Shown here piece after piece: positions 1 to 64,000 of a DNA stretch of 64,000 bases (positions within the stretch are counted from its first letter, which is position 1; each line of letters starts with the position of its first letter). A model generated the notes under the pieces. It ran no database searches. It was not told the DNA's origin and was given only the letters and a program-made list of their open reading frames with translations. Source of the stretch: Paenibacillus hemerocallicola (GTDB taxonomy: Bacteria; Bacillota; Bacilli; Paenibacillales; NBRC-103111); the NCBI RefSeq assembly GCF_006265175.1, contig NZ_VDCQ01000030.1, forward strand, positions 21,047 to 85,046, given 5' to 3'. The translations under genes were made by a program, and so were the position numbers.

Positions 1-30
1 ATGATTCCAGAAGTTCGTATCCAACGGGAA

Positions 31-384
31 GCGGAACAAAAAGTTCCTCTATCGAGCTTCGTGGCATCGAAATTGGGGCTTTACGGAATAAAAAGTTCCT
101 CTATCCCGTCCGGAAGCACGCGATACAGCCTGTTGACGGCAAATAGCGGAACGAATCGTTCCGTTTTTACATATTAACTCGTCTTCACGCCTCCATAAAG
201 GAAGTCATTGTTCCCTCGCCGCCCAATAGCGGAACTCATTCTTCCCCTACAACGGTCGCAGATCCGCAACCGCGTTCCACAAGGGGAACGACCTTTGATA
301 CGCAGGACTGGAATGCAAAAAAAGAGGGAGTATCGCCGGCAAAGGCCGTACTCCCTCTTTCGCTGTTCCGCTGCTATCCGCTAT
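31..384. repeat. Array of TAGCGGAA/TTCCGCTA-type short palindromes (array A)
   Basis: Imperfect inverted repeats of a GCGGAAC core facing GTTCCGC or GTTCCTC recur at about 31-53, 83-104, 142-166 and 225-250, with more diverged copies near 270-292 and 360-384. The first three starts are 52 and 59 bp apart. The same motif with similar spacing is found at 30790-30975 and 59401-59589, always outside genes. The first 400 bases contain no convincing gene. A role as terminator, binding site or mobile repeat cannot be decided from sequence alone. Confidence 0.7.
316..361 (-). terminator. Rho-independent terminator of the SLH surface protein gene
   Basis: Read on the minus strand, AAAGAGGGAGTA pairs with TACTCCCTCTTT around a GC-rich inner loop and is followed by a T run (A run at 317-323 on the plus strand). 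It lies about 50 bases past the stop codon of the minus-strand gene. Confidence 0.85.
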
Positions 385-409
385 CCTTTTTCGCTACTAT
401 CCAATAACC

Positions 410-3400
410 TTATTCGTTGTTATCCATCAATCCGAGCTTGATCGCCAGTCGTTTCAGCATCACGACGGCTTGCGCGCGGCTCGATTGCTCTTTCGGGGCA
501 AAGGCGGAATCGGCGATTCCGTTCATGATGCCTTCGCTCACGGCGCGGGCTGCCGCATTGCGCGCCCAAGCGCTGATCTTATCGGCATCCGCGAAAGGTT
601 GCAGCGCATTCGATGCGCCTGCCGCAGACTTCAAGGAAGAGAAGTCGAACGCACGGGATGCGAGAACCGCCAGTTCTTCGCGGCTGATCACTTGATTCGG
701 ACGGAACGAGCCATCCTCGTAGCCATCGATCAAGCCGGCTTTGGACGCTGTAGCCACATCGCTTGCATACCAGTCGGTGGAGCGTACGTCGTTAAACGTT
801 GCTCTTCCGTCTTGCTGCGCAAGACCGAGCGCACGAACGAGCAGTGCTGCAAATTCGGCCCGGGTAATCGACTGGTCCGGAGCGAACTCGCTGTCGGTAA
901 CGCCTTTCACGAGCAGCTTCGAGGCGAGAAGCCCGATATCGGCTTCGGCCCAATGTCCTTGCGTGTCCTTGAATGCTTTGCCGTACGAGACAACCGCATA
1001 CGTGCTGTTCCCGGTTCGTTTGATGACGACGGTCGTCACTCCGTCCGCTTGTGCGAAACGGGCGGGAACGAAAGTCATTTCACCGGTTGCCGGATCGATC
1101 ACGACCGCAGTCGCACGTCCCGGTACATTGCCCGTCAAGGAGATCGCGCGTTCCACATAACGGCTTCCGAAATTGTCGAGCGCAAGCGTTTTGCCGCCGG
1201 CTTGCACGATAATGCGGAAATCGTAAGCGTCGCCGATCATTTCGCCGCCTTGCTTTTCCACTTCGTCGGCGATCGCTTCCGCTTCCGTTCCGGTTTTCTT
1301 CTCAAGCGTGACCGTCAGAACGAGGTCGCCCGAAGCTACGCCCATTGCGCTCGCGAGCGCATCGATATCGATCAGATCGGCCGGCAAGTAATAGGTTACG
1401 CCGCCGGATTTGATAACGAACACTGCACCGTCGATCGCGCCGCCGGCCAGAGCCGATGCCGGAAGCGACAAGATCGCGACCGGCTGGGCGGACGATACTT
1501 CGACGACGATTTCCTTCGCCGTGCTTCCTTGCTGCTTGAGCGCGGCCAGAGCCTTGGCTACCGTATCCGCGTCCAGCGTCACTTTCATCGCCGGCTTGCC
1601 GTTCTCATCCGTCGTCTGGACCGCCGTCGCCGAGATCGTTACGCCGGTGTCGGTCGGTTTCGTCGTCGGCTGCTGCGGAGAGGTCGTTCCTCCGGACGGA
1701 CCGGATGTTCCGGACGAATAGCTTCTTGTCGTCACGGTCGAGGAAGGACCGTTGGCGCTCCAGTTGCCCGAAGCGTCGCCGGCTTCTACTTTGAACGTAT
1801 AAGACGTACTCGACAGGAGGCCGGTCACGTCATATACGTTGCCTGTTACGGTCGCAATTTCTTGACCGCCTTGGTAAAGCTTGTATCCGGTTACCGCCGT
1901 ATTGTCGGTTGCGCCGGACCAGGTCAATTGAAGCTGGGTTTGCGATACATTCGTTGCGGTCAAGGCTGCATTGCCTGCCCATGCCGGCGCTTCCGCATCC
2001 GCATTCGGATCGTAGGTCAGCTGAATCGACTTCTCGTTCGTCTTCATGCCGTCCACATACACGGCGAACGTTACGGTGTTGCCGCCTTCCTGCAAATTCA
2101 CTTTACCCGCGAAGTCGCCGTTAGAGTCGATCGTTGCGGCCGTTTCGTTCAACAGGACGTTCACGGATGAGCCTGCTCCCAATACTTTGACATTCCCCGT
2201 AAGCTCGGGGGTTGCCGTAGATACCGTCTTGCCGTTGTAGTTCATGAAGCCCGAAAGGGCTGCCGATCTTACATCATCGCCGACATTGTACGTATTGGCG
2301 ATTAGCTGACGCTTCGTGCGCACGCCGTTCTCGTCGAGAGCCGAAATGACCATGCCTCCCTGCGGAATGGCGCTGTTGTTGTCCTGAGGAGATCCCCAGC
2401 TCCAGTTGATCGCTTGCGATTTATTGACCATCTTGACGACTTTGCCCGTCGAGTCGGCTACGACTTCCACGCCGAACCGGTTCGTGCCGGTCGAGGTGCC
2501 GAACTCTTCGTTATACACGGTCAAATCGCCGAGATTCCGGCTGACGTTGTAGAAGTTGGCTTCGATAAAGGAAGAAGGATTGCCGGGCTTGCTTAAGCCG
2601 ATTTGGTAATCTTTCACATACGCTTCGTCGCGGATGGAAGCTTTCACGATCGGCCAGTTGGCGAGCGATGCGTCGAACAGCATCAGTCCGTTCGAGCTGC
2701 CCATCGCCGTCTGGAAAATTTCCCGCTGCAGCTCGGGGGACTGCAGATCGGCCAAAGCCATACCCGAGTAAAGCGGCACTTCGCCGTTCGTCACGATCGA
2801 ATCGATCGTAATATAGCGCTGAATTTCCGGTATCGTGCTGTAATAAGTTCCGACCATCAGGAAGTCCATATGGTCGATATAGCCGGTCTGGTAATATCCG
2901 TTCGTATAGATCGAATCGGTAGGGAATTTCAGACGGCTGTCATAGCGGAAATTTTTGCTGCCCCAGTGGACGCCGTTCAAATAGTAAGACTCGTACCACG
3001 CTCCGACATAGGCGGACGTTTGAATCTTTTTCCCCTTCGATGCGGTGTAGCGGTCGACGAGGTCGCGCGTTTCTTTCACGAAGCTCTCGATCGTGCCGGA
3101 GCGGAACTCCCACCAATCCTGGATTAGCGGACCGTCAACGCGTTTGCCGTCCGTGTATTTGAAAATGTCCGCCGGCCAGTTCGTTAACGTTTTGCCGCGC
3201 TGCTGGAGGAACGTCGCGAATTTCGCTTTCGTAAGATCGCTGAAATCCGCGGATTCATTGTCGTAGCGGCCCCGGTCGAGAATGATGCCGTCCACGTCGT
3301 AGTTTTTCATGACTTCCTCGAACGTTTTCAGCTGGAAGTCGCGCACTTCGTCGTTAGACGGGTTGACGAACAGGACAACCGCTCCGTTCGATTGGTCATT

Positions 3401-5305
3401 CAGCCCGCGTTGGCCGTAGGCGCTCTCTCTCAGACGCTTGATTTCTCCATTGTCATCCGCGCGGTATACGCGCTCTTCCCAGTCGAGATGCTGATCGATA
3501 ATCGCATAATCTTTCATCGCGATGGAGCCCTCGGCAAATACGTTGAACGCGGCATGAACCTTCAAGCCGAGCGCATGGCCGTGGGTAAGGAACAATTCGA
3601 GCAAATCGAGATCGGGGTTCGAGCCTTTCCGGTCGTTGGCCGTCATTTCGCTGACGTAAGGCCGGTTGGTCAAGTCGTTCTTTTTGTAAGAGACGAAGCC
3701 TTCCACGCCTTTGACGTCAAACGCGATGTCCGTGACTCCGGCGTCTTTCGCATGCTTCAGAAAGTTCAGCACGCTTTCGCTCGATTGGAGCTTCTTCGCG
3801 TTCGCTGCCTGGTCGACCCACAAAATCACTTGCTTGTCGGAAGTGAGGGACGGTCTGCTGTATACGACGACCGACTTCCTGTCCAGCTCCGAGCCGTTCT
3901 TCGACAGCACGACATCGATGTAGTTCGGTCCGGCCGCAAGAGCCGTCTCCAGGCTGAACGTGCCGTCCGCCTGCAACGTTGCGGCTTGATCGCCGATCTT
4001 GACGGAAGCTCCCGTCGGGTTCGTGATTTTGCCGGAGATCGTCGTTTTCGCAGCGGCTGTCGTATACATCGTCATGCCGTCGAGCTGCATGCGAGGTACG
4101 GCGCCCAGACCGCTCATCAGATCGGATACGGGTACGACGTTGCCGTTTTTGCGCAGCTTGACGACGTCGCCCACTTTGAATTTCGTAGCCAAATACTTTT
4201 TAATATCGTACGTATTGTAGCTGTTGTCTTGAGCCATGACGACGTAGCCGCCTTGCGGAATGTCCAGCTCGCCGCCGACCCACGAAGGGGTGCTGTTGCC
4301 GTTCGCCGCGTTGATCATCTTGGTCACTTTGCCGTTGGCGTCGACTTGCAGGGCAACGTTCGTGGCCGGAATTTGAATCTTCGATCCGTATTCGGTCGTG
4401 AACAAGGCGATAATATTCGGAATGCCGGTTACATCCTTGTCAACGTAGTTGATCGTCTTCTTCGGGCCTTCGACGATAATCGTAATGTCCGCCGGAGGGG
4501 CTTCGATCTCGATCAGATCGCCGGTCGGCTTCTGGTACACGATCGTCAGCGGCGTATCCTGCAGCACGTCCGCATTTTTCAGCAGCTTGACCGAAATGCT
4601 GTTGGTGCCTTCGGCCAGCGTAACGGTCTGGCTGAACGTGCCGTCGGCTTGGACGGTCGCGACGACGTCGCCGACCTTCACGGCAAGCCCGATGCCGGAT
4701 GCGTAGTTAAGCACTTTGCCCTGAATGTTGTATGTAGCCGTCGTAACGGTAGTGACGGATCCGGCCGATACTTGCAGGACCGGCTGCGACAGGAAGTCGA
4801 CTGCGGTTAATCGGGCTCCGTCTCGCTCTAGGGCGATGGTTCCGTCTTTGAAGTCATACAGCAGACCTCTGTGAGTAGTTCCGTGGGATACTAAGGCATA
4901 TCCGCCTTCCGGTATTGCGATATACTGATCCGCTTCCCATGGCGGTCCGCCCACAGCGCGGATAATGTCACCTTGGGCATTCACAAAAATAGCCGTATTG
5001 CCGTATTTTACGAATACTTTACCGGCTTGCGCCGCCAGTTCATGGTTCACGTATCCGTAATTCACTTCGGCTCCGCTTGTGTAAAGAGCCACATAGTTCG
5101 TTTTTTGTGAAGGTTTGTTCACATTAAAATTCACATAATCAACCTTCAGCTTCTTGCTCCCGTCCAGCGACACCGCATAAACCTCGTTCGTCACGGAGCC
5201 GCCTCCGGTCTCGGCCGCCTGCGCCGTTGCCCCGAAAGACGGAAGCAGCGAAACCAGCAAGCAAACGATGAGGAGCACATTCAATCTGTACCCGTTCGTT
5301 CTCAT
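410..5305 (-). CDS. Secreted SLH-anchored surface protein with glycoside-hydrolase-like core
   Basis: A 1631-residue exported protein predicted to sit on the cell wall. Residues 1-30 form a signal peptide (hydrophobic core, AQA-A cleavage site). A module of about 120 residues that ends in 'IPxGGYxx' recurs about three times (around 60-160, 270-390 and 920-1030), each followed by an Ig-like stretch with a 'ADGTFS' turn. Residues about 489-900 resemble the TIM-barrel glycosyl-hydrolase-like families GHL10/DUF187 or DUF4015 (VILWVDQ start; VDGIILDRGRYD core). About 1105-1190 is a fibronectin type III domain, followed by a Ser/Gly/Pro linker. Three SLH repeats (about 1443-1625, each with a 'F.D....WA' opening) should bind pyruvylated wall polymer. 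It stands alone on the minus strand with its own terminator. The catalytic residues and substrate are not identified; the hydrolase call is by fold resemblance only. Confidence 0.85.
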   Translation of the reverse strand: MRTNGYRLNVLLIVCLLVSLLPSFGATAQAAETGGGSVTNEVYAVSLDGSKKLKVDYVNFNVNKPSQKTNYVALYTSGAEVNYGYVNHELAAQAGKVFVKYGNTAIFVNAQGDIIRAVGGPPWEADQYIAIPEGGYALVSHGTTHRGLLYDFKDGTIALERDGARLTAVDFLSQPVLQVSAGSVTTVTTATYNIQGKVLNYASGIGLAVKVGDVVATVQADGTFSQTVTLAEGTNSISVKLLKNADVLQDTPLTIVYQKPTGDLIEIEAPPADITIIVEGPKKTINYVDKDVTGIPNIIALFTTEYGSKIQIPATNVALQVDANGKVTKMINAANGNSTPSWVGGELDIPQGGYVVMAQDNSYNTYDIKKYLATKFKVGDVVKLRKNGNVVPVSDLMSGLGAVPRMQLDGMTMYTTAAAKTTISGKITNPTGASVKIGDQAATLQADGTFSLETALAAGPNYIDVVLSKNGSELDRKSVVVYSRPSLTSDKQVILWVDQAANAKKLQSSESVLNFLKHAKDAGVTDIAFDVKGVEGFVSYKKNDLTNRPYVSEMTANDRKGSNPDLDLLELFLTHGHALGLKVHAAFNVFAEGSIAMKDYAIIDQHLDWEERVYRADDNGEIKRLRESAYGQRGLNDQSNGAVVLFVNPSNDEVRDFQLKTFEEVMKNYDVDGIILDRGRYDNESADFSDLTKAKFATFLQQRGKTLTNWPADIFKYTDGKRVDGPLIQDWWEFRSGTIESFVKETRDLVDRYTASKGKKIQTSAYVGAWYESYYLNGVHWGSKNFRYDSRLKFPTDSIYTNGYYQTGYIDHMDFLMVGTYYSTIPEIQRYITIDSIVTNGEVPLYSGMALADLQSPELQREIFQTAMGSSNGLMLFDASLANWPIVKASIRDEAYVKDYQIGLSKPGNPSSFIEANFYNVSRNLGDLTVYNEEFGTSTGTNRFGVEVVADSTGKVVKMVNKSQAINWSWGSPQDNNSAIPQGGMVISALDENGVRTKRQLIANTYNVGDDVRSAALSGFMNYNGKTVSTATPELTGNVKVLGAGSSVNVLLNETAATIDSNGDFAGKVNLQEGGNTVTFAVYVDGMKTNEKSIQLTYDPNADAEAPAWAGNAALTATNVSQTQLQLTWSGATDNTAVTGYKLYQGGQEIATVTGNVYDVTGLLSSTSYTFKVEAGDASGNWSANGPSSTVTTRSYSSGTSGPSGGTTSPQQPTTKPTDTGVTISATAVQTTDENGKPAMKVTLDADTVAKALAALKQQGSTAKEIVVEVSSAQPVAILSLPASALAGGAIDGAVFVIKSGGVTYYLPADLIDIDALASAMGVASGDLVLTVTLEKKTGTEAEAIADEVEKQGGEMIGDAYDFRIIVQAGGKTLALDNFGSRYVERAISLTGNVPGRATAVVIDPATGEMTFVPARFAQADGVTTVVIKRTGNSTYAVVSYGKAFKDTQGHWAEADIGLLASKLLVKGVTDSEFAPDQSITRAEFAALLVRALGLAQQDGRATFNDVRSTDWYASDVATASKAGLIDGYEDGSFRPNQVISREELAVLASRAFDFSSLKSAAGASNALQPFADADKISAWARNAAARAVSEGIMNGIADSAFAPKEQSSRAQAVVMLKRLAIKLGLMDNNE

Positions 5306-5606
5306 AATTCACCTTCCCCTATGTAGTAATAGTTCGAATACGTTTTCATTATAGGTGGGAGCGGTTTCATCTTATAGGTGAGATGATGACTGTTTTTGGC
5401 ACTATAATGACATTTCGGACGGAAACCCGAACGGACGAACTCCGAGCCGCACGAGGGCGGTTATTCAAAAAGGTTAAATTTGCATGAAAAGGTTTGTTTT
5501 CGGTATTAGCAGCTATACGAAGAATATGTCATTGCAACCTTACCACTTGCACCAATGTTGTAATCTAATATTGTCAAACCAAATCCATTTGAACGGAGGA
5601 TGTAAA

Positions 5607-8114
5607 CTGAACGATACGATCGCAATCAAAGGCGCCCGGGAGAACAATTTGAAGCAGGTTTCGCTCGAAATTCCGAAGCATAAGCTGGTAGTGTTGACCG
5701 GCCCTTCCGGGTCCGGAAAATCTACGCTCGCCATGGATACGCTGCAGCGGGAATGCCAGCGACAGTATATGGAATCGATGGGGATGGTGGCGGATTCGGT
5801 CAGCAAGCCGAAGGTGGACTCGATCGTCGGCCTTTCCCCTTCGATTAGCGTGGGACAGCATGTCACGAACCGGAATCCGAGATCGACGGTCGGGACCGTG
5901 ACGGACATTTATACGTATTTGCGCGTCATCTACGAGAAGCTGGGCGAACGGCCGTGTCCGGCTTGCGGCAAGACGATCGTGCCGTCGCTCGCGAACGATA
6001 CCGAGCCTCCGCGAGTAGGCGACGACGAGCAGGACGGTTTCCAGAGCTATATCGAATGTCCGCATTGCCATGAAACGATACAAAAATTGGAGCGTAGCCA
6101 TTTCTCGTTCAACAAGCCGGAGGGAGCATGCGAGACGTGCGCCGGGCTGGGCGCTGTAGCCGAGCTCGATCTCGACGCCGTATTTGACGGGCAAAAAAGC
6201 TTGAACGAAGGCGGCGTCACGTTTTGGTTCGACGCACTGGCCCAGTACCAGATCAACATTTTGAAAGCGGCTGCGAAGCATTACGGTTTCGTGTTCGATC
6301 CCGACCGGCCTTTGAAAGATTACGACCCGATCCAACGCGATTTGTTGTACTACGGCGTCGAGAGCGAGGCATTCGTCCGCCATTTCCCGGACGTCAAGCC
6401 GCCCAAGTCGGTTACGCAAGGCAAATACGAGGGCGTCGTGACGGGAATATGGAGACGATACAGGGAGAAGGAAGGGGAGTCGGGCGAAGCGGCGCTGTTC
6501 CATGAAGAGACGTGTACCGCTTGCAGCGGGGCCCGGCTGAAGAAGGAAAGCCTGCTCGTCAAGGTGGACGGAGCTTCGATCGCCGAAGTGTCCGAACGGT
6601 CGCTGGAAGAGGCGCTGGCCTGGATGAACCGGCTGATGGACAGCTTAAGCCCGGAGGACAGGCACGTTGTGGAGGCGCTGCTGCACGACCTGATCGTCCG
6701 GATGAAACGGATTACCGGTGTCGGACTCGGCTATTTGTCGTTGAACCGGCAGGCGGTCACGCTGTCCGGCGGAGAGGCTCAGCGCCTGAGGCTCGCCTCT
6801 ATTCTCGGCTCCGGTCTGACGGGCGTTCTATATATTCTCGACGAACCGACGGCCGGTCTCCATCCGAGAGACACGGCAGGCTTGATCGGGGTGTTGAAGC
6901 AACTGCGCGATCTGGGCAACACGGTCCTTGTCATCGAGCACGATGTCGAGATGATGCGCGCAGCCGATCATGTTATCGATATGGGGCCGGGCGCCGGCAG
7001 CTTCGGAGGGCGCGTAGTCGGGGAAGGAAGCTTGGAAGATTTGATCCGCAGCCCGGAATCGGTCACCGGCGCTTACTTGCGGGACGAGGAAAGCTTCGCG
7101 GAAACGAGGAGAAGAAGGCCCGGCAACGGAAAGTTCCTGACGGTCCGGAATGCCTACGAACGCAATTTGAAGCATATTACGGTTTCTTTTCCGCTCGGTT
7201 GTCTCATCTCGGTTACCGGAGTCTCGGGCTCGGGGAAATCGACTCTGTTGTTCGATTTGTTGGCCGCCGGCGGCACGGAGGAGCAGCGGCGGAGAGGCTG
7301 CGAGAGCATTGCCGGGCTGGACGCCATCGGCAGCATGATTACGGTCGACCAGTCTCCGATCGGGAGAATGAGCCGGTCGAACGTCGCGACCTACACCGAT
7401 GTGTTCACTTTGATGCGGAACCTGTTCGCGGGCTTGCCGGAAGCGAAACGGGCCAAGCTGACCTCGAAGCACTTCTCGTTCAACACGCCGGGCGGGAGGT
7501 GCGAATCCTGCCAAGGACTCGGCGTCGTATCGATGAACATGCATTTTCTCCCCGATCTCGAGGTTCGCTGTCCGGTTTGCCGCGGCAGACGGTTCCAGGA
7601 CGAGATTTTGCGGATTACGTACAAAGGCTATACGATATCCGACCTGCTGGATATGACGGTTCAAGAGAGCTTGCCGTTGCTCGAAGACCAGGAGAAAATG
7701 GCCGGATCGATCCGGCTGCTGTGCGAGGTCGGGCTCGGTTATTTGCAATGGGGGCAGTCCGTCCGGACATTATCGGGCGGAGAGGGCCAGCGGATCAAGC
7801 TCGCCAAGGAGCTGAGCGGCAAAACAAAGAACCATACGCTCTATTTGCTGGACGAGCCTTCGACCGGCCTGCATCCGGGCGATACCCGGCAGCTGCTCGT
7901 TCTATTGAACAAATTGGTCGAGGCCGGCAATACCGTCATTGTCGTCGAGCATAATCTCGATGTCATCCGCGAAGCGGATTGGGTCGTCGATATCGGTCCC
8001 GAAGGGGGCGACGCGGGAGGCTCGCTCGTGGCGGAAGGAACGCCGGAGACGGTCGCGGCCGTCGATGCTTCGTATACGGGAATGTATTTGCGGAAGGCTT
8101 TGGGGCTGGGGTGA
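5607..8114 (+). CDS. UvrA-like ABC ATPase (class II, UvrB-binding region absent)
   Basis: A DNA-binding tandem ABC ATPase of the UvrA family, about 835 residues against roughly 940-950 for housekeeping UvrA. Visible parts are a first Walker A (GPSGSGKST), paired zinc-ligand motifs (CPACG, CPHC, CETC, CTAC, then CESC, CPVC), ABC signatures LSGGEAQRLRLA and LSGGEGQRIKLA, second Walker A (GVSGSGKST) and two LDEPxxGLHP Walker B motifs. The short length between first Walker A and zinc region suggests that the UvrB-interaction domain is missing, as in UvrA2/DrrC-type proteins linked to tolerance of DNA-damaging compounds. The long open frame reaches back to an ATG at 5484, but homology begins at 'NDTIAIKGARENN' and a GGAGGA site at 5595-5600 fits a CTG start at 5607, so this start is preferred. 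It borders the biosynthetic cluster, which leaves open a self-protection role (inference). Confidence 0.85.
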   Translation: MNDTIAIKGARENNLKQVSLEIPKHKLVVLTGPSGSGKSTLAMDTLQRECQRQYMESMGMVADSVSKPKVDSIVGLSPSISVGQHVTNRNPRSTVGTVTDIYTYLRVIYEKLGERPCPACGKTIVPSLANDTEPPRVGDDEQDGFQSYIECPHCHETIQKLERSHFSFNKPEGACETCAGLGAVAELDLDAVFDGQKSLNEGGVTFWFDALAQYQINILKAAAKHYGFVFDPDRPLKDYDPIQRDLLYYGVESEAFVRHFPDVKPPKSVTQGKYEGVVTGIWRRYREKEGESGEAALFHEETCTACSGARLKKESLLVKVDGASIAEVSERSLEEALAWMNRLMDSLSPEDRHVVEALLHDLIVRMKRITGVGLGYLSLNRQAVTLSGGEAQRLRLASILGSGLTGVLYILDEPTAGLHPRDTAGLIGVLKQLRDLGNTVLVIEHDVEMMRAADHVIDMGPGAGSFGGRVVGEGSLEDLIRSPESVTGAYLRDEESFAETRRRRPGNGKFLTVRNAYERNLKHITVSFPLGCLISVTGVSGSGKSTLLFDLLAAGGTEEQRRRGCESIAGLDAIGSMITVDQSPIGRMSRSNVATYTDVFTLMRNLFAGLPEAKRAKLTSKHFSFNTPGGRCESCQGLGVVSMNMHFLPDLEVRCPVCRGRRFQDEILRITYKGYTISDLLDMTVQESLPLLEDQEKMAGSIRLLCEVGLGYLQWGQSVRTLSGGEGQRIKLAKELSGKTKNHTLYLLDEPSTGLHPGDTRQLLVLLNKLVEAGNTVIVVEHNLDVIREADWVVDIGPEGGDAGGSLVAEGTPETVAAVDASYTGMYLRKALGLG

Positions 8115-8161
8115 CGGAGGCCAGGCCGGCTCCTTTTTCGCAAGGGCCGGACCGATTGGTT

Positions 8162-8362
8162 CCTGACGCTTACTTGTTGTCCCCCCAATTTTACGGCAGT
8201 GCCTGCACGCGGCTGGAGGAGGCGTGACCGGAGGCGATCGCGGTTTATCTGCAGGGCTGCGAGGGGGACTTGAAGCCTGGGAGCAGCGGACGGCAACCGT
8301 TTCAAGTCGGGCTGATTGGTGGAAATGCGGCCGGGGAAGTCGCGGACATGCTGTGCGAATAA
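8162..8362 (+). pseudogene. Remnant resembling neutral/alkaline ceramidase-like hydrolase
   Basis: One reading frame gives 'PDAYLLSPQFYG' and, beyond an in-frame TGA at 8225-8227, 'AVYLQGCEGDLKPG', a pattern like the 'LQGxxGDxxP' segment of neutral/alkaline ceramidase-family proteins; the frame stops again at 8360. There is no start codon or RBS. I read this as an eroded internal piece of such a gene. It could also be a chance resemblance in high-GC sequence. Confidence 0.4.
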
Positions 8363-8419
8363 GCGTTTACGGCGCTCGAAGGTCCGTCGGCTCCGAGGGA
8401 TCCGGAGAAGCTTGTCTAT

Positions 8420-8468
8420 GAAGCGTCCGCTTGCCTGGATCAGATGATCGGCAACGGACGCTTCAGTT
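8420..8468 (+). terminator. Long stem-loop downstream of the UvrA-like gene
   Basis: GAAGCGTCCG at 8420-8429 is exactly complementary to CGGACGCTTC at 8455-8464. Inside, TTGCC pairs with GGCAA and GATC with GATC, giving about 19 base pairs, followed by AGTTTT. It probably ends transcription from the UvrA-like gene before the converging hisF-like gene. The T run is short. Confidence 0.6.
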
Positions 8469-8553
8469 TTCCGGCGGAACGGGCGGTGGGCAGTCGACCT
8501 GATTCGGTGGCTCACCGTCTTTTTCAGACAAACTCAAACAGCTATAATCCTTT

Positions 8554-9327
8554 TTAATATCTTACGTGAATTCCTTGTTCTTTAAGGTATTGTTTTATAT
8601 CATCAATCGTACATTCTTTGTAATGTAACAAGGAAGCCACCAGCGCTGCATCGACATTTGCTTTTTCAAACACTTCGCCTATATCGGAAAGCTTGCCGGC
8701 GCCCCCAGAGGCGATTATAGGTACGTTTACGGACTGGGACAATAAACTTAATAATCCAATATCATAGCCATCCTTGGTTCCATCTTTGTCTATACTGGTG
8801 CATATTATTTCTCCGACTCCCAATTGTTCGGCCATTTGTGCCCATTCGACTACATCAAGTCCCGTGCTTTGATGCGCGGAGTGCGTATAAACTTCATAAC
8901 GTACAAGTTCTTTGTTTTCGTTGTATACCGCTTTGGCATCGAGGCCTAATACAACACACTGCTTGCCGAAAATTTCGGCGGCTTCGGTGATCAGTTCCGG
9001 TCTTTTGACCGCTGCGGAATTAATACCTACCTTATCTGCTCCGCATCTCAACACTTTTTTGAAATCTTCGACAGTTCTTACACCGCCAATGACAGAGAAG
9101 GGAACAAAGACATTTTCGGCTGCACGTCGTATCCATTCATATTTTACGTTATCGTTTGTCAGCGAGGCAGTAGTATCCAGATATATGATTTCGTCCGCCC
9201 CGGCTTCCGCGTATTGTTGGCCTAATTCGGCCGGATCGCCAACAATAGTAGGGTTTCTAAATTTAACATACTTTACTGCGCTATCGTTCAGGACATCTAT
9301 TGCCGGAATAATCCTTTTTTTTAACAA
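8554..9327 (-). CDS. hisF: HisF2-type cyclase subunit (amidotransferase partner of HisH)
   Basis: A 257-residue (beta/alpha)8-barrel of the HisF family. In histidine synthesis HisF uses ammonia from HisH to convert PRFAR into imidazole glycerol phosphate and AICAR. The two catalytic aspartates are kept (AIDV near the N terminus, GLDAK mid-protein), as is TSIDKDGTKDGYD. However, the canonical 'KDGRVVKG' loop reads 'NDSAVKYVKFRNP' followed by VGDP, and the GGGI phosphate loop reads IGGV. This matches the HisF2/AglZ/WbpH-like proteins that act in acetamidino sugar modification rather than histidine synthesis. The start is a TTG at 9327 with AGGAGG seven bases upstream; the longer frame from 9369 adds residues absent from the family. 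No other his genes are nearby except hisH at 17320, so a specialised role is likely. Confidence 0.85.
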   Translation of the reverse strand: MLKKRIIPAIDVLNDSAVKYVKFRNPTIVGDPAELGQQYAEAGADEIIYLDTTASLTNDNVKYEWIRRAAENVFVPFSVIGGVRTVEDFKKVLRCGADKVGINSAAVKRPELITEAAEIFGKQCVVLGLDAKAVYNENKELVRYEVYTHSAHQSTGLDVVEWAQMAEQLGVGEIICTSIDKDGTKDGYDIGLLSLLSQSVNVPIIASGGAGKLSDIGEVFEKANVDAALVASLLHYKECTIDDIKQYLKEQGIHVRY

Positions 9328-9438
9328 GAAATTTCCTCCTACGATTTTGATCTTGAGGCCGCCCATCATTCGTGGTGCTGTTGGGTCGGTACTCGGCTCG
9401 TTCGGTTTTAATGATTAACCCAATAAAAGGTGAACCGA

Positions 9439-9687
9439 CTAAAGCAGCACAAGTTTTCTTTTAACATGAGCAATGATATGACCGGGAGTGGCGAAATTTT
9501 CGAACAACAGCTCTTCCTCATCAAATGCGATGTTAAACACTTCTTCCAATTCGACAATGAGTTTAACAATTTTAAAGGAATCGAAGCCCCATGCGTACAA
9601 ATCTTCCGAATAAGATAAAGGAGCGAATTTCTCGCCGAGAGTGTTCTTGAGTTTTTTTTTGACTAGCTGTTCAATGTTTAAATTCAC
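9439..9687 (-). CDS. Acyl carrier protein 1
   Basis: An 82-residue stand-alone carrier protein. The serine of WGFDSFK is the expected 4'-phosphopantetheine site (usual motif GxDSL). The stretch 'LIVELEEVFNIAFDEEELLFENF' is closely paralleled in the second carrier protein at 21521 (LIVDLEEMYHIVFDEDELLTENF when aligned), so the two are paralogues. The start is GTG with GGGGAGGTG upstream, and the gene overlaps the end of the araC-like gene by 17 bases, which implies coupled translation. It probably tethers an acyl or aminoacyl intermediate. No phosphopantetheinyl transferase was found in the window. Confidence 0.88.
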   Translation of the reverse strand: MNLNIEQLVKKKLKNTLGEKFAPLSYSEDLYAWGFDSFKIVKLIVELEEVFNIAFDEEELLFENFATPGHIIAHVKRKLVLL

Positions 9688-10543
9688 AATTCACCTCCCC
9701 GAACTCGCCGATGCTATTTCCATATCCGTTTATTCCTTTATTTCTGCGGTACTGGGTCGGAGTTATTCCAAAATAACGTTTAAACAAATCTCCGAATTGC
9801 GATTGGGAAATATAACCAAGTTGTTCTGCGATTACACCGATAGTAAAGTCGGTGGAAACAAGCCATTCTTGTGCCTTTGCCATTTTTAAGTTTTGTAAAT
9901 ACTTGATCGGGGAAACCCGAAATACTTTTGAGTAGGAGTTGCATAAATAGACTGGATTACTTCGAACCAAATCCGCCAAATACTGCAAAGTAAGGGGGCG
10001 CATATAATTATTGCGGATATAGCGGTTCACCGTAATAAGTCTGGAGTCGATTTTACCTATTGGTCGTTTGGCCGGTGTCAAAACATTCTCTTTCTCTACA
10101 TGCAAGGATTGAAGCAACGAATAAAGTTGCCTTTCTGTTTCCGGCAATACTTCCGTAGAAATTCTATTTTCCGCGAATAAAGGGGCGACTATGGATGTGG
10201 CTTGGATGGCAAACGAGTTCTGGCTGTGCACGATTAAAGATCGCTCCCATTCCTCTGAAGCGGCTCCCCATTGAAAAATAATTCCTCGTACCGTAACAGG
10301 ATGGGCGGTTGTGTTGACGAGACGGAATTTCCTGCCTATCAGTACATCTCCATGTTGTAGTCGCTGACCGGTTTTATGCCCCTGTAAATGCAGGGATCCA
10401 AATATTTCGATATAAGCGTAGTACTCTGCTTGGACATTCCAATGAGTCGAGCTCCCCGAGGTAATGATTTCGTTTGTATGGATCGAACAAATTTTTACAA
10501 ACACGGTATCACCATATTCGCGATGTAATGAGGACGGTTTCAC
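9671..10543 (-). CDS. AraC-family transcriptional regulator of the cluster
   Basis: A 290-residue one-component regulator. The N-terminal ~150 residues look like a cupin-type sensor domain (HGDVLIGRKFRLVN), and the C-terminal ~100 residues are a double helix-turn-helix AraC domain (LQYLADLVRSNPVYLCNSYSK, then IGVIAEQLGYISQSQFGDLFKRYFGITP in two pieces). It starts with GTG at 10543, only a few bases after a predicted transcription start, so its leader is very short. It heads the minus arm (regulator, carrier protein, hisF) and diverges from the main operon, so it is the natural candidate for pathway control. The effector is unknown. Confidence 0.88.
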   Translation of the reverse strand: MKPSSLHREYGDTVFVKICSIHTNEIITSGSSTHWNVQAEYYAYIEIFGSLHLQGHKTGQRLQHGDVLIGRKFRLVNTTAHPVTVRGIIFQWGAASEEWERSLIVHSQNSFAIQATSIVAPLFAENRISTEVLPETERQLYSLLQSLHVEKENVLTPAKRPIGKIDSRLITVNRYIRNNYMRPLTLQYLADLVRSNPVYLCNSYSKVFRVSPIKYLQNLKMAKAQEWLVSTDFTIGVIAEQLGYISQSQFGDLFKRYFGITPTQYRRNKGINGYGNSIGEFGEVNCEFKH

Positions 10544-10558
10544 ACAATTTTAATATAA

Positions 10559-10586
10559 ATTTTACCATGAAAAAAAGGAAATTCAA
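10559..10586 (-). promoter_or_regulatory. Predicted promoter of the araC-ACP-hisF arm
   Basis: On the minus strand a -35 TTGAAT (10586-10581) and -10 TAAAAT (10564-10559) are separated by 16 bases. The predicted transcript start is about eight bases before the GTG start of the regulator. Confidence 0.5.
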
Positions 10587-10594
10587 GTTAGTTT

Positions 10595-10646
10595 TTGATG
10601 TATATCCTATATAATACATATAATCGGTATTTACAGATATTATCTG
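10595..10646 (+). promoter_or_regulatory. Predicted promoter and operator-like palindrome of the main operon
   Basis: A -35 like TTGATG (10595-10600) and a -10 TATAAT (10619-10624) are 18 bases apart. Immediately downstream the 13-base inverted repeat CAGATATTATCTG (10634-10646) lies where a bound regulator would control initiation. About 100 AT-rich leader bases follow before the first gene. Confidence 0.5.
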
Positions 10647-10741
10647 AATTTACATAAATGATAGTGTTGCAATGAGGTCTGTGATATAGTACCTTCCATG
10701 AAAATATTAATTTTTTTACTTTATATTGTAAAAAAAGGGGG

Positions 10742-11956
10742 ATGAGTACTATACCAGTTACAAGTGACGAGCTTTCTTATAGTTTGAATGGCAAAATAAA
10801 TGATTTACAGAAAGCATTTAGCGATAAAGCCGGTTATTATGATCAATCAGGTTTATTTCCACATGAAAACATAGATTTGGTAACCAATAACGCTCTACAT
10901 ACAGTCACTATAGACTCGGATTACGGCGGAATGGAATTAGGTTTTGAAGAGACTAGTGAATTGCTGGTGCGTCTCGCTTCAGGTTGTCCTTCTACGGCCT
11001 TATGTTTGGCAATGCATTACTACACCATTGCCGGATTAAACAAAGTGCTCTCCCCGCAACAAAAAAGCAAAATTTATTCGGACATACGTAATAACGGACA
11101 TTACTTCACATCCTTTAATCAACCGAACGTGACGATTGTTCAAGCGAACCAGGATTTCACCCAGAGCACGGGAATAGCAATAAAAAAAGTGGATGAAGGG
11201 TATTTAGTGAACGGAGTCAAGAGATGTTCTTCGGGCATTGACAGATTTTCGTACATTCCGATTTATGGGAATCAAGTGGGCATTGATAAAAGCAGGTTTG
11301 GTATTTCGGCATTGTTTTTACGAAGGGACGACCCCGGTGTAACCATAACCAGCTCTTGGGATAACGCATCTTTAAGAGCATCTGCAGGTCATGATGTCTT
11401 ACTTAACGATGTTTTTGTGAGTAAGGACAGATTAATTGGCCATGAGGGATTTGGAGTCGAGAATACTTCCAATTTGGTGTTTTGGTCAAGGATGGCTATA
11501 TCTTCGGTTTATTTGGGTATTGCCAAAGCTTCCATGGATTACATAACTACTATTATTAAACATAAAAAAGATTATGTTTCGAAGAAAACGCTCGCTTTTT
11601 TACCTAACATACAATATGCCTTTTCCGAACTGAAAATCAAATATGATACAGCCCATAGTCAGTTGAAAATGTTTGTCAAACAGGCGGATTATGAAACTTT
11701 TAATGGTAAATACACGGACGATTTGTTTCAACGGGCGCTTGTAACCAAATTTTTTGTTGGTCGGACCGCCAATGAGATCGTATGGCAAGCTATGCAGATT
11801 GAAGGCATGAGATCCATGTCAAGAGGAAGTGTTTTGGAGAGACTGTATAGGGATGTTAGAGCCGCTACTTTTCATCAACCGAATGACGATCTGATGAAGG
11901 AAATATTGGCGAAAAAGGCACTTGGACTCATCGCTCCCAAAAATAGATGGGTATAG
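10742..11956 (+). CDS. Acyl-CoA-dehydrogenase-family flavoenzyme
   Basis: A 404-residue protein of the acyl-CoA dehydrogenase fold: helical N-terminal domain (GGMELGFEETSELL), beta middle domain (VKRCSSGIDRFSYIP) and a C-terminal four-helix bundle ending in LYRDVRAATFHQPNDD, as in this family and in the related flavin monooxygenases (DszC/SfnC-like). In natural product clusters such enzymes desaturate or oxidise carrier-protein-bound substrates; I infer that here too. It is the first gene of the plus operon. The ATG is directly preceded by GGGGG with almost no spacer, which is unusual and makes the exact start uncertain. Confidence 0.85.
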   Translation: MSTIPVTSDELSYSLNGKINDLQKAFSDKAGYYDQSGLFPHENIDLVTNNALHTVTIDSDYGGMELGFEETSELLVRLASGCPSTALCLAMHYYTIAGLNKVLSPQQKSKIYSDIRNNGHYFTSFNQPNVTIVQANQDFTQSTGIAIKKVDEGYLVNGVKRCSSGIDRFSYIPIYGNQVGIDKSRFGISALFLRRDDPGVTITSSWDNASLRASAGHDVLLNDVFVSKDRLIGHEGFGVENTSNLVFWSRMAISSVYLGIAKASMDYITTIIKHKKDYVSKKTLAFLPNIQYAFSELKIKYDTAHSQLKMFVKQADYETFNGKYTDDLFQRALVTKFFVGRTANEIVWQAMQIEGMRSMSRGSVLERLYRDVRAATFHQPNDDLMKEILAKKALGLIAPKNRWV

Positions 11957-12005
11957 GGAGAAAGTAGACTATTAATTGGAAAATTTATGTTCGGGAGAGA
12001 TTTAT

Positions 12006-13196
12006 ATGAAACTTGAGCTTGATTTTTTTTCTCACTTGCTAGTGGATACGTATCCATTTCAATTTAGGATTTCCAATGAAGACACTTCCGTTCATCTGAA
12101 GAGCGATTCTCTCGAAGTTCTGGCGCATACGAGGGCTTATTTGCACTATGAACTTACGAATACGCCTAATTTATACAATTGGGAATTTATAGCGCTCACA
12201 TCGTGTTCAATGGATTTTGAGGTGCTATTTCAAGGAGCCGAACAAAAAAATCTGGAGTATGGGGATCCGGGCTCCACAATACATATTTCTTCTTGGCTCG
12301 GGATTCGGAACCATCGATCAAAAAGCTTTATTTTTGTTAACCATAAGGAACGTAAAGTCATTCTTATAAATTCTGATGAACGTTCACTGTTTGTGGATAC
12401 CTATAAAGCAGTTCGGCAAACGATAACTAGTGAATTGATGGGACGGTGTATTCCGTTACATTGTTCAAGCTTTTCTTATGGCGGTCAAGGTATTATTTTT
12501 GTGGGCGATAAAGGAAGCGGGAAAACGACTCTGCTGGTGGCCTCATTGTTACAAAAAGGAAGATTGGCTAGCTATCTAGGAAATGACCGGATTTTGGCAC
12601 GTGCGGATGAAACGGGAGTCAATCTTTATGTGTGGCCTACTGTACTTGGAATTGGGCCGGGTGCGATTCATAATATGCCAAAATTCAAAGAGCAAATGTT
12701 GCCGGATCTGCATGATCGCGCGGGTGGAACGGCTCGATGGCTGTTCGATCAAGAGTTGATAACGGAGCCTGAAGGCCCCTTTAAAGAAGTAGAGAATCTG
12801 GAACGGAGTAAACAATGGAACTGGCCCCAAAAACTTTGGCTAACGCCGATGGAGGTAGCTGCTTCCTGCAATACCAACCTGGGACATCGGAGCGGGCTAA
12901 ATCTGATTATTTATCCCAGTCTTAATCCGGATGCCAAGCATGTATCCGTAGAAGAGATCAATGGGGAACAGTCGGCCGAAATGATAAATTCAAATATTTT
13001 GAAAGAACTTACATTTTATCCGAATTGGATGAAACTTCCGACTCCTCACACAGATGTATGGAATAATTCCGTTGCTGAATTGCAGGAAAAGGTTAAAAAA
13101 ATTCCTGCTTATAAAATTACCGGCGGGCCTGATACTGAAGCTGTAGTAAATGCCGTTTTTTCATTACTCTCTCGTAGGGGAAAGGGGAGAGTCTAA
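12006..13196 (+). CDS. HPr-kinase-like P-loop protein
   Basis: A 396-residue protein with an HprK-like ATP-binding domain: P-loop GDKGSGKTT at about 167-175 preceded by LHCSSFSYGGQG, with a less recognisable N-terminal half. Proteins of this kind (unlike true HprK of the PTS) occur in lasso peptide and other RiPP-like clusters; in the paeninodin group they phosphorylate the peptide. Here no lasso cyclase or peptide is visible, so the target is open. The ATG at 12006 with a GGGAGAG site is preferred to the TTG at 11976. The stop overlaps the next start by one base (TAATG). Confidence 0.75.
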   Translation: MKLELDFFSHLLVDTYPFQFRISNEDTSVHLKSDSLEVLAHTRAYLHYELTNTPNLYNWEFIALTSCSMDFEVLFQGAEQKNLEYGDPGSTIHISSWLGIRNHRSKSFIFVNHKERKVILINSDERSLFVDTYKAVRQTITSELMGRCIPLHCSSFSYGGQGIIFVGDKGSGKTTLLVASLLQKGRLASYLGNDRILARADETGVNLYVWPTVLGIGPGAIHNMPKFKEQMLPDLHDRAGGTARWLFDQELITEPEGPFKEVENLERSKQWNWPQKLWLTPMEVAASCNTNLGHRSGLNLIIYPSLNPDAKHVSVEEINGEQSAEMINSNILKELTFYPNWMKLPTPHTDVWNNSVAELQEKVKKIPAYKITGGPDTEAVVNAVFSLLSRRGKGRV

Positions 13197-14470
13197 TGTT
13201 AGCTTTTTTCGGAGGAAAACCCGAAGTTACAGTTACTCAACCGCACAGTAATTGGCCAATTGTTCTACCCGAAGTAATTCGTGCTGTCCAGAAATATTTG
13301 GAGGATGGAAGCCCGCTATCCATTAGTGATAAGACTGGCGTGGTTAATGATCTGGAAACAAGTTTTGAAGAATATTACGGTCTCCCGTATGCGCTTCTGA
13401 CCAACTCGGGAAGCAACGCTTTATTTTCGGCATTTATGGCAATAGGCATCGGTCCTGGTGACGAGGTCATCGCCCCGACTTACGCATTCCATGCTTGCAT
13501 AACTTCTGTAATTAATCGAGGAGCGGTTCCAGTATTATGCGACACCGAGCCCGACTCTATGAACATCGATGCGGCTTCTATCGAGCAATTAATTACTCCG
13601 CGAACCCGTGCAATTGTCGTTGTGCATAATTGGGGTCATCCGGTCGATCTGGAACGGATTAGACTCGTTGCGGACAGACACGGTTTGTATTTGATTGAAG
13701 ACTGCTCTCATGCGCACGGATCGGAGTATAACCATCAGAAGGTCGGAACGTTCGGAGACATTAGCTGCTTTAGCCTTCAAGCCAATAAACTTGTATGCGC
13801 CGGGGAAGGCGGGGTTTTGCTTACTCCTCACAGGGAATTGTACGAACGTGCATGTTTATTGGGGCACTACAGAGGACGCAGCCACACGACTATCAAAAGT
13901 AAGTTCTACAAGCAATTTGCCGAGACAGGCTATGGTCTGAAAAATCGAATCCATCCGTTGGCTGCTGTTATAGCCCGAGAATATTTTTTAGCGCTTGACG
14001 ATGAAGTTGGCAGACGGGTGGAGATGTTTCATTCATTGAATGAAATACTAAGAACTTTGCCCGGAATAAATCCGCCACTGATTAAAGAATACGTGACAAG
14101 ACATTCCTACTATGGATACAAGCCGGAGTATAATCCGGATGAATTAGAGGGCTTGAGCATGGAGTTGTTTATAGATGCGTTGAAGTCCGAAGGCGTTGAA
14201 ATACATAAGCCGACTTTCAAAATGATACATCAACTTGAACTATATAGAACAAGAAACAATAGGCTTTATCCCAATACTCCCGAAAACTGGAGGGTGTACG
14301 GGGATGGAGATTTCCCGAATTCCGAAAAACTGATTACAAAATTGCTAACTTTATCTATTCCAACGGGACCAGAATCAAAATCAATCATGGAACAGTACAT
14401 GAACGCATTTTATAAAGTAGTCGAAAATTATCGTAAGCTACTAGATTACTCGACAGTTGCATTGAAATAG
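13196..14470 (+). CDS. DegT/DnrJ/EryC1-family PLP aminotransferase
   Basis: A 424-residue aspartate-aminotransferase-fold enzyme that typically transfers an amino group from glutamine or glutamate to a keto sugar, keto-cyclitol or related ketone. The expected parts are seen: TNSGSNAL cofactor-phosphate region (69-76), IEDCSHAHG (Asp169, pyridine contact) and CFSLQANK with the PLP-binding Lys198 followed by GEGG. The family includes cyclitol aminotransferases of aminoglycoside pathways (BtrS, StsC) and AHBA synthase; which activity applies is not clear. Translation is coupled to the preceding gene. Confidence 0.9.
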   Translation: MLAFFGGKPEVTVTQPHSNWPIVLPEVIRAVQKYLEDGSPLSISDKTGVVNDLETSFEEYYGLPYALLTNSGSNALFSAFMAIGIGPGDEVIAPTYAFHACITSVINRGAVPVLCDTEPDSMNIDAASIEQLITPRTRAIVVVHNWGHPVDLERIRLVADRHGLYLIEDCSHAHGSEYNHQKVGTFGDISCFSLQANKLVCAGEGGVLLTPHRELYERACLLGHYRGRSHTTIKSKFYKQFAETGYGLKNRIHPLAAVIAREYFLALDDEVGRRVEMFHSLNEILRTLPGINPPLIKEYVTRHSYYGYKPEYNPDELEGLSMELFIDALKSEGVEIHKPTFKMIHQLELYRTRNNRLYPNTPENWRVYGDGDFPNSEKLITKLLTLSIPTGPESKSIMEQYMNAFYKVVENYRKLLDYSTVALK

Positions 14471-14499
14471 AGGAGTAGCTTTCCTAGGAGTGTTCTAGC

Positions 14500-15453
14500 T
14501 TGTCTATCGAATTGATAAATGATGTGTTTCCGGACAGTGCGATTACTTGTACCGAGGTTTTAATAGATCAACCCAATAAGCTAGTAATAAGATACGGTCT
14601 ATTGCAAGGAACAACAAAAAGAAATGTAGTATATAAAAAAGGTTCATATAAAGAGATGCAAATTTCGGAATATCTCGATAAAATAAAAGTTCCAGGAATT
14701 CCATTTTTGTATTATGTTGATGATAAACAAATGATTATGGAAAGTACTGGCGATCCAATCAAAAAGAATTCGGTAATTCCCGTCTCGGTGCTGAATACGA
14801 TTTGTTATGTACATAACGCGACTATTGGTAAAATAGAGTCGATTCCTTTTGTTGGAATACACACCGAGAAAACGTACTATGAAGAGCTGGAGGATCTCCA
14901 ACTCATATTAACAACGGTCCTTAACGGTAAACACGCCGAAATTTTATTCGATAACGAAATGAAAGCGATTATTATGGAAAGTATGTATGAAATATCAAAA
15001 TATTTTTATGCATTACAAACTACAAATTGCTTCAGTCTCATTCATTTTGATTTATGGAGTGGTAATATGCTGATCAATCAGGAGGGGCACGGATATAGTG
15101 TTATAGATTGGGGAAAAGGTGCCTACGGGAATCCCGTGTTTGATCTAATCACCTTTTCGGACTGGAGGAGGTCGGCAAATTTTTACTATAAACATAGAAT
15201 AAAGAATCCAGCTTACCAGCTAAATTATGACAAATTTCAATTACAGTGCTACATAGCCAGAACGGTTAAAATTTTAAGTTATTTAGACTGGGATCTGAAT
15301 GTGAATAATTTGGTAACGAAAGATTTGAATAATAAAGTCATTAAAAAAGTCGTAACGATGAGAAAGGCTCATATAAAAAGGAGGCTTGACGAGATCCGGA
15401 CTAATTTATTCATATTAAAGAACTTGAAGCCGACAGAGAAGGCCATTTTATGA
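14500..15453 (+). CDS. Aminoglycoside/choline-phosphotransferase-like kinase
   Basis: A 317-residue APH-fold kinase. The catalytic loop reads IHFDLWSGN (Asp184, Asn189) and the metal-binding motif VIDWGKGAYGNPVFDL (Asp203). Such enzymes phosphorylate hydroxyls of aminoglycosides, choline or sugars. It could confer self-resistance or protect a biosynthetic intermediate; the directly coupled phosphatase downstream fits a phosphorylate-then-release scheme. The start is TTG at 14500 with AGGAG nine bases upstream. The C-terminal 70 residues are rich in Lys/Arg. Its stop overlaps the next start (ATGA). Confidence 0.85.
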   Translation: MSIELINDVFPDSAITCTEVLIDQPNKLVIRYGLLQGTTKRNVVYKKGSYKEMQISEYLDKIKVPGIPFLYYVDDKQMIMESTGDPIKKNSVIPVSVLNTICYVHNATIGKIESIPFVGIHTEKTYYEELEDLQLILTTVLNGKHAEILFDNEMKAIIMESMYEISKYFYALQTTNCFSLIHFDLWSGNMLINQEGHGYSVIDWGKGAYGNPVFDLITFSDWRRSANFYYKHRIKNPAYQLNYDKFQLQCYIARTVKILSYLDWDLNVNNLVTKDLNNKVIKKVVTMRKAHIKRRLDEIRTNLFILKNLKPTEKAIL

Positions 15454-16121
15454 CCAAGGGCATCATATTCGATTTTGATGGTGTAATCCTCGATACGGAA
15501 ACGATCGATTATAAAGTTATGTGTCAAATATATGAAGAATATGGGGCCGTATTGCCGCTTGACATGTGGGCGAGGAGGGTCGGCGGACATAAAAATAATT
15601 TCGATCCCTATGAATATCTTATAAGCTGTACGCAAAACAATCTAAATAAAAATGATCTTAAGAAGTATAAAAAGGCCAAGTATGAGCAATGTATGGCAAA
15701 TGAAAGGCTGCTGCCCGGAGTGCTATCATGTCTACAATCCGCGAAAAGGATGAACATCCCGGTAAGTATCGCCTCCAGTTCACCACGAAAAAGAATAGTA
15801 GAACTGCTAGGCAAATTTAATATCATTGACTATTTCGCCTATATTGTGAGTTCAGAAGATGTAGTTAACGTCAAGCCCCATCCGGACTTATACTTGAAAG
15901 CCGTGTCGTTGATGAATCTGGAACCATTCGATGTTATAGCCATTGAAGATTCACCTGCAGGAGCAAGGGCAGCGAAGGACGCCGACATATATTGTATTAT
16001 TGTTCCAAATGAAATGACGAGAAGATTTACTTTTCAAAATGTGGACTTGCAATTAAATTCTTTGCAGGAAATGGAGTTGCCCGATCTGTTAAACTATGTA
16101 AATATAGTGAAAGGAAGATAA
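15450..16121 (+). CDS. HAD-family phosphatase/phosphoglucomutase-like
   Basis: A 223-residue HAD hydrolase of the beta-phosphoglucomutase/CbbY type. Motif I is FDFDGVILD (Asp8 nucleophile, Asp10), motif II lies in SIASSSPRKR, motif III lysine in NVKPHPDLY, and motif IV is IEDSPAGARAA. It probably dephosphorylates a small sugar-like phosphate. Because it starts inside the stop codon of the APH-like kinase gene, the two products are likely made in step and may act on the same compound. Confidence 0.88.
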   Translation: MTKGIIFDFDGVILDTETIDYKVMCQIYEEYGAVLPLDMWARRVGGHKNNFDPYEYLISCTQNNLNKNDLKKYKKAKYEQCMANERLLPGVLSCLQSAKRMNIPVSIASSSPRKRIVELLGKFNIIDYFAYIVSSEDVVNVKPHPDLYLKAVSLMNLEPFDVIAIEDSPAGARAAKDADIYCIIVPNEMTRRFTFQNVDLQLNSLQEMELPDLLNYVNIVKGR

Positions 16122-16124
16122 AAG

Positions 16125-17288
16125 ATGGAAATCGAGTTGGCTTTAGAAGAGAGACTGATTCTCAAACTAATAAAGCTAGACATGACAGACGAAGAAGTAG
16201 AAGAATGCCGCCGCTTAATGAGTGAAGGAGCAGTTGATTGGGGGAGAATGATTCATCTCGCGGTTATGCATAAAGTTACCATGATTATGTATAGAAATGT
16301 TATAGAGAAAAATATATTCAATGTTGAAGGCAAATGGAAAAATATTCTCAACACCTACCTTGCAGGGAATCGGATACGTAATGAAATGATTTATCGTCAT
16401 ATTTATCCCGTATTAAGCGAATTGTCTGAAATAGACGTAACATGCATCCTATTAAAAGGCGCTTTATTAAATCATACCTTATACGATGATTTTGGATTGC
16501 GACATAGTAACGATGTCGATTTACTTGTAAGTGAAGATGCTTTGACGGTTACCGAGAAAATTTTTGAAAAGCACGGATTTATTCAAGGCCAGATCAACTG
16601 GGAGACTAGAAAGCTGGAACCGGCCACTAGAAAACAAAAAGCTTTTCAGCGAATGTCTACCCATGAGCTAATGCCTTTTATATTGGAAAAAAACGAGAGT
16701 TTTTGCAAATTTGTCGAGGTCGACGTTCATTTCGATATTTTTAGCCGAGCCAAAAGAATGAGAGCAAATTTCCCTATCGCGGAACTGTTTAAATCAGCAA
16801 AAAAAATAACTATTAACGGGAATATTGAATGCTACTCTCTAAAGCCGGAATACAATCTAATGCAATTAGCATCGCACCTCTATCAGGATGCAACAATGAT
16901 ACAAAGTATTTCAAGGGGGAAAGACATTGAGCTAATAAAATTCGTGGATTTAAATGAATTCATACGTCGGAATATTCATGAAATAAATTGGGGAGTTTTT
17001 GCCGAACAATTGGTGGAATTTCGAATCAACCCCATCGTTTATTACGCTATTTATTATACGGAGCAAATATTTGGCGAACTAGTTCCCAGATCTTTTATGA
17101 ACAGTATTTGCCCGCCCGATCAGGAATACCTTAATATGTTTGCATTCGAGGAAGAGCATCAGCACGTATGGCAACAGCCATTTTTTGAGCGTATGTTTAA
17201 TTTCGATAGAAAAGAGGCGTTGAAAGATATTAAAAAAGATGAGTCTTTAAAATACATCTCTATTCTGAAGGAGTTAAAAGCAAAGTAA
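16125..17288 (+). CDS. Nucleotidyltransferase-family protein (NTP_transf_5-like)
   Basis: A 387-residue protein with a pol-beta-type nucleotidyltransferase core: KGALL at 111-115 and the metal motif HSNDVDLLV (Asp130, Asp132). The family (putative nucleotidyltransferase, Pfam NTP_transf_5-like) is found next to HprK-like kinases in lasso peptide clusters of Bacillus and Paenibacillus. The reaction in this cluster is unknown; transfer of a nucleotidyl group or, by analogy with some lasso clusters, participation in sugar attachment are possibilities. It is three bases after the HAD gene and shares the low GC of this half of the operon. Confidence 0.75.
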   Translation: MEIELALEERLILKLIKLDMTDEEVEECRRLMSEGAVDWGRMIHLAVMHKVTMIMYRNVIEKNIFNVEGKWKNILNTYLAGNRIRNEMIYRHIYPVLSELSEIDVTCILLKGALLNHTLYDDFGLRHSNDVDLLVSEDALTVTEKIFEKHGFIQGQINWETRKLEPATRKQKAFQRMSTHELMPFILEKNESFCKFVEVDVHFDIFSRAKRMRANFPIAELFKSAKKITINGNIECYSLKPEYNLMQLASHLYQDATMIQSISRGKDIELIKFVDLNEFIRRNIHEINWGVFAEQLVEFRINPIVYYAIYYTEQIFGELVPRSFMNSICPPDQEYLNMFAFEEEHQHVWQQPFFERMFNFDRKEALKDIKKDESLKYISILKELKAK

Positions 17289-17319
17289 TATAGCAGAATT
17301 TTATTGGAGGAATTTTTGT

Positions 17320-17916
17320 ATGATAGGAATTATAGATTATGGTGCGGGTAATCTCTTCAGCGTGCAAAAATCAATCGAAAAACTAGGAAAACAAGCAAAA
17401 ATAGTTTCATATCCCGAAGATTTTACGCAAATCGATAAAGTAATCCTTCCGGGTGTAGGGAATGCAAAAAGAACTATGGATATTTTGGACCATCGGGGGC
17501 TAAGCAGAGCTATAAACGAAATCGTAAAAGAAATACCCTTTCTGGGAATTTGTTTGGGGATGCAGTTGCTTCTAGACTATAGCAAAGAAAATGATGCCAC
17601 TTGTTTAGGGATTGTGAGTGGCGGGGTAGTACCTTTTGACCAAAGCCTCAGAGTTCCACACATGGGTTGGAATGAAGTAAAGCAGGAAAAAAAACATAGA
17701 ATCTTTGATGGCATTCCGGATAAGTCCAATTTTTATTTTGTTCATTCTTATCGTGTGTTTACAAACGATTCGGAACATACAATTGGAACAACCATTTACG
17801 ATGGCTCGTTTTCGAGCGTAATCGCCAAAGAGGACCATATTATCGGGGTACAATTCCATCCCGAGAAAAGCGGAGAAACAGGCCTTTTACTGCTTGAAAA
17901 TTTTTGTCGTTTGTAA
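17320..17916 (+). CDS. hisH: HisH-type glutamine amidotransferase
   Basis: A 198-residue class I glutaminase. The catalytic triad is visible as Cys78 (GICLGMQ), His180 and Glu182 (QFHPEKS). HisH releases ammonia from glutamine and passes it through the HisF barrel. Its partner should be the HisF2-type protein at 8554-9327, which lies 8 kb away and on the opposite strand, an odd split for two subunits of one complex. With no other histidine genes, the pair probably supplies ammonia for amidine, amide or imidazole formation on the cluster's product. RBS is TTGGAGGAA. Confidence 0.9.
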   Translation: MIGIIDYGAGNLFSVQKSIEKLGKQAKIVSYPEDFTQIDKVILPGVGNAKRTMDILDHRGLSRAINEIVKEIPFLGICLGMQLLLDYSKENDATCLGIVSGGVVPFDQSLRVPHMGWNEVKQEKKHRIFDGIPDKSNFYFVHSYRVFTNDSEHTIGTTIYDGSFSSVIAKEDHIIGVQFHPEKSGETGLLLLENFCRL

Positions 17917-17940
17917 ATTGCATAAAACGAAGGAGAGCCA

Positions 17941-19740
17941 ATGTCATCGAGTAAACGTCAAACGGCGGCGCTAAACGGGGCGGGTTCCGGGATGCTGAGC
18001 GTCTATGGGTGGGTTATTGCTTATTTGGGCCGATATAAGTGGCATGTTGCTCTATTTATTGGATGCGGGGTAGTAGCTTCCGTTATCGAGCTGTCGATTC
18101 CGAAATTCATTCAATTTTTCATCGATCAAGTGTTGCCTGGCAGAAACATCCCATTGTTTGCGCAGCTATTGTCGGTGCTATGCCTCTGTTTTATTATGCT
18201 GTTCATAGTAAAAGCTTTTCGCAATGTATTGCAAAGAATATTTCAGGAAAAGACGGCTCGGGATCTTCAGCTCGGCCTGCTTGCCCAGTTGCGGCGCTTG
18301 GGCTTTTCCTATTACGAGCAACATCCGACGGGAGAAACATTGGCGCTGTTCAACACGGAAGTCGCGGCCGTGCAGCAAATCTATAGGAGATATTTTCCTA
18401 CGATCATTCAGGGGAGTTTGACCTTTGGCATTGCCTTCGTGTTTGCCGCTCAAATCCATTTTATTCTAACTATTTCAATTGTGCCCTTTTTCCTGTCGTA
18501 CTATATGATAGGACCGTATTTCGAGAAGAAGGCGGCATTGATCGGCAGAGAAGCACAGCAAAAACGAACGGAAGCCAACAAAAAATTGTATGACAGCTTT
18601 TCCGCGATTCTCGAGCTTCGGGCTTTCGGTGCCCAGCAATGGGATTTGCGCCGTCTCCTCGCCAAGTTTACGAGTTTTCATGAGGTGCTGCTGGCGCAAT
18701 ATTTGAACGCCTATCTTAGAGGGACTGTGCGAAGGGTGACGACCTACTTCGGCGCGCTTTTTCTGTTTGTGTACGGGGTGCACTTGGTTCGGAACGGAGA
18801 AATGAGCGTAGGGGAATTTGTGGCGTTTGCCTCTTATTATTTTCTGATTATGGGAGATTTGACCCGTATTGTAACGATGACTACCGAGCAACGGTTGCTG
18901 CTGCATCAAGCGGAAAAGCTGTATCGGTTCATGCACGAGGAGCCCGAGGCGGCGGAGCCGGCACGGCCTGTCGTACTTCCCGCCATTCGGGGGGAAATCC
19001 GCTTTCGCGATGTGTATTTCGGCTATCCGCAGTTTCCGGCTGTCATTAGGGGGTTCGAGCTCCATATTCGTTCGGGGGAAAAAGTGGCCTTAGTCGGGAC
19101 AAGCGGCAATGGGAAATCGACTTTGCTGAAGCTGGTGGGGCGGTTTTACGACCCGCAGCAGGGGGAGATTTTGCTGGACGGGGCTCCCTTGCCCGAGCTT
19201 TCGTTCTCCCAGCTTCGCGGGGCTATCGGATTTGTGTTTCAAGAAACGTATCTCTACGGTACTTCGGTGATGGAAAATATCCGCTTCGGCCGCCCGGAGG
19301 CCAGTGACGAGCAGGTGATGGCGGCGGCGCAAGCGGCTTATGCCCATGACTTTATCGTGCAGATGCCGCAGGGCTACGATACGTTGGTTGGCGAGCGGGG
19401 TATCAAGCTTTCCGGCGGACAAAAGCAGCGCATCGCGATTGCCCGCATGTTTGTGAAAAATCCGTCCATCGTGCTGCTGGATGAGGCAACGTCGGCGCTG
19501 GACAATACGAGCGAGATTGAGGTGCAGAAAGCGCTGGATGCTTTGCTGGAAGGGCGGACGACGATTGCCGTTGCCCATCGTTTGTCGACGGTGCGCGATT
19601 ATGATCGAATCGTTGTAATGGACGGGGGGCGCAATGTGGAAGAAGGCACTTACCGGCAATTGCTGGAAAGGAAAGGCATGTTTTACCGACTGGCCGAGGG
19701 CGAAACGGCTGATGCAAACATGGCGGGTGAAGCTGGATGA
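17941..19740 (+). CDS. ABC exporter half-transporter A
   Basis: A 599-residue fused membrane-ATPase protein: about six transmembrane helices (residues ~25-320) then a nucleotide-binding domain with Walker A GTSGNGKST, signature LSGGQKQRIAIA, Walker B IVLLDEATSALD and the H-loop AVAHRLS. It overlaps the next ABC gene (ATGA), so the two probably form a heterodimeric exporter for the cluster product. Its third-position GC is visibly higher than that of the genes before and after it in the same operon, which suggests a separate origin. Confidence 0.9.
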   Translation: MSSSKRQTAALNGAGSGMLSVYGWVIAYLGRYKWHVALFIGCGVVASVIELSIPKFIQFFIDQVLPGRNIPLFAQLLSVLCLCFIMLFIVKAFRNVLQRIFQEKTARDLQLGLLAQLRRLGFSYYEQHPTGETLALFNTEVAAVQQIYRRYFPTIIQGSLTFGIAFVFAAQIHFILTISIVPFFLSYYMIGPYFEKKAALIGREAQQKRTEANKKLYDSFSAILELRAFGAQQWDLRRLLAKFTSFHEVLLAQYLNAYLRGTVRRVTTYFGALFLFVYGVHLVRNGEMSVGEFVAFASYYFLIMGDLTRIVTMTTEQRLLLHQAEKLYRFMHEEPEAAEPARPVVLPAIRGEIRFRDVYFGYPQFPAVIRGFELHIRSGEKVALVGTSGNGKSTLLKLVGRFYDPQQGEILLDGAPLPELSFSQLRGAIGFVFQETYLYGTSVMENIRFGRPEASDEQVMAAAQAAYAHDFIVQMPQGYDTLVGERGIKLSGGQKQRIAIARMFVKNPSIVLLDEATSALDNTSEIEVQKALDALLEGRTTIAVAHRLSTVRDYDRIVVMDGGRNVEEGTYRQLLERKGMFYRLAEGETADANMAGEAG

Positions 19741-21515
19741 AGGGGAAGCGGAATGCAAGCACGGACGTTGTCCCGGCAGACGGGCGAATGACCAATATCG
19801 GATGGTTGATTTCCGTTTCCCGGGCAATCCGGGGCGGGCTTTTGCTCGGCCTGCTGCTGGTTGCCGGCAAAACGGTGGCGAATTTGGCGCTGACCGGGGT
19901 GCAGAAGTGGATTATCGACGATATTTTTCTGGGTCAAAACTATGGTCTGCTGTGGCCGGTCATGTTCGGCTTCGCGCTTGCGATTGTCGCCTATAATGCT
20001 TTTCATGCCATGGGCGATTTAACTTTAACGAAGCATTCGTACCGGCTGTCCCGCTCGCTGACGGAGACTTTCCTGCAGACCGTTCACCGGCTGCCGGCCG
20101 ATACGCTGCAAAATGAGCGTACCGGTAAACTGGTCAACCACGTCACGGGCGACATTCAATCCGTGGCAAGCATTTATTCGGGCTCGTTGTCCAACGGCGT
20201 TCAGCAAGTGATCGGCGCCGCGATGCTGATCGTTGTCGTCGCTTATGCCAGCCCTGTCATTTTGATCAGTGTATTGGCCGTCGGCGCGCTTTATATTCCA
20301 TTGGGCAAGTATTTCGGTCCTCGTCTCAAAGCGGCGTCCAAAGAAGTGCAAAGCGGACGCTCCGACCTTGTTGTTTATTTCGAGGAGGGGGTTGCCTCGA
20401 CCCGCGAAGTGATTGCGTTCGACCGGGTGTCCTGGGAGAAGCGGCGCTACGGGGAATGGTTTGCCGTTTTTTTCGAAAAGGTGATGAAAGAAGGCAAGCT
20501 CGTGAACCGACACCTGCTGTGGAGCGACCCGCTTCGCTGGGGAGTCCGGCTGTTTGTCCTCGGGTACGGGGGTTATGAAGTGATGCGCGGGAATCTAACC
20601 TTGGGCTTGTTTGTCGTGGTGTATCAGTTCTCGACGCAGTTGATGGAATCCGTATATGGCATTTATCAGTTTATTACGGGTCTTACCGGTCGTATGGCTT
20701 CCGTGGAGCGGTTGCGGGAAGTGCTGGATCGGGCGCAAATTTCCGAAGGGACGGAGCGGCTTCCGGGGCGTATCCGGCAAATCGCCTTTCAAAAGGTATG
20801 CTTCCGTTATTCGGAAGAAACGCCGCTTGTGCTGGATCATTTGACCATGACCTTGCCGCTTCAACGAAAAATTGCTTTCGTGGGGAGCAGCGGCGGAGGC
20901 AAATCGACGATCGCCCAGCTGTTGATCCGTTTCCGCGAGCCGGACAGCGGGGCGATTTCGGTCGATGGTTTTCCGCTGCATAACATCCACCGACAGCAGT
21001 GGACGGAACGGGTCGCTATTGTTTTTCAGGAGCCGTATCTGTTTCCGGATACGATCCGCGCCAACTTGTTGATGGGAGACGAGCAAATGGACGAGTCGCA
21101 GATGAAGGAGGCGTGCCGGGTCGCCTGCATCGACGACTGGATCGAGGCACTGCCGCTGGGCTACGACACGGTGCTTGGGGAACGGGGCATAACTTTGTCC
21201 GGAGGGCAACGCCAGCGAATTGCTCTGGCGCGTGCCATTGCAAGGCAGCCGGATATTCTGATTCTGGATGAGGCAACCTCGGCTCTTGATTTGGAGACGG
21301 AGCGGAACGTGATGGCCAGATTGGATGCATGCCGGAAAGAGCGAACGACGATCGTCATTGCCCACCGGCTCTCCACGATCCAAAATGCGGATGTAATCTA
21401 TGTCATGGATAGCGGGAAAATTGCCGAACAAGGTACGCATGAACAACTGCTGGCACAACGGGGCGTGTATGAATCATTACAGAACGTGCAACCGCAATGG
21501 GAAAAGGGGGCTTGA
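19737..21515 (+). CDS. ABC exporter half-transporter B
   Basis: A 592-residue partner of the preceding protein, with transmembrane part (~25-310) and ATPase domain: Walker A GSSGGGKST, signature LSGGQRQRIALA, Walker B ILILDEATSALD, H-loop VIAHRLS. Both members of the pair keep complete ATPase motifs, so neither site is obviously degenerate. A second in-frame ATG (MTNIGWLIS) 17 residues in is a possible alternative start. Codon use is GC-rich like gene A. Confidence 0.9.
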   Translation: MKGKRNASTDVVPADGRMTNIGWLISVSRAIRGGLLLGLLLVAGKTVANLALTGVQKWIIDDIFLGQNYGLLWPVMFGFALAIVAYNAFHAMGDLTLTKHSYRLSRSLTETFLQTVHRLPADTLQNERTGKLVNHVTGDIQSVASIYSGSLSNGVQQVIGAAMLIVVVAYASPVILISVLAVGALYIPLGKYFGPRLKAASKEVQSGRSDLVVYFEEGVASTREVIAFDRVSWEKRRYGEWFAVFFEKVMKEGKLVNRHLLWSDPLRWGVRLFVLGYGGYEVMRGNLTLGLFVVVYQFSTQLMESVYGIYQFITGLTGRMASVERLREVLDRAQISEGTERLPGRIRQIAFQKVCFRYSEETPLVLDHLTMTLPLQRKIAFVGSSGGGKSTIAQLLIRFREPDSGAISVDGFPLHNIHRQQWTERVAIVFQEPYLFPDTIRANLLMGDEQMDESQMKEACRVACIDDWIEALPLGYDTVLGERGITLSGGQRQRIALARAIARQPDILILDEATSALDLETERNVMARLDACRKERTTIVIAHRLSTIQNADVIYVMDSGKIAEQGTHEQLLAQRGVYESLQNVQPQWEKGA

Positions 21516-21520
21516 TTCAA

Positions 21521-21772
21521 ATGCAAACGACTTCGACAGTAACTATGGTTTCGGACATAACGGCGAAAGTAAATGAGATTCTAGAAACGGATCACAACAT
21601 AGCTTGGGAGGAAGAATTAACGTCACTCGGTTTGGATTCTATCAAGTCTGTTAACTTAATAGTAGATCTTGAAGAAATGTACCATATAGTATTCGATGAA
21701 GATGAGCTGCTCACCGAAAATTTTTCGACGATAAGTAAAATAGTAGCCCGTGTTCAAGGGAAGCTGGGGTAA
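21521..21772 (+). CDS. Acyl carrier protein 2
   Basis: An 83-residue carrier protein with LGLDSIK carrying the phosphopantetheine serine. It is a close paralogue of the carrier protein on the minus arm (shared pattern LIVxLEE, FDExELLxENF). The ATG at 21521 lies ten bases after GGGGG; the ATG at 21497 inside the ABC gene is less likely. It is followed within four bases by the ATP-grasp gene, the arrangement expected if the ligase loads this carrier, as BtrJ loads BtrI in butirosin biosynthesis. Confidence 0.9.
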   Translation: MQTTSTVTMVSDITAKVNEILETDHNIAWEEELTSLGLDSIKSVNLIVDLEEMYHIVFDEDELLTENFSTISKIVARVQGKLG

Positions 21773-21776
21773 TTTC

Positions 21777-23042
21777 ATGATCACTAACCCATTGTCGCAT
21801 TGGAACTGGCATGACAAAAAAATATATTGGTATTGCAATTTAAATCATGAACAAACTTGGAATGAATCGAAGTTTTTTCCTTCGGTGACAGATACATCTC
21901 AGCTTCATTTGATTTTGCAGCAGGAACAGCAGATGATTTATTTGACTAGAGCCAATGACACTGTACTGTTCAGGCATCAACCCGATCTTGACTTTTGGTT
22001 GTATTTGCAAAAGCAAGGCATTCAGCTTCCAAATATCCAGATCATATCTGATTTTCATTCTTGGTACCGAAGCGAGCAAATGGATCGTAGCGCTATGATC
22101 GTGCCTTACATGGTGACAGAGGAATTTCTTCCATGTCTCCAAGATGATGGCTGTTCCGTTTACGGAAGCAATCCCGCGCTGGTGAAATTTTTGAATAACA
22201 AGCTTGCTGTGCGCAAGTTTGCGCAGGAGAACGGGTTTACCACCACAAAGGGATACTTTTGTGGTGGTTTGGAACAATTAATAGACGCTTATCGATCGTT
22301 AACACTCCAAGGTTTCGAGAAGACGGTCATAAAAATCCCTTACGGATCTTCTGGAAAAGGATTGAAAATAATCCATAATAAAGAAGAATTCAATCGGTTT
22401 GTTGCTTTCATAAAACGAAGGATCCATACGTTTACGGAACTTGTAATTGAAGGCTGGTATACGATCGAACGTTCTTTGAATGCTCAATTATTAATTGAAG
22501 ATGGGAACGTTCACTTGCTCGCAGTAACGGAGCAACATATCGACGAGAACGCAGTTTACATGGGTTCCGATTTCACACCGCAGTACAATCGTTTGTTAGT
22601 CCAAAAATATCGAAATGAAATGCTGAGGCTGGGACACCTGCTGAAAGATATGGGGGTACAAGGAGTTCTGGGTGTGGACTCTATTGTGGATCAAGCAGGG
22701 GTTCTTTATCCCATCATTGAAATTAATGCAAGATTCACTCAAGTCACTTATTTACTCCCCCTTATAGAAAGACTGAACAAGGAACATCCCATTTTAATGA
22801 GCAGATTTCTCAGGTTTTGCCTAATTGAAGAATTCAGTTTTAATGAAATTTACGAGTGTCTCAATTTACATCTGGAGCCCGATTCTAGTAATTATTTTTT
22901 GGTGTATACATTTGCTACAAATAAAGAAGGAGGGAAAACCAATTATCGAATGTTTGTTTTATTCTATGGCTCCGATAGAAGGAAAGTACAAAGTATGATG
23001 AATGCTTTTCTGGCATTCAATCCTATTTCATTTAAAAATTAA
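21777..23042 (+). CDS. ATP-grasp ligase (BtrJ-like role proposed)
   Basis: A 421-residue ATP-grasp protein. The ATP-binding lysine segment TVIKIPYGSSGKGL, the IEGWYTIERS strand and the metal-binding end PIIEINARFTQVTYL are recognisable. ATP-grasp ligases activate a carboxylate as acyl phosphate and join it to an amine or thiol. Lying between a carrier protein and a BtrH-like acyltransferase, it is a good candidate to load an amino acid on the carrier or to add a protecting residue, as BtrJ does. An amide-ligase role using HisH/HisF ammonia is an alternative. The start is the ATG at 21777, with GCTGGGG upstream. Confidence 0.8.
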   Translation: MITNPLSHWNWHDKKIYWYCNLNHEQTWNESKFFPSVTDTSQLHLILQQEQQMIYLTRANDTVLFRHQPDLDFWLYLQKQGIQLPNIQIISDFHSWYRSEQMDRSAMIVPYMVTEEFLPCLQDDGCSVYGSNPALVKFLNNKLAVRKFAQENGFTTTKGYFCGGLEQLIDAYRSLTLQGFEKTVIKIPYGSSGKGLKIIHNKEEFNRFVAFIKRRIHTFTELVIEGWYTIERSLNAQLLIEDGNVHLLAVTEQHIDENAVYMGSDFTPQYNRLLVQKYRNEMLRLGHLLKDMGVQGVLGVDSIVDQAGVLYPIIEINARFTQVTYLLPLIERLNKEHPILMSRFLRFCLIEEFSFNEIYECLNLHLEPDSSNYFLVYTFATNKEGGKTNYRMFVLFYGSDRRKVQSMMNAFLAFNPISFKN

Positions 23043-23082
23043 TTTATTTCGCGATTTGTTGTAGCAAGGAGGGGAAACGATA

Positions 23083-25155
23083 GTGTATGACCAGAAAATT
23101 TTCAGAATTGTTGAGTCGACAGGTCTGTTTTGTCGAAAAAGCCAAACTTTAAATTATTTCAATCGTAGAGGATTAGACGTAGAGCCTTTATTTTTCGCCG
23201 CGTACGACAACACCAGAAAAGTATACGAAGAGGCCGTAGTAAAGAAAAAATCCAGATATAACATTTCTAATAAGCTATGCAATAAGGAAGACTTTGCAAC
23301 GCTAGGTATTTTACAGTATGATACGAAATTTGTATCGTTCGGAGATGCTTACTCTACTGTGGTCAGCAATATGGAAAGAGAAAGATCCGTATTTATTTTT
23401 ATAACAAATGCATATATTCCCCATCGTGGCGGAAGGAGCACGCACTCCATCATACTGGAAGGATTCGATAGGGAACAAGGCTTGTTTGCTGTAACCGATC
23501 CCCCTGCAAAGAACCCTTATTATTATGATATGGATATTTTGTGCGCCGCGTACGATAGTTTGCCGGATTTCAAAAAATATATAACTGTTTTTGACTATAG
23601 TTCTTTCAAATTGGATCAAGAAAGTTTACGTAATTTGCATTCGAAGTTTCATCATTTATTTTGCGGTATGGAATTGGATCTCCTGCTGTTTGACGCTTTT
23701 GTCGGCTTTTTGGAAGGGAACTTGGAAACATCCGACCAGCTGAACGAGTGGATTGAAGCTTTTTCCTATCTTCATGGAACGAGGTCGTTGTTCCAGATCT
23801 ATTGGGAGAAATACCATTCATCCGTAGCCGCCCATAATCTTTTGGAAGAGTATATCATGCAAATGGCCATTCTTAGAAATATGTTATATCTGGTGAAAGC
23901 GAAATGGCCCCAACCCGATAAGATAGGAAGCCTTATCGAGCGTTGCAAGAAGATCAGACAGATGGATCTTATGCTGTATCAGACGATACGTAGATATTTG
24001 ACCGATTCTGATAGCGGCTTGTACAATTCAAGCGTACGACCTCTGTATATAGATCCGCCGCATGCTTTTAAATGTACCGCTATGACAGATACGAGTGCGT
24101 TCTTATGTTGGGAAGATGCGAATGCCGAAATGCGGGCGGACGGATACGAATTGTATCAAGACGAGAGCCTAATTGCTGTGACCAATCGCAATAGTCATAT
24201 TGTCGGTAACTTAATGCCCGACACAAAGTATAATTTTAATTTAGTATCTAAAGACGCATTCGGCAACTGTTCAAAGCCAGTCGCCTTATCCGTCGCCACT
24301 AGAGAGGAAGACGTATCCGAAAGTCGTAATTTTGCTCTTTACAAGCCTGTAGAGACATCATCTGAAAGAGAGCAAATATTATTGGGGAAATACAACATTG
24401 TCGATGGGGATCAGACTACTCCTTGGGTCAGTGATGAACAGGAGTTCCAGTTCGTTAAGATAGATATGGGAGAATTAAAGAAAGTACGTCATGTCCGCAT
24501 ACATTGGGGAAGCTTGTATGCCAGGAAATACAAAATGATGTGTTCTGAAAATGGGGACCAGTGGAATGCGGTTTATTTATCGGAGCACGGGAAAGCCGGG
24601 ATTGAAGATATACATAATATCGAATTCTCGGGCCGATACTTAAAAATTGAAATGCTTGAATCCGCGTATGAAAACAAATATACGATTTGGGAAATTGAAA
24701 TATTTGGTCGGCGAAAACCGCCTTTGCACTATTATAAAGCCGAAGAGTTGGACACGCATCTGTCGGAAGGCACACGAAGGAATAGAGTTCAACAAAGAGA
24801 TCAAGCCGGAGCCCAGTGGAGAGCCGTAGATGTCATTAGATTTAGTGCCGTGAACGATTGTATGACTTACAAACTGAATATAGAGAAGTGTGGAAACTAC
24901 TTGGTGCGGATCGGTACAATTAGAGCCATTAACCAATGTAGATTTCAGCTCTATGTCAACGGGAAAAAACAAGGGGGCGAGCAGGATATGGCTCTTGCCC
25001 AAACTTATTTTGAAGTTCTGGACCTTGGAAGCCTGGTTATTGAGGAGGCCGGAATAATCGATTTTACAATCGAGGTTTCAGGAAAGAGTGAAAGCAGCAA
25101 GGATTATGTGCTTATTGTTGATCATATTGTTTTGATCCCGGACCAGACCGGGTAG
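23083..25155 (+). CDS. BtrH-like acyltransferase fused to FN3, discoidin-like and CBM6-like domains
   Basis: A 690-residue protein with an unusual build. Residues 1 to about 320 resemble the BtrH_N family (butirosin acyltransferase; papain-like/C39-like fold): Cys17 in GLFCRKS, His121 in THSIILEGFD and Asp139 in FAVTDPP form a plausible catalytic triad. Residues ~324-406 are a fibronectin type III domain, ~415-543 an F5/8 type C (discoidin) domain (NIVDGDQTTPWVS, KYTIWEIEIFG) and ~548-690 a CBM6-like beta-sandwich (YYKAEELD, VDHIVLIP). These last three are normally found outside the cell, yet there is no signal peptide. I infer a cytosolic acyltransferase that moves an acyl group from a carrier protein to a glycan-like or aminocyclitol acceptor held by the sugar-binding domains. 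It starts with GTG after AAGGAGGGG and ends the operon. Confidence 0.75.
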   Translation: MYDQKIFRIVESTGLFCRKSQTLNYFNRRGLDVEPLFFAAYDNTRKVYEEAVVKKKSRYNISNKLCNKEDFATLGILQYDTKFVSFGDAYSTVVSNMERERSVFIFITNAYIPHRGGRSTHSIILEGFDREQGLFAVTDPPAKNPYYYDMDILCAAYDSLPDFKKYITVFDYSSFKLDQESLRNLHSKFHHLFCGMELDLLLFDAFVGFLEGNLETSDQLNEWIEAFSYLHGTRSLFQIYWEKYHSSVAAHNLLEEYIMQMAILRNMLYLVKAKWPQPDKIGSLIERCKKIRQMDLMLYQTIRRYLTDSDSGLYNSSVRPLYIDPPHAFKCTAMTDTSAFLCWEDANAEMRADGYELYQDESLIAVTNRNSHIVGNLMPDTKYNFNLVSKDAFGNCSKPVALSVATREEDVSESRNFALYKPVETSSEREQILLGKYNIVDGDQTTPWVSDEQEFQFVKIDMGELKKVRHVRIHWGSLYARKYKMMCSENGDQWNAVYLSEHGKAGIEDIHNIEFSGRYLKIEMLESAYENKYTIWEIEIFGRRKPPLHYYKAEELDTHLSEGTRRNRVQQRDQAGAQWRAVDVIRFSAVNDCMTYKLNIEKCGNYLVRIGTIRAINQCRFQLYVNGKKQGGEQDMALAQTYFEVLDLGSLVIEEAGIIDFTIEVSGKSESSKDYVLIVDHIVLIPDQTG

Positions 25156-25364
25156 TCCTGACGGAAAGAGGGGAATCCTATGAAACGACTGTTTTTGATG
25201 CTTGACTCAGCATGACTAACCTAGAGGCGGTCGGTCGACCGCATCGTCCTCCTCCCCGATTAAAAAGAGGTGCTCGGCCGGACCGCGTAGTCTAAGCCGG
25301 CTCATGCAGGCGGCCGGCGACTGGCAAGTTGTCCTCCACTTGTCGGTTGCCGTGAGCCCGCCCC
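25156..25364. other. Gap with an 11-codon ORF and palindromes
   Basis: A tiny reading frame at 25180-25215 (MKRLFLMLDSA) has a good AGAGGGG site but is too short to interpret; it may be the start of a truncated gene. GCGGTC and GACCGC around 25228-25243 form a small perfect hairpin without a T run. No other gene is seen. Confidence 0.35.
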
Positions 25365-26765
25365 TCATTCCCCCTCACGGCTCCGAATGCGCAGCAGCCT
25401 TTCCGCCGCGGCGTCGGCCGTCTCCAGTCCGGCCCAGAACAGTCCGAGCTCGTAATCCATTTCGCTGATAAAGGCGCTGTCCGGAAACGCCTCGTGGACG
25501 AACAGGCACCGGTCGAGACGGGCGTCTCCGAGCCGGATTGCCTGCAAGTGCGCCTTGTCCCACACCGATTCATTAATGCCGCGAAGCACCGACAAAAATC
25601 CCGAGGTTCTGCCGATCCTGTCCTGGATGTCGCTGCGAACCGCGATTTTGCAAAAGGCAGCGGCCAGCTCCGGCTCGGGGCAGGCAACGGGCACCATGAT
25701 CGCATTGGCGACGAGCAGAGTGGCCCGTTCGGGACCGAAGCGGATCGGGGCGGCTTGCGGCTCGAAGGGAAGCGATTCTTCCTTGAGCGCGGCCAGCTCC
25801 ATGGCGGTCGTAAGCATCATCGCGGCATTTTCCGTCGCGAACGGCTCGATATTGCGGCTGTTTTTGTTGCGGGTGTACAGAATAGCCGTGCGCTTGCGGT
25901 ACAGCATGTCGTGGAGCAGGTTCAGCGTTGTTCGAAGCGCATCGGCATGTTCGGTCAGCCGGTTGAAATCGACTCCGTTTTGCAGGGCGATAACCGGCCA
26001 GCGGTTGTACGTATGCGACAACGATAGCGCATACAGGTCCGGAATGCCGTCGCCGTTCCTATCCTCGGACAGTCCGAGAAGCGGGGCAAACGTTTCGTTT
26101 CCGTTGCCGTACTGGTGCGGATCGGGGAGAGGGATGCCAAGCCTGCCCAGCAACGCCGGGTTGTATGCGATGAATACCGGAGAGAACGTTACCGGCAGCG
26201 CCTGCAGCCCGGACGTCCCTTCAAAGCCGCCGAGCAGCTTCGGGTAAAACATTCGCTTCGTATGCTCGATGCGCTCGTCCAAGTCCATATATTCTTCTTT
26301 ACGCTCCAGTTCCCGGAATTGCCGGTCGGTCACGAGCAAGATATCCGGGTAAGGCCCGGTTTCCTGCAAAGTATGCACGGACTTCCAGAAATCGACCGCG
26401 GATAGCTGCAGCACCTTTACATCGGTATGGGGGTGCTCCTTCTCGAAAGCTTCGATCGTCATGCCGAGCGCGTAGTCCGCATAGTTGGACGGCGAGGTGG
26501 TGACGATCCGGAGCGTTTTGCGCCGGCGCTCCTCGCGGGGGAGATGGGCGGCCACGACGCTGCCGAGACCGGGCTTCTTCAGGACCAGTCCTTCGTCGAC
26601 AAGCGTGTTCAACGATTTGCGCACGGAAATCCGGCTTAATCCGTAACGGAGGGCGAGCTCATTCTCGGATAGCAGAAAATCTCCCGGCTTGAGGACGCCG
26701 GAATGAATTTGTTCGCGGATAATGCCGGCGAGCTTCATGTAGAGGAAGTCGGTTTTGCGTTTCAT
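25365..26765 (-). CDS. GntR-family regulator fused to a solute-binding-like domain
   Basis: A 466-residue regulator. Residues ~1-70 are a winged helix of the GntR family (LSENELALRYGLSRISVRKSL), and residues ~85-460 resemble an ABC-type sugar-binding protein (IVTTSPSNYADYALGMTIEAFEKEHP). The binding domain is inside the cell here and should sense a sugar or oligosaccharide. The ATG at 26765 with AAAGGA upstream is chosen over the longer frame from 26831. It diverges from the secreted glycoside-active protein gene, with a perfect palindrome between them, so it probably controls that gene and itself. Confidence 0.85.
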   Translation of the reverse strand: MKRKTDFLYMKLAGIIREQIHSGVLKPGDFLLSENELALRYGLSRISVRKSLNTLVDEGLVLKKPGLGSVVAAHLPREERRRKTLRIVTTSPSNYADYALGMTIEAFEKEHPHTDVKVLQLSAVDFWKSVHTLQETGPYPDILLVTDRQFRELERKEEYMDLDERIEHTKRMFYPKLLGGFEGTSGLQALPVTFSPVFIAYNPALLGRLGIPLPDPHQYGNGNETFAPLLGLSEDRNGDGIPDLYALSLSHTYNRWPVIALQNGVDFNRLTEHADALRTTLNLLHDMLYRKRTAILYTRNKNSRNIEPFATENAAMMLTTAMELAALKEESLPFEPQAAPIRFGPERATLLVANAIMVPVACPEPELAAAFCKIAVRSDIQDRIGRTSGFLSVLRGINESVWDKAHLQAIRLGDARLDRCLFVHEAFPDSAFISEMDYELGLFWAGLETADAAAERLLRIRSREGE

Positions 26766-26815
26766 CGGAATCCTTTCTGAGACGCTTTTTTTGTTTGCGG
26801 TTACCAGTAATTGTA

Positions 26816-26847
26816 TTGTATATAAGAACATATTGGATTACAATATG
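26816..26847. promoter_or_regulatory. Operator-like palindrome overlapping the regulator promoter
   Basis: CATATTG (26829-26835) and CAATATG (26841-26847) are perfect arms around GATTA. On the minus strand a -35 TTGTAA (26843-26838) overlaps one arm and a -10 TACAAT (26821-26816) follows after 16 bases. Binding would block the regulator's own promoter and could act on the divergent gene. Confidence 0.55.
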
Positions 26848-26928
26848 AATACAAGAATGGAACAAGGAAAGTACAGGTATTATTTTTTCCATTCTTGTTG
26901 CAAATAAATAATAGGAGGTGCATGATGG

Positions 26929-29900
26929 ATGAGGCTGTGGATCAGAAGGAATGTCAGTCTCACAATTGTAATCGCTTTCATATTGACCTTGCTTCCGGTG
27001 TTCGGTCCGGCTGAACGTGCGGGAGCAACCGGGGAGAGTTCGTATGGCCCGAACCTGCTGCAGAACGGAAGCTTCGAGACGTGGAGCGGTGGAACGCCGA
27101 CAAGCTGGACGAAAGTGCTGGCGGCCGGAGGAACGCTAAGCCAGGAGACGTCGTCCGGGAACGTGCAGGACGGGGCAAGTTCGGCCAGGCTCAAGGCACC
27201 AGCGGCGACGGGAGACTCGGCTTCTTTGCGGCAGGGCGGTATTGCGGTGACGGGCGGCAAGGAATACCGGGTATCGTTCTACTATAAAAAACCGCTCTCG
27301 CCGGCGACGGCGTACGTGTATTTCAAACTGACGTATAGAAAGAGCGACGGCACGGCGATTACGCCGACGACGGTGGAGAAGCTGCCGACAGCCGAGGTGG
27401 CGAATTTCACGCTGTTCGAGAAGAGCTTCGCGGCGCCGGCCGATGCGGTGTCGGTCACCTATGAATTTCTGATGCAGAGAGGAGCGGAGTTGATCGTGGA
27501 TCATGCTTCGTACGCCGAAGTGATCGGCAGCACGCCCGAGATCGGCGAAGGCCCGAATTTGCTCGGCAACGCCGGTTTCGATACGTGGACGTCCGGACAA
27601 TTGAACGGATGGACGACGGCAGTGACAGGCGGGGGACAGGTGCTTCTGTCCAACCAGGCCGGCTACCGACTGAAGAGCAACGCTGCGGAGCTGGCCGCTC
27701 TGCAGTCGGGCGACAGCGCCGCCGTCATGCAGGGAGCTCTGCCAGTTACCGGTGGGCAGCCGTATCGCGCGACATTTACATACCGCACGGAGTTTGTCGT
27801 TGGAACGGCGCAGCTGCGCGTGCTGTTCAAGGATGCGGCGGGGCAGACGCTGCGAACGGTGAGCGCGGACCTGTTCGACGAAGAGCACGACCGGTTCGCC
27901 ACGCTGGCGGAGCTGGATGGGACCGCGCCTGCGAATGCGGTGACGGCTGCGTTCGAAGCGACTGTCTCGCACGGGCGCGTCTGGATCGACGAGGCTTCGT
28001 TCCGGACGATTCCGAATCTTGTCGCCAACGGCAGCTTCGAGAGCCCGCTCTCCGGAAGCGATTGGAGCGTGGCGTCCGGACCCGGAACGACCGGAGGGTC
28101 AGCCGTTCGGGTAACCGCCGGGGGATTCGACCTGAACGGCGCGGTCACGATCGAGACGTACGGGGCGCAGGACGAATGGAGCGTCGGACAGTCGTTTGTT
28201 GCTCAGCCAGACGGACATAGGCGATTCAAAATAAACGCGCTGTACAAGGTGCAGCAGACGGGTACGGGCGCCGAATCGTTCATCCGCCTGACCTGGCTCG
28301 ATGCGAACGGACAGCCGATTCAAGTGACGGCGGCCGATAATCCGCCGTTCGCTTCGGGACAGCTGCCGCTGTCCTCGTTCGAAGCGCCCGTATTGAAGCG
28401 GGACGGCGAATGGCACCGACTGACGCAAGTATTGCTGAAGCCCGCCGGCGCGGCGAAGCTGGAAATCCGGCTCGTCGGACGCGGCGGGGTGTCCAGCGTC
28501 ATGTGGGACGGCATCCAAGTCGAGCCGTGGTCGGATTTGTACAAAGTCGACGGAACGCCCGCCACCGATCTGGCTATGGCATACGATTGGTCCAACGAAA
28601 TCGAGCCGGACGTCTTCTGGTCGAAAATTCCGGCTGCGGCGCGGCAAACCATGACCGCTCCGGTATGGGAGTCGGAGCTGTTGAGGCGCCATTTCTTCGG
28701 TCTCGACGGTTACTACTATTTGAATTACTACACGCCGTTAAACAATAAAATGTCGCAGGCGAGAATCCCGTATCTGGAACATACGGTCGGCGTATCCGCC
28801 GCGACGGGGGCGCCTTCGACAGTAAGAGCGGGGGATTTGCCGTATAACGTAACGGCTTCGCCCGACGGTCCGAACCGGGAATATTACGCCGGCGGCAACC
28901 AGTCGTCCGTCGGGACATATGCGACTTTATACACGTTGACCGGAGAACAGCCTTTCCTCGATCGTGCGGAAGAACTGATGCAGTTCAGCCACTACTCCCA
29001 ATACAAGTCGGACGGGGATAACCCGTTCGTGCGCATCCATTACCCGGACGAGTGGCAGCGGCTGCTCGATACGGGACGGAATGTCCAATTCCGCGGGGGC
29101 TGGGACTACAAATTCAACTACAACTGGACGAACGTATACGGCTACACGTATCCGAAGCATTCGCCGGACGGCCATGTCAACGCCCAGATCGGAGGCCGAA
29201 TGCTGCATCTGTACCCTTATGCGGATGATGCCGCAGGCGTGCTGAATGCCGTGTACGAATTCGCCTACAACCAAATCCCGTGCAACGGCTTCAATTACGG
29301 TGTATACAAAAACCGGGCCTATTATTGGTTCGGGTACGGACCGTCGACAACGGGTATTCCCAACGATGCACGAAATCCGCTCGGCGACGGCACAGACAAT
29401 ATTAATGCGGCGAAAGCGCATGTATTCGCCAAGGTCGGCTATCTGCGCAACGATCCGAAAATGCTCGAGCTGGCCCGAGGCCTCCTCTGGTATCTCGCCC
29501 GCGAGTACGAATACGACGGAGCCTTCTATTACGATTCGGCGGAAAACCCGTTGAATAAGACCCGCGCCGTGCTCGATCAAAGCCACGAGACGATGATGGT
29601 ATGGGACGCGATGCACGCTTTCGCCTATTTGAAGCAGGCCGGGGTGGATATCGGGGCGGAGGAGGCGGTATGGAAGGAAGCGCTCGATACGACGGTCGAC
29701 TCCGCGCTCTGGTACCAAGGCGACCGCTACATCAAGGCGCTGAAGGCATTCGACGGTACGCCGGCGCCGAATTCGCAGTTTACGATCGCCACTTACTTGC
29801 AGGCTATCGGCGACGGGCCGTATACGAACGTGAAATGGTTCGATAAGCTCGGATCGAACATGGTCGTACCGCAGTCGCTGAACGTGCGTATTTCCAAAGT

Positions 29901-30690
29901 CGTGCCGCCTTCCGCCACGGAATCGGATTGGACGGTCGATCCTGGCCGGGACGTCGTCTACGCGGTAACGCCCGACAGTATGGCGAATGACGGCATCGTG
30001 CTGCCCTGGATGCTTCAGAAGGGAGATATATACCGGGTTGTGTATACCGCAACGACCGGATCGGGCTTCGACCGTAATGCAGATACGATGCCGAACGCCG
30101 GCGCCGCCTTTTACTTGAACGGGGGCAGCGGGGGCAAGCTGGAAATCGCCGAGGCGATGGCTCCGCCGATGCTGATCGATTTGAACGTGAACGCGTCGAA
30201 TCTGCTGAGCTTCCCGGCGCAGTTGTACTTCCCGTTCCCGAATGCGGCCTCCGCTGCAATGGAGCTTCCGGCGGCCCCCGCCGCGCAAGCGTACGCTTCT
30301 CCGGGCTGGAGGACGGATAGCGTCGGCGACGCCGTAACGATGCATTTCAAGCACCTTGCGCCGACCGTGACCTACTCGACGTACTCGAACTCGATTTATG
30401 GCCAGGTGTCGTTCAGCCGGTATATCGAATATGCGTTCTACTTGCCGCGAACGTCGGAAGGGGAGTACGACGTCGCCCTCGAGCGGTTGAACGGCAGCAT
30501 CGCCTATTCGGTTTCGATCGACGGACAGCCGCTCGCGGCGGAAAGCCTCGTCTCGACCGGGCTGCGCACGTCAGTCGCCGATCTGGGCTCCGTCACGCTG
30601 GAGCCGGGCTGGCATACGATCCGCTTCGATACGCCGGGCTCGATGGGCATTTTGAATGTGAAATTTACTGCTCTGTCGGTGGCTCCATAG
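26929..30690 (+). CDS. Secreted multidomain glycoside-active protein
   Basis: A 1253-residue exported protein with a signal peptide (residues 1-33, ERAGA end). Three carbohydrate-binding-like beta-sandwiches of CBM4/9 type begin with similar 'PNLL.NGSFETW' motifs at about 42, 205 and 360. Residues ~536-980 look like an (alpha/alpha)-barrel enzyme of the polysaccharide-active type (long Tyr/Trp/His-rich region, AREYEYDGAFYYD), and ~980-1253 form a beta-rich tail. Catalytic residues cannot be named; a glycosidase or lyase is likely. The ATG at 26929 is ten bases after AGGAGG. It is divergent from a sugar-sensing regulator and followed by a clear terminator. Confidence 0.8.
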   Translation: MRLWIRRNVSLTIVIAFILTLLPVFGPAERAGATGESSYGPNLLQNGSFETWSGGTPTSWTKVLAAGGTLSQETSSGNVQDGASSARLKAPAATGDSASLRQGGIAVTGGKEYRVSFYYKKPLSPATAYVYFKLTYRKSDGTAITPTTVEKLPTAEVANFTLFEKSFAAPADAVSVTYEFLMQRGAELIVDHASYAEVIGSTPEIGEGPNLLGNAGFDTWTSGQLNGWTTAVTGGGQVLLSNQAGYRLKSNAAELAALQSGDSAAVMQGALPVTGGQPYRATFTYRTEFVVGTAQLRVLFKDAAGQTLRTVSADLFDEEHDRFATLAELDGTAPANAVTAAFEATVSHGRVWIDEASFRTIPNLVANGSFESPLSGSDWSVASGPGTTGGSAVRVTAGGFDLNGAVTIETYGAQDEWSVGQSFVAQPDGHRRFKINALYKVQQTGTGAESFIRLTWLDANGQPIQVTAADNPPFASGQLPLSSFEAPVLKRDGEWHRLTQVLLKPAGAAKLEIRLVGRGGVSSVMWDGIQVEPWSDLYKVDGTPATDLAMAYDWSNEIEPDVFWSKIPAAARQTMTAPVWESELLRRHFFGLDGYYYLNYYTPLNNKMSQARIPYLEHTVGVSAATGAPSTVRAGDLPYNVTASPDGPNREYYAGGNQSSVGTYATLYTLTGEQPFLDRAEELMQFSHYSQYKSDGDNPFVRIHYPDEWQRLLDTGRNVQFRGGWDYKFNYNWTNVYGYTYPKHSPDGHVNAQIGGRMLHLYPYADDAAGVLNAVYEFAYNQIPCNGFNYGVYKNRAYYWFGYGPSTTGIPNDARNPLGDGTDNINAAKAHVFAKVGYLRNDPKMLELARGLLWYLAREYEYDGAFYYDSAENPLNKTRAVLDQSHETMMVWDAMHAFAYLKQAGVDIGAEEAVWKEALDTTVDSALWYQGDRYIKALKAFDGTPAPNSQFTIATYLQAIGDGPYTNVKWFDKLGSNMVVPQSLNVRISKVVPPSATESDWTVDPGRDVVYAVTPDSMANDGIVLPWMLQKGDIYRVVYTATTGSGFDRNADTMPNAGAAFYLNGGSGGKLEIAEAMAPPMLIDLNVNASNLLSFPAQLYFPFPNAASAAMELPAAPAAQAYASPGWRTDSVGDAVTMHFKHLAPTVTYSTYSNSIYGQVSFSRYIEYAFYLPRTSEGEYDVALERLNGSIAYSVSIDGQPLAAESLVSTGLRTSVADLGSVTLEPGWHTIRFDTPGSMGILNVKFTALSVAP

Positions 30691-30717
30691 TCGCGAACGG
30701 CGATAGAAAGGAAGAGA

Positions 30718-30757
30718 AACAGCCTCGCATGAAGCATGATGCGGGGCTGTTTTCTTG
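30718..30757 (+). terminator. Rho-independent terminator of the secreted protein gene
   Basis: CAGCCTCGCAT pairs with ATGCGGGGCTG (one G-T pair) and is followed by TTTTCTT, about 30 bases past the stop codon. Confidence 0.9.
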
Positions 30758-30789
30758 TATAATCCGCGGACAACAACACGTTCAGCGTG

Positions 30790-30975
30790 TAACGGAACGT
30801 TTTTCCGTTAAACACCCGATTCCGCGGCTTTTCCAAAAATAGGGGAACGGATTTCCGCTAAATCTCGGTTTTCGGGGAAAAAGGGGCTGAAGCCGCGGAA
30901 TAGCGGAAAGCCTTTCCGCTATCGAGCCGTCGACAGCGGGATTCGGAGAAATAGCGTACGTCTGTTCCGCTATTT
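30790..30975. repeat. Array of TAGCGGAA/TTCCGCTA-type palindromes (array B)
   Basis: Four copies start near 30790 (TAACGGAA, 5-base centre, TTCCGTTA), 30842, 30899 (AATAGCGGAAAG facing CTTTCCGCTAT, nearly perfect) and 30950. Spacings are 52, 57 and 51 bp. The rest of the gap from 30976 to 31135 shows no gene. Confidence 0.8.
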
Positions 30976-31135
30976 TCGCACCGCACGCTGCTCCCTGCGC
31001 GCCGTGTTTCGCTGCATGACGGCGGTCGGTCGACCAGCTTCAAAACGAATTCAGCCTTATCGAACGGCTCATGTCAGCCGGAAGTTGCTTTATATTAATA
31101 CGGTGCGCTCTTCCAATCGTTAATGGTTAACACCG

Positions 31136-31981
31136 CTAAACTGTCGCATTGTCCTGATCGTCTTGCTCCTTCAAGGACCCGTCTTCCCCGTACCGCGCAA
31201 GCGCCTTCGCGGACGACTCCAGCATGCGATTCCTGATATAATCGCCCTCCACGACCCTGACCCGTTTGCCGAGAAAGCGGATTTTGGACAGCAAGTATTC
31301 GCTGTCGTCCCCCTGGAAGTGCACCCGGACCCGATACGTGTCCTCATCGGGATCATACGCAACGTCCTTCTCGAAGCAGGAGAAGGCGTACAAAATTCGC
31401 GACAATTCCTTGTTGTACTGCCTTAAGACCTCAATGCATGCTTCCTGCTTGCGCGAATCGAGGGTTCGGTTAAGGCGGTTAAGAATCCGATCGGGATCGG
31501 CGTACGACGGCAGCGGCTCCTCGGCAGCGGACGAGATTTTCTGAAGCCGGGTGCTCATGAAAGCGCGATGCCGAAGATGGTACCATAGCAAGTACCATTC
31601 TCTCTTGACCATCGAATACTCCAATTTATAAGGAAAACCGGACTGGTCGACCACTTCCCGCCCGTTCTTGATCGTGTAGGCCAGCCGGATTCCGCTCCTG
31701 CTCGCGATGCAACGGCGCAACCGGCGCAGTAGCGGGTGGTACACTTGGCTTTCCTTGCTGCGGGCTTTCTCGGCCAGGTGGTCCGCGGCGTCCAAGCAAT
31801 CGTCCTTCTCGAGCGCGGAACGAAGCTTGTCCAGCGTGTCCGCCTCGAACGCCTGCCGTGCGGCCGGATGCTCCAGCATCGTTTTCAGCCATGCCCGCTC
31901 GGAGGAGGTAATGAGCAGCGTGCCGGAGCCGTCGAGGCGGGACAAGATCCGATAGTTGAATATTTTCTCAAACGGATTCAT
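31136..31981 (-). CDS. WYL-domain regulator, downstream member of a pair
   Basis: A 281-residue protein with a WYL-type ligand-binding domain in the middle (SGIRLAYTIKNGREV, EWYLLWYHLRHRAFMSTRLQKI) and a C-terminal WCX-like extension (YRVRVHFQGDDSEYLLSKIRF). No clear N-terminal helix-turn-helix is seen, so it may act with its neighbour. Its start overlaps the end of the upstream WYL gene by 14 bases; the pair resembles PafB/PafC-like tandem arrangements in layout only. Confidence 0.8.
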   Translation of the reverse strand: MNPFEKIFNYRILSRLDGSGTLLITSSERAWLKTMLEHPAARQAFEADTLDKLRSALEKDDCLDAADHLAEKARSKESQVYHPLLRRLRRCIASRSGIRLAYTIKNGREVVDQSGFPYKLEYSMVKREWYLLWYHLRHRAFMSTRLQKISSAAEEPLPSYADPDRILNRLNRTLDSRKQEACIEVLRQYNKELSRILYAFSCFEKDVAYDPDEDTYRVRVHFQGDDSEYLLSKIRFLGKRVRVVEGDYIRNRMLESSAKALARYGEDGSLKEQDDQDNATV

Positions 31982-33278
31982 AGTAGGCCTGAATCTCCCT
32001 CCATTCCGCGATCAGCTCCCGGCGCAGCGATACGGGCTCAAGCACTTCGCAGCTCGATCCGAAGCTGCGCAGCCACGGTTTGATTTCCGTCGTTCCGTTG
32101 ACATCGATCTCGTAGACGAAGGAGTCGTCGTCTTCCTCCGCGATACGTCCCCATTGCCCCTGAAGCAGCACCCGTTCCATGATGAAGTTGGCCTGGCCGT
32201 CCCCCGGATTGTAGAAGCGAGCGCGCACCGTTATCGGTCTACCGGTGTCGATCAGCCAGCTGTTCCGGGTTTTCTCTTCGAGCTCTCTTCTCTTCGATTC
32301 GAAAAATTCCGCTTCGACCGATTCGTTCGCTTCGATCTGGGTCATCCCCTCGAGCCGGTATTTGCGTATGCCTTCTCTCCCGTGAGAAAGGAGATACCAG
32401 CGTCCATACTGGTGATCGTACACGATCCGGAGCGGAACCGTGCTCTCCAGCCGGCCTTCGGCCTCCCGCTCGAACAACGGATTGGTGTTTTTGGAGGCGT
32501 AGCTTTTCTCGGCTTTCGGCGAGAAGTAGAGGAAGCGTATTTTACGGCGGCTGCGGATCGCGCCGAGCAGAGTAAACAGGTGAGCCTCGTCCAGAATGCG
32601 GGAGTAGTAATGGTATTTGTACAAGAAGGGCTCCGGTGCCGTCTTGCCCCCGCTATTGCGGACGACCTGCTTCTTCAGCGCCTCCCGCAGCAAGTACCCT
32701 TGGACGGAAGGCACTTGCGTATTGGTCATGACGTCGACGAAATCATACAAGTCGCACAGCTCCTCGTCCGACAAATTGCGGATAAGGCCGTCGTGGACCC
32801 GGTACCGGTAAGGCCGGGGGCCGGGCTCCTTGACGATAACGCCGACCTCCTCCAAATATTTGAGGTCGCCTCTGACCGTTTTCTCGTCGGGAAGGGGGAG
32901 ATCGGACGGCAGACTGCCGCAGCAAATATCGAGCAGCTCTATGGCGGTAAGAGCTTGTCCGTTTAAGGCCGCCAGCAGCAAAGAAATCCTGTCGCATTCG
33001 GATTCCTTGAGCGACTTGGCCCGGAACAGGAAGAGCAGCAGCGGGTCGGTGGAATCGTAATAGCTGAAGCGCAGCATTTCGGCCAAATCTTTGCCTTGCT
33101 CCTCCGGCAGCTGCCCGTACGTGGCGCTTACGATTTCTTTGAGCCGCTTGAGCGTCTTGTCGAACGTATGCACGGATATTCCCAGACGCTCCGCAAACTG
33201 CTGGCGGCTGTACGCGCCGCTGGTCAATACGAGCATGCGCAGAAGCTGGATTTCTTTGTCAAAGCTTTCTCGGGCCAT
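31968..33278 (-). CDS. WYL-domain transcriptional regulator, upstream member of a pair
   Basis: A 436-residue regulator with an N-terminal helix-turn-helix (YSRQQFAERLGISVHTFDKTL) and a WYL domain around residues 240-330 (IRFLYFSPKAEKSY, GRWYLLSHGREGIRKYRLEGM in two strands). WYL proteins are one-component regulators that often bind nucleic acid or nucleotide ligands. The second ATG (33278), six bases after AAGGAGG, is the likelier start. No defence genes are adjacent, so the target is unknown. Confidence 0.82.
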   Translation of the reverse strand: MARESFDKEIQLLRMLVLTSGAYSRQQFAERLGISVHTFDKTLKRLKEIVSATYGQLPEEQGKDLAEMLRFSYYDSTDPLLLFLFRAKSLKESECDRISLLLAALNGQALTAIELLDICCGSLPSDLPLPDEKTVRGDLKYLEEVGVIVKEPGPRPYRYRVHDGLIRNLSDEELCDLYDFVDVMTNTQVPSVQGYLLREALKKQVVRNSGGKTAPEPFLYKYHYYSRILDEAHLFTLLGAIRSRRKIRFLYFSPKAEKSYASKNTNPLFEREAEGRLESTVPLRIVYDHQYGRWYLLSHGREGIRKYRLEGMTQIEANESVEAEFFESKRRELEEKTRNSWLIDTGRPITVRARFYNPGDGQANFIMERVLLQGQWGRIAEEDDDSFVYEIDVNGTTEIKPWLRSFGSSCEVLEPVSLRRELIAEWREIQAYYESV

Positions 33279-33563
33279 CCGCATCCTCCTTATCGTACGG
33301 AGCTATCACTTATGCTTCCTATTGTAGCAGGGTAACGACGAAGTGAACATGGGAAGCCTGATGCGGTGAGGCGATTGCAACTCAAGTCGTGAGAGGTACT
33401 GCTGAACCACTTTGGATAGTTTTTCACTATCTCTAATATTTTCTATTGCCAACCGCATGACTAATTTGCCGGGCAGTATAACGATATCCCGTGGAGGATG
33501 TTTGTGGAAAATGCCGAATAGATTAACGGAAACCTATACCCATTCACAAAAGCGAGGAAAAAT

Positions 33564-34064
33564 ATGAACATCGTTCTTATAGGTATGTCCGGAGCCGGTA
33601 AAAGCACTTTAGGCGTGTTGCTCGCAAAAGCTTTAGAAATGGATTACGTGGATACGGACATTGTTATACAACAACATGAAGGCAGGTTGTTACAAGATAT
33701 CCTGGATCAGGATGGTATCGAAAAATTTATGGAAGTCGAAGAAAGAACGGTATCTGAACTGCAACCAAAACATTGCGTTATCTCTACAGGGGGAAGTGTT
33801 ATATATTCAGAAAAAGCCATGAATGTCCTTAAACAGGGCGGACAGATTATTTATTTGCATGTCCCCTATGAAGAAATTGAAAAGAGACTAATCAACCTGA
33901 CAACCAGAGGCATTGTAATCAGGAAAGGAAATAGTCTTAAGGACGTTTACGAGGAGAGAGTGCCTCTATACATGAAGTATAGCGATCAAACCCTCGATTG
34001 CTCGAATAAGGATATAGAACATTGCGTTAGTGAGCTTATAGAAAACATACAAGCATCGCGATAA
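33564..34064 (+). CDS. Shikimate-kinase-like small kinase
   Basis: A 166-residue P-loop kinase of the shikimate kinase fold: Walker A GMSGAGKST (8-16), DTD after strand 2 (YVDTDIVIQ), ISTGGSVIY corresponding to the GGG substrate motif of AroK, and an arginine lid TTRGIVIRKG. Shikimate kinase phosphorylates the 3-hydroxyl of shikimate. No other aro genes are near and the motifs deviate (GGS rather than GGG), so another small substrate is possible. RBS is GCGAGGAAAAAT. Confidence 0.75.
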   Translation: MNIVLIGMSGAGKSTLGVLLAKALEMDYVDTDIVIQQHEGRLLQDILDQDGIEKFMEVEERTVSELQPKHCVISTGGSVIYSEKAMNVLKQGGQIIYLHVPYEEIEKRLINLTTRGIVIRKGNSLKDVYEERVPLYMKYSDQTLDCSNKDIEHCVSELIENIQASR

Positions 34065-34188
34065 TATCCCTCTATGTGAGCGCCTTGCAGGGTGAAAGGT
34101 TCGTTTTGTAATAGCATCATTTTTTACACGATCCGGATAGTTATGGGGAGTACCGGCGAATTTGCAGAATAGCAATTTAAAAGAAATA

Positions 34189-34432
34189 GAAGCCAAGGAC
34201 GGCAGTTTTGGATTTGATTTCGGCGGAGTCTACGACGAGGTGAGTCTTCACGAGGGCATCGCCTATACGCTCCGGCGACGGTAGAAAAGTGAAGATCGTT
34301 TTTATTCGCCAAGGCAACGACACGAAGATCGTCGAATCGTTCGAAGCGGAAGAGACCAACGCCATCGAGATGCAGCAAGCCGGCTGGCAAGCGATTTTAG
34401 ACAATTTCAAAACATATGCGGAAAATGCCTGA
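34189..34432 (+). pseudogene. Frameshifted fragment of an SRPBCC (AHSA1-like) protein
   Basis: The frame from 34189 reads EAKDGSFGFDFGGVYDEV and then runs out of frame at about 34272, where an extra C sits; in the shifted frame it continues VKIVFIRQGNDTKIVESF and ends EMQQAGWQAILDNFK. This is the C-terminal half of the AHSA1/SRPBCC family. The N-terminal half is missing. A stem-loop at 34460-34487 (AAACGCATG with CATGCGTTT) lies where its terminator would be. Confidence 0.8.
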
Positions 34433-34529
34433 GAAGAATAAAAACTTTCGCAGCCTTAGAAACGCATGTCGATGTCGGCATGCGTTTTGTTATATCCAGC
34501 ATGGCAGACATCAAGCGAATCACCGGCCG

Positions 34530-34678
34530 GACGAACTGCAGATTGGCATTATGCCTATCTTGCTTGGTGAGGGGCAGCGCCTTTCGAGCACCTTGAAGGC
34601 ATGCGGATCATGCTCAAGAAGACAAGTCTCGTTGAAACGGGCCAGCGTACAGACATATGGCTTACTGTCCAAAAGTAA
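34530..34678 (+). pseudogene. Frameshifted fragment of a dihydrofolate-reductase-family (RibD C-terminal-like) protein
   Basis: DELQIGIMPILLGEGQRL is followed, after a missing base near 34583, by EHLEGMRIMLKKTSLVETG and the terminal DIWLTVQK before TAA at 34676. This is the C-terminal end of the DHFR/RibD-C-type family common in Bacilli. No start or N-terminal part is present. Confidence 0.78.
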
Positions 34679-34788
34679 TGCCGAGGACTTTATTTTCAAG
34701 GCTGCCGCTGTATGCATCCATTCCGCTCCCATTCGTTTATAAGCCGTTTTTGTGTTTATAGTATGAGGAGAGCTTTCTCTAATGCCGC

Positions 34789-34812
34789 ATAAATTGCGGC
34801 TTTTTTTGTTTT
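34789..34812 (+). terminator. Rho-independent terminator
   Basis: GCCGCA and TGCGGC enclose the loop TAAAT and are followed by seven T residues. It isolates the gene remnants from the GntR gene that follows. Confidence 0.8.
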
Positions 34813-34872
34813 ATAGGGTTTAGTTCAAGCAGAGTCGCAGAAAATAACGCTTCCTTTCCGTTGCGCTTCTTT

Positions 34873-34904
34873 ATCTTGTATGGTAGTATACTAGTATACA
34901 AGAT
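34873..34904 (+). promoter_or_regulatory. Operator palindrome of the FCD-type GntR regulator
   Basis: GTATACTAGTATAC (34886-34899) is a perfect palindrome and lies inside a wider pair ATCTTGTA/TACAAGAT. TTGTATACTAGTATACAA-like sites are typical of FadR/FCD-type GntR proteins. It stands just upstream of the regulator's RBS (AAGGAGGAG), which suggests autoregulation. Confidence 0.65.
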
Positions 34905-34924
34905 AGATCGAAGGAGGAGTCATT

Positions 34925-35629
34925 ATGATTCAACCCCAACAACGGCAAGGTTCCAGCCGGGACTATGTGTACGATATCGTTAGAAAAGATATTTTGAGCT
35001 TGAAGCTGCAGCCGGGCACGATGATTTCGGAGAAGGAAATAGGGGACAAATTGGATGTAAGTCGTACGCCGACAAGAGAAGCCTTTATCAAGCTGGCGGA
35101 AGAGGACCTGATCGTCATTTATCCGCAAAAGGGCTCCTTCATCTCGCTAATCGATATCGAGCAAGTGGAAGAAGCCAGATTCGTTCGGGAAACCATGGAA
35201 GTAGCCGTATTGAAAATCGCCTGCGAAACGTTCACTGAACGTGATGTTGCGGAGATGGAAGCTCTGGTCGCCGAGCAGCGTATTTATAGCGGCCATAATA
35301 ACATTGAGAAAATGCACGACCTGGACGAGCTTTTCCATGAAACCATATTCAACAAATGCAACAAGCAGAGAACGTGGTCGGTTATCCAGCAGATGCTCGC
35401 TCACTACAAACGATTCCGCAACCTGCTTCTCGCCGTTTACTTCGATTGGGAAACCATTATCGCTCAGCATACCCGGATCGTGGATAGCATCCGTGCGCGT
35501 AATCCGCTGATGGCTGAGCAGGAGCTGCGGCAACACGTGAAATCCCGCTTTGAGAAAGCCGAGCTTCTGGAGAAGTACCCGAACTATTTCAAGAAATCGG
35601 ACGCCTCTTCATCCGTCACCTTATTGTAA
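34925..35629 (+). CDS. GntR-family regulator, FCD (FadR) subfamily
   Basis: A 234-residue regulator with an N-terminal winged helix (ISEKEIGDKLDVSRTPTREAF) and an all-helical FCD effector domain (LDELFHETIFNKCNK, AQHTRIVDSI, RQHVKSRFEKAE); the Asp and His residues in these segments are the usual metal ligands. FCD proteins generally sense carboxylates or sugar acids. It heads the operon of transport and catabolic genes and is preceded by a GntR-type palindrome. Confidence 0.88.
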   Translation: MIQPQQRQGSSRDYVYDIVRKDILSLKLQPGTMISEKEIGDKLDVSRTPTREAFIKLAEEDLIVIYPQKGSFISLIDIEQVEEARFVRETMEVAVLKIACETFTERDVAEMEALVAEQRIYSGHNNIEKMHDLDELFHETIFNKCNKQRTWSVIQQMLAHYKRFRNLLLAVYFDWETIIAQHTRIVDSIRARNPLMAEQELRQHVKSRFEKAELLEKYPNYFKKSDASSSVTLL

Positions 35630-35667
35630 GCGGCTTCCGGGACATAATTGACAAGAAGGGTGATGTT

Positions 35668-36549
35668 ATGGTTTCAAGTTGGGTCGATCGTAATATCCGG
35701 TATCTGTTCTCGCTGCCGGCGGTTCTGTTCGTAGCCTTAATGGTTGTTTTCCCGCTCGGCTATACGGCGTGGCTGAGCCTTCACGAATGGAGCATGTCGG
35801 GCACGTCGGCACCGCAATGGATCGGATTGCGAAACTATGCCGAGCTGCTGACGGATTCGCGGTTTTGGCAATCTGCTTGGCACACGATCTATTTCTCCTT
35901 CGGGGTCGTCATAGCCGAGACGATACTCGGGGTGCTGATCGCGGTGCTGCTCAACCGCAGTTTTCGTTTTAAAAACGTTGTGAAAACGCTCTTTTTGCTG
36001 CCTATGGTATCAACGCCGGTGGCGATCGCAATGGTTTGGATGCTGATCTTCGAGCCGACGGTCGGCTTCGCCAATTATTTGCTCGGGCAGTTCGGCATCG
36101 CGCCGCAAGCATGGCTGACCTCTTCCAAGACGGTCCTGCCTTCCCTGATGCTCGTCGATATATGGGAGTGGACTCCGATGATCACGCTTATCGTATTGGC
36201 TGGAATGGCAACGCTTCCACACGAGCCTTACGAGTCGGCGGTCGTCGACGGGGCAACGCGCTGGCAAATTTTTTGGCAAATTACGATTCCGATGCTCATT
36301 CCGACGATCGTTGTCGCCATGCTGTTGCGGATGATCGACGCTCTGAAAACGTTTGACCTCATCTATGCAACGACACAGGGGGGACCCGGCAATTCGTCGG
36401 AGACGCTAAACACTTATGGCTATGTACTCGGTTTCGGCTTTTTCAAAGTCGGACTCGGCTCGGCGCTCATCATGTTGTTTTTGCTTCTGGTGGCCTTGAT
36501 TAGTCTAGTCTTTGTGTTAGTAAGAAAAAAGGCGGGTGACGCGTTATGA
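35668..36549 (+). CDS. ABC sugar permease, MalF/UgpA type
   Basis: A 293-residue inner membrane protein with about six transmembrane helices and the EAA loop (EPYESAVVDGATRWQIFWQIT, in part) that contacts the ATPase. It should form the channel with the next gene's product for the binding protein at 37542. No ATPase gene is in the operon; a shared MsmX/MalK-type ATPase elsewhere is the norm in Bacilli. Confidence 0.9.
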   Translation: MVSSWVDRNIRYLFSLPAVLFVALMVVFPLGYTAWLSLHEWSMSGTSAPQWIGLRNYAELLTDSRFWQSAWHTIYFSFGVVIAETILGVLIAVLLNRSFRFKNVVKTLFLLPMVSTPVAIAMVWMLIFEPTVGFANYLLGQFGIAPQAWLTSSKTVLPSLMLVDIWEWTPMITLIVLAGMATLPHEPYESAVVDGATRWQIFWQITIPMLIPTIVVAMLLRMIDALKTFDLIYATTQGGPGNSSETLNTYGYVLGFGFFKVGLGSALIMLFLLLVALISLVFVLVRKKAGDAL

Positions 36550-37394
36550 TCCAAGCGGTTCAAACGAGCGGGAAACGTGCGTCGCCCTGGCGGCCGGGCT
36601 CCATTTTGTTCTATGCGGGACTTGCAGTGATTTTGCTGATCGTGTGCTTTCCGTTCATCTGGATGGTGTTGGCTTCCTTTAAAACTCAGGTACAAATTAT
36701 GTCGGTGGACAAGCTATTCGTATTCGAGCCGATTACCGGCAATTACAAAACCGTCTTTAGTGATTATGAGTTTGTAAAGCCGATTGTAAACAGTCTAATC
36801 GTCGGGGTATTCTCGACCTTGCTGGCGGTCGTGTTGGGGCTGCCGGCCGCGTACTCCATTTCCCGCTATAGGCAAACCATGCTCGGACTTGTTATTTTGA
36901 TGGTGCGCTTCATTCCCGGCATTACGTTCCTAATCCCTTGGTACGTTATTTTTTCCAAGATCGGTCTGGTCGATACCCATTTCGCGCTATCGCTTAGCCA
37001 TCTATTGATCAATTTGCCCTTTATTATTTGGATTATGATCCCGTACTTCGACTCTTTGCCCAAAGAGCTGGAGGAAGCGGCGATCGTAGACGGTTCATCG
37101 GTTTTCGGGCTGTTCGTGCGCATTATATTGCCGCTCTCCGTTCCGGGCATCATTACTGCGTCGCTGCTGTCATTTATTTTCTCTTGGAACAATCTTGTTT
37201 TCTCGATGGCATTGGCGGGGGGCAATACGCAGACGCTGCCACTGGCGATATTCAACTTTATCTCCTATGCTTCGATCGACTGGGGCGCATTGATGGCCGC
37301 CGCCGTGCTCATTACGGTGCCGATTCTCGTGATCTCATTGCTTACCCAGCGCTTCATTATACAAGGCTTGACAGCCGGAGCGGTTAAAGGCTGA
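36546..37394 (+). CDS. ABC sugar permease, MalG/UgpE type
   Basis: A 282-residue partner permease with six transmembrane helices and the EAA loop (LEEAAIVDGSSVFGLFVRI). It starts within the stop of the preceding gene (ATGA), so the two are made together. Confidence 0.9.
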   Translation: MIQAVQTSGKRASPWRPGSILFYAGLAVILLIVCFPFIWMVLASFKTQVQIMSVDKLFVFEPITGNYKTVFSDYEFVKPIVNSLIVGVFSTLLAVVLGLPAAYSISRYRQTMLGLVILMVRFIPGITFLIPWYVIFSKIGLVDTHFALSLSHLLINLPFIIWIMIPYFDSLPKELEEAAIVDGSSVFGLFVRIILPLSVPGIITASLLSFIFSWNNLVFSMALAGGNTQTLPLAIFNFISYASIDWGALMAAAVLITVPILVISLLTQRFIIQGLTAGAVKG

Positions 37395-37541
37395 CCTGTA
37401 GGCGTTGAATTCCAAGGGGAGGTGATAACCGGGATAGAGCGTACAGTTGCAGAACAACGTAAAGATTAGATACAAGCAGAAATTCGGTACAGGCAACGAG
37501 GGAAACGAGCAGCACAATACGAATCAGGGGGTATGGGTACT

Positions 37542-38876
37542 ATGAAACTCAATTGGGGCAAAACGACTTCGGCCATGATGGCGTCTGTCATGCTGGCAGG
37601 CATGTTGGCAGCATGCGGTTCTTCGGGAAGCAACGGACAAACCAAGACGGGCAACGGCGCCGATAAAGACAAACCGTATGCCGGAACGGAAATCCGATTT
37701 GTCATGGCCGTTCATCCGTGGCTGGATACGATCAAGACGATGCTGCCGGAATTCGAGCAAAAAACCGGCATCAAAGTCAAAATCGATTCGTTCAGCCAAG
37801 AACAGACCAGCAACAAACTGGCAGTAGAGATGACGGCGAAAACCTCCTCGTTGGATGTCATGTTTATCCGGCCGCTCGACGAAACGAAGCTGTTCTCCAA
37901 AAACGGCTGGGTGGAGCCGCTCGATCCGTTCGTAACGAACGATGCCAACTACGACGTGAAGGACTTCATTCAATCTTCGCTCGACTCGTCAACCTATGAC
38001 GGCAAGCTGATCGCGATCCCGATCACGACCGAGCGAGAAGTGCTTTACTACCGTAAAGATTTGCTGGAGAAAAACAACATCCCCGTTCCGAAGACGATGG
38101 ACGAACTGATGAAGGCCGCGGAAAAGCTGAACGATCCGAAAAACGGCATGTACGGCTTCGCCGCACGCGGCAGAAAGGTCGTCGCGGTTACCCAGTTCTC
38201 CGGCTTCCTGTACAGCTTCGGAGGCAAATTTCACGATGGGGACAAAGCGACGTTGAACACGCCTGAAGCGATAACTGCCTTCAAATATTACGGTGACATG
38301 TTGAACAAATACGCTCCTCCTGGAGCGATCAATATGCATTGGACGGAAGCGGCTGCAGCTTTCGCTCAGGGGAAGGTAGCTTTGTTCACAGACGCCGACG
38401 CCATTTATTTGAACGTGGCGGATCCGTCCAAATCGACTGTCAGCGACAAAGTAGGTTACGCGATGTTCCCTGCGGGCCCTGCGGGATCGCGTCCGTATAA
38501 CGTCAGCTCCGGAGCGCTCGCGGTTAGCAAATATTCCAAAAACAAAGAAGCGGCAGCCGAATTTGTCAAATGGGCGACCAGCAAGGAGACGGTGCTGAAA
38601 ACCCAGTCCGCGGGCAATCCGGGTGCGAGACAATCGGTGTGGAACAATCCGGAATCGACGAAAAGCTACCCGGCCGATCTTGTCAAAGTGATCAATGAAA
38701 GTTCCAAGATCGGCGTAGGCGTGGATCGGCCTCAAGTTATCGGAGTGGCCGAGGCAAGAGACATCATCAGCGGTCCGATGAGCGCCGCTATCGAGGGCAA
38801 AGATATTGCCGCGGCGGTCGAGAAGGCGCAAAAAGATTTTCAAGCTTTGATCGATAAAGAGAAAGCGTCCCAGTGA
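37542..38876 (+). CDS. Extracellular solute-binding lipoprotein
   Basis: A 444-residue sugar-type binding protein. A lipoprotein signal (VMLAGMLAAC, lipid-modified Cys about 26) precedes a family 1 binding fold (GTEIRFVMAVHPWLDTIKTM, GKVALFTDAD). The ATG at 37542 has about ten bases to AGGGGG and is preferred over the ATG at 37533. It delivers ligand to the two permeases upstream. A stem-loop after the stop may leave this transcript more abundant than those of the enzymes that follow. Confidence 0.9.
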   Translation: MKLNWGKTTSAMMASVMLAGMLAACGSSGSNGQTKTGNGADKDKPYAGTEIRFVMAVHPWLDTIKTMLPEFEQKTGIKVKIDSFSQEQTSNKLAVEMTAKTSSLDVMFIRPLDETKLFSKNGWVEPLDPFVTNDANYDVKDFIQSSLDSSTYDGKLIAIPITTEREVLYYRKDLLEKNNIPVPKTMDELMKAAEKLNDPKNGMYGFAARGRKVVAVTQFSGFLYSFGGKFHDGDKATLNTPEAITAFKYYGDMLNKYAPPGAINMHWTEAAAAFAQGKVALFTDADAIYLNVADPSKSTVSDKVGYAMFPAGPAGSRPYNVSSGALAVSKYSKNKEAAAEFVKWATSKETVLKTQSAGNPGARQSVWNNPESTKSYPADLVKVINESSKIGVGVDRPQVIGVAEARDIISGPMSAAIEGKDIAAAVEKAQKDFQALIDKEKASQ

Positions 38877-38886
38877 CGGCTAAATG

Positions 38887-38915
38887 GGGGCGGCGGGAAA
38901 CGACCGCCCCTTTAT
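38887..38915 (+). terminator. Intra-operon stem-loop after the binding-protein gene
   Basis: GGGGCGG pairs with CCGCCCC around a ten-base loop and is followed by TTTAT. The next gene begins 25 bases later with its own GGAGGAGG site, so partial termination or 3'-end protection is more likely than a full stop. Confidence 0.6.
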
Positions 38916-38939
38916 GATTCGGAGGAGGAAGAAACGGAT

Positions 38940-39809
38940 ATGACAACGATCGGTTTCATCGGTTTGGGGAGAATGGGCGGCGGCATTTGCCATCAATTGC
39001 TTGAACGGGGCTATGCGATGACCGTATTCGATATTAACGAGAACAACAGCAGTCTGTTTGCGGACAAGGCCGCTGTCGCGACAACAGTCGGGGAAGTATT
39101 GGACAAAAGCGACATCGTCTTCTTGTCGCTGCCGGGCTCGCCGCAAGTTGAAGAAACCGTGGAGAAGTTTATCGCTCTAGGCGTGGCGGGCAAGACGATC
39201 GTAGACTTGAGTACCAGCTACCCGTTATCTTCAAGCAAGTTGCACGCGCAGGTGAAAGCGGCCGGCGGCCAGTTCGCCGACGCCTCGCTGACCGGTACGC
39301 CCATGCATGCCGAGCAGGGCAGCCTCATCGTCACTTTCGGCGGAGACGAGCAAACGTTTTCCCAATGCAAGCCGATCATCGAGGCTTTCGCTTCCCGCGG
39401 CGTCCATCATATCGGAGGACCCGGAGCGGGCAACATCGCCAAATTGGCCAACAACTATTTGTCGATCATGTACATCGCCCTTTATTCGGAAATATTTCCG
39501 CTGGCGGAGAAGCTCGGCTTCGATACCGTCAAGCTGTTCGAGATTATCGGCAACAGCGGAGTCAATTGCCCAATGTATCAGAGCAACGCGGCCAAAATCG
39601 TCAACAAGACTTACGACCCGTCGTTTGCCCTTGACTTGGCTTTGAAAGATTTATCTTATGTGAAGAAGCTATTCGACGAGCATCAATTTCCTTCCTTCGT
39701 TCTGGACGGCGGCCTGAACTTGCTGCGCATCGGACATCAACAAGGCTATGGAGCCAACGATTGCTCGGAAATGGCTCGTGTCGTCCGGGATATGATGGGG
39801 GCGGAATAA
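38940..39809 (+). CDS. Beta-hydroxyacid dehydrogenase (3-hydroxyisobutyrate dehydrogenase family)
   Basis: A 289-residue NAD(P)-dependent enzyme: Rossmann motif GFIGLGRMGGG near the N terminus, substrate motif FADASLTGTP (usual DAPVSGG, here changed to TGTP), and the catalytic lysine in GAGNIAKLANN (about 171). The family oxidises or reduces beta-hydroxyacids such as tartronate semialdehyde or 3-hydroxyisobutyrate. The diverged substrate motif suggests a less common substrate. Placed between a sugar transporter and an epimerase gene. Confidence 0.85.
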   Translation: MTTIGFIGLGRMGGGICHQLLERGYAMTVFDINENNSSLFADKAAVATTVGEVLDKSDIVFLSLPGSPQVEETVEKFIALGVAGKTIVDLSTSYPLSSSKLHAQVKAAGGQFADASLTGTPMHAEQGSLIVTFGGDEQTFSQCKPIIEAFASRGVHHIGGPGAGNIAKLANNYLSIMYIALYSEIFPLAEKLGFDTVKLFEIIGNSGVNCPMYQSNAAKIVNKTYDPSFALDLALKDLSYVKKLFDEHQFPSFVLDGGLNLLRIGHQQGYGANDCSEMARVVRDMMGAE

Positions 39810-39820
39810 GGAGAACGGGT

Positions 39821-41155
39821 ATGAAGGATACATGGGATGCGGGAACGCTTCGCGCGTTTTACGAGGATCATCTGAAGCGTGTGCTGTTGCCGTTCTGGCT
39901 TCGATCTACGGACGAGAAGTACGGCGGGTTCTTTAACTGCTACGACAATTTGGGGGAACAGCTTGTCTCCACGGACAAATACACGTGGTCGCAGGGCCGG
40001 TTCGTTTGGATGTACGCGAAGCTGGCTTCCATGAGCACGGATACTTTCGACAGCGGGGAACGGGACCGATTCCTGGAGCTGGCCCGGGGCGGCGCGAAGT
40101 TTCTTATGGATCATTGCGTGCTGGAGAGCGGGAACTGCGCGTTCGTTATGGATCGGGCCGGTGTGCCAAAGCTGAATCCGCCGAACGAGCGGTACGATTC
40201 CAGCATATTCGCCGACTGCTTCGTTGTGGCCGGACTGGCCAAGTACGCCGCCGTATCGGGCGATTCCGTCAGCTTAAGGTTCGCTTGGACGCTGTACCGC
40301 TCGGTCATCCGACGTATCGAGAGCGGATCGTACGAAATGGCGCCTTATCCGACGCCGGATGGGTACCGTTCACACAACATTCCGATGATCTTGCTAAATG
40401 TGACCCAGGAGCTGCTGGAGGCCGAAGAGGCGCTTGGAGCTGCAGGTCCGACAAACGGCGCCGACGGAAGTGGGAAGACGGAATGGCTGCGCGGCAAGAT
40501 GACGGCGTTTTTGCTCGATATTATGGGCCATTTTGTCGATCGGGACGGAGTGCTGAACGAAATGATCGCTGCTGACGGCTCTCGCGTCGATTCGCTTCTG
40601 GGCCGTTACTGCAACCCCGGTCATTCCATCGAGGATATGTGGTTCGTCATCCATGCGGCCGAGAAGCTGGGTTTGGAACCCTATATCGGCAGAGCGGTCC
40701 GGACGGCAAAGAAGATGGTGGAGCTCGGCTGGGACGATCAATACGGTGGCTTGCTGCTGTTTGCGGACCGGGACGGGGGGCAGCCGCGGGGAGACTGCAG
40801 CGGCTTGGAACACGAGGCCATGGTCGGGCAGATCGGGCAAAACTGGGACAATAAGCTGTGGTGGGTTCACTCGGAGGCGCTGTATACGACAATGCTCGGC
40901 TACAGTTTGACGCGAGACGAACGGCTTCTCGCCGACTATCGCGCCATTCACGAATACACATTCCGCACGTTCCCTCATCCGGACGAGCGAATCGGAGAAT
41001 GGATACAAATTCGCCGACGCAACGGCGAGCCGATCAGCAAGGTCGTTGCTCTTCCTGTGAAAGATCCGTACCATATTATCCGCAACGTAACATTGATCAT
41101 CGAGCTGCTGGAACGGATGGAGAAAGGGATCAGAACGGAGGCGTTGCAGTCATGA
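39821..41155 (+). CDS. N-acylglucosamine 2-epimerase (AGE) family isomerase
   Basis: A 444-residue (alpha/alpha)6-barrel protein. Motifs of the family are seen (WSQGRFVWMYAKLA, FADCFVVAGLAKYA, NPGHSIEDMWFV with the His expected in catalysis, WWVHSEALYTTML). Members interconvert free sugars such as N-acylglucosamine/mannosamine or cellobiose units. The ATG at 39821 is twelve bases after the previous stop with AAGGAG between; the longer frame upstream is not used. The stop overlaps the next start. Confidence 0.85.
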   Translation: MKDTWDAGTLRAFYEDHLKRVLLPFWLRSTDEKYGGFFNCYDNLGEQLVSTDKYTWSQGRFVWMYAKLASMSTDTFDSGERDRFLELARGGAKFLMDHCVLESGNCAFVMDRAGVPKLNPPNERYDSSIFADCFVVAGLAKYAAVSGDSVSLRFAWTLYRSVIRRIESGSYEMAPYPTPDGYRSHNIPMILLNVTQELLEAEEALGAAGPTNGADGSGKTEWLRGKMTAFLLDIMGHFVDRDGVLNEMIAADGSRVDSLLGRYCNPGHSIEDMWFVIHAAEKLGLEPYIGRAVRTAKKMVELGWDDQYGGLLLFADRDGGQPRGDCSGLEHEAMVGQIGQNWDNKLWWVHSEALYTTMLGYSLTRDERLLADYRAIHEYTFRTFPHPDERIGEWIQIRRRNGEPISKVVALPVKDPYHIIRNVTLIIELLERMEKGIRTEALQS

Positions 41156-42426
41156 GCATCATCCGCAAGCTGCTGGAGCCGATTCCGCTGCCGCCGATGG
41201 CTCTGATCCGGCAAAAGTTCGACGAAACCCGGGTTGACGACATTCCCGGTCATCTAAGGCGGGAGTTCGAGAAACCCGGCACGATCGATCGTCTGCAGCC
41301 GGGCCAGCAGGTTGCCGTCGCGGTCGGCAGCCGGGGCATTCAAAATCTGGCGTTAATCGTTAGAACGACGCTCGACCGGATTAAGGAAGCCGGTGCCGTT
41401 CCGTTCATCGTTCCCTGCATGGGCAGTCATGGCGGGGCAACGGCTGAAGGCCAGATCGAAATTTTGAAACAGCTGGGCATAACGGAATCGTCCATGTCGG
41501 TACCGATCAGAGCCTCGATGGACGTGGCCGTCATCGATACGCTCGACAACGGCTTGCCCGTTTATTCCGATCGGTATGCCATGGAAGCAGATGCGATCAT
41601 TGTCATTAATCGGATCAAGCCGCATACCGCCTTCCGCGGACCGTACGAAAGCGGCGTCATGAAAATGATCGCGATCGGACTTGGAAAGCAAAAAGGGGCG
41701 GAGGCGATCCATCAGCTCGGCTTTAAGCATATGGCCGTCAATATGCCGGCTGCGGCCCGCATTCTGATGCGCAAGCTGCCGATCGTCTTCGGCGTCGCGA
41801 TCGTCGAGAACGCATACGACCAAACCTGCAGAATCGAAGCACTCCCGATTGAACGCGTGGAAGAGCGGGAACTGCAATTGCTGGAGGAAGCCAAGGAACG
41901 TATTCCGAAGCTGCTGATCGGGCAGATCGACGTGCTGGTTATCGACTGGATCGGCAAGAACATAAGCGGCGACGGGATGGATCCAAACGTTACGGGGCGC
42001 TTCCCAACCCCATACGCCTACGGAGGGCCGGATGTTACCAAAATCGTTGCGCTTGACTTGACCCCCGAATCCAAAGGCAATGCAGCCGGAATCGGACTGT
42101 CCGATTTTACGACAAAACGTATGGTCGAAAAAATGAATGCGGAAGCGACGTATGCCAATGGACTGACCTCGACTGTGTGCTTACCCTGCAACATTTCGAC
42201 TACTTTGGAAAACGACTATTATGCAATTAAGGCCGCGGTCAAGACATGCAATATATTGGACTACAACGCTTGTCGTCTCGTGCGTATCCGCGATACGCTG
42301 CACCTGGGCGAAATACAAATTTCGGCCGGGATGCTGGATGAAGCCCGCAGCCACCCGGATATCGAGGTATTGACGGGGCCGGGCGAGTGGCATTTTGACG
42401 AGGAGGGCAACGTACCCAAGGCATAG
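41152..42426 (+). CDS. LarA-like (nickel-dependent lactate racemase N-terminal domain) protein
   Basis: A 424-residue protein related to the LarA/DUF2088 family. Recognisable are VAVGSRG, CMGSHGGATAEGQ (a His as in LarA's catalytic region) and NRIKPHTAFRGPYESGVMKMIAIGLGK with His and Lys near the positions used to hold the nickel-pincer cofactor in lactate racemase. Many members are racemases or epimerases of 2-hydroxyacids other than lactate. Coupled to the AGE gene by ATGA; it ends the operon before a terminator. The substrate is unknown, a sugar-derived hydroxyacid is inferred. Confidence 0.8.
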   Translation: MSIIRKLLEPIPLPPMALIRQKFDETRVDDIPGHLRREFEKPGTIDRLQPGQQVAVAVGSRGIQNLALIVRTTLDRIKEAGAVPFIVPCMGSHGGATAEGQIEILKQLGITESSMSVPIRASMDVAVIDTLDNGLPVYSDRYAMEADAIIVINRIKPHTAFRGPYESGVMKMIAIGLGKQKGAEAIHQLGFKHMAVNMPAAARILMRKLPIVFGVAIVENAYDQTCRIEALPIERVEERELQLLEEAKERIPKLLIGQIDVLVIDWIGKNISGDGMDPNVTGRFPTPYAYGGPDVTKIVALDLTPESKGNAAGIGLSDFTTKRMVEKMNAEATYANGLTSTVCLPCNISTTLENDYYAIKAAVKTCNILDYNACRLVRIRDTLHLGEIQISAGMLDEARSHPDIEVLTGPGEWHFDEEGNVPKA

Positions 42427-42473
42427 CCCGGCTTATGTCCGCCACAGAGCTCCATTTCATCATAATAAACGAA

Positions 42474-42502
42474 TTGTCCGGTCTAACGACCGGGCATTTT
42501 TT
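42474..42502 (+). terminator. Rho-independent terminator of the catabolic operon
   Basis: CCGGTC, loop TAAC, GACCGG, then GCATTTTTT. Confidence 0.85.
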
Positions 42503-42930
42503 ATGAAACGGTAAGATCGGTTCGCCGAAGGGAACTGAATAGGCGTTACTTTTTAAGGCCATATTGCCCCTATTCCATTATTGGATAGCATTCTAATGTT
42601 GCAAGAAAGGAATCATTTAGAAAATATCGAATACTAAATTAAGTCATTATAACCGGAAGGGGAATATAATGAGTAAGAAGCTAATATATGACCCAACTCA
42701 ACATCCAGAATGGGTACCCCCGCATAGTCAAGAGTGATGATCGATTAGCATTCCGCTCCCTCGATATGAATTAGTTTCTAACGGGAACAAGAGTACAATA
42801 GGTAATTCATCAGGCTGCCGGCGATCGGTAGCCTATTGAAGTAACAGGCAGATTAGGCGAATAGTAGCCGGTAATTGTGTAGATGAATATTTCCGTCAGT
42901 AGGGCTAAGAAGTTAGGGGAGGATTAAGAA
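42503..42930. other. Gap with a short, probably truncated ORF
   Basis: The only readable frame is 42669-42737 (22 residues, MSKKLIYDPTQHPEWVPPHS...), preceded by GGAAGGGGAATATA as a good RBS. The 'EWVPPHSQE' pattern recalls the N terminus of a group of Bacillus class I methyltransferases, which would continue with Trp where two stop codons (TGATGA) now stand. I see it as the start of a lost gene rather than a functional peptide. Nothing else is seen between 42740 and 42900. Confidence 0.35.
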
Positions 42931-43941
42931 ATGAAGATTGTCCAAACCGGCGAACGAGGAGCACGAACGATGATGGCGATGGTCTATGAAACCTACGGAT
43001 CGCCAGAAGTCCTCCGAATTAAAGAGGTAGATGTCCCTGTATTGAAGGACCATGAAGTGTTGATCGAGGTCCATGCGGCTTCGGTGAATTCCTGGGATTG
43101 GGATCTCCTTCGCGGGAAACCGTACATAACCCGCCTTGGAGGGCTCCGCAAGCCCCGTTACCGAATTCTTGGCGCGGACATCGCGGGGCGGGTAATCGCC
43201 GTGGGCGACGCAGCCAAGAGATTCCGACCGGGGGAAGAGGTATTCGGGGACCTTTCCGGGTGCGGCTGGGGCGGATTTGCGGAGTATGTAAGCGCCAGCG
43301 AGGAAGCCTTGACACCAAAGCCGGCCGGGATGAGCTTTGAGCAGGCGGCTGCGATTCCTCAAGCGGCCGTTCTAGCCTTGCAGGGTATGCGCGACAAAGG
43401 AAAGCTGCGAAAGGGTCATCGGGTTCTGATCAATGGGGCTGGTGGCGGAGTCGGCACGTTTGCGGTCCAATATGCCAAATGGCTCGGAGCGGAAGTGACC
43501 GGCGTTGACAGCGCCGGAAAGCTGGATATGCTGCTTTCCATCGGGGCAGATCATGTCTTGGATTATACGAAGGATGACTTCGCCGCAAGTGGAATACGGT
43601 ACGACCTGATCCTCGATGTCGTTGGAAGTCGTTCAGTTTTCGCTGTGAAGCACGCGCTTTCGTCAGGCGGTACGTATGTCATGGTCGGCGGTTCACTGCT
43701 TCGCATTCTCCAGGCTTTGTTGGCGGCACCGCTGTATGCTTGGCTTGAAAGGAAAAAGTTAACGGTCCTGGTCCATAAGCCGAACCACGACGATCAAATG
43801 GTTTGGAAGACGCTTGTCGAAGCAGGCCAAGTCGTGCCTGTCATTGATCGGCAGTATCCGTTAAGCGACGCGGCTCAGGCGCTTCGGTATTTTGGAGAAG
43901 GCCGCGCGAAAGGGAAAATCGTCGTGTGCATGAAAAGCTAG
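42931..43941 (+). CDS. NAD(P)-dependent quinone-oxidoreductase-like alcohol dehydrogenase
   Basis: A 336-residue zinc-free medium-chain dehydrogenase: GroES-like N-terminal half (VHAASVNSWDWDLLRG, LGADIAGRVIAVG) and Rossmann half with NGAGGGVGTFAVQYAKWLGAEV. No structural or catalytic zinc cysteines are present, so reduction of quinones or enones with NADPH is likely. The first ATG has GGGGAGGA eight bases upstream; a second start at MMAMVYE is possible. Single gene ended by a terminator. Confidence 0.88.
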   Translation: MKIVQTGERGARTMMAMVYETYGSPEVLRIKEVDVPVLKDHEVLIEVHAASVNSWDWDLLRGKPYITRLGGLRKPRYRILGADIAGRVIAVGDAAKRFRPGEEVFGDLSGCGWGGFAEYVSASEEALTPKPAGMSFEQAAAIPQAAVLALQGMRDKGKLRKGHRVLINGAGGGVGTFAVQYAKWLGAEVTGVDSAGKLDMLLSIGADHVLDYTKDDFAASGIRYDLILDVVGSRSVFAVKHALSSGGTYVMVGGSLLRILQALLAAPLYAWLERKKLTVLVHKPNHDDQMVWKTLVEAGQVVPVIDRQYPLSDAAQALRYFGEGRAKGKIVVCMKS

Positions 43942-43981
43942 CTAAACTAACGGATTCGAGAACTGAATAAAGACAGCGCGA

Positions 43982-44021
43982 CGGCAGCCGGCCACAATGA
44001 TCGGCTGCCTAATGCTTTTTA
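43982..44021 (+). terminator. Rho-independent terminator
   Basis: GGCAGCCG (43983-43990) pairs with CGGCTGCC (44002-44009), followed by TAATGCTTTTT. Confidence 0.8.
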
Positions 44022-44084
44022 TCTTGTCTAAAGTTAAAGGGGAATCTATATAGTACTGGTCAGTGAAAAGTTCTTCATAGAAAA

Positions 44085-44153
44085 TAACCCAATCCAGCGA
44101 TTATATGATATCCTCAAGTTCTCGCACGAAAGGATATAATCGCTGAAGGGTTA
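44085..44153. repeat. Long imperfect hairpin upstream of the PPOX-family gene
   Basis: TAACCC (44085-44090) and CAGCGATTATAT (44095-44106) face ATATAATCGCTG (44134-44145) and GGGTTA (44148-44153). ATATCCT and AGGATAT inside offer an alternative inner stem. There is no T run, so it is not a typical terminator; it could be a structured leader, a small inverted-repeat element or a regulatory site. Confidence 0.6.
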
Positions 44154-44163
44154 CAAGAAAATA

Positions 44164-44196
44164 GACCCGATTTCAGAGCGATACGGGTCGTATAAT
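44164..44196 (+). promoter_or_regulatory. Predicted -10 with adjacent palindrome
   Basis: TATAAT at 44191-44196 precedes the next gene by about 34 bases, and GACCCG/CGGGTC (44164-44169 and 44184-44189) flank the spacer region. No good -35 is seen. Confidence 0.4.
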
Positions 44197-44229
44197 GTAA
44201 CTACAAAACGTCAAGAGGAGAGACTCGGT

Positions 44230-44859
44230 ATGAATATATTTAAAAATATGATTTCAAGCGAAGATGAATTACGTGCCCTGTTGGGTTATCCAAGCGAGCT
44301 TGTACAAAATAAAGTAATTGATCATTTGGATAAACATGGTCTTGAATTTATTTCAAAATCTCCATTTTTGCTAATGGCTACGTCGGATAAAAACGGAAGG
44401 TGTGATGTTTCTCCTCGGGGTGATGCTCCTGGTTTTGTTAGGGTTCTGAATGAAACCCACATAGTTATTCCGGAAAGACCGGGGAATCGTAGGATGGATT
44501 CGATGAGAAATATTTTATCAAACCCTAAAGTAGGGCTTATTTTTATAATTCCAGGTCTGGAAGAGACACTACGGATTAATGGACATGCTTGCATTATCCG
44601 CGATGAAGAATTGTTGAAGCAGATGGAAGCGAACGGGAAGATGCCGGTTGTCAGTATTGGTGTTTCAATTGAAGAGTGCTTTGTTCATTGTGCTAAAGCT
44701 TTCAAACGCTCACATTTGTGGAATCCAGATACATGGATGCACAAGGACCGATTGCCTAACATAGCAAAAATGATAGCAGACCACGCAAAACTCCCTGGAA
44801 TGGATGCTGAAAAGATTGCTGAAGCACTTCAAGACAGCTACACGAATCGCTTATATTGA
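44230..44859 (+). CDS. Pyridoxamine-phosphate-oxidase-family flavoprotein
   Basis: A 209-residue FMN-binding split-barrel protein of the PPOX class (MSMEG_1061-like). Typical segments are FLLMATSDKNGRCDVSPRGDAPGF, IPERPGNRRMDSMRNIL and LEETLRINGHACI. Such proteins bind flavin and reduce or oxidise various small molecules; the substrate is unknown. RBS AAGAGGAGAG. Confidence 0.88.
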   Translation: MNIFKNMISSEDELRALLGYPSELVQNKVIDHLDKHGLEFISKSPFLLMATSDKNGRCDVSPRGDAPGFVRVLNETHIVIPERPGNRRMDSMRNILSNPKVGLIFIIPGLEETLRINGHACIIRDEELLKQMEANGKMPVVSIGVSIEECFVHCAKAFKRSHLWNPDTWMHKDRLPNIAKMIADHAKLPGMDAEKIAEALQDSYTNRLY

Positions 44860-44881
44860 GCAGAGTTTAATTGTTCTTTAT

Positions 44882-45553
44882 TTATTTCACAAGCTTCATT
44901 CGAATTGCAGTGACCACTGCCTGTGTGCGGTCCTGCGCCCCAAGTTTTTGCATGATATGGTGTATGTGCGTTTTTGTTGTACCTTCAGAAATGCATAAAA
45001 TCGCTGATATTTCATGGTTTCTCTTACCGTAAGCAAGCAGCTGCAATACTTCCGTTTCACGCTCCGTCAAGGCGCCGAGCAGCCGATCTTTGCCAGTTGA
45101 ATCCGGCTCCTCCATGCCTGAAGTCAATATTTGGTCTAGAGCGCGTTTGGCCGTGCTGCTATTGAACAGGGTTGCCCCCCGGTGCATTGCACGTATGCCG
45201 CTGAGCAACTCATCGGTTTCCGTATCCTTCAACAAATAGCCGGAAGCCCCGGCACGAATCCCGTCAAACACATACTGTTCAACATCGAATGTCGTTAAGA
45301 GGACGACTTTTGTATCGGGCATAGCTTCAACGATAGACTTTGTAGCCATGATGCCCGTTCCGCCCGGCATGCGGATATCCATCAAGACGATATCCGGAAC
45401 GTTTCGTATAGCAACGTCAACCGCTTCTTCTCCGGTCGAAGCTTCTCCGACCACCTGCATATCTTTTTGAATGTCCAATATGTAACGCAATCCTTTACGG
45501 ATGAAAGGCTGGTCGTCCGCAAGCACGATTCGGATCATTTTTCCGATTTGCAT
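44882..45553 (-). CDS. Two-component response regulator, NarL/LuxR type
   Basis: A 223-residue regulator with a receiver domain (DDQPF acidic pair, phospho-Asp in IVLMDIRMPGG, KDT lysine) and a C-terminal LuxR helix-turn-helix (LTERETEVLQLLAYGKRNHEISAIL in part). It acts with the kinase encoded just upstream on the same strand (12 bases away). Confidence 0.92.
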   Translation of the reverse strand: MQIGKMIRIVLADDQPFIRKGLRYILDIQKDMQVVGEASTGEEAVDVAIRNVPDIVLMDIRMPGGTGIMATKSIVEAMPDTKVVLLTTFDVEQYVFDGIRAGASGYLLKDTETDELLSGIRAMHRGATLFNSSTAKRALDQILTSGMEEPDSTGKDRLLGALTERETEVLQLLAYGKRNHEISAILCISEGTTKTHIHHIMQKLGAQDRTQAVVTAIRMKLVK

Positions 45554-45565
45554 GAAATGTCTCCT

Positions 45566-46726
45566 TTAAAACGTACTCGATGAAATAGCAAGCGGAATAG
45601 TTGCTTGTATCTTTAAACCATTCGGTGAATTTGCGGAGAAAACGATGCTCCCTCCGGCTGATTTGCATCTTTCGATCATACCGCTTAGGCCGAATCCGAA
45701 ATTCAAAGGTTTCTCGCCGCTGAAATGACCGTCATCCGTGATGAGAAGCTTTACATGTTCATTCTCTTCCTCCACCGCAACGTCAACCTGGCTCGCACCG
45801 GCGTGCTTGAGGATGTTGGTTAACGCTTCTTGCAAGATCCTGTAGAGAATCACGCTGCATTCAACCGGCCACTCGCCGATAGGTCCGATTTCTTTGTATT
45901 GTATCCGCACCTGAGAATTGGCTTCGATTTGAGAGATCAGGCCTTTCAGCGCGATCGGTCCCAAGCCCTTCTCATCGTCCGACCATTCCTTTACTGCAAT
46001 CCTTACCTCATCCATCCCTTTCCTAGCTACCTTCAGAATTTCGTCTACGCTGTTTGCCGCCTCAACCGGGTCTTTCGGAATCATCAGCTTCAACGCTTGA
46101 AGTTGAACAATAAGCGAGGTCATCTGATGTCCAAGCCCGTCATGAATGTCGCGTGCCAATCTCGTACGCTCCGTCAGCGCAGCATAACCCATCGCCTGAA
46201 CGGATGTTTGCTGCAATTCGGAATACGCCGTATTCAATTGTTCCAGCTGCTTTCGGTTCGTTCGATGCGCTTCGTGAAGCCGGCTTTGATTTCGGACCGC
46301 GATATACATCAGGACAGCCGCTATGAGAGCGCCATATGAAACCCCGTCGACCAACATCATACCAAAAATGAGGCAAACCGTGACGAATGCGAGAGTAGCG
46401 GTCGAACGGTTCCATTTCGGATCAGCCACACCCAACATATACAGGAGCGGCCAGAAAATGCGGTGATCAGGGTGATCGGAATGAAGGATGCGAATGATGA
46501 CGGATATAGCGGTAAGAAAGCATACCGCGATGACATACCTTCTAGCGTTCCACCATCCTTTAGGCGCTGCCGCCATTCCTATATAACAAGCCGCGAAGGC
46601 AGCGTAAACGATAAGGACGTGGACATGTAGAAACGGATATTCAGGCCATATCAATACGAAAAAGGCAACGATAAAGGTAATATGTGCGGCGCGCGTGTCA
46701 ATGTGACGAAATATGTTTTTGTTCAT
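45566..46726 (-). CDS. Sensor histidine kinase, HisKA_3 type
   Basis: A 386-residue membrane kinase with about six hydrophobic segments in the first 150 residues, the phospho-acceptor motif ARDIHDGLGHQ, and a HATPase end (LYRILQEALTNILKHAGA, GFGLSGMIER). It lacks a visible extracellular sensor domain, so it may sense the membrane itself, like DesK or LiaS. The ATG at 46726 with AAGGAAAG is preferred over 46789. The divergent membrane protein gene is a possible target. Confidence 0.9.
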   Translation of the reverse strand: MNKNIFRHIDTRAAHITFIVAFFVLIWPEYPFLHVHVLIVYAAFAACYIGMAAAPKGWWNARRYVIAVCFLTAISVIIRILHSDHPDHRIFWPLLYMLGVADPKWNRSTATLAFVTVCLIFGMMLVDGVSYGALIAAVLMYIAVRNQSRLHEAHRTNRKQLEQLNTAYSELQQTSVQAMGYAALTERTRLARDIHDGLGHQMTSLIVQLQALKLMIPKDPVEAANSVDEILKVARKGMDEVRIAVKEWSDDEKGLGPIALKGLISQIEANSQVRIQYKEIGPIGEWPVECSVILYRILQEALTNILKHAGASQVDVAVEEENEHVKLLITDDGHFSGEKPLNFGFGLSGMIERCKSAGGSIVFSANSPNGLKIQATIPLAISSSTF

Positions 46727-46891
46727 TGTTCTTTCCTTCAGTCGGTTGGTTTCCTTCATCATATCAGATGAATCCGTTTTGCTCATCAATCGATCGATAT
46801 AGACGCTGAATAAAAATCAACTGCAGATAGACGTAAAAGGAATCGCATTTTGATATCTTTTGTGTGCAAAGAAAAATGAGGAGTGATTGCA

Positions 46892-47341
46892 ATGGATCTG
46901 GCCGGAAAAGAAAAAATCAATAAGAAAAAAAGGACGAAGTTTTTTTTGGTGGAATTGGTTAAGAAACGGTGGCCTTCTTTCGTGGCGTTGGCCATAGCCG
47001 CAACAGGACTTCCCGCTTCAACGGATCCCATGTCGTTGATCCTGTTTCTCGCAGCGCTTTTCTACCCGATATCGGGCGCAATTCGCGGTCATCTCCGCGG
47101 GGGGCGTACCATCTTGATACAGGCGATCGCATTGGTCTTCTTCGGCGTTATCGCGTTAGTGTCTGTGTACGTCGACAGAGACACGGGACTGATTCTGCTT
47201 GCGGCAGGTTATATCGGCCATACGATCTGGGACATTGCCCATTTTCGGACCGGAAGGATCGTCCGGCGGGGATATGCGGAATTTTGCGCGGTTTTGGATT
47301 TGCTTATTGCAGCCGTTCTGCTCGCTCCGATATTCATGTAA
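46892..47341 (+). CDS. Small membrane protein of unknown function
   Basis: A 149-residue protein with a Lys-rich cytoplasmic start (KEKINKKKRTK) and about four transmembrane helices; it is not assigned to a family here. It is transcribed away from the two-component system, with AGGAG seven bases before the ATG at 46892. Confidence 0.75.
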   Translation: MDLAGKEKINKKKRTKFFLVELVKKRWPSFVALAIAATGLPASTDPMSLILFLAALFYPISGAIRGHLRGGRTILIQAIALVFFGVIALVSVYVDRDTGLILLAAGYIGHTIWDIAHFRTGRIVRRGYAEFCAVLDLLIAAVLLAPIFM

Positions 47342-47407
47342 CACGTGGAGAGGCTGCCTTTCTGGGCTCCGATCCTGCTTGCCGTATATCCGGATAGTCA
47401 TGCTTTT

Positions 47408-48020
47408 TTAATCGGACAGCGATTTTAGATGTCCTTGGTTTTGAATGACAGTTCGAATGTGAAGATCCATTTCTAATGAAGGATAGTAGTCGGACCTCCA
47501 ATGTTCTAATTGATCTCGAGACAGTTTGTTCCGAAAATATTGTCCCAGTCCTAAAATATCGGCTTCCCTTGTTTGAATTTTGGCAAACATGTGATAAAAC
47601 CGTTTAGTAAGAAGCTCTTCCAGTTCTTTTTGGATGGAGTGGATTGATGGATGTTCCCTCGTCTCCAAAATGGAAGCTTTCAAGTTTATCCGACTCTCCA
47701 TGTATGGCTTTTTATCAACAACCTTACTGTCATGGGTCATTGTATTACTAACAATCAAAACGGTTGCGTGATCCATGACTTCAATTTTTCCCTGGGTGCT
47801 ATGCCCGTTAAATGCATTAATCAAAAGAGTCTCATCCGAACTGATTTGATCAACCATCTTGCCATTTTTAATAACCGCTGTACCGACATGTTCAACTTTC
47901 GTACTTTTCCGGGATTTAACAATCGGTATGGCAACGTCGCGCGTATAGGAGTGGATACTGCGGTAAACCTGCCAAATCCGTGTCAGCGCGAAAACTTCCT
48001 CTGTAATCGAACCCCAAAGT
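47408..48020 (-). pseudogene. gerAC: Truncated Ger(x)C spore germination lipoprotein
   Basis: The C-terminal two thirds of a GerAC-family protein are readable: ITEEVFALTRIWQVYRSIHS, VEHVGTAVIKNGKMVDQISS and the C-terminal domain (MFAKIQTREADILGLGQYFR). GerAC is the lipoprotein part of GerA-type germinant receptors. The signal peptide, lipobox and first ~150 residues are absent; instead the frame runs into sequence that encodes the end of GerAB in another frame, which points to a deletion between the two genes. Confidence 0.7.
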
Positions 48021-48285
48021 AGTATATGGATATTGGAACCGCAATTAAAATATAGAGCCTTAATATCGTATTCCACCACATTAATTGTTCCACATCCTTC
48101 CAGCCCGGAATTGTTATGCAAATGATAAATACGATCACTGAAGGGGAAATCACAAGGAAAACGGGTTTAACGGACGGCAAAAATTGGTGCAACGGCAGCA
48201 ATCAGAACTTTATTTCTGTTGTAGGAGACGTAAGGCTGCACGAAACCGAGAAACAAAAAACCTCCCGCAAATGCAAAAAAGCTTT
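47983..48285 (-). pseudogene. gerAB: Remnant of a GerAB-type germinant permease
   Basis: Hydrophobic sequence FLPSVKPVFLVISPSVIVF and WWNTILRLYILIAVPISIYYF resembles the last two transmembrane segments of GerAB. Farther upstream a second frame reads GGFLFLGFVQPYVSYNRNK, so a frameshift near 48190 is also likely. Only about 70-100 of ~360 residues remain. Confidence 0.5.
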
Positions 48286-48526
48286 CTAAATAGAGGGGGT
48301 CCTAATAAAGGAAAAGTGTTCGTCGAAAAGGGGGAATACATAACGCCAATCCATGTTCTGAAAAGAAGTGATAAAAACAAATATGACAATCGGAAGAAAT
48401 AGTAAGGTTAGTTAAAAGGGGATTTGTATAGTAATAAAAATATAATTATAATCAGTAATTATTTATTGTAAAACGATAAAATGCGTGTTAAAATCAAACT
48501 GACAAAAACGAAGTGAGGTGCATTTT
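48286..48526. other. AT-rich gap
   Basis: No convincing gene. The sequence turns strongly AT-rich from about 48400 toward the start of the next gene and probably holds its promoter, but no clear hexamer pair was selected. Confidence 0.5.
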
Positions 48527-49009
48527 ATGGAACGAGGAACAACACTCTTTTTAAAGGTTACTTTATTTCTTATTGGAATTCCGATTCTGGCTTTGTGTAT
48601 ATTTTTTGTGCCTCAGTTAGCGAATTTTGCAGCGGAATTGTATCCGGATATTGCTTATATGAAATATCTCGTTTTCATTGATTTGTATGCAACGGCGATC
48701 CCTTTTTACTTTGCTCTGTATCAAGCTTTTAAACTTTTAATCTACATTGACAAGAACACAGCTTTCTCGGAATTATCTGTAAAAGCTTTAAAGAATATAA
48801 AATACTGTGCAATCGCAATCAGTATTTTGTATGTATTAGGCATGCCGCTCTTTTATCTCATTGCAGAGTTAGACGATGCCCCGGGTATCATATTAATCGG
48901 AATGGTCATCATTTTTGCTTCCATGGTGGTTGCAGTCTTTGCTGCTGTTCTTCAAAAGCTATTAAAAAATGCCATAGATATAAAATCAGAAAATGACTTA
49001 ACGGTCTGA
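48527..49009 (+). CDS. DUF2975 membrane protein
   Basis: A 160-residue protein with four transmembrane helices, of the DUF2975 family. It is followed at ten bases by a small YozG-like regulator, the usual arrangement for this family in Firmicutes. The ATG at 48527 is preceded by GAGGTG. Confidence 0.85.
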   Translation: MERGTTLFLKVTLFLIGIPILALCIFFVPQLANFAAELYPDIAYMKYLVFIDLYATAIPFYFALYQAFKLLIYIDKNTAFSELSVKALKNIKYCAIAISILYVLGMPLFYLIAELDDAPGIILIGMVIIFASMVVAVFAAVLQKLLKNAIDIKSENDLTV

Positions 49010-49019
49010 GGTGAATAAC

Positions 49020-49250
49020 ATGGCAATGATAATCAATATTGATGTGATGCTGGCTAAAAGGAAAATGAGCGTAACAGAGCTTTCGGAGAGGGTTGGCATC
49101 ACTATGGCTAACCTTTCTATATTGAAAAACGGAAAGGCAAAAGCCATAAGGCTTTCAACTTTAGAGGCCATTTGCAAAGCATTAGAATGCCAACCCGGGG
49201 ATATTTTAGAGTACAAAAGTGACGGAGACATTCAAGGATCAAATTTATAA
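49020..49250 (+). CDS. Small Xre-family regulator (YozG-like)
   Basis: A 76-residue helix-turn-helix protein (MSVTELSERVGITMANLSILKNG, CQPGDILEY). The ATG at 49020 with GAGGTG six bases upstream fits better than the GTG at 49011. It likely controls itself and the DUF2975 gene. Confidence 0.88.
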   Translation: MAMIINIDVMLAKRKMSVTELSERVGITMANLSILKNGKAKAIRLSTLEAICKALECQPGDILEYKSDGDIQGSNL

Positions 49251-49329
49251 AGGGGATGAAGGAGGCTTTGCTGAAGCTCGTAAGGACTGGCTCCTCCGTA
49301 TGGATATATTTGTGTGGTGAGGAGAAATC

Positions 49330-50124
49330 ATGAGGGTATTGCTGCAGTTCATTCGTTTTGGTTGGGGGCAGGCATTGTCTTGTCTGTTTCCCGTCGTTAT
49401 TTTCGCTTCGTTGGCTATAACGAAGCTTATCCCAATCCCTTGGCTGCCGAGATATGACTGGCTGCTGCTCATTTGCCTCGCAATGCAATGGTGGATGGTG
49501 CATTCCGGTCTTGAAACGCGCGATGAACTTAAAGTTATTACCTTGTTTCACTTGATAGGCCTGGCACTTGAGCTGTTCAAGGTGCATATGGGTTCTTGGT
49601 CGTACCCCGAGGAGGGGTACTCGAAGGTGTTTGGCGTTCCGTTATACAGCGGATTTATGTACGCGAGTGTGGCGAGTTATCTATGCCAAGCGTGGCGGAG
49701 GTTGAAGGTCGAATTGGTGAGATGGCCACCGTTCTCGATGGTGGTACCGCTTGCCGCGATGATTTATTTAAACTTTTTCACCCACCATTATTGGGTCGAT
49801 GTTCGTTGGTGGCTGTCGGCGCTTGTCCTTCTCGTATTTTGGCGGACATGGGTCACGTATGAGGTCGGTGGAACGCGATACCGGATGCCGCTTGCGCTTT
49901 CTTTCGTGCTGATCGGATTTTTTATCTGGATAGCGGAAAACGTCGCTACCTTCTTCGGAGCCTGGGAATATCCGGATCAGTCGGTATCGTGGCAAATCGT
50001 CCATTTTGGCAAGGTGAGCTCATGGCTACTGCTTGTGATTGTCAGCTTTTTGATTGTAGCCACTTTAAAGCTGGTGAAGGATCGACAAACCCCTGCTTCA
50101 AAAGATATAAGCATCCAAGGATAA
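49330..50124 (+). CDS. DUF817 membrane protein (YoaT-like)
   Basis: A 264-residue protein with about eight transmembrane helices and the family's charged/aromatic motifs (MGSWSYPEEGYSKVFGVPLYSGFMYASV in two parts, THHYWVDVRWW, WEYPDQSVSW). The function is unknown. RBS GTGAGGAGA. Confidence 0.85.
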   Translation: MRVLLQFIRFGWGQALSCLFPVVIFASLAITKLIPIPWLPRYDWLLLICLAMQWWMVHSGLETRDELKVITLFHLIGLALELFKVHMGSWSYPEEGYSKVFGVPLYSGFMYASVASYLCQAWRRLKVELVRWPPFSMVVPLAAMIYLNFFTHHYWVDVRWWLSALVLLVFWRTWVTYEVGGTRYRMPLALSFVLIGFFIWIAENVATFFGAWEYPDQSVSWQIVHFGKVSSWLLLVIVSFLIVATLKLVKDRQTPASKDISIQG

Positions 50125-50319
50125 TTACTTCTTCGCCGTTATTTCCACAACATTTCAAGTCCGATGTTTTTATCGTATTCGTAACAAGGGTATCGTTTGT
50201 TCCGCCTCAAGCGAGCGGGTAGCTTACGCTGCCTGTAGCGGGACGGCCCGAGAAAGTCTATGATAGAGGAGGATGCATGAAAAGTTGGAGATGCCCCGAG
50301 CAGAAGGAGGAAGGTTACA

Positions 50320-51201
50320 ATGAACATGAAGCCGGGTGAAACGGCGATAGGATTTATCGGCATCGGCGTAATGGGAAAAAGCATGGCGGAGCATATCCGG
50401 CAAGCCGGCTATGAGCTGCACGTCTACACCCGCACGGCCGCCAAGGCGGACGAGCTGGTGCATAGAGGCGCCGTCTGGCACGAGACCCCGGCCGATCTGG
50501 CCTCCGCTTGCGATGCGATCATTACGATGGTCGGTTATCCGAAGGATGTGGAAGAGCTGTACCTCGGCGAACGGGGGTTGATCGCTCGCGCCAAAGCGGG
50601 CGCGTATTTGATCGATATGACGACGTCCAGTCCGATTTTGGCCAAGCGAATCCATGAAGCGGCTGCGCGGAAGGGGCTGTACGCCCTCGATGCGCCGGTT
50701 TCCGGCGGGGATATCGGCGCGCGCGAGCGCAGATTGTCCATTATGGTCGGGGGAGATCAGGAGGCGTTCGACGCCGTGCTGCCTCTGCTCCAGCGGATGG
50801 GTGCCAACATCGTGCGTCAAGGCGGGGCCGGAGCGGGACAGCATACGAAGATGTGCAACCAGATCGCCATCGCTTCGAATATGCTCGGCGTTTGCGAAGC
50901 GATCGCCTATGCCGAAGCGGCGGGGCTGGACCCGAACACCGTGCTCGGCAGCATCGAATCCGGCGCCGCGGGCAGCTGGTCGCTCAGCAATCTGGGACCG
51001 CGCATCATCGCAGGCAACTTTGAGCCGGGCTTCTACGTCAAGCATTTTATCAAAGACATGGGGATCGCCCTGGAGGCGGCGAAGGAGATGGGACTGGACA
51101 CGCCGGGGCTGAAGCTGGCCGAATCCCTGTATCGGCAGCTCGAGGAGAAGGGCTATGCGGAGAAAGGAACCCAGGCCTTGTACAAGCTGTGGGCCGAATA
51201 A
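50320..51201 (+). CDS. Beta-hydroxyacid dehydrogenase (GarR/3-hydroxyisobutyrate dehydrogenase-like)
   Basis: A 293-residue NAD(P)-dependent enzyme with GFIGIGVMGKSM, the canonical substrate motif DAPVSGGDIGA and the catalytic lysine in GAGQHTKMCNQI. It is closer to the family consensus than the homologue at 38940. Together with the isomerase at 51804 a glyoxylate/hydroxypyruvate or sugar-acid route is conceivable. Strong AAGGAGGAAGG site. Confidence 0.9.
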   Translation: MNMKPGETAIGFIGIGVMGKSMAEHIRQAGYELHVYTRTAAKADELVHRGAVWHETPADLASACDAIITMVGYPKDVEELYLGERGLIARAKAGAYLIDMTTSSPILAKRIHEAAARKGLYALDAPVSGGDIGARERRLSIMVGGDQEAFDAVLPLLQRMGANIVRQGGAGAGQHTKMCNQIAIASNMLGVCEAIAYAEAAGLDPNTVLGSIESGAAGSWSLSNLGPRIIAGNFEPGFYVKHFIKDMGIALEAAKEMGLDTPGLKLAESLYRQLEEKGYAEKGTQALYKLWAE

Positions 51202-51289
51202 GGCGCTCCTGTCTCCGGGCTGCAAGGCAATCGCTTCCGGAATGGAACGAGCGCCAGATGCCATAGTTCAACTTATGCGGAGGAACTCC

Positions 51290-51742
51290 ATGAACATTAG
51301 AAGGCTGGGCTCGGCCGAAGCGCCCCCCATGGATTTGCTGCTGTTGGCGGATCCATCCCGGACGTTGGTCGAAGCCTACATCGCCAGAGGACAATGCTTC
51401 GTCGCCGACCGGGACGGCGGCACGATAGGCGTATACGTACTCTTGCCGACAAGACCCGGGACGGTGGAACTGGTCAATGTGGCCGTTGCCGAGGACGAGC
51501 AGGGCAAAGGGATAGGCAAATTGTTGGTCCTTCACGCCGTCGAGCAAGCCCGAGAGCAGCGTTACCATACGATCGAAGTCGGGACCGGCAGCACGGGCGT
51601 CGTCCAACTGGCGCTTTATCAGAAATGCGGCTTTCGCATGACCGGCATCGACCGGGATTTTTTTGTCCGGCACTATGAAGAGGAGATTTACGAGAACGGT
51701 ATCCGGCTACGGGACATGGTCCGGCTTTCTCGGGATTTATAG
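51290..51742 (+). CDS. GNAT-family N-acetyltransferase
   Basis: A 150-residue acetyltransferase with the acetyl-CoA motif VAEDEQGKGIGKLL and the C-terminal YQKCGFRMTGIDRDFF. The substrate is unknown. The ATG at 51290 follows GCGGAGGA; the upstream extension overlapping the previous gene's end is not used. Confidence 0.88.
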   Translation: MNIRRLGSAEAPPMDLLLLADPSRTLVEAYIARGQCFVADRDGGTIGVYVLLPTRPGTVELVNVAVAEDEQGKGIGKLLVLHAVEQAREQRYHTIEVGTGSTGVVQLALYQKCGFRMTGIDRDFFVRHYEEEIYENGIRLRDMVRLSRDL

Positions 51743-51803
51743 GGAATGTCCGCCGGGGGGGATCGGATGGGACATCGGCGAGTCGGGCCGAAGGAGGGGA
51801 CAT

Positions 51804-52637
51804 ATGTTTACTTATAGCGTGACGCAATGGATTTTCGGAAATGAACCGATGGACACGAGCTTGCAGCGGCTCCAGCGTTTCGGATACGACGGCGTCGAGC
51901 TGGCGGGGGAGCCGGCGAAGCTGGACATCGACGGGCTGCGGGAGCAAATGAAGCGATACGGGCTCGTCTGCACCTCGATATGCGGCATTTACACGGCCGA
52001 GCGCGATTTGTCGCACCACGATCCGACTCGGCGGCAGGAAGCCGTCCGATATGTGAAGGATTGCGTAGACATGGCGGAGCGGCTCGGGGCGTCCGTCGTC
52101 ATTGTCGTACCCACGCCGGTCGGCAAGAACGGTCCGATTACGAACCGGCAGGACGAGTGGGCCAACGCAATCCTGAGCCTGAAGGAGGCGGGCACGTACG
52201 CCCAATCGAAAAACGTCCGTCTCGCCATAGAAGCGCTGAACCGGTTCGAGACGTATCTGGTGAACACGCTGGCAGCGGCCAAACGGCTGGCGGAGGCGGT
52301 GAACGTCGCGAGCGTAGGCGTCATGGCGGACTTATTCCATATGAATATCGAAGAACGTGATCATAGCGAGGCGATACGGGACATTGCCCCGTACTTGGCT
52401 CATGTACATATCGCGGACAATACGCGCGAAGCGGCGGGACTGGGGCAAACCGACTTTACGGACGTGTTCCGCACGCTGATCGGCATCGGATACGACGGAA
52501 ATGTGACGATGGAGTTTTTGCCGCGAATTTCCAACCCGTACAAGGCTGCCGGGACAACCGGCTCGGGCGAGATCTACGACGCCTACGCCAAGCAGTCGAT
52601 CGAGCATATTCGAGGGATCGTGCGGAAGTTACGATAG
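51804..52637 (+). CDS. Sugar phosphate isomerase/epimerase (AP-endonuclease family 2 TIM barrel)
   Basis: A 277-residue xylose-isomerase-like TIM barrel of the IolE/Hyi type: LQRFGYDGVELAGEP, ALNRFETYLVNT (metal-binding Glu region), MADLFHMNIEE, HVHIADNTRE and MEFLPR supply the expected Glu/Asp/His metal ligands. The start is the ATG at 51804 after AAGGAGGGG. Confidence 0.87.
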   Translation: MFTYSVTQWIFGNEPMDTSLQRLQRFGYDGVELAGEPAKLDIDGLREQMKRYGLVCTSICGIYTAERDLSHHDPTRRQEAVRYVKDCVDMAERLGASVVIVVPTPVGKNGPITNRQDEWANAILSLKEAGTYAQSKNVRLAIEALNRFETYLVNTLAAAKRLAEAVNVASVGVMADLFHMNIEERDHSEAIRDIAPYLAHVHIADNTREAAGLGQTDFTDVFRTLIGIGYDGNVTMEFLPRISNPYKAAGTTGSGEIYDAYAKQSIEHIRGIVRKLR

Positions 52638-52706
52638 GATCAAAATTTCAGCGGGCCATTCCCAAGTGATGAGAGCTTGGCGTGGCCGTCCCATAGGAAC
52701 GACAAA

Positions 52707-52753
52707 ACCTCCAGTTCCGCTTCGAAGGTGAAGCGGTACCGGAGGTCATTTTT
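52707..52753. terminator. Terminator between convergent genes
   Basis: ACCTCC..CCGCTTC pairs with GAAGCGG..GGAGGT (two mismatched positions) and is followed by CATTTTT on the plus strand; the minus side has a shorter T run. Confidence 0.75.
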
Positions 52754-52801
52754 AATCCGATTTGTTATTTCCAAGGAGACGCCGCCGCGCCAAGCCTCCT
52801 A

Positions 52802-54163
52802 TCATCCGGTCGTCGGCCGTACCGGGAGCGTTGCGCGCGAACGCCTGCGAACGTAGGCGTATACCGTGAGCATCACGATCAGCTCCGAGAGCGGGATAGC
52901 CAGCCAGATGCCCGTCGTGCCGAACATGTGCGGCAGCGTGAACAGTAGGGCGACCATCAGCAGCATTTCCCGGGCGACGGTAATCCAGGTGGCCATACGC
53001 ACCTGATCGGTCGCTTGAAAATACGTCATCATGACGAAGTTTACGCCCATGAACAAGTAGGCGATGAAGAACAGACGGATGCCGGTCACGGCCAGCTCGC
53101 GGACTTCGACGGCAAACGTCCCGAACAACGAGACGATGCCATCCGCCGCGACCGATCCGATGATAAAGATGCCGAGTCCCGCCCCGAAAGCGGTACGGAC
53201 GGCGATCCGGATCGTCTCTTTTTGCCGGGCGTGCAGCTTGGCTCCCCTGTAGTAGCTGATCAGCGGCTGTACGGCCGATCCCATGCCGAGGAACAGCATG
53301 AGCATGACGCTATGCACATAATTGAGGATGGAGAAGGCTGAGACGCCGACCGTTCCCGCCCATCGCACCATTGCCATGTTGTAGCCAGCCGTAAACACGG
53401 CGATTCCGATTTCCGCGACAAAGCTCGGAAAACCGATCGCGAGCGTGCTTCTGGCCAGCTTCCACGACAGACGAGGCTTCGTAAAACGAAGCGTGCTGTC
53501 CTTGCGCATGAAATGCGTGAATAGCACGCATGCTCCGATAACCGCCCCGCCGACCAATGCCCAAGCGGACCCCGCCACCCCGAAATCGAGAACAAACAGC
53601 AGGACGTAGTTCAATACGATGTTGCACCCCGCAGTAACGAGCAGGGAGATCATGGACAAGGTCGGATTGCCGTCGTTGCGGACAAATACGCTGAACGCAT
53701 TTTGCACGGTAATGGCGAATCCGCAGGCCAATAAAACGCTCATATATTCCATGACGTAAGGCATCGTCTCGTCATTCGCCCCAAGAAACAGCGCGAGCCT
53801 TTCCCGGAACCCGAACGCGATCGCCGCGAGCAGCAAAGTCAAGCCGAATATTAGCGTCAAGGAGTGCGTGAATACGGAGCGGGCCTCCTCATATCGCTTG
53901 GCGCCCATACTTTTGGAGTAAAGAGTTGCGCCTCCGATGCCGATCCATAGCGATACCGCAATGAAGATGGAAAATACGGGGACGGCTACGTTTACCCCCG
54001 CCAGCGCCACTTCACCGAATCGATGCCCCACGAAAATGCCGTCCACGACGACATTGATAGACATCATAAACATTCCGATCAGTGACGGAATCAAGTAACG
54101 AACGAATACTTTTCCCGTGGATTCGGTTTCCAGGGCTTGCAAGCCGTTTTGTTCTTTAAGCAT
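52802..54163 (-). CDS. MATE-family efflux transporter
   Basis: A 453-residue membrane protein with twelve predicted helices and MATE features (NVVVDGIFVGHRFGEVALAGVNV, GIGGATLYSKSMGAKRYEEA). It exports cationic drugs or metabolites using an ion gradient. The ATG at 54163 follows AGAGGTG; it is 16 bases behind the TetR gene, which should control it. Confidence 0.9.
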   Translation of the reverse strand: MLKEQNGLQALETESTGKVFVRYLIPSLIGMFMMSINVVVDGIFVGHRFGEVALAGVNVAVPVFSIFIAVSLWIGIGGATLYSKSMGAKRYEEARSVFTHSLTLIFGLTLLLAAIAFGFRERLALFLGANDETMPYVMEYMSVLLACGFAITVQNAFSVFVRNDGNPTLSMISLLVTAGCNIVLNYVLLFVLDFGVAGSAWALVGGAVIGACVLFTHFMRKDSTLRFTKPRLSWKLARSTLAIGFPSFVAEIGIAVFTAGYNMAMVRWAGTVGVSAFSILNYVHSVMLMLFLGMGSAVQPLISYYRGAKLHARQKETIRIAVRTAFGAGLGIFIIGSVAADGIVSLFGTFAVEVRELAVTGIRLFFIAYLFMGVNFVMMTYFQATDQVRMATWITVAREMLLMVALLFTLPHMFGTTGIWLAIPLSELIVMLTVYAYVRRRSRATLPVRPTTG

Positions 54164-54179
54164 TATGCACCTCTGATTG

Positions 54180-54752
54180 TCAGTCCCCGTGAAGCAATCC
54201 ATTCCATAGCAAGGAGAAAGTCGCTTCCGCGGCTTGGATAAAATAGTCCGGGCTGCCGAAAATAAGCTTCGCGGTCAAGCCTTCGTAAATCGTATGGACG
54301 GCCAGCGCCCCGTCCTTCGGGTTTGCCTGGATGTCGGGATCGTGCTGAAAGGCAAGCTCCAGCAAATGGAGCAGGTGATGCGAGTACAGCTCATACATCG
54401 TAAGGAACAGCTCCTGCAGCTGCTGCGGGGGCATGAACGCCATCAGAAACATCAGTTTGACGTTGCGGTTGGTCGCGTAACGGTCTCTCATCTCCACGAC
54501 GAATTGATCGAGCAGCTTGCGCATCGGCTTTCCTTTGTGTTCATTGAAAAAAGTGGTAAGGAAGGCGATTTCCTGCTTCGTCGCTTCCTCGTGAATTTCG
54601 ACGACCAAATCTTTTTTGCTCTCGAAATGGGCGTACATCGACTGCTTCTTGATGCCGACTTCGTCCGCGATATCCGCCAGCTTCGTGCCCTCGTACCCGT
54701 ATCGGAGTAGATGGCCGACCGCTGCTCTTTTGATCTCTTCTCTCCGGCTCAT
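54180..54752 (-). CDS. TetR-family repressor
   Basis: A 190-residue regulator with an N-terminal helix-turn-helix (LADIADEVGIKKQSMYAHFESKKDLV in part) and a variable ligand domain. The likely start is the ATG at 54752. Two related operator-like sites lie directly upstream. Confidence 0.9.
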   Translation of the reverse strand: MSRREEIKRAAVGHLLRYGYEGTKLADIADEVGIKKQSMYAHFESKKDLVVEIHEEATKQEIAFLTTFFNEHKGKPMRKLLDQFVVEMRDRYATNRNVKLMFLMAFMPPQQLQELFLTMYELYSHHLLHLLELAFQHDPDIQANPKDGALAVHTIYEGLTAKLIFGSPDYFIQAAEATFSLLWNGLLHGD

Positions 54753-54778
54753 GGCGTCCCCCTTGTTCAAAACTAACC

Positions 54779-54868
54779 ATTAACCTTACTGTAGTCAGTT
54801 TCATATATTAGATATATTAACAACATTCAATTAAAAAATCAACATTTTAACTGACTGTGGTAAGTTAA
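54779..54868. promoter_or_regulatory. Paired operator-like sites of the TetR repressor
   Basis: TTAACCTTACTGTAGTCAGTTT (54780-54801, overlapping the upstream RBS region) and its near reverse complement AACTGACTGTGGTAAGTTAA (54849-54868) share the core TTACnnnAGTCAGTT. Between them is AT-rich promoter-like sequence. Confidence 0.65.
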
Positions 54869-55254
54869 TTTTTAATAAATTGTTGCAAAGGGACGAAGCA
54901 GACTGCCGCGAAGGTTGTATCGCCGAGCAGTCCGAGCGAGGAGTAGAGCCGTAGGTGTACTTGAGCGTAAACGTCGATGCGCGGAGGCGCATCGTCGGCG
55001 CTGAACGCCAAATAACGCGAACGGCTCGCGCTGCTTAGCGAATAGTATGACACGGGGATTGTCAGGGCAACATTTGGGAGGGAAGAATGGGGATCGGCCG
55101 GATCGGCCACGGAGCGGTGAGACGGCGAGCCTGGGTTGACTTACGCTGCCTTGTCGTTCGGGTGCGAGTTAAGCGTAACTGGATTCGCACGTTGTCGGGC
55201 GTGCAACGAAAAAAAAGCCGAGACGCTTGTCCCGGCAAGTGGCTCTCGCTGTCG
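54869..55254. other. Gap with GC-rich hairpins and a terminator
   Basis: CGATGCGC and GCGCATCG at about 54979-54998 form a perfect hairpin. At 55207-55251 the minus strand has an imperfect stem (AGCC/GGCT, CTTG/CAAG) followed by eight T residues, likely the terminator of the cupin-like gene. An 81-residue minus-strand frame at 54865-55110 has beta-rich composition but no RBS and no family; I do not annotate it. Confidence 0.45.
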
Positions 55255-56025
55255 CTAATGCAGCACCCGCTCCGCTTCCGGATGCTCCTGCTGCCATTGC
55301 ACGACTTCTTCCTCGTGGCGGCACAGCTTGCCCTTGTACCGCAATCCTCCGTGCGAGATGTTGATGCTGCAGGCTGCCGTGTCCGAGGCCGCGACCCAGT
55401 GCGGAGTCAAAAACGTATTCCATAACACGGTTCCCGGCGTCATCTCGTAGGAAAGCTCGTCTTCCGGCGTAATGCCCGGAGGTCGCCGGACGCCCTTGCA
55501 GTGGAGCCGGGTATCGAAAGGGGCCCAGCGGTCGGGGTCCTTGAGCCCGGAGAACAGCTTCGTTCCGTATAGCTGCCAGGCCAGCACGTGGGAGTAGTCG
55601 AGATGGTAGTTGGTCATCCGATTCGGACCGCTGATGAACAGGATCGGGTAGCATCGCGTCCATGTAAAGCCGGCGTCGGCGAGCGCGCGTTTCCACGGTG
55701 TCATCACCCATTCTTCAAAGCCGTCCAACAGCTGCCCGCCGCCGAAAAAACGGTCCAGCTTGAAGTGGGCGAGCGCGAACGGGGAGCGCAGCGCTTCCTC
55801 GATCGGGAGCTTGCGGAACGATTCCGCGATATCGGTGAGCTCGAGCGAGTCCCCTTTTGCCCCGGAAGTGATGCGGCTGTCCGGATCTTGACGGAGCGTC
55901 TCGACGATCCGCTCGAGCGGAGGCATGTCGTAGGCGAAAGGAACGCACTCGCCTTCCATCAAAAAATTAAGCACCCCGTCCCACGTCTGCTGAAATCGCT
56001 GCCAGCTGTCAACGGTTTGTTTCAT
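55255..56025 (-). CDS. Cupin/JmjC-like domain protein
   Basis: A 256-residue protein resembling the cupin-like (JmjC-related) group: NYHLDYSHVLAWQLYGTKLFSGL gives the HxD iron ligands in a beta-helix setting, followed by VLWNTFLTPHWV with a later histidine. Such proteins are often 2-oxoglutarate/Fe(II) hydroxylases. The ATG at 56025 after CGAGGAGAA is preferred to the longer frame. The substrate is unknown. Confidence 0.7.
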   Translation of the reverse strand: MKQTVDSWQRFQQTWDGVLNFLMEGECVPFAYDMPPLERIVETLRQDPDSRITSGAKGDSLELTDIAESFRKLPIEEALRSPFALAHFKLDRFFGGGQLLDGFEEWVMTPWKRALADAGFTWTRCYPILFISGPNRMTNYHLDYSHVLAWQLYGTKLFSGLKDPDRWAPFDTRLHCKGVRRPPGITPEDELSYEMTPGTVLWNTFLTPHWVAASDTAACSINISHGGLRYKGKLCRHEEEVVQWQQEHPEAERVLH

Positions 56026-56246
56026 AGCCGATTCTCCTCGCTTAATCGAATTTGGCATAGCGGAGTTCGTTACGTCACCAGTATGGAATAGCCGGAGACT
56101 ACCGCGCAATTGTCATTTTTTGTGATCGGCCGAACAAATCATGATAAAGATTGCAACAAATGATTAGTCGTTTGCGGGCGGCCGCAGTCATGCGACGTCA
56201 CACGCTCCGGGAGCTGCGAGGCGTAGTGCGAGCACGATTGCATTGC

Positions 56247-56288
56247 AAAAAGAAAACCTCCGGTTCCGCTGGCTGCGGAGTCGGAGGC
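56247..56288 (-). terminator. Rho-independent terminator of the HmoA-like gene
   Basis: On the minus strand CCTCCG..TCCGC pairs with GCGGA..CGGAGG, followed by TTTTCTTTTT. Confidence 0.85.
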
Positions 56289-56298
56289 CTTCTGCTAG

Positions 56299-56607
56299 TT
56301 AATTGCCGTGTGAGACGACCAGCTCATATTTGTTCAAAGAAGCGCCGAGCATCACTTCGCGGCTGTCGCCGCCGCCGCGGTGAGACTCGCGGAACGATTC
56401 GCTGGAGGTCCAGCCCTTGAACGCTTCCTCGTTCTCCCAGACGGTGCACACCTTCAGCTCTTCTTCGCCTTCCTTGCCTTCGCCGAGCCATACTTCCATG
56501 CGGCGGAAGCCGGGCATTTGCTGTACGCCCTTCGCGGCCGCGAACCGCTCCGCTACTTGCTTTCCGTGTCCGGCTTTGATCCGGATCGTATTCGTTACGA
56601 CAAACAT
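56299..56607 (-). CDS. Antibiotic biosynthesis monooxygenase / HmoA-IsdG-like protein
   Basis: A 102-residue dimeric alpha+beta-barrel protein: FVVTNTIRIKAGHGKQVAERF, PGFRRMEVWLGEG and VCTVWENEEAFKGWTSSESFRESH. Members include heme-degrading monooxygenases. The ATG at 56607 follows GGGAGGCG; a much longer frame runs through the upstream araC gene but is only its shadow. Confidence 0.85.
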   Translation of the reverse strand: MFVVTNTIRIKAGHGKQVAERFAAAKGVQQMPGFRRMEVWLGEGKEGEEELKVCTVWENEEAFKGWTSSESFRESHRGGGDSREVMLGASLNKYELVVSHGN

Positions 56608-56696
56608 CGTATCGCCTCCCGTAGTCCTGTTATGCGGCTGTTCCAAGTCATCTTCACCTTCTATTATAACGAACCGGAGGGGGAGGTCCAAATTTG

Positions 56697-57551
56697 CTAC
56701 ACGAAACGCGAGGGCGGCCGGTTGTAATACTTTTTGAACGCCTTCGAGAACGTGTAAGGGTCGGGGTAGCCGAGCAGCTCGGCGATCTGCTTGATCGAAT
56801 ACTGCTCGAGATACAAATAATCGCGGGCTCGGTTCATCCGCACCTGGTATAAATAGTAGCCCGGCGTGACGCCGACCGTATTTTTGAAATAGGTGATGAA
56901 ATATTTCTCGGACATCCCGATCAGCTCGGCGAGCTCCCGAATGGCGATCGGACGTTGAAGATGCTCGTGCAAATAGCCGAATACCGGCTGCAGCGCATCC
57001 ATATGCCGTACCGTGCCCTTTTTCGGCAATGCGGTCGATGGCGAGGGATCGAAGCCGGATGCGCCCGACTCGGCCGCATGCTCGATAATACGGGATAGCA
57101 GCAGGGTCAAGCAGCCTTTGAGGCGGACGCTCGATACGGCGGAACGGTTGCGGTACCGCTCGAAAGCCCGGCGAAACAGCGCGGCCTCCTCCGACACGAA
57201 AGCTCCCGGCACGATGCCGGATAAGCTGAAATCGTCCAATATGCGCGAGCGGTCGCCGATCCCGAAGTCGAAGTGGACGTAGAGGAACCGGCAGCCGTCC
57301 TCCCCAGTGGAGGCGGAGTACGGGACGTTCGGATAGAACAGGATCAGATCGCCGGGCTTGGCGGACCCGGAAACGCCGCCCATGCGAAGGTTGACCGTGC
57401 CGGCCAGCACGATCCACAGGTCGTAATCGGGATGCTGCTTGCTCTCGCTCCAATGGGGCGGGTGGTAGAGCGCGCTGCATGAAGCGATGCGAAGCGTAAC
57501 GTGCTCCGACAGCTCGTTGAACAGATGGAAGGAATCCGTTTGATTAGCCAT
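56697..57551 (-). CDS. AraC-family regulator
   Basis: A 284-residue regulator: cupin-like sensor (YDLWIVLAGTVNLRMGG, KPGDLILFYPNVPYS) followed by a double helix-turn-helix (AIRELAELIGMSEKYFITYFK, IKQIAELLGYPDPYTFSKAFKKYY in parts). It diverges from the GH4 gene and probably responds to the glycoside or sugar that this enzyme handles. Confidence 0.9.
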   Translation of the reverse strand: MANQTDSFHLFNELSEHVTLRIASCSALYHPPHWSESKQHPDYDLWIVLAGTVNLRMGGVSGSAKPGDLILFYPNVPYSASTGEDGCRFLYVHFDFGIGDRSRILDDFSLSGIVPGAFVSEEAALFRRAFERYRNRSAVSSVRLKGCLTLLLSRIIEHAAESGASGFDPSPSTALPKKGTVRHMDALQPVFGYLHEHLQRPIAIRELAELIGMSEKYFITYFKNTVGVTPGYYLYQVRMNRARDYLYLEQYSIKQIAELLGYPDPYTFSKAFKKYYNRPPSRFV

Positions 57552-57903
57552 GCTAAGAGCGTCTCCTTTCGCGCAAACTCCGAACGGTCGGGTGTGCTTA
57601 TCGTGTCGAGTTATTTAGGGCTTGTGCACGTTCTCAACAGCCTGAAAATGTCAGCTTCCCCAAGCTGTTCACCGGCCTTCCAAAGCTCGGACGTCCTTAA
57701 CCGGATAGGCTTCGATCAGCAATGTTTTTCTTAACTTATATTCACACTTTTAGACATATTGCCATACTAACAGTATACCACATGTATCAGGCTTTCTATT
57801 TGATCGTACTATTTGACATCATAGTAAAACTACAGTCCATTTCACTTCCCGGCGATCCCTTTATAATGAAGATGAAATCAAACGGATTGTGGAGGGATAG
57901 GCA
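57552..57903 (+). promoter_or_regulatory. Divergent control region with GH4 promoter
   Basis: No gene. For the plus gene a -35 TTTCAC (57840-57845) and -10 TATAAT (57862-57867) are 16 bases apart, followed by the RBS GGAGGGA. The upstream AT-rich half is where AraC sites would be expected; no clear repeat was identified. Confidence 0.5.
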
Positions 57904-59292
57904 ATGAACGATGTCAAGCTGTTGAAACCGAAGGTTGTAGTTTTAGGCGCGGGAAGCTTGTTTTTCGGACGACAATCGATTTGGCAAATGGTCACGTCAC
58001 CGTATTTGAACAACGGAACCTTGGCTTTGGTGGATACCGACGAAGCGAGACTCGCCAAGCTGCTTAAGCTGGCCCGCATGGTGGCCGAGGAGCAGGGCGT
58101 CCGGCTGACGGTGGAAGGCTCCACGGACCGCCGGGACGTATTGAAGGACGCGGACTTCGTCGTTCTGAGCTTCGCCAAAGATACGGTGAAGTATCGGGGC
58201 ATCGATTGCGCCGTCTCGGAAAAATACGGCATTCGCATGTGCTCCGGCGATACGATCGGGCCGGGCGGCATATTCCGGGCGATGCGGGAGCTGCCCGTCA
58301 TTATGGAATGCGTGCGGGATATCGAGGAGATCTGTCCCGACGCCTGGGTGATCAACTACATCAATCCGTCGGCCGTGCACGGCATCGCTCTGAGCCGGTA
58401 TGCGCCGAGCCTGAAAAGCTTCGCGCTGTGCGACGGCCTGCATATGCCGCATGTGAAGCGGAACTATTTGAAGCGCGCCGGGATAATCGCGGATGCGAAG
58501 GAGTATACGGAGGACGTAGCCGGACGGTTCGATTTCCGGATCGCCGGGGTCAATCATTTCACTTGGCTGCTGAAGGCCGAATTCGACGGACGCGACGTAG
58601 CTCCGCTGATTGCGGAATCGCTGCGCCGGGCCGCGGAGACGGGCACGGACGGAGGAGACCGCGGAGCGAAGGCGGCCCATAACGACGCCATCGGGTACGA
58701 ACTGTACAACGTGTTCGGTTATGTCCCTACATGCGTAGCCCATACGAAGGAATATTTGCGCTACTGGCAAGGTCTCGGCAAAACGGTCGAACCGATTCCG
58801 CAGCTCCATATATGGGAAACCGAGGAGAGATACAAGCGGCATGACGCCATGTGGAAGCAGGTCGACGATTTTGTAAGCGGGGGCAGGCCGATTTCCGAAT
58901 ACCGGACGGCGTTCGGTCCCGATCACGCGACCGATATTATCGAAAATATGGTCGGCGGCTTGGGCAAGCCGTATTATATCAACACGCTGAACCGGGGAGC
59001 CGTGTCCAACATGAACGGCGACGCGTTCCTCGAGCTGTGCTGCGAGGTTACGCTGGACGGCGTCAAGCCGCTGCCGGTAGGCGAGATGCCGCGCGGCATC
59101 CGCGGGATGCAGGAGCTCGTTCTGGATACCCACGAGCTGACTGCGGAAGCCGTCGTGGAGCGCAGCTTCGCCAAGCTTAGAAGGGCAATGATGACCGACC
59201 CGCTCGTCAATTCGATCGGCGACGCGGACAACATCATCAAGGAGCTGCTGGAGCAGGAGAGGGAAGCGCTTCCCTCCTGGTGGTACGAGTAA
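57904..59292 (+). CDS. Family 4 glycoside hydrolase (alpha-glucosidase/alpha-galactosidase type)
   Basis: A 462-residue cytosolic NAD+- and Mn2+-dependent glycosidase. The Rossmann motif VVVLGAGSLFFGR, the NYINPSAV sugar contact, the metal ligands Cys in LCDGLHMPH and His in GVNHFTWL are all visible. GH4 enzymes cleave glycosides by a redox-elimination route. No transporter is adjacent. Controlled probably by the divergent AraC protein. Confidence 0.92.
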   Translation: MNDVKLLKPKVVVLGAGSLFFGRQSIWQMVTSPYLNNGTLALVDTDEARLAKLLKLARMVAEEQGVRLTVEGSTDRRDVLKDADFVVLSFAKDTVKYRGIDCAVSEKYGIRMCSGDTIGPGGIFRAMRELPVIMECVRDIEEICPDAWVINYINPSAVHGIALSRYAPSLKSFALCDGLHMPHVKRNYLKRAGIIADAKEYTEDVAGRFDFRIAGVNHFTWLLKAEFDGRDVAPLIAESLRRAAETGTDGGDRGAKAAHNDAIGYELYNVFGYVPTCVAHTKEYLRYWQGLGKTVEPIPQLHIWETEERYKRHDAMWKQVDDFVSGGRPISEYRTAFGPDHATDIIENMVGGLGKPYYINTLNRGAVSNMNGDAFLELCCEVTLDGVKPLPVGEMPRGIRGMQELVLDTHELTAEAVVERSFAKLRRAMMTDPLVNSIGDADNIIKELLEQEREALPSWWYE

Positions 59293-59314
59293 AAGAGCGT
59301 TCGTCAGGATCTAC

Positions 59315-59353
59315 GAGGCGGCTGCCCGCGGTGAGCGGGGGCCGCTTTTTTCT
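59315..59353 (+). terminator. Rho-independent terminator of the GH4 gene
   Basis: GCGGC..CCCGC pairs with GCGGG..CCGC, followed by TTTTTT. Confidence 0.85.
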
Positions 59354-59400
59354 ATGCCGGCAAGATTGGCCTGCCATGTTCGCACGGCGCCTTCCGGTTC

Positions 59401-59589
59401 GTAACGGAACGGATTTCCGCTAATGCAACGGTTTCGGTCGTGTTTCCGAAGCTAGCGGAACAGAGTTCCGTTAAGACGGCCCTCCGAGAGGAAACGGGCC
59501 GCAAACGGCGCAATAACGGAACACAGCTCCTTTATTTGGCGGCTGCCGCTTGGTTACGGGTTAATAGCGGAATCTATTTCCGTTATTCC
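59401..59589. repeat. Array of TAGCGGAA/TTCCGCTA-type palindromes (array C)
   Basis: Copies start at about 59401, 59452, 59508 and 59562 (for example CTAGCGGAACAGAGTTCCG and TAATAGCGGAATC facing ATTTCCGTTATT). Spacings are 51, 56 and 54 bp, the same periodicity as the array at 30790. No gene is seen from 59293 to 59929. Confidence 0.8.
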
Positions 59590-59734
59590 TTCGCTTCGCT
59601 TTAATAGGGCAAGCCGACAGCAGCCAGCAAGAGATCGCGCGTTGCTAAAGTCTCGCCCAAGTACAACTGGGACCCGGAGGCCGGCATCCGACGAGCTTGG
59701 GAGACGATCGGTTCGATGTATACTAAATACTGTG

Positions 59735-59768
59735 GGCGGCCTTAGGGCCGTCTGCGTTTTTTTTGCAT
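59735..59768 (+). terminator. Terminator-like stem with T run
   Basis: GCGGCC, loop TTA, GGGCCGTC and, after TGCG, eight T residues. No gene in front of it was identified on this strand. Confidence 0.5.
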
Positions 59769-59778
59769 GCAGGCACAA

Positions 59779-59844
59779 CAAAAAAAAGCCGCACGCGGCG
59801 GCTCGATCCGAAGCAAATCCGTTCTTTTTCCTGTGTCTATTATA
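59779..59844 (-). ncRNA. Candidate small RNA (promoter-to-terminator unit)
   Basis: On the minus strand a consensus -10 TATAAT (59844-59839) is followed about 30 bases later by GCCGCC..GGCGGC-like stem (AGCCGCCGCGTGCGGCT) and eight T residues, with no open reading frame between. This would give a transcript of about 54 bases. The -35 is weak, and it may simply be a terminator with a chance -10. Confidence 0.3.
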
Positions 59845-59870
59845 ACACATGAATATAAACAAAAACAGCC

Positions 59871-59920
59871 TTGTAATTCCCTTAATTTACCTAATATAGT
59901 ATGTATATTACGCTAAGGGA
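59871..59920 (+). promoter_or_regulatory. Promoter with overlapping palindrome for the ABC pair
   Basis: -35 TTGTAA (59871-59876) and -10 TATAGT (59895-59900) are 18 bases apart. TAATATA (59892-59898) and TATATTA (59904-59910) form a perfect palindrome over the -10, nested within TCCCTTA/TAAGGGA (59878-59884 and 59914-59920); the right outer arm includes the RBS region. Repressor binding or RNA folding at the RBS are both possible. Confidence 0.6.
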
Positions 59921-59929
59921 GGACTGGGA

Positions 59930-61762
59930 TTGAACGAACTGAACTTCGGCAAGACGAGCAATGCGAAGGAAATGGCGGCAAGCGCACGCTGGATGGCGGG
60001 AGCCATAGCTGCAGTGGCTCCGCTGCAGGCTTCGGTACTGATCGGACTTGCCGTGCTAGAAGGCTTGGCCCCGGTATTTTCCATTTATGTGACGCAGCAT
60101 CTCATCGATGCGGTAATTCAAGCGGCAGGCAGGGGGAGCGAAGGGTTTGACGCCGTCGTTCCCTGGATAGTCGCATTTGCGGCTTCGCTGCTGCTTGCCC
60201 ACGATGTGCTGTGGAAGTTCCGCGATCCTGTGCTGACAAGGCTGCGCCAGAAGCTCCAGCAAGAGCTGGAAAGGCGGCGTCTCGTCCATGCCTCGGCATT
60301 GCCGCTGACGTTTTTCGAAGAAAGCGCTTCCTATGACCGATTGACCCGCAGCTCCGATCCGGGCAGGAAGACGTCCGACATGTTTCTGTATGTGCTGACC
60401 TTGGGAAAAGGCGTAATCAGCGTCATCGGGGTCGCCGCTATTTTCTGGAACGTATCGCCGTGGCTTGCCGTCGCCTTGGTCGCCGTCATCGTGCCGAGAG
60501 CGGTGCATGGCGCCAAAAGCTCGCGGAAATGGATGAGCTTCACATACGACCAGACCGAGGAGCAGCGACGGGCCTCCTATGTGAGCGGCTTGTTGACGGG
60601 CCGTGCCGAGCAGAAGGAGATGCGCGTATTCGATTTGTCCGGTACGCTTTCCGGGCGATGGGAGTCGCTCAGGCGGGAGCAGCGGACCAAAGCGATGCAG
60701 GTGAAGAAAGGGATGGAGCTCAGGGGAATCCCTTCGAGTTTGCTCTATTGGATAACGGAAACGGCCGTCGTGGTCGCCCTCGGCCTATGGCTTGCCCCGC
60801 AGCGAATCACGCCCGGCATTTTCATGTCGCTGTTCCAGGGCGTGGGCAAGATGAATGCAGGCGCCGGCAGCATCAGCTTCGGGATCGGCATTTTGCATAA
60901 AAACGCGATCGATGTCGGCTACGTGCGCGAATTTTTGCAAATTCCGGTCGACGAGAGGACGCGGGGGGAACGGCTTTTTCCCGCTCCGCTTACCGAGGGC
61001 ATCCGGCTGAACGGAGTCTCCTTCTCGTATCCCGGCAGGGAGCGTCCGATTTTACAGCGGCTGGATCTGCATCTGCGGCCCGGAGAACGCGTAGCGCTAG
61101 TGGGGGAGAACGGCGCGGGCAAAAGCACGCTGGTCAAGCTGCTGCTCGGACTGTACAAGCCCGATGAAGGCACGCTGACGGCGGACGGCGTCGATTATGC
61201 CGATATTTCCCCGGAAAGTCTGCACGAGAACGTATGCGCCGCTTACCAGGACTATTACAAGTTCGCGTTTACCGCGGCGCAGAGCGTGGCGTTGGGCGAG
61301 ACGGCGGGAGCGGCAGCGGCGGACGGTCCGGAGAAGCTGGAGCGGATCAAGCAAGCGGCGGCAAGAGGCGGTGCCGACGAATTTATAACGGAGCTGCCCC
61401 AAGGCTACGATACGCCGATCGGGCGTTTGTACGACGGCAGCCGCGAGCTGTCGGAAGGGCAATGGCAGCGCATCGCGATCAGCCGGACGTTCATGCGGGA
61501 CCCGCAGCTGCTCGTGCTCGACGAGCCGACAGCGGCGCTCGACGCAAAGGCGGAAGCCGACATTTACGGGCAGTTCGTCTCGGCCGCCACGGATCGGGCG
61601 GTATTGCTTATCAGCCATAGGCTCGGCAGCGCACGGCTGGCCGATCGGATTATCGTCCTACAGGACGGCCGCATCGCCGAGGACGGCAACCATGAGCAGT
61701 TGATCGCGGCCAAGGGCGCGTATGCGCAAATGTGGGAGGTGCAGTCCGGATGGTATCGATAA
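59930..61762 (+). CDS. ABC exporter half-transporter C
   Basis: A 610-residue membrane-ATPase fusion: about six helices (25-330), Walker A GENGAGKST, signature RELSEGQWQRIAI (Ser-Glu in place of the usual Ser-Gly), Walker B LLVLDEPTAALD. The form of the signature and DEPTAALD resemble the lantibiotic/NRPS-cluster-type exporters of Paenibacillus. The start is TTG at 59930, six bases after AGGGAGGA. It overlaps the next gene by 13 bases. Confidence 0.88.
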   Translation: MNELNFGKTSNAKEMAASARWMAGAIAAVAPLQASVLIGLAVLEGLAPVFSIYVTQHLIDAVIQAAGRGSEGFDAVVPWIVAFAASLLLAHDVLWKFRDPVLTRLRQKLQQELERRRLVHASALPLTFFEESASYDRLTRSSDPGRKTSDMFLYVLTLGKGVISVIGVAAIFWNVSPWLAVALVAVIVPRAVHGAKSSRKWMSFTYDQTEEQRRASYVSGLLTGRAEQKEMRVFDLSGTLSGRWESLRREQRTKAMQVKKGMELRGIPSSLLYWITETAVVVALGLWLAPQRITPGIFMSLFQGVGKMNAGAGSISFGIGILHKNAIDVGYVREFLQIPVDERTRGERLFPAPLTEGIRLNGVSFSYPGRERPILQRLDLHLRPGERVALVGENGAGKSTLVKLLLGLYKPDEGTLTADGVDYADISPESLHENVCAAYQDYYKFAFTAAQSVALGETAGAAAADGPEKLERIKQAAARGGADEFITELPQGYDTPIGRLYDGSRELSEGQWQRIAISRTFMRDPQLLVLDEPTAALDAKAEADIYGQFVSAATDRAVLLISHRLGSARLADRIIVLQDGRIAEDGNHEQLIAAKGAYAQMWEVQSGWYR

Positions 61763-63567
61763 AACGTCTCGGCGTGTTCGTCACGCTGTTTCGCTTCGTG
61801 AAATGGATTGTCGTTACCGACCCGCGGCGCGCCTTGATCTCGATCGGCTTGAACATGCTGCAGGGCGTCTTTCCGGCGATTCAGATTTATATGGCCTCCC
61901 GCATATTCGGGCAGATGATGCATGTATACGACGGTACGTCGGGCGTGCGGCCTTTGCTGGAATGGATCGCGGCGTGGGCGTCAATATCGCTGCTGTCCAC
62001 GCTGCTTCGGCCGGTCGAAGCGCTGTACACGGAGCGGATCCGGCAGGAGATGGAGGACAGCTTGCTGCGGCAGCTGCAAAACAAGGCGGCCCGGCTTCGC
62101 TTGGAAGCGTTCGAGCGGTCGGATTTTCAAGACCTGCTGACGCGGGCGCGCCGGATTGCCGGGCCCGGTCAATTTTTGAACCTGCTGTGGGAGTTTTACA
62201 GGATGCTTACCGCTGTAGTAAGAATGGTTTCCATTGCCCTGCTCGTCGGCACGTGGAACGTGTGGCTGCTGCTCGCGCTTGTGATCGTCGCGCTGCCGGA
62301 GCCGATCGCCGGCTTCATTCAAGCCAAATCGGCCTTCTTCCTGAAGCGCAAGCAGACCGAGCCGGAGAGGGTAATGAGCTATTTGGCGGGCACGTTGACG
62401 TCCCGGGCGGCGGCGAAGGAGGTGCGGACGTTCGATGCTTCGCCCTGGCTGCTCCGCCGGTGGGAGACGCTTTACCGCGGCGTCGCGGATACGTTGTACA
62501 GGCAGGAGCGGGCGCAGCAGTATACGCGGGCGGGCTTGTCCGGCGTCGGCATGCTCGGTTTGGCCGCCGGAGCGGGCTGGACGGCGTGGACGGTCGCGGA
62601 GGGGAGCTTGTCCGCCGCCGGGTTCGGCGCCATGCTGTTTGCGCTGCAGTCGATGCAGGATGGCATGCAGCAAATCGTCGGAAGGCTGGGCTTTTTTCGC
62701 GACAGGCTGCTGCAGATTGAAGATTTGTTCATTTATGTGGACTTGCAGCCGGAGGAGCCGGTTGGCGGCGAAGCGGCCGACTCGTCGGGGCTCGGAGATA
62801 TCCGCGTCGAGCAGTTGACGTATCGGTATCCGCAAAGCGATCGCGACAGCTTGAGCGGCATCTCCTTCACGCTCCGCGAGGGCGAGAGGATCGCGCTCGT
62901 CGGGAGCAACGGCTCGGGCAAGACGACACTTGTGAAAGTGCTGCTTGGCCTATATGAGCCAAGCGGGGGCAGCGTCTGCTATGGCGGCCGCAGCTTGGCG
63001 CAGCTCGATCTGAAAAGGCTGCGCGACCGTTCCGCCGCGGTCTTCCAGGACTTTACCCGTTATGCGTTCACGCTCCGTGATAATGTGGGATTGGGAAGGG
63101 CGGAGCGGATCGGCGATGAGCGGGCAATCCGGGAGGCGTCCGCCCTCGGGGGCGCCGATGAAGTAGCCGGTGCGCTGTCCGACGGCTTCGAGACGATGCT
63201 GACCCGCCAGTTCACGGGGGGAACGGACTTGTCCGGCGGCCAATGGCAGCGCGTGGCGATTTCCCGCGCTTTCATGCGCGATGCCCCGCTCGTCGTGCTG
63301 GACGAACCGACGGCGGCGCTCGATCCGAAGGCGGAGACGGACGTGTTCGAGCGGTTCGCGGCCATGGCCGGCAGCCGGACCGCGGTTCTCGTCTCGCACC
63401 GGCTCGGCATGGCCAGATTGTGCGATCGCGTCATGGTGATGCAGGGCGGCCGGCTGATCGAGCTCGGTACCCATGACGAGCTGCTCGCCGCCGGCGGAGA
63501 GTATGCGCGGCTGTGGTCGCTGCAGTCGCAATGGTACCGCGAGTCGGTGATCCCGGCCCGGCCGTGA
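61750..63567 (+). CDS. ABC exporter half-transporter D
   Basis: A 605-residue partner: transmembrane part (~10-310), Walker A GSNGSGKTT, signature DLSGGQWQRVAI, Walker B LVVLDEPTAALD, switch VSHRLG. The ATG at 61750, eight bases after GGAGGTG, is preferred over the GTG at 61732. With gene C it should form a heterodimer; substrate unknown. No biosynthetic genes adjoin it in this window. Confidence 0.88.
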   Translation: MVSIKRLGVFVTLFRFVKWIVVTDPRRALISIGLNMLQGVFPAIQIYMASRIFGQMMHVYDGTSGVRPLLEWIAAWASISLLSTLLRPVEALYTERIRQEMEDSLLRQLQNKAARLRLEAFERSDFQDLLTRARRIAGPGQFLNLLWEFYRMLTAVVRMVSIALLVGTWNVWLLLALVIVALPEPIAGFIQAKSAFFLKRKQTEPERVMSYLAGTLTSRAAAKEVRTFDASPWLLRRWETLYRGVADTLYRQERAQQYTRAGLSGVGMLGLAAGAGWTAWTVAEGSLSAAGFGAMLFALQSMQDGMQQIVGRLGFFRDRLLQIEDLFIYVDLQPEEPVGGEAADSSGLGDIRVEQLTYRYPQSDRDSLSGISFTLREGERIALVGSNGSGKTTLVKVLLGLYEPSGGSVCYGGRSLAQLDLKRLRDRSAAVFQDFTRYAFTLRDNVGLGRAERIGDERAIREASALGGADEVAGALSDGFETMLTRQFTGGTDLSGGQWQRVAISRAFMRDAPLVVLDEPTAALDPKAETDVFERFAAMAGSRTAVLVSHRLGMARLCDRVMVMQGGRLIELGTHDELLAAGGEYARLWSLQSQWYRESVIPARP

Positions 63568-64000
63568 CGGCGGCGCGTTCACAGACTTCTCATTTGTTGC
63601 CTGCCGCCGGCTTGATTTATAATAAGGAAGACAGAAGGTCGCATTACGTATATGGCTCCCGACGCGCGCCTGTCCAGGCGCGCGTTTGCGTCGATTCGGG
63701 ACGGCGGTTGGGGAGTCCGTTGCGATAAGCTTCGCGGCATTGCTCGTTAACGGATTTAATCATTTCCGGGGTTAACCATGACGAAAACGAGACGCCGCGA
63801 ATCAAGGGCACGGGGGCGGCGCTGTCGCTCCGAGCTTTGTCGCGGCTCCTTTCGAAGCCGAGATGGAAAATATCTGGTTGTTGAAAAAGTCAAAAAGAGA
63901 GAGTTGTCATACAAAAAGAAGTGGGGGAAATGTGCGGAAAGCGAAGCGGTTGACTTTAAAATCGTGTTGTAACCGCTAAAATCTTAAAAACAACACGATT
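63568..64000. other. Terminal gap with a GC-rich hairpin
   Basis: GCGCGCCTG and CAGGCGCGC around 63664-63684 form a strong stem with a two-base loop, bracketed by GACG/CGTC, but no T run follows. A frame at 63778-63972 is rich in Arg/Lys with no RBS and is not considered a gene. No riboswitch family was recognised. Confidence 0.4.

What the first reader, a model, noticed from the sequence alone, without database searches (positions are those of the whole stretch)
8554..25155. Unassigned biosynthetic cluster combining butirosin-type acyl transfer with HisH/HisF amidotransferase and kinase/phosphatase genes
Seen: two carrier proteins, an ATP-grasp ligase, a BtrH-like protein, an acyl-CoA-dehydrogenase-like enzyme, DegT aminotransferase, HisF/HisH, APH-like kinase, HAD phosphatase, HprK-like kinase, nucleotidyltransferase, two ABC halves and one AraC regulator, all in two divergent units. 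Known: BtrI/BtrJ/BtrH build and transfer an aminoacyl side chain in butirosin; HisF2/HisH serve sugar amidine formation. Inference: a natural product with a carrier-built acyl group placed on an amino sugar, cyclitol or glycan. No NRPS, PKS or RiPP core enzyme is present, so it matches no pathway that I know as a whole.
Basis: partly seen in the sequence, partly recalled or inferred. Interest (0 to 1): 0.9.

Follow-up and report, generated by a model that had tools for sequence, protein, structure and literature searches.

The report
Carrier-protein acylation cluster with recruited HisHF
A 16.6-kb low-GC gene cluster in a Paenibacillus relative encodes carrier proteins, an ATP-grasp ligase and a BtrH/CtaG-like enzyme that are predicted to load an amino-acyl group and attach it to an amine, alongside an extra copy of the histidine-pathway enzyme HisH/HisF that likely helps make that amine part, so it probably makes an undescribed natural product without the usual peptide-synthetase machinery.

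The parts
8554..9369 (-). HisF, IGP-synthase cyclase subunit (extra copy in the genome; the true start is probably a little inside this frame)
   Evidence: TIGR00735 315.6 bits; alignment; own-genome paralogues on C143 and C4
9439..9687 (-). Carrier protein 1, Ser36 in the DSF motif
   Evidence: PF00550 36.4 bits; motif
9671..10543 (-). AraC-type regulator
   Evidence: PF12833 63.8 bits; AraC-carrier-ATP-grasp order in L025, L026, L030, L031, L041
10742..11956 (+). Acyl-CoA-dehydrogenase-fold flavoenzyme; Gln at the place of the usual catalytic Glu
   Evidence: PF08028/PF00441; alignment to 8i4p and 5ol2; homologues in 6 of 29 ATP-grasp loci
11976..13196 (+). HprK-like P-loop kinase (weak assignment)
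   Evidence: TIGR04355 31 bits, partial; homologues in 2 of 29 loci, L034 and L041
13196..14470 (+). DegT/StrS-type PLP aminotransferase
   Evidence: PF01041 246 bits; scyllo-inosose aminotransferases incl. 2c7t about 170 bits; G604/P. algicola homologue 44.5% over 411 aa
14500..15453 (+). APH-like small-molecule kinase
   Evidence: PF01636 32.6 bits, cut-off 23.2
15450..16121 (+). HAD-family phosphatase
   Evidence: PF13419 114 bits
16125..17288 (+). NTP_transf_5 nucleotidyltransferase-like protein
   Evidence: PF14907 143 bits; 43% in L029; relative in L111
17320..17916 (+). HisH, glutaminase subunit, GICLGMQ and QFHPEKS motifs kept
   Evidence: TIGR01855 217 bits; alignment
17941..19740 (+). 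ABC exporter half 1
   Evidence: PF00005/PF00664; 54% in L029, 55% in L041
19737..21515 (+). ABC exporter half 2
   Evidence: PF00005/PF00664; 46% in L029, 47% in L041
21497..21772 (+). Carrier protein 2 (BtrI-like), Ser47 in the DSI motif
   Evidence: PF00550 39.5 bits; 50-52% to carriers of the four butirosin-type loci
21750..23042 (+). ATP-grasp ligase, BtrJ family
   Evidence: PF02655 37.6 bits; 100 proteins listed, own included; 37-38% to the BtrJ position in L043, L044, L046, L047
23083..25155 (+). BtrH/CtaG-type amide synthase domain (about 12-310; Cys17, His121, Asp139) fused to fn3 (324-392), CBM32-like (425-537) and CBM6/35-like (about 577-690) domains

Best explanation
The 15-gene cluster at 8554-25155 is a likely horizontally acquired natural-product pathway that would work without NRPS or PKS: the ATP-grasp ligase is predicted to load an amino acid on the carrier proteins, the flavoenzyme would oxidise it there, the BtrH/CtaG-type enzyme is predicted to transfer it by a Cys-His-Asp mechanism to an amine, and the HisH/HisF pair with DegT probably builds that amine part. 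Step by step. (1) Loading of carrier 2, and perhaps carrier 1, by the BtrJ-family ATP-grasp ligase: inferred from homology. No BtrK-like decarboxylase gene lies in the cluster (the rest of the genome was not searched for one), so the acyl group is probably not GABA. (2) The ACAD-fold enzyme modifies the carrier-bound acyl group: inferred; the usual Glu base is Gln, so hydroxylation or another flavin oxidation is as likely as desaturation. (3) HisH releases ammonia from glutamine and HisF, which keeps the IGP-synthase residues, uses PRFAR or a close analogue to give an imidazole-glycerol-phosphate-type unit; DegT aminates it and the HAD phosphatase dephosphorylates it: inferred from lineage and from the separate DegT-HisH-HisF-NTP_transf_5 locus. 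(4) The amide synthase joins acyl and amine; its carbohydrate-binding-type domains would hold a sugar-like or glycan partner: inferred. (5) The APH-like, HprK-like and NTP_transf_5 proteins would phosphorylate and perhaps nucleotidylate or glycosylate the product, the two ABC halves would export it, and AraC would regulate: inferred.
Against: The BtrH_N score is below cut-off, identity to CtaG, AziU3 and CcbD is 9-12%, no residue-level superposition was seen, and the Cys is absent or unaligned in 8 of 27 homologues (read by eye). The rest of the model is poor (residues 357-592 pLDDT < 50). HisH and HisF occur in 0 of 29 ATP-grasp loci and the G604 core has no carrier, so neither cassette needs the other. 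DegT relatives point to cyclitol or sugar ketones, not an imidazole. No HisB-like dehydratase is among the 15 genes, so the imidazole route lacks a step. A third HisF with a broken HisH on contig C4 shows that such pairs also occur outside this cluster. No product or expression is known.
Confidence: 0.55

Rival explanations
1. Sugar amidination: HisH/HisF only feed ammonia to an amidine on an amino sugar, as WbpG/HisH2/HisF2 do (comparison recalled).
For: HisF also matches WbuZ at 250.5 bits; DegT aminotransferases are typical of such sugars.
Against: HisF is above the IGP-synthase cut-off and below the WbuZ and AglZ/HisF2 cut-offs; no WbuX above cut-off in the genome, only a partial 43.9-bit match; the lineage is the only HisF above cut-off in four other genomes.
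Confidence: 0.12
2. HisH/HisF are a spare, insensitive IGP synthase that protects the producer from its own product.
For: A complete extra catalytic pair beside the housekeeping one.
Against: The same pair sits with DegT and NTP_transf_5 in G604 without the acylation cassette; no change at the active-site motifs was seen.
Confidence: 0.13
3. The cluster decorates a surface glycan or other polymer rather than making a small secreted product; the carbohydrate-binding-type domains hold the polymer.
For: fn3, CBM32-like and CBM6/35-like domains on the amide synthase.
Against: Two ABC export halves of the kind shared with other ATP-grasp loci; no glycosyltransferase or polymerase family among the 15 genes.
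Confidence: 0.1
4. HisH/HisF are passengers: genes carried into the island with no role in its product.
For: A decayed pair elsewhere; absent from 29 of 29 ATP-grasp loci.
Against: HisH is inside the operon with 31- and 24-bp gaps and HisF is in the AraC-carrier unit; both are intact; DegT and NTP_transf_5 are also their neighbours in G604.
Confidence: 0.1

Closest known systems
Butirosin side-chain system BtrH/BtrI/BtrJ (with BtrK, BtrO, BtrG)
   Same: ATP-grasp ligase, carrier and BtrH-type transferase are homologous and adjacent in both; the DegT protein is close to scyllo-inosose aminotransferases incl. 2c7t (that 2c7t is BtrR is recalled)
   Different: No BtrK-like decarboxylase, BtrO-, BtrG- or 2-deoxy-scyllo-inosose-synthase-like gene among the 15; ACAD-fold flavoenzyme instead; HisHF; two carriers; transferase fused to carbohydrate-binding-type domains
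Closthioamide pathway (CtaD/CtaE/CtaH/CtaG) and lincosamide condensing enzymes CcbD/LmbD
   Same: ATP-grasp plus two stand-alone carriers plus a transferase of this fold in closthioamide; Cys-His-acid, carrier-dependent amide formation in CcbD
   Different: No thioamidation gene family found among the 15 genes; amide synthase only 9-12% identical and fused to extra domains
Bacillus sp. ZZV12-4809 locus L029
   Same: ACAD, both ABC halves (54, 46%), carrier, ATP-grasp, BtrH-like, NTP_transf_5
   Different: Other genes there are a radical-SAM protein and an NDK-like protein (the latter named by eye); no DegT, APH, HAD, HisH or HisF homologue found in the locus
G604 / P. algicola DegT-HisH-HisF-NTP_transf_5 locus (L111)
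   Same: Homologues of four window genes, HisF 70% and DegT 44.5%
   Different: Has a HisA-like gene, lies between restriction-type genes (named by eye), and no homologue of the other 11 window genes at E<=1e-3 in the 34 kb searched; IS-like remnant inside
Adechlorin/pentostatin clusters with recruited HisG and PriA/HisA homologues
   Same: Histidine-pathway enzymes recruited to a natural product (PMC13055916, passages)
   Different: There HisG and HisA homologues, here HisH and HisF; neither HisH nor HisF occurs in that main text
Lasso-peptide kinase/nucleotidyltransferase pair PadeK/PsmK and PsmN
   Same: A kinase gene beside an annotated nucleotidyltransferase gene (PMC9266682, passages; that PadeK is of HprK type and PsmN of NTP_transf_5 type is recalled)
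   Different: No lasso-peptide family among the 15 genes; the HprK-like match is weak

Membership tests
Carrier-dependent cysteine amide synthase (BtrH/CtaG/CcbD) | Papain-like plus helical fold | tested here: met
Carrier-dependent cysteine amide synthase (BtrH/CtaG/CcbD) | Catalytic Cys-His-Asp/Glu | tested here: met
   C17, H121, D139, same order as the CtaG variants C11A, H128A, D144N named; superposition of the residues not seen; Cys aligned in 19 of 27 rows (by eye)
Carrier-dependent cysteine amide synthase (BtrH/CtaG/CcbD) | Transfer of a carrier-bound acyl group to an amine | not testable with these tools
   needs an assay
Pfam BtrH_N (PF14399) | Score above the gathering cut-off | tested here: not met
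   13 bits, cut-off 29.7, though it spans 2-134 of 134 profile positions
Butirosin pathway | BtrI/BtrJ/BtrH set | tested here: met
Butirosin pathway | BtrK decarboxylase, BtrO, BtrG and 2-deoxy-scyllo-inosose synthase in the cluster | tested here: not met
   no such family among the 15 window genes
IGP synthase HisHF | HisF and HisH equivalog scores over cut-off | tested here: met
   315.6 against 294.55 and 217.3 against 105.4 bits
IGP synthase HisHF | Conserved Asp/Lys/Asp of HisF and Cys/His/Glu of HisH (residue roles recalled) | tested here: met
   alignment with the housekeeping pair; D25, K33, D144 invariant in A3
IGP synthase HisHF | PRFAR cyclisation | not testable with these tools
   needs an assay
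WbpG/HisH2/HisF2 sugar amidination | WbuZ or HisF2-type HisF over cut-off | tested here: not met
   WbuZ 250.5 against 299.7; AglZ/HisF2 210.9 against 310
WbpG/HisH2/HisF2 sugar amidination | WbuX/WbpG partner in the genome | tested here: not met
   best 43.9 against 203.2 bits, partial
Acyl-CoA dehydrogenase (true dehydrogenase) | Catalytic Glu in the YEGT region (role recalled) | tested here: not met
   Gln aligned there
HprK-type kinase | Score over a curated cut-off | tested here: not met
   TIGR04355 31 against 200 bits; no Pfam match at 0.01
HprK-type kinase | HprK fold | tested here: inconclusive
   model pLDDT 30 from a two-row alignment
NTP_transf_5 | Pfam cut-off | tested here: met
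   143.4 against 31.2 bits

The most novel reading that the evidence does not exclude
A new class of NRPS-free natural product in which imidazole-glycerol-phosphate synthase has been recruited out of histidine biosynthesis to build an imidazole amine, which a carbohydrate-binding, carrier-dependent cysteine amide synthase then caps with an oxidised amino-acyl group.
Probability: 0.3. Interest if true: 0.85.

Novelty: new variant of a known kind. Interest (0 to 1): 0.62.

Why it matters
It ties an orphan cluster to carrier-templated, NRPS-free amide-forming pathways (butirosin, closthioamide) and shows that in Bacillales this module is mixed with very different core-building genes. If HisH/HisF act in the product pathway, a central, intensively studied enzyme of histidine biosynthesis has been recruited into specialised metabolism. 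Two bounded paper searches (20 of 85 papers listed; 25 of 42 listed) showed no title or abstract start reporting this; papers not listed and subscription journals were not seen. The separate G604 locus and the IGP-synthase lineage make the question directly testable.

Tried and rejected
Tried without use: Pfam on the HprK-like protein and its structure model (pLDDT 30); PDB sequence search for it (weak hits to unrelated chains) and for NTP_transf_5 (none). The protein search with the BtrH-like protein found only itself; its length filter shuts out the 300-350 aa relatives, so it speaks only for proteins of about 380-1207 aa that share exact words. BtrH_N search of the own genome: no match at E<=0.001. 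ATP-grasp in plasmids: one Streptomyces place at 25%. DegT in phages: none at 1e-40; in plasmids three places at 1e-60, two of three read, both beside a Gfo/Idh gene. HisF subfamily in viral contigs: seven loci at 43% or less, not followed. HprK-like in 398 Bacilli at 1e-10: 2 of 398, own genome included. HisF type in the genus of G604: 1 of 100, G604 itself. Fold search in viral proteins: six matches at E<=0.001 with high rmsd (14-56), not used. Papers: searches were read as listings; passages only were read of PMC9266682, PMC10318531, PMC12141560, PMC6772006, PMC13055916, PMC12945683 and PMC2922099.

Considered and rejected: the window pair as the housekeeping IGP synthase (C143 carries hisH and hisF inside the his operon); the cluster as an NRPS/PKS/RiPP remnant (no such family among the 15 genes); lack of HisA in the genome (a TIGR02129-type HisA is on C99, 374 bits, cut-off 229).

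Rows dropped before counts: of 26 BtrH-like frames found in 20 loci, 23 plus the window went into A2; left out were L022 5761-7371, L025 12278-13108 and L031 7272-7973. A1 used the window and 29 of the 100 listed ATP-grasp proteins. A3 used the window and 9 of 37 listed HisF proteins. The HisF alignment holds four of the five sequences meant (the G255 copy was not picked up by the script). A 341-aa frame of L024 (6189-7214) looks BtrH-like by eye but was not reached by the profile and is not counted.
Full report
What is there. The window lies in a 9.65-Mb genome of 167 contigs. Fifteen intact frames run from 8554 to 25155. One unit reads leftwards (AraC, carrier 1, HisF); the other reads rightwards (ACAD-fold enzyme, HprK-like, DegT, APH-like, HAD, NTP_transf_5, HisH, two ABC halves, carrier 2, ATP-grasp, BtrH-like fusion). 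Gaps within units are -23 to +69 bp; the divergent gap is 198 bp. GC3 is 0.35-0.44 in 13 of the 15 genes and 0.60-0.66 in the two ABC genes; the two nearest large frames on each side have 0.70-0.74. Four of 32 other window frames of 150 aa or more outside the island also have GC3 below 0.45, so low GC alone does not mark the cluster.

The loading module. The ATP-grasp protein has 100 listed relatives, own copy included, in a 5.8-billion-protein set, mostly Bacillales where named (the list may be capped), and 29 loci in the genome collection. A carrier lies in the fetched stretch in 27 of 29 loci (in L036 inside a 423-aa frame) and the ACAD-fold enzyme in 6 of 29. Four loci (L043, L044, L046, L047) share the gene families and order of a butirosin-type cluster, which I read by eye from the sequences of L047. 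There the ATP-grasp is 37-38%, the carrier 50-52% and the BtrH-like protein 24-26% identical to the window's. Decarboxylases of the BtrK position (family F4) occur in 12 of 29 loci and have no counterpart in the window; two of the 12 were scanned. The ACAD-fold enzyme has Gln where dehydrogenases have Glu, so its reaction is left open. Predicted operons that combine carriers, BtrH-family transacylases and acyl-CoA dehydrogenases were described before in another setting (PMC2922099, passages).

HisH and HisF. The genome holds three pairs: the housekeeping one in the his operon (C143), the window's, and one on C4 with a broken HisH. The window's HisF is 44-49% identical to the HisF of the 103 other family genomes, 47% to its own housekeeping copy and 63% to C4, but 66-70% to HisF named from Psychrobacillus, Pueribacillus, Lederbergia, P. 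lautus and P. algicola. Among 398 sampled Bacilli, four other genomes carry this type at E<=1e-90, all of one unnamed family, f13. In 4 of 4, hisH and hisF sit beside glutamate-synthase genes, named by motif, and this is the only HisF above cut-off; in the two his operons read, hisH and hisF are missing. So the lineage is very likely a genuine IGP synthase. WbuX, needed for the known sugar-amidine route (recalled), has only a partial sub-threshold match.

Two cassettes. Its locus holds a HisA-like gene (PF00977 53.6 bits), DegT (44.5% over 411 aa), HisH (55%), HisF (70%) and an NTP_transf_5 protein (25%; PF14907 105.5 bits), between genes that look restriction-related by eye, and no homologue of the other 11 window genes at E<=1e-3 in 34 kb. 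The Bacillus locus L029 in turn has the ACAD, both ABC halves, carrier, ATP-grasp, BtrH-like and NTP_transf_5 genes, but a radical-SAM protein and an NDK-like protein in place of the core. The window thus combines parts seen apart in those two loci. This is the main support for HisHF acting with DegT in core building rather than as self-resistance.

Mechanism and limits. The proposed order of loading, oxidation, amide formation, phosphorylation and export is inference from families. DegT's nearest solved relatives are 8gyh (substrate not shown) and inosose aminotransferases including 2c7t (about 170 bits), which favours a cyclitol or sugar ketone; an imidazole-type substrate is the bolder reading. 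Recruitment of HisG and HisA homologues into nucleoside-antibiotic clusters is a precedent (PMC13055916, passages), while a 2025 review calls HisHF mostly an enzyme of primary metabolism (PMC12141560, passages). The kinase-nucleotidyltransferase pair recalls lasso-peptide tailoring, where PsmN is reported to be needed for hexoses on a phosphoserine (PMC9266682, passages), but the kinase assignment here is weak. The product is unknown.

Noticed in passing
L111 (G604:C1:728000-747900), 7498-19423: HisA-like, DegT, HisH, HisF and NTP_transf_5 genes sit between hsdM/hsdS-like frames and an AAA/PrrC-like frame (named by eye), with an IS-like remnant inside: a metabolic set in what looks like a restriction island.
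   Followed up: partly
L102, L103, L104, L105: In four genomes of one Bacilli family hisH-hisF lie beside glutamate-synthase genes; in the two his operons read they are missing there.
   Followed up: yes
L064 5709-7130 (G000:C4): A third HisF with a HisH interrupted by a stop, alone, 63% to the window's HisF.
   Followed up: partly
L029 3561-4964: A radical-SAM protein whose best NCBIfam match is a sub-threshold viperin model (58.8 against 180 bits) beside an NDK-like gene, in the locus most like the window's acylation cassette.
   Followed up: no
L029, L034, L040, L042: A 184-203 aa protein (F26; the L040 copy has no Pfam match) next to the BtrH-like gene in four loci; perhaps a stand-alone counterpart of the window's carbohydrate-binding-type domains.
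   Followed up: partly
L040 and L042 (Bacillus sp. 28A-2, B. safensis): ATP-grasp, decarboxylase, ACAD and BtrH-like genes beside an inositol-phosphate-synthase-like gene (L040 copy: TIGR03450 294.7 against 638 bits): a possible inositol-based acceptor; no carrier found in the fetched stretch.
   Followed up: no
window 5484-8114: A UvrA-like protein (876 aa, GC3 0.73, named by eye) directly upstream of the island; by composition not part of it.
   Followed up: no
L126 7796-8551 (G000:C99): The genome's HisA is of the eukaryote-type family (TIGR02129 374 against 229 bits) and lies outside the his operon.
   Followed up: yes
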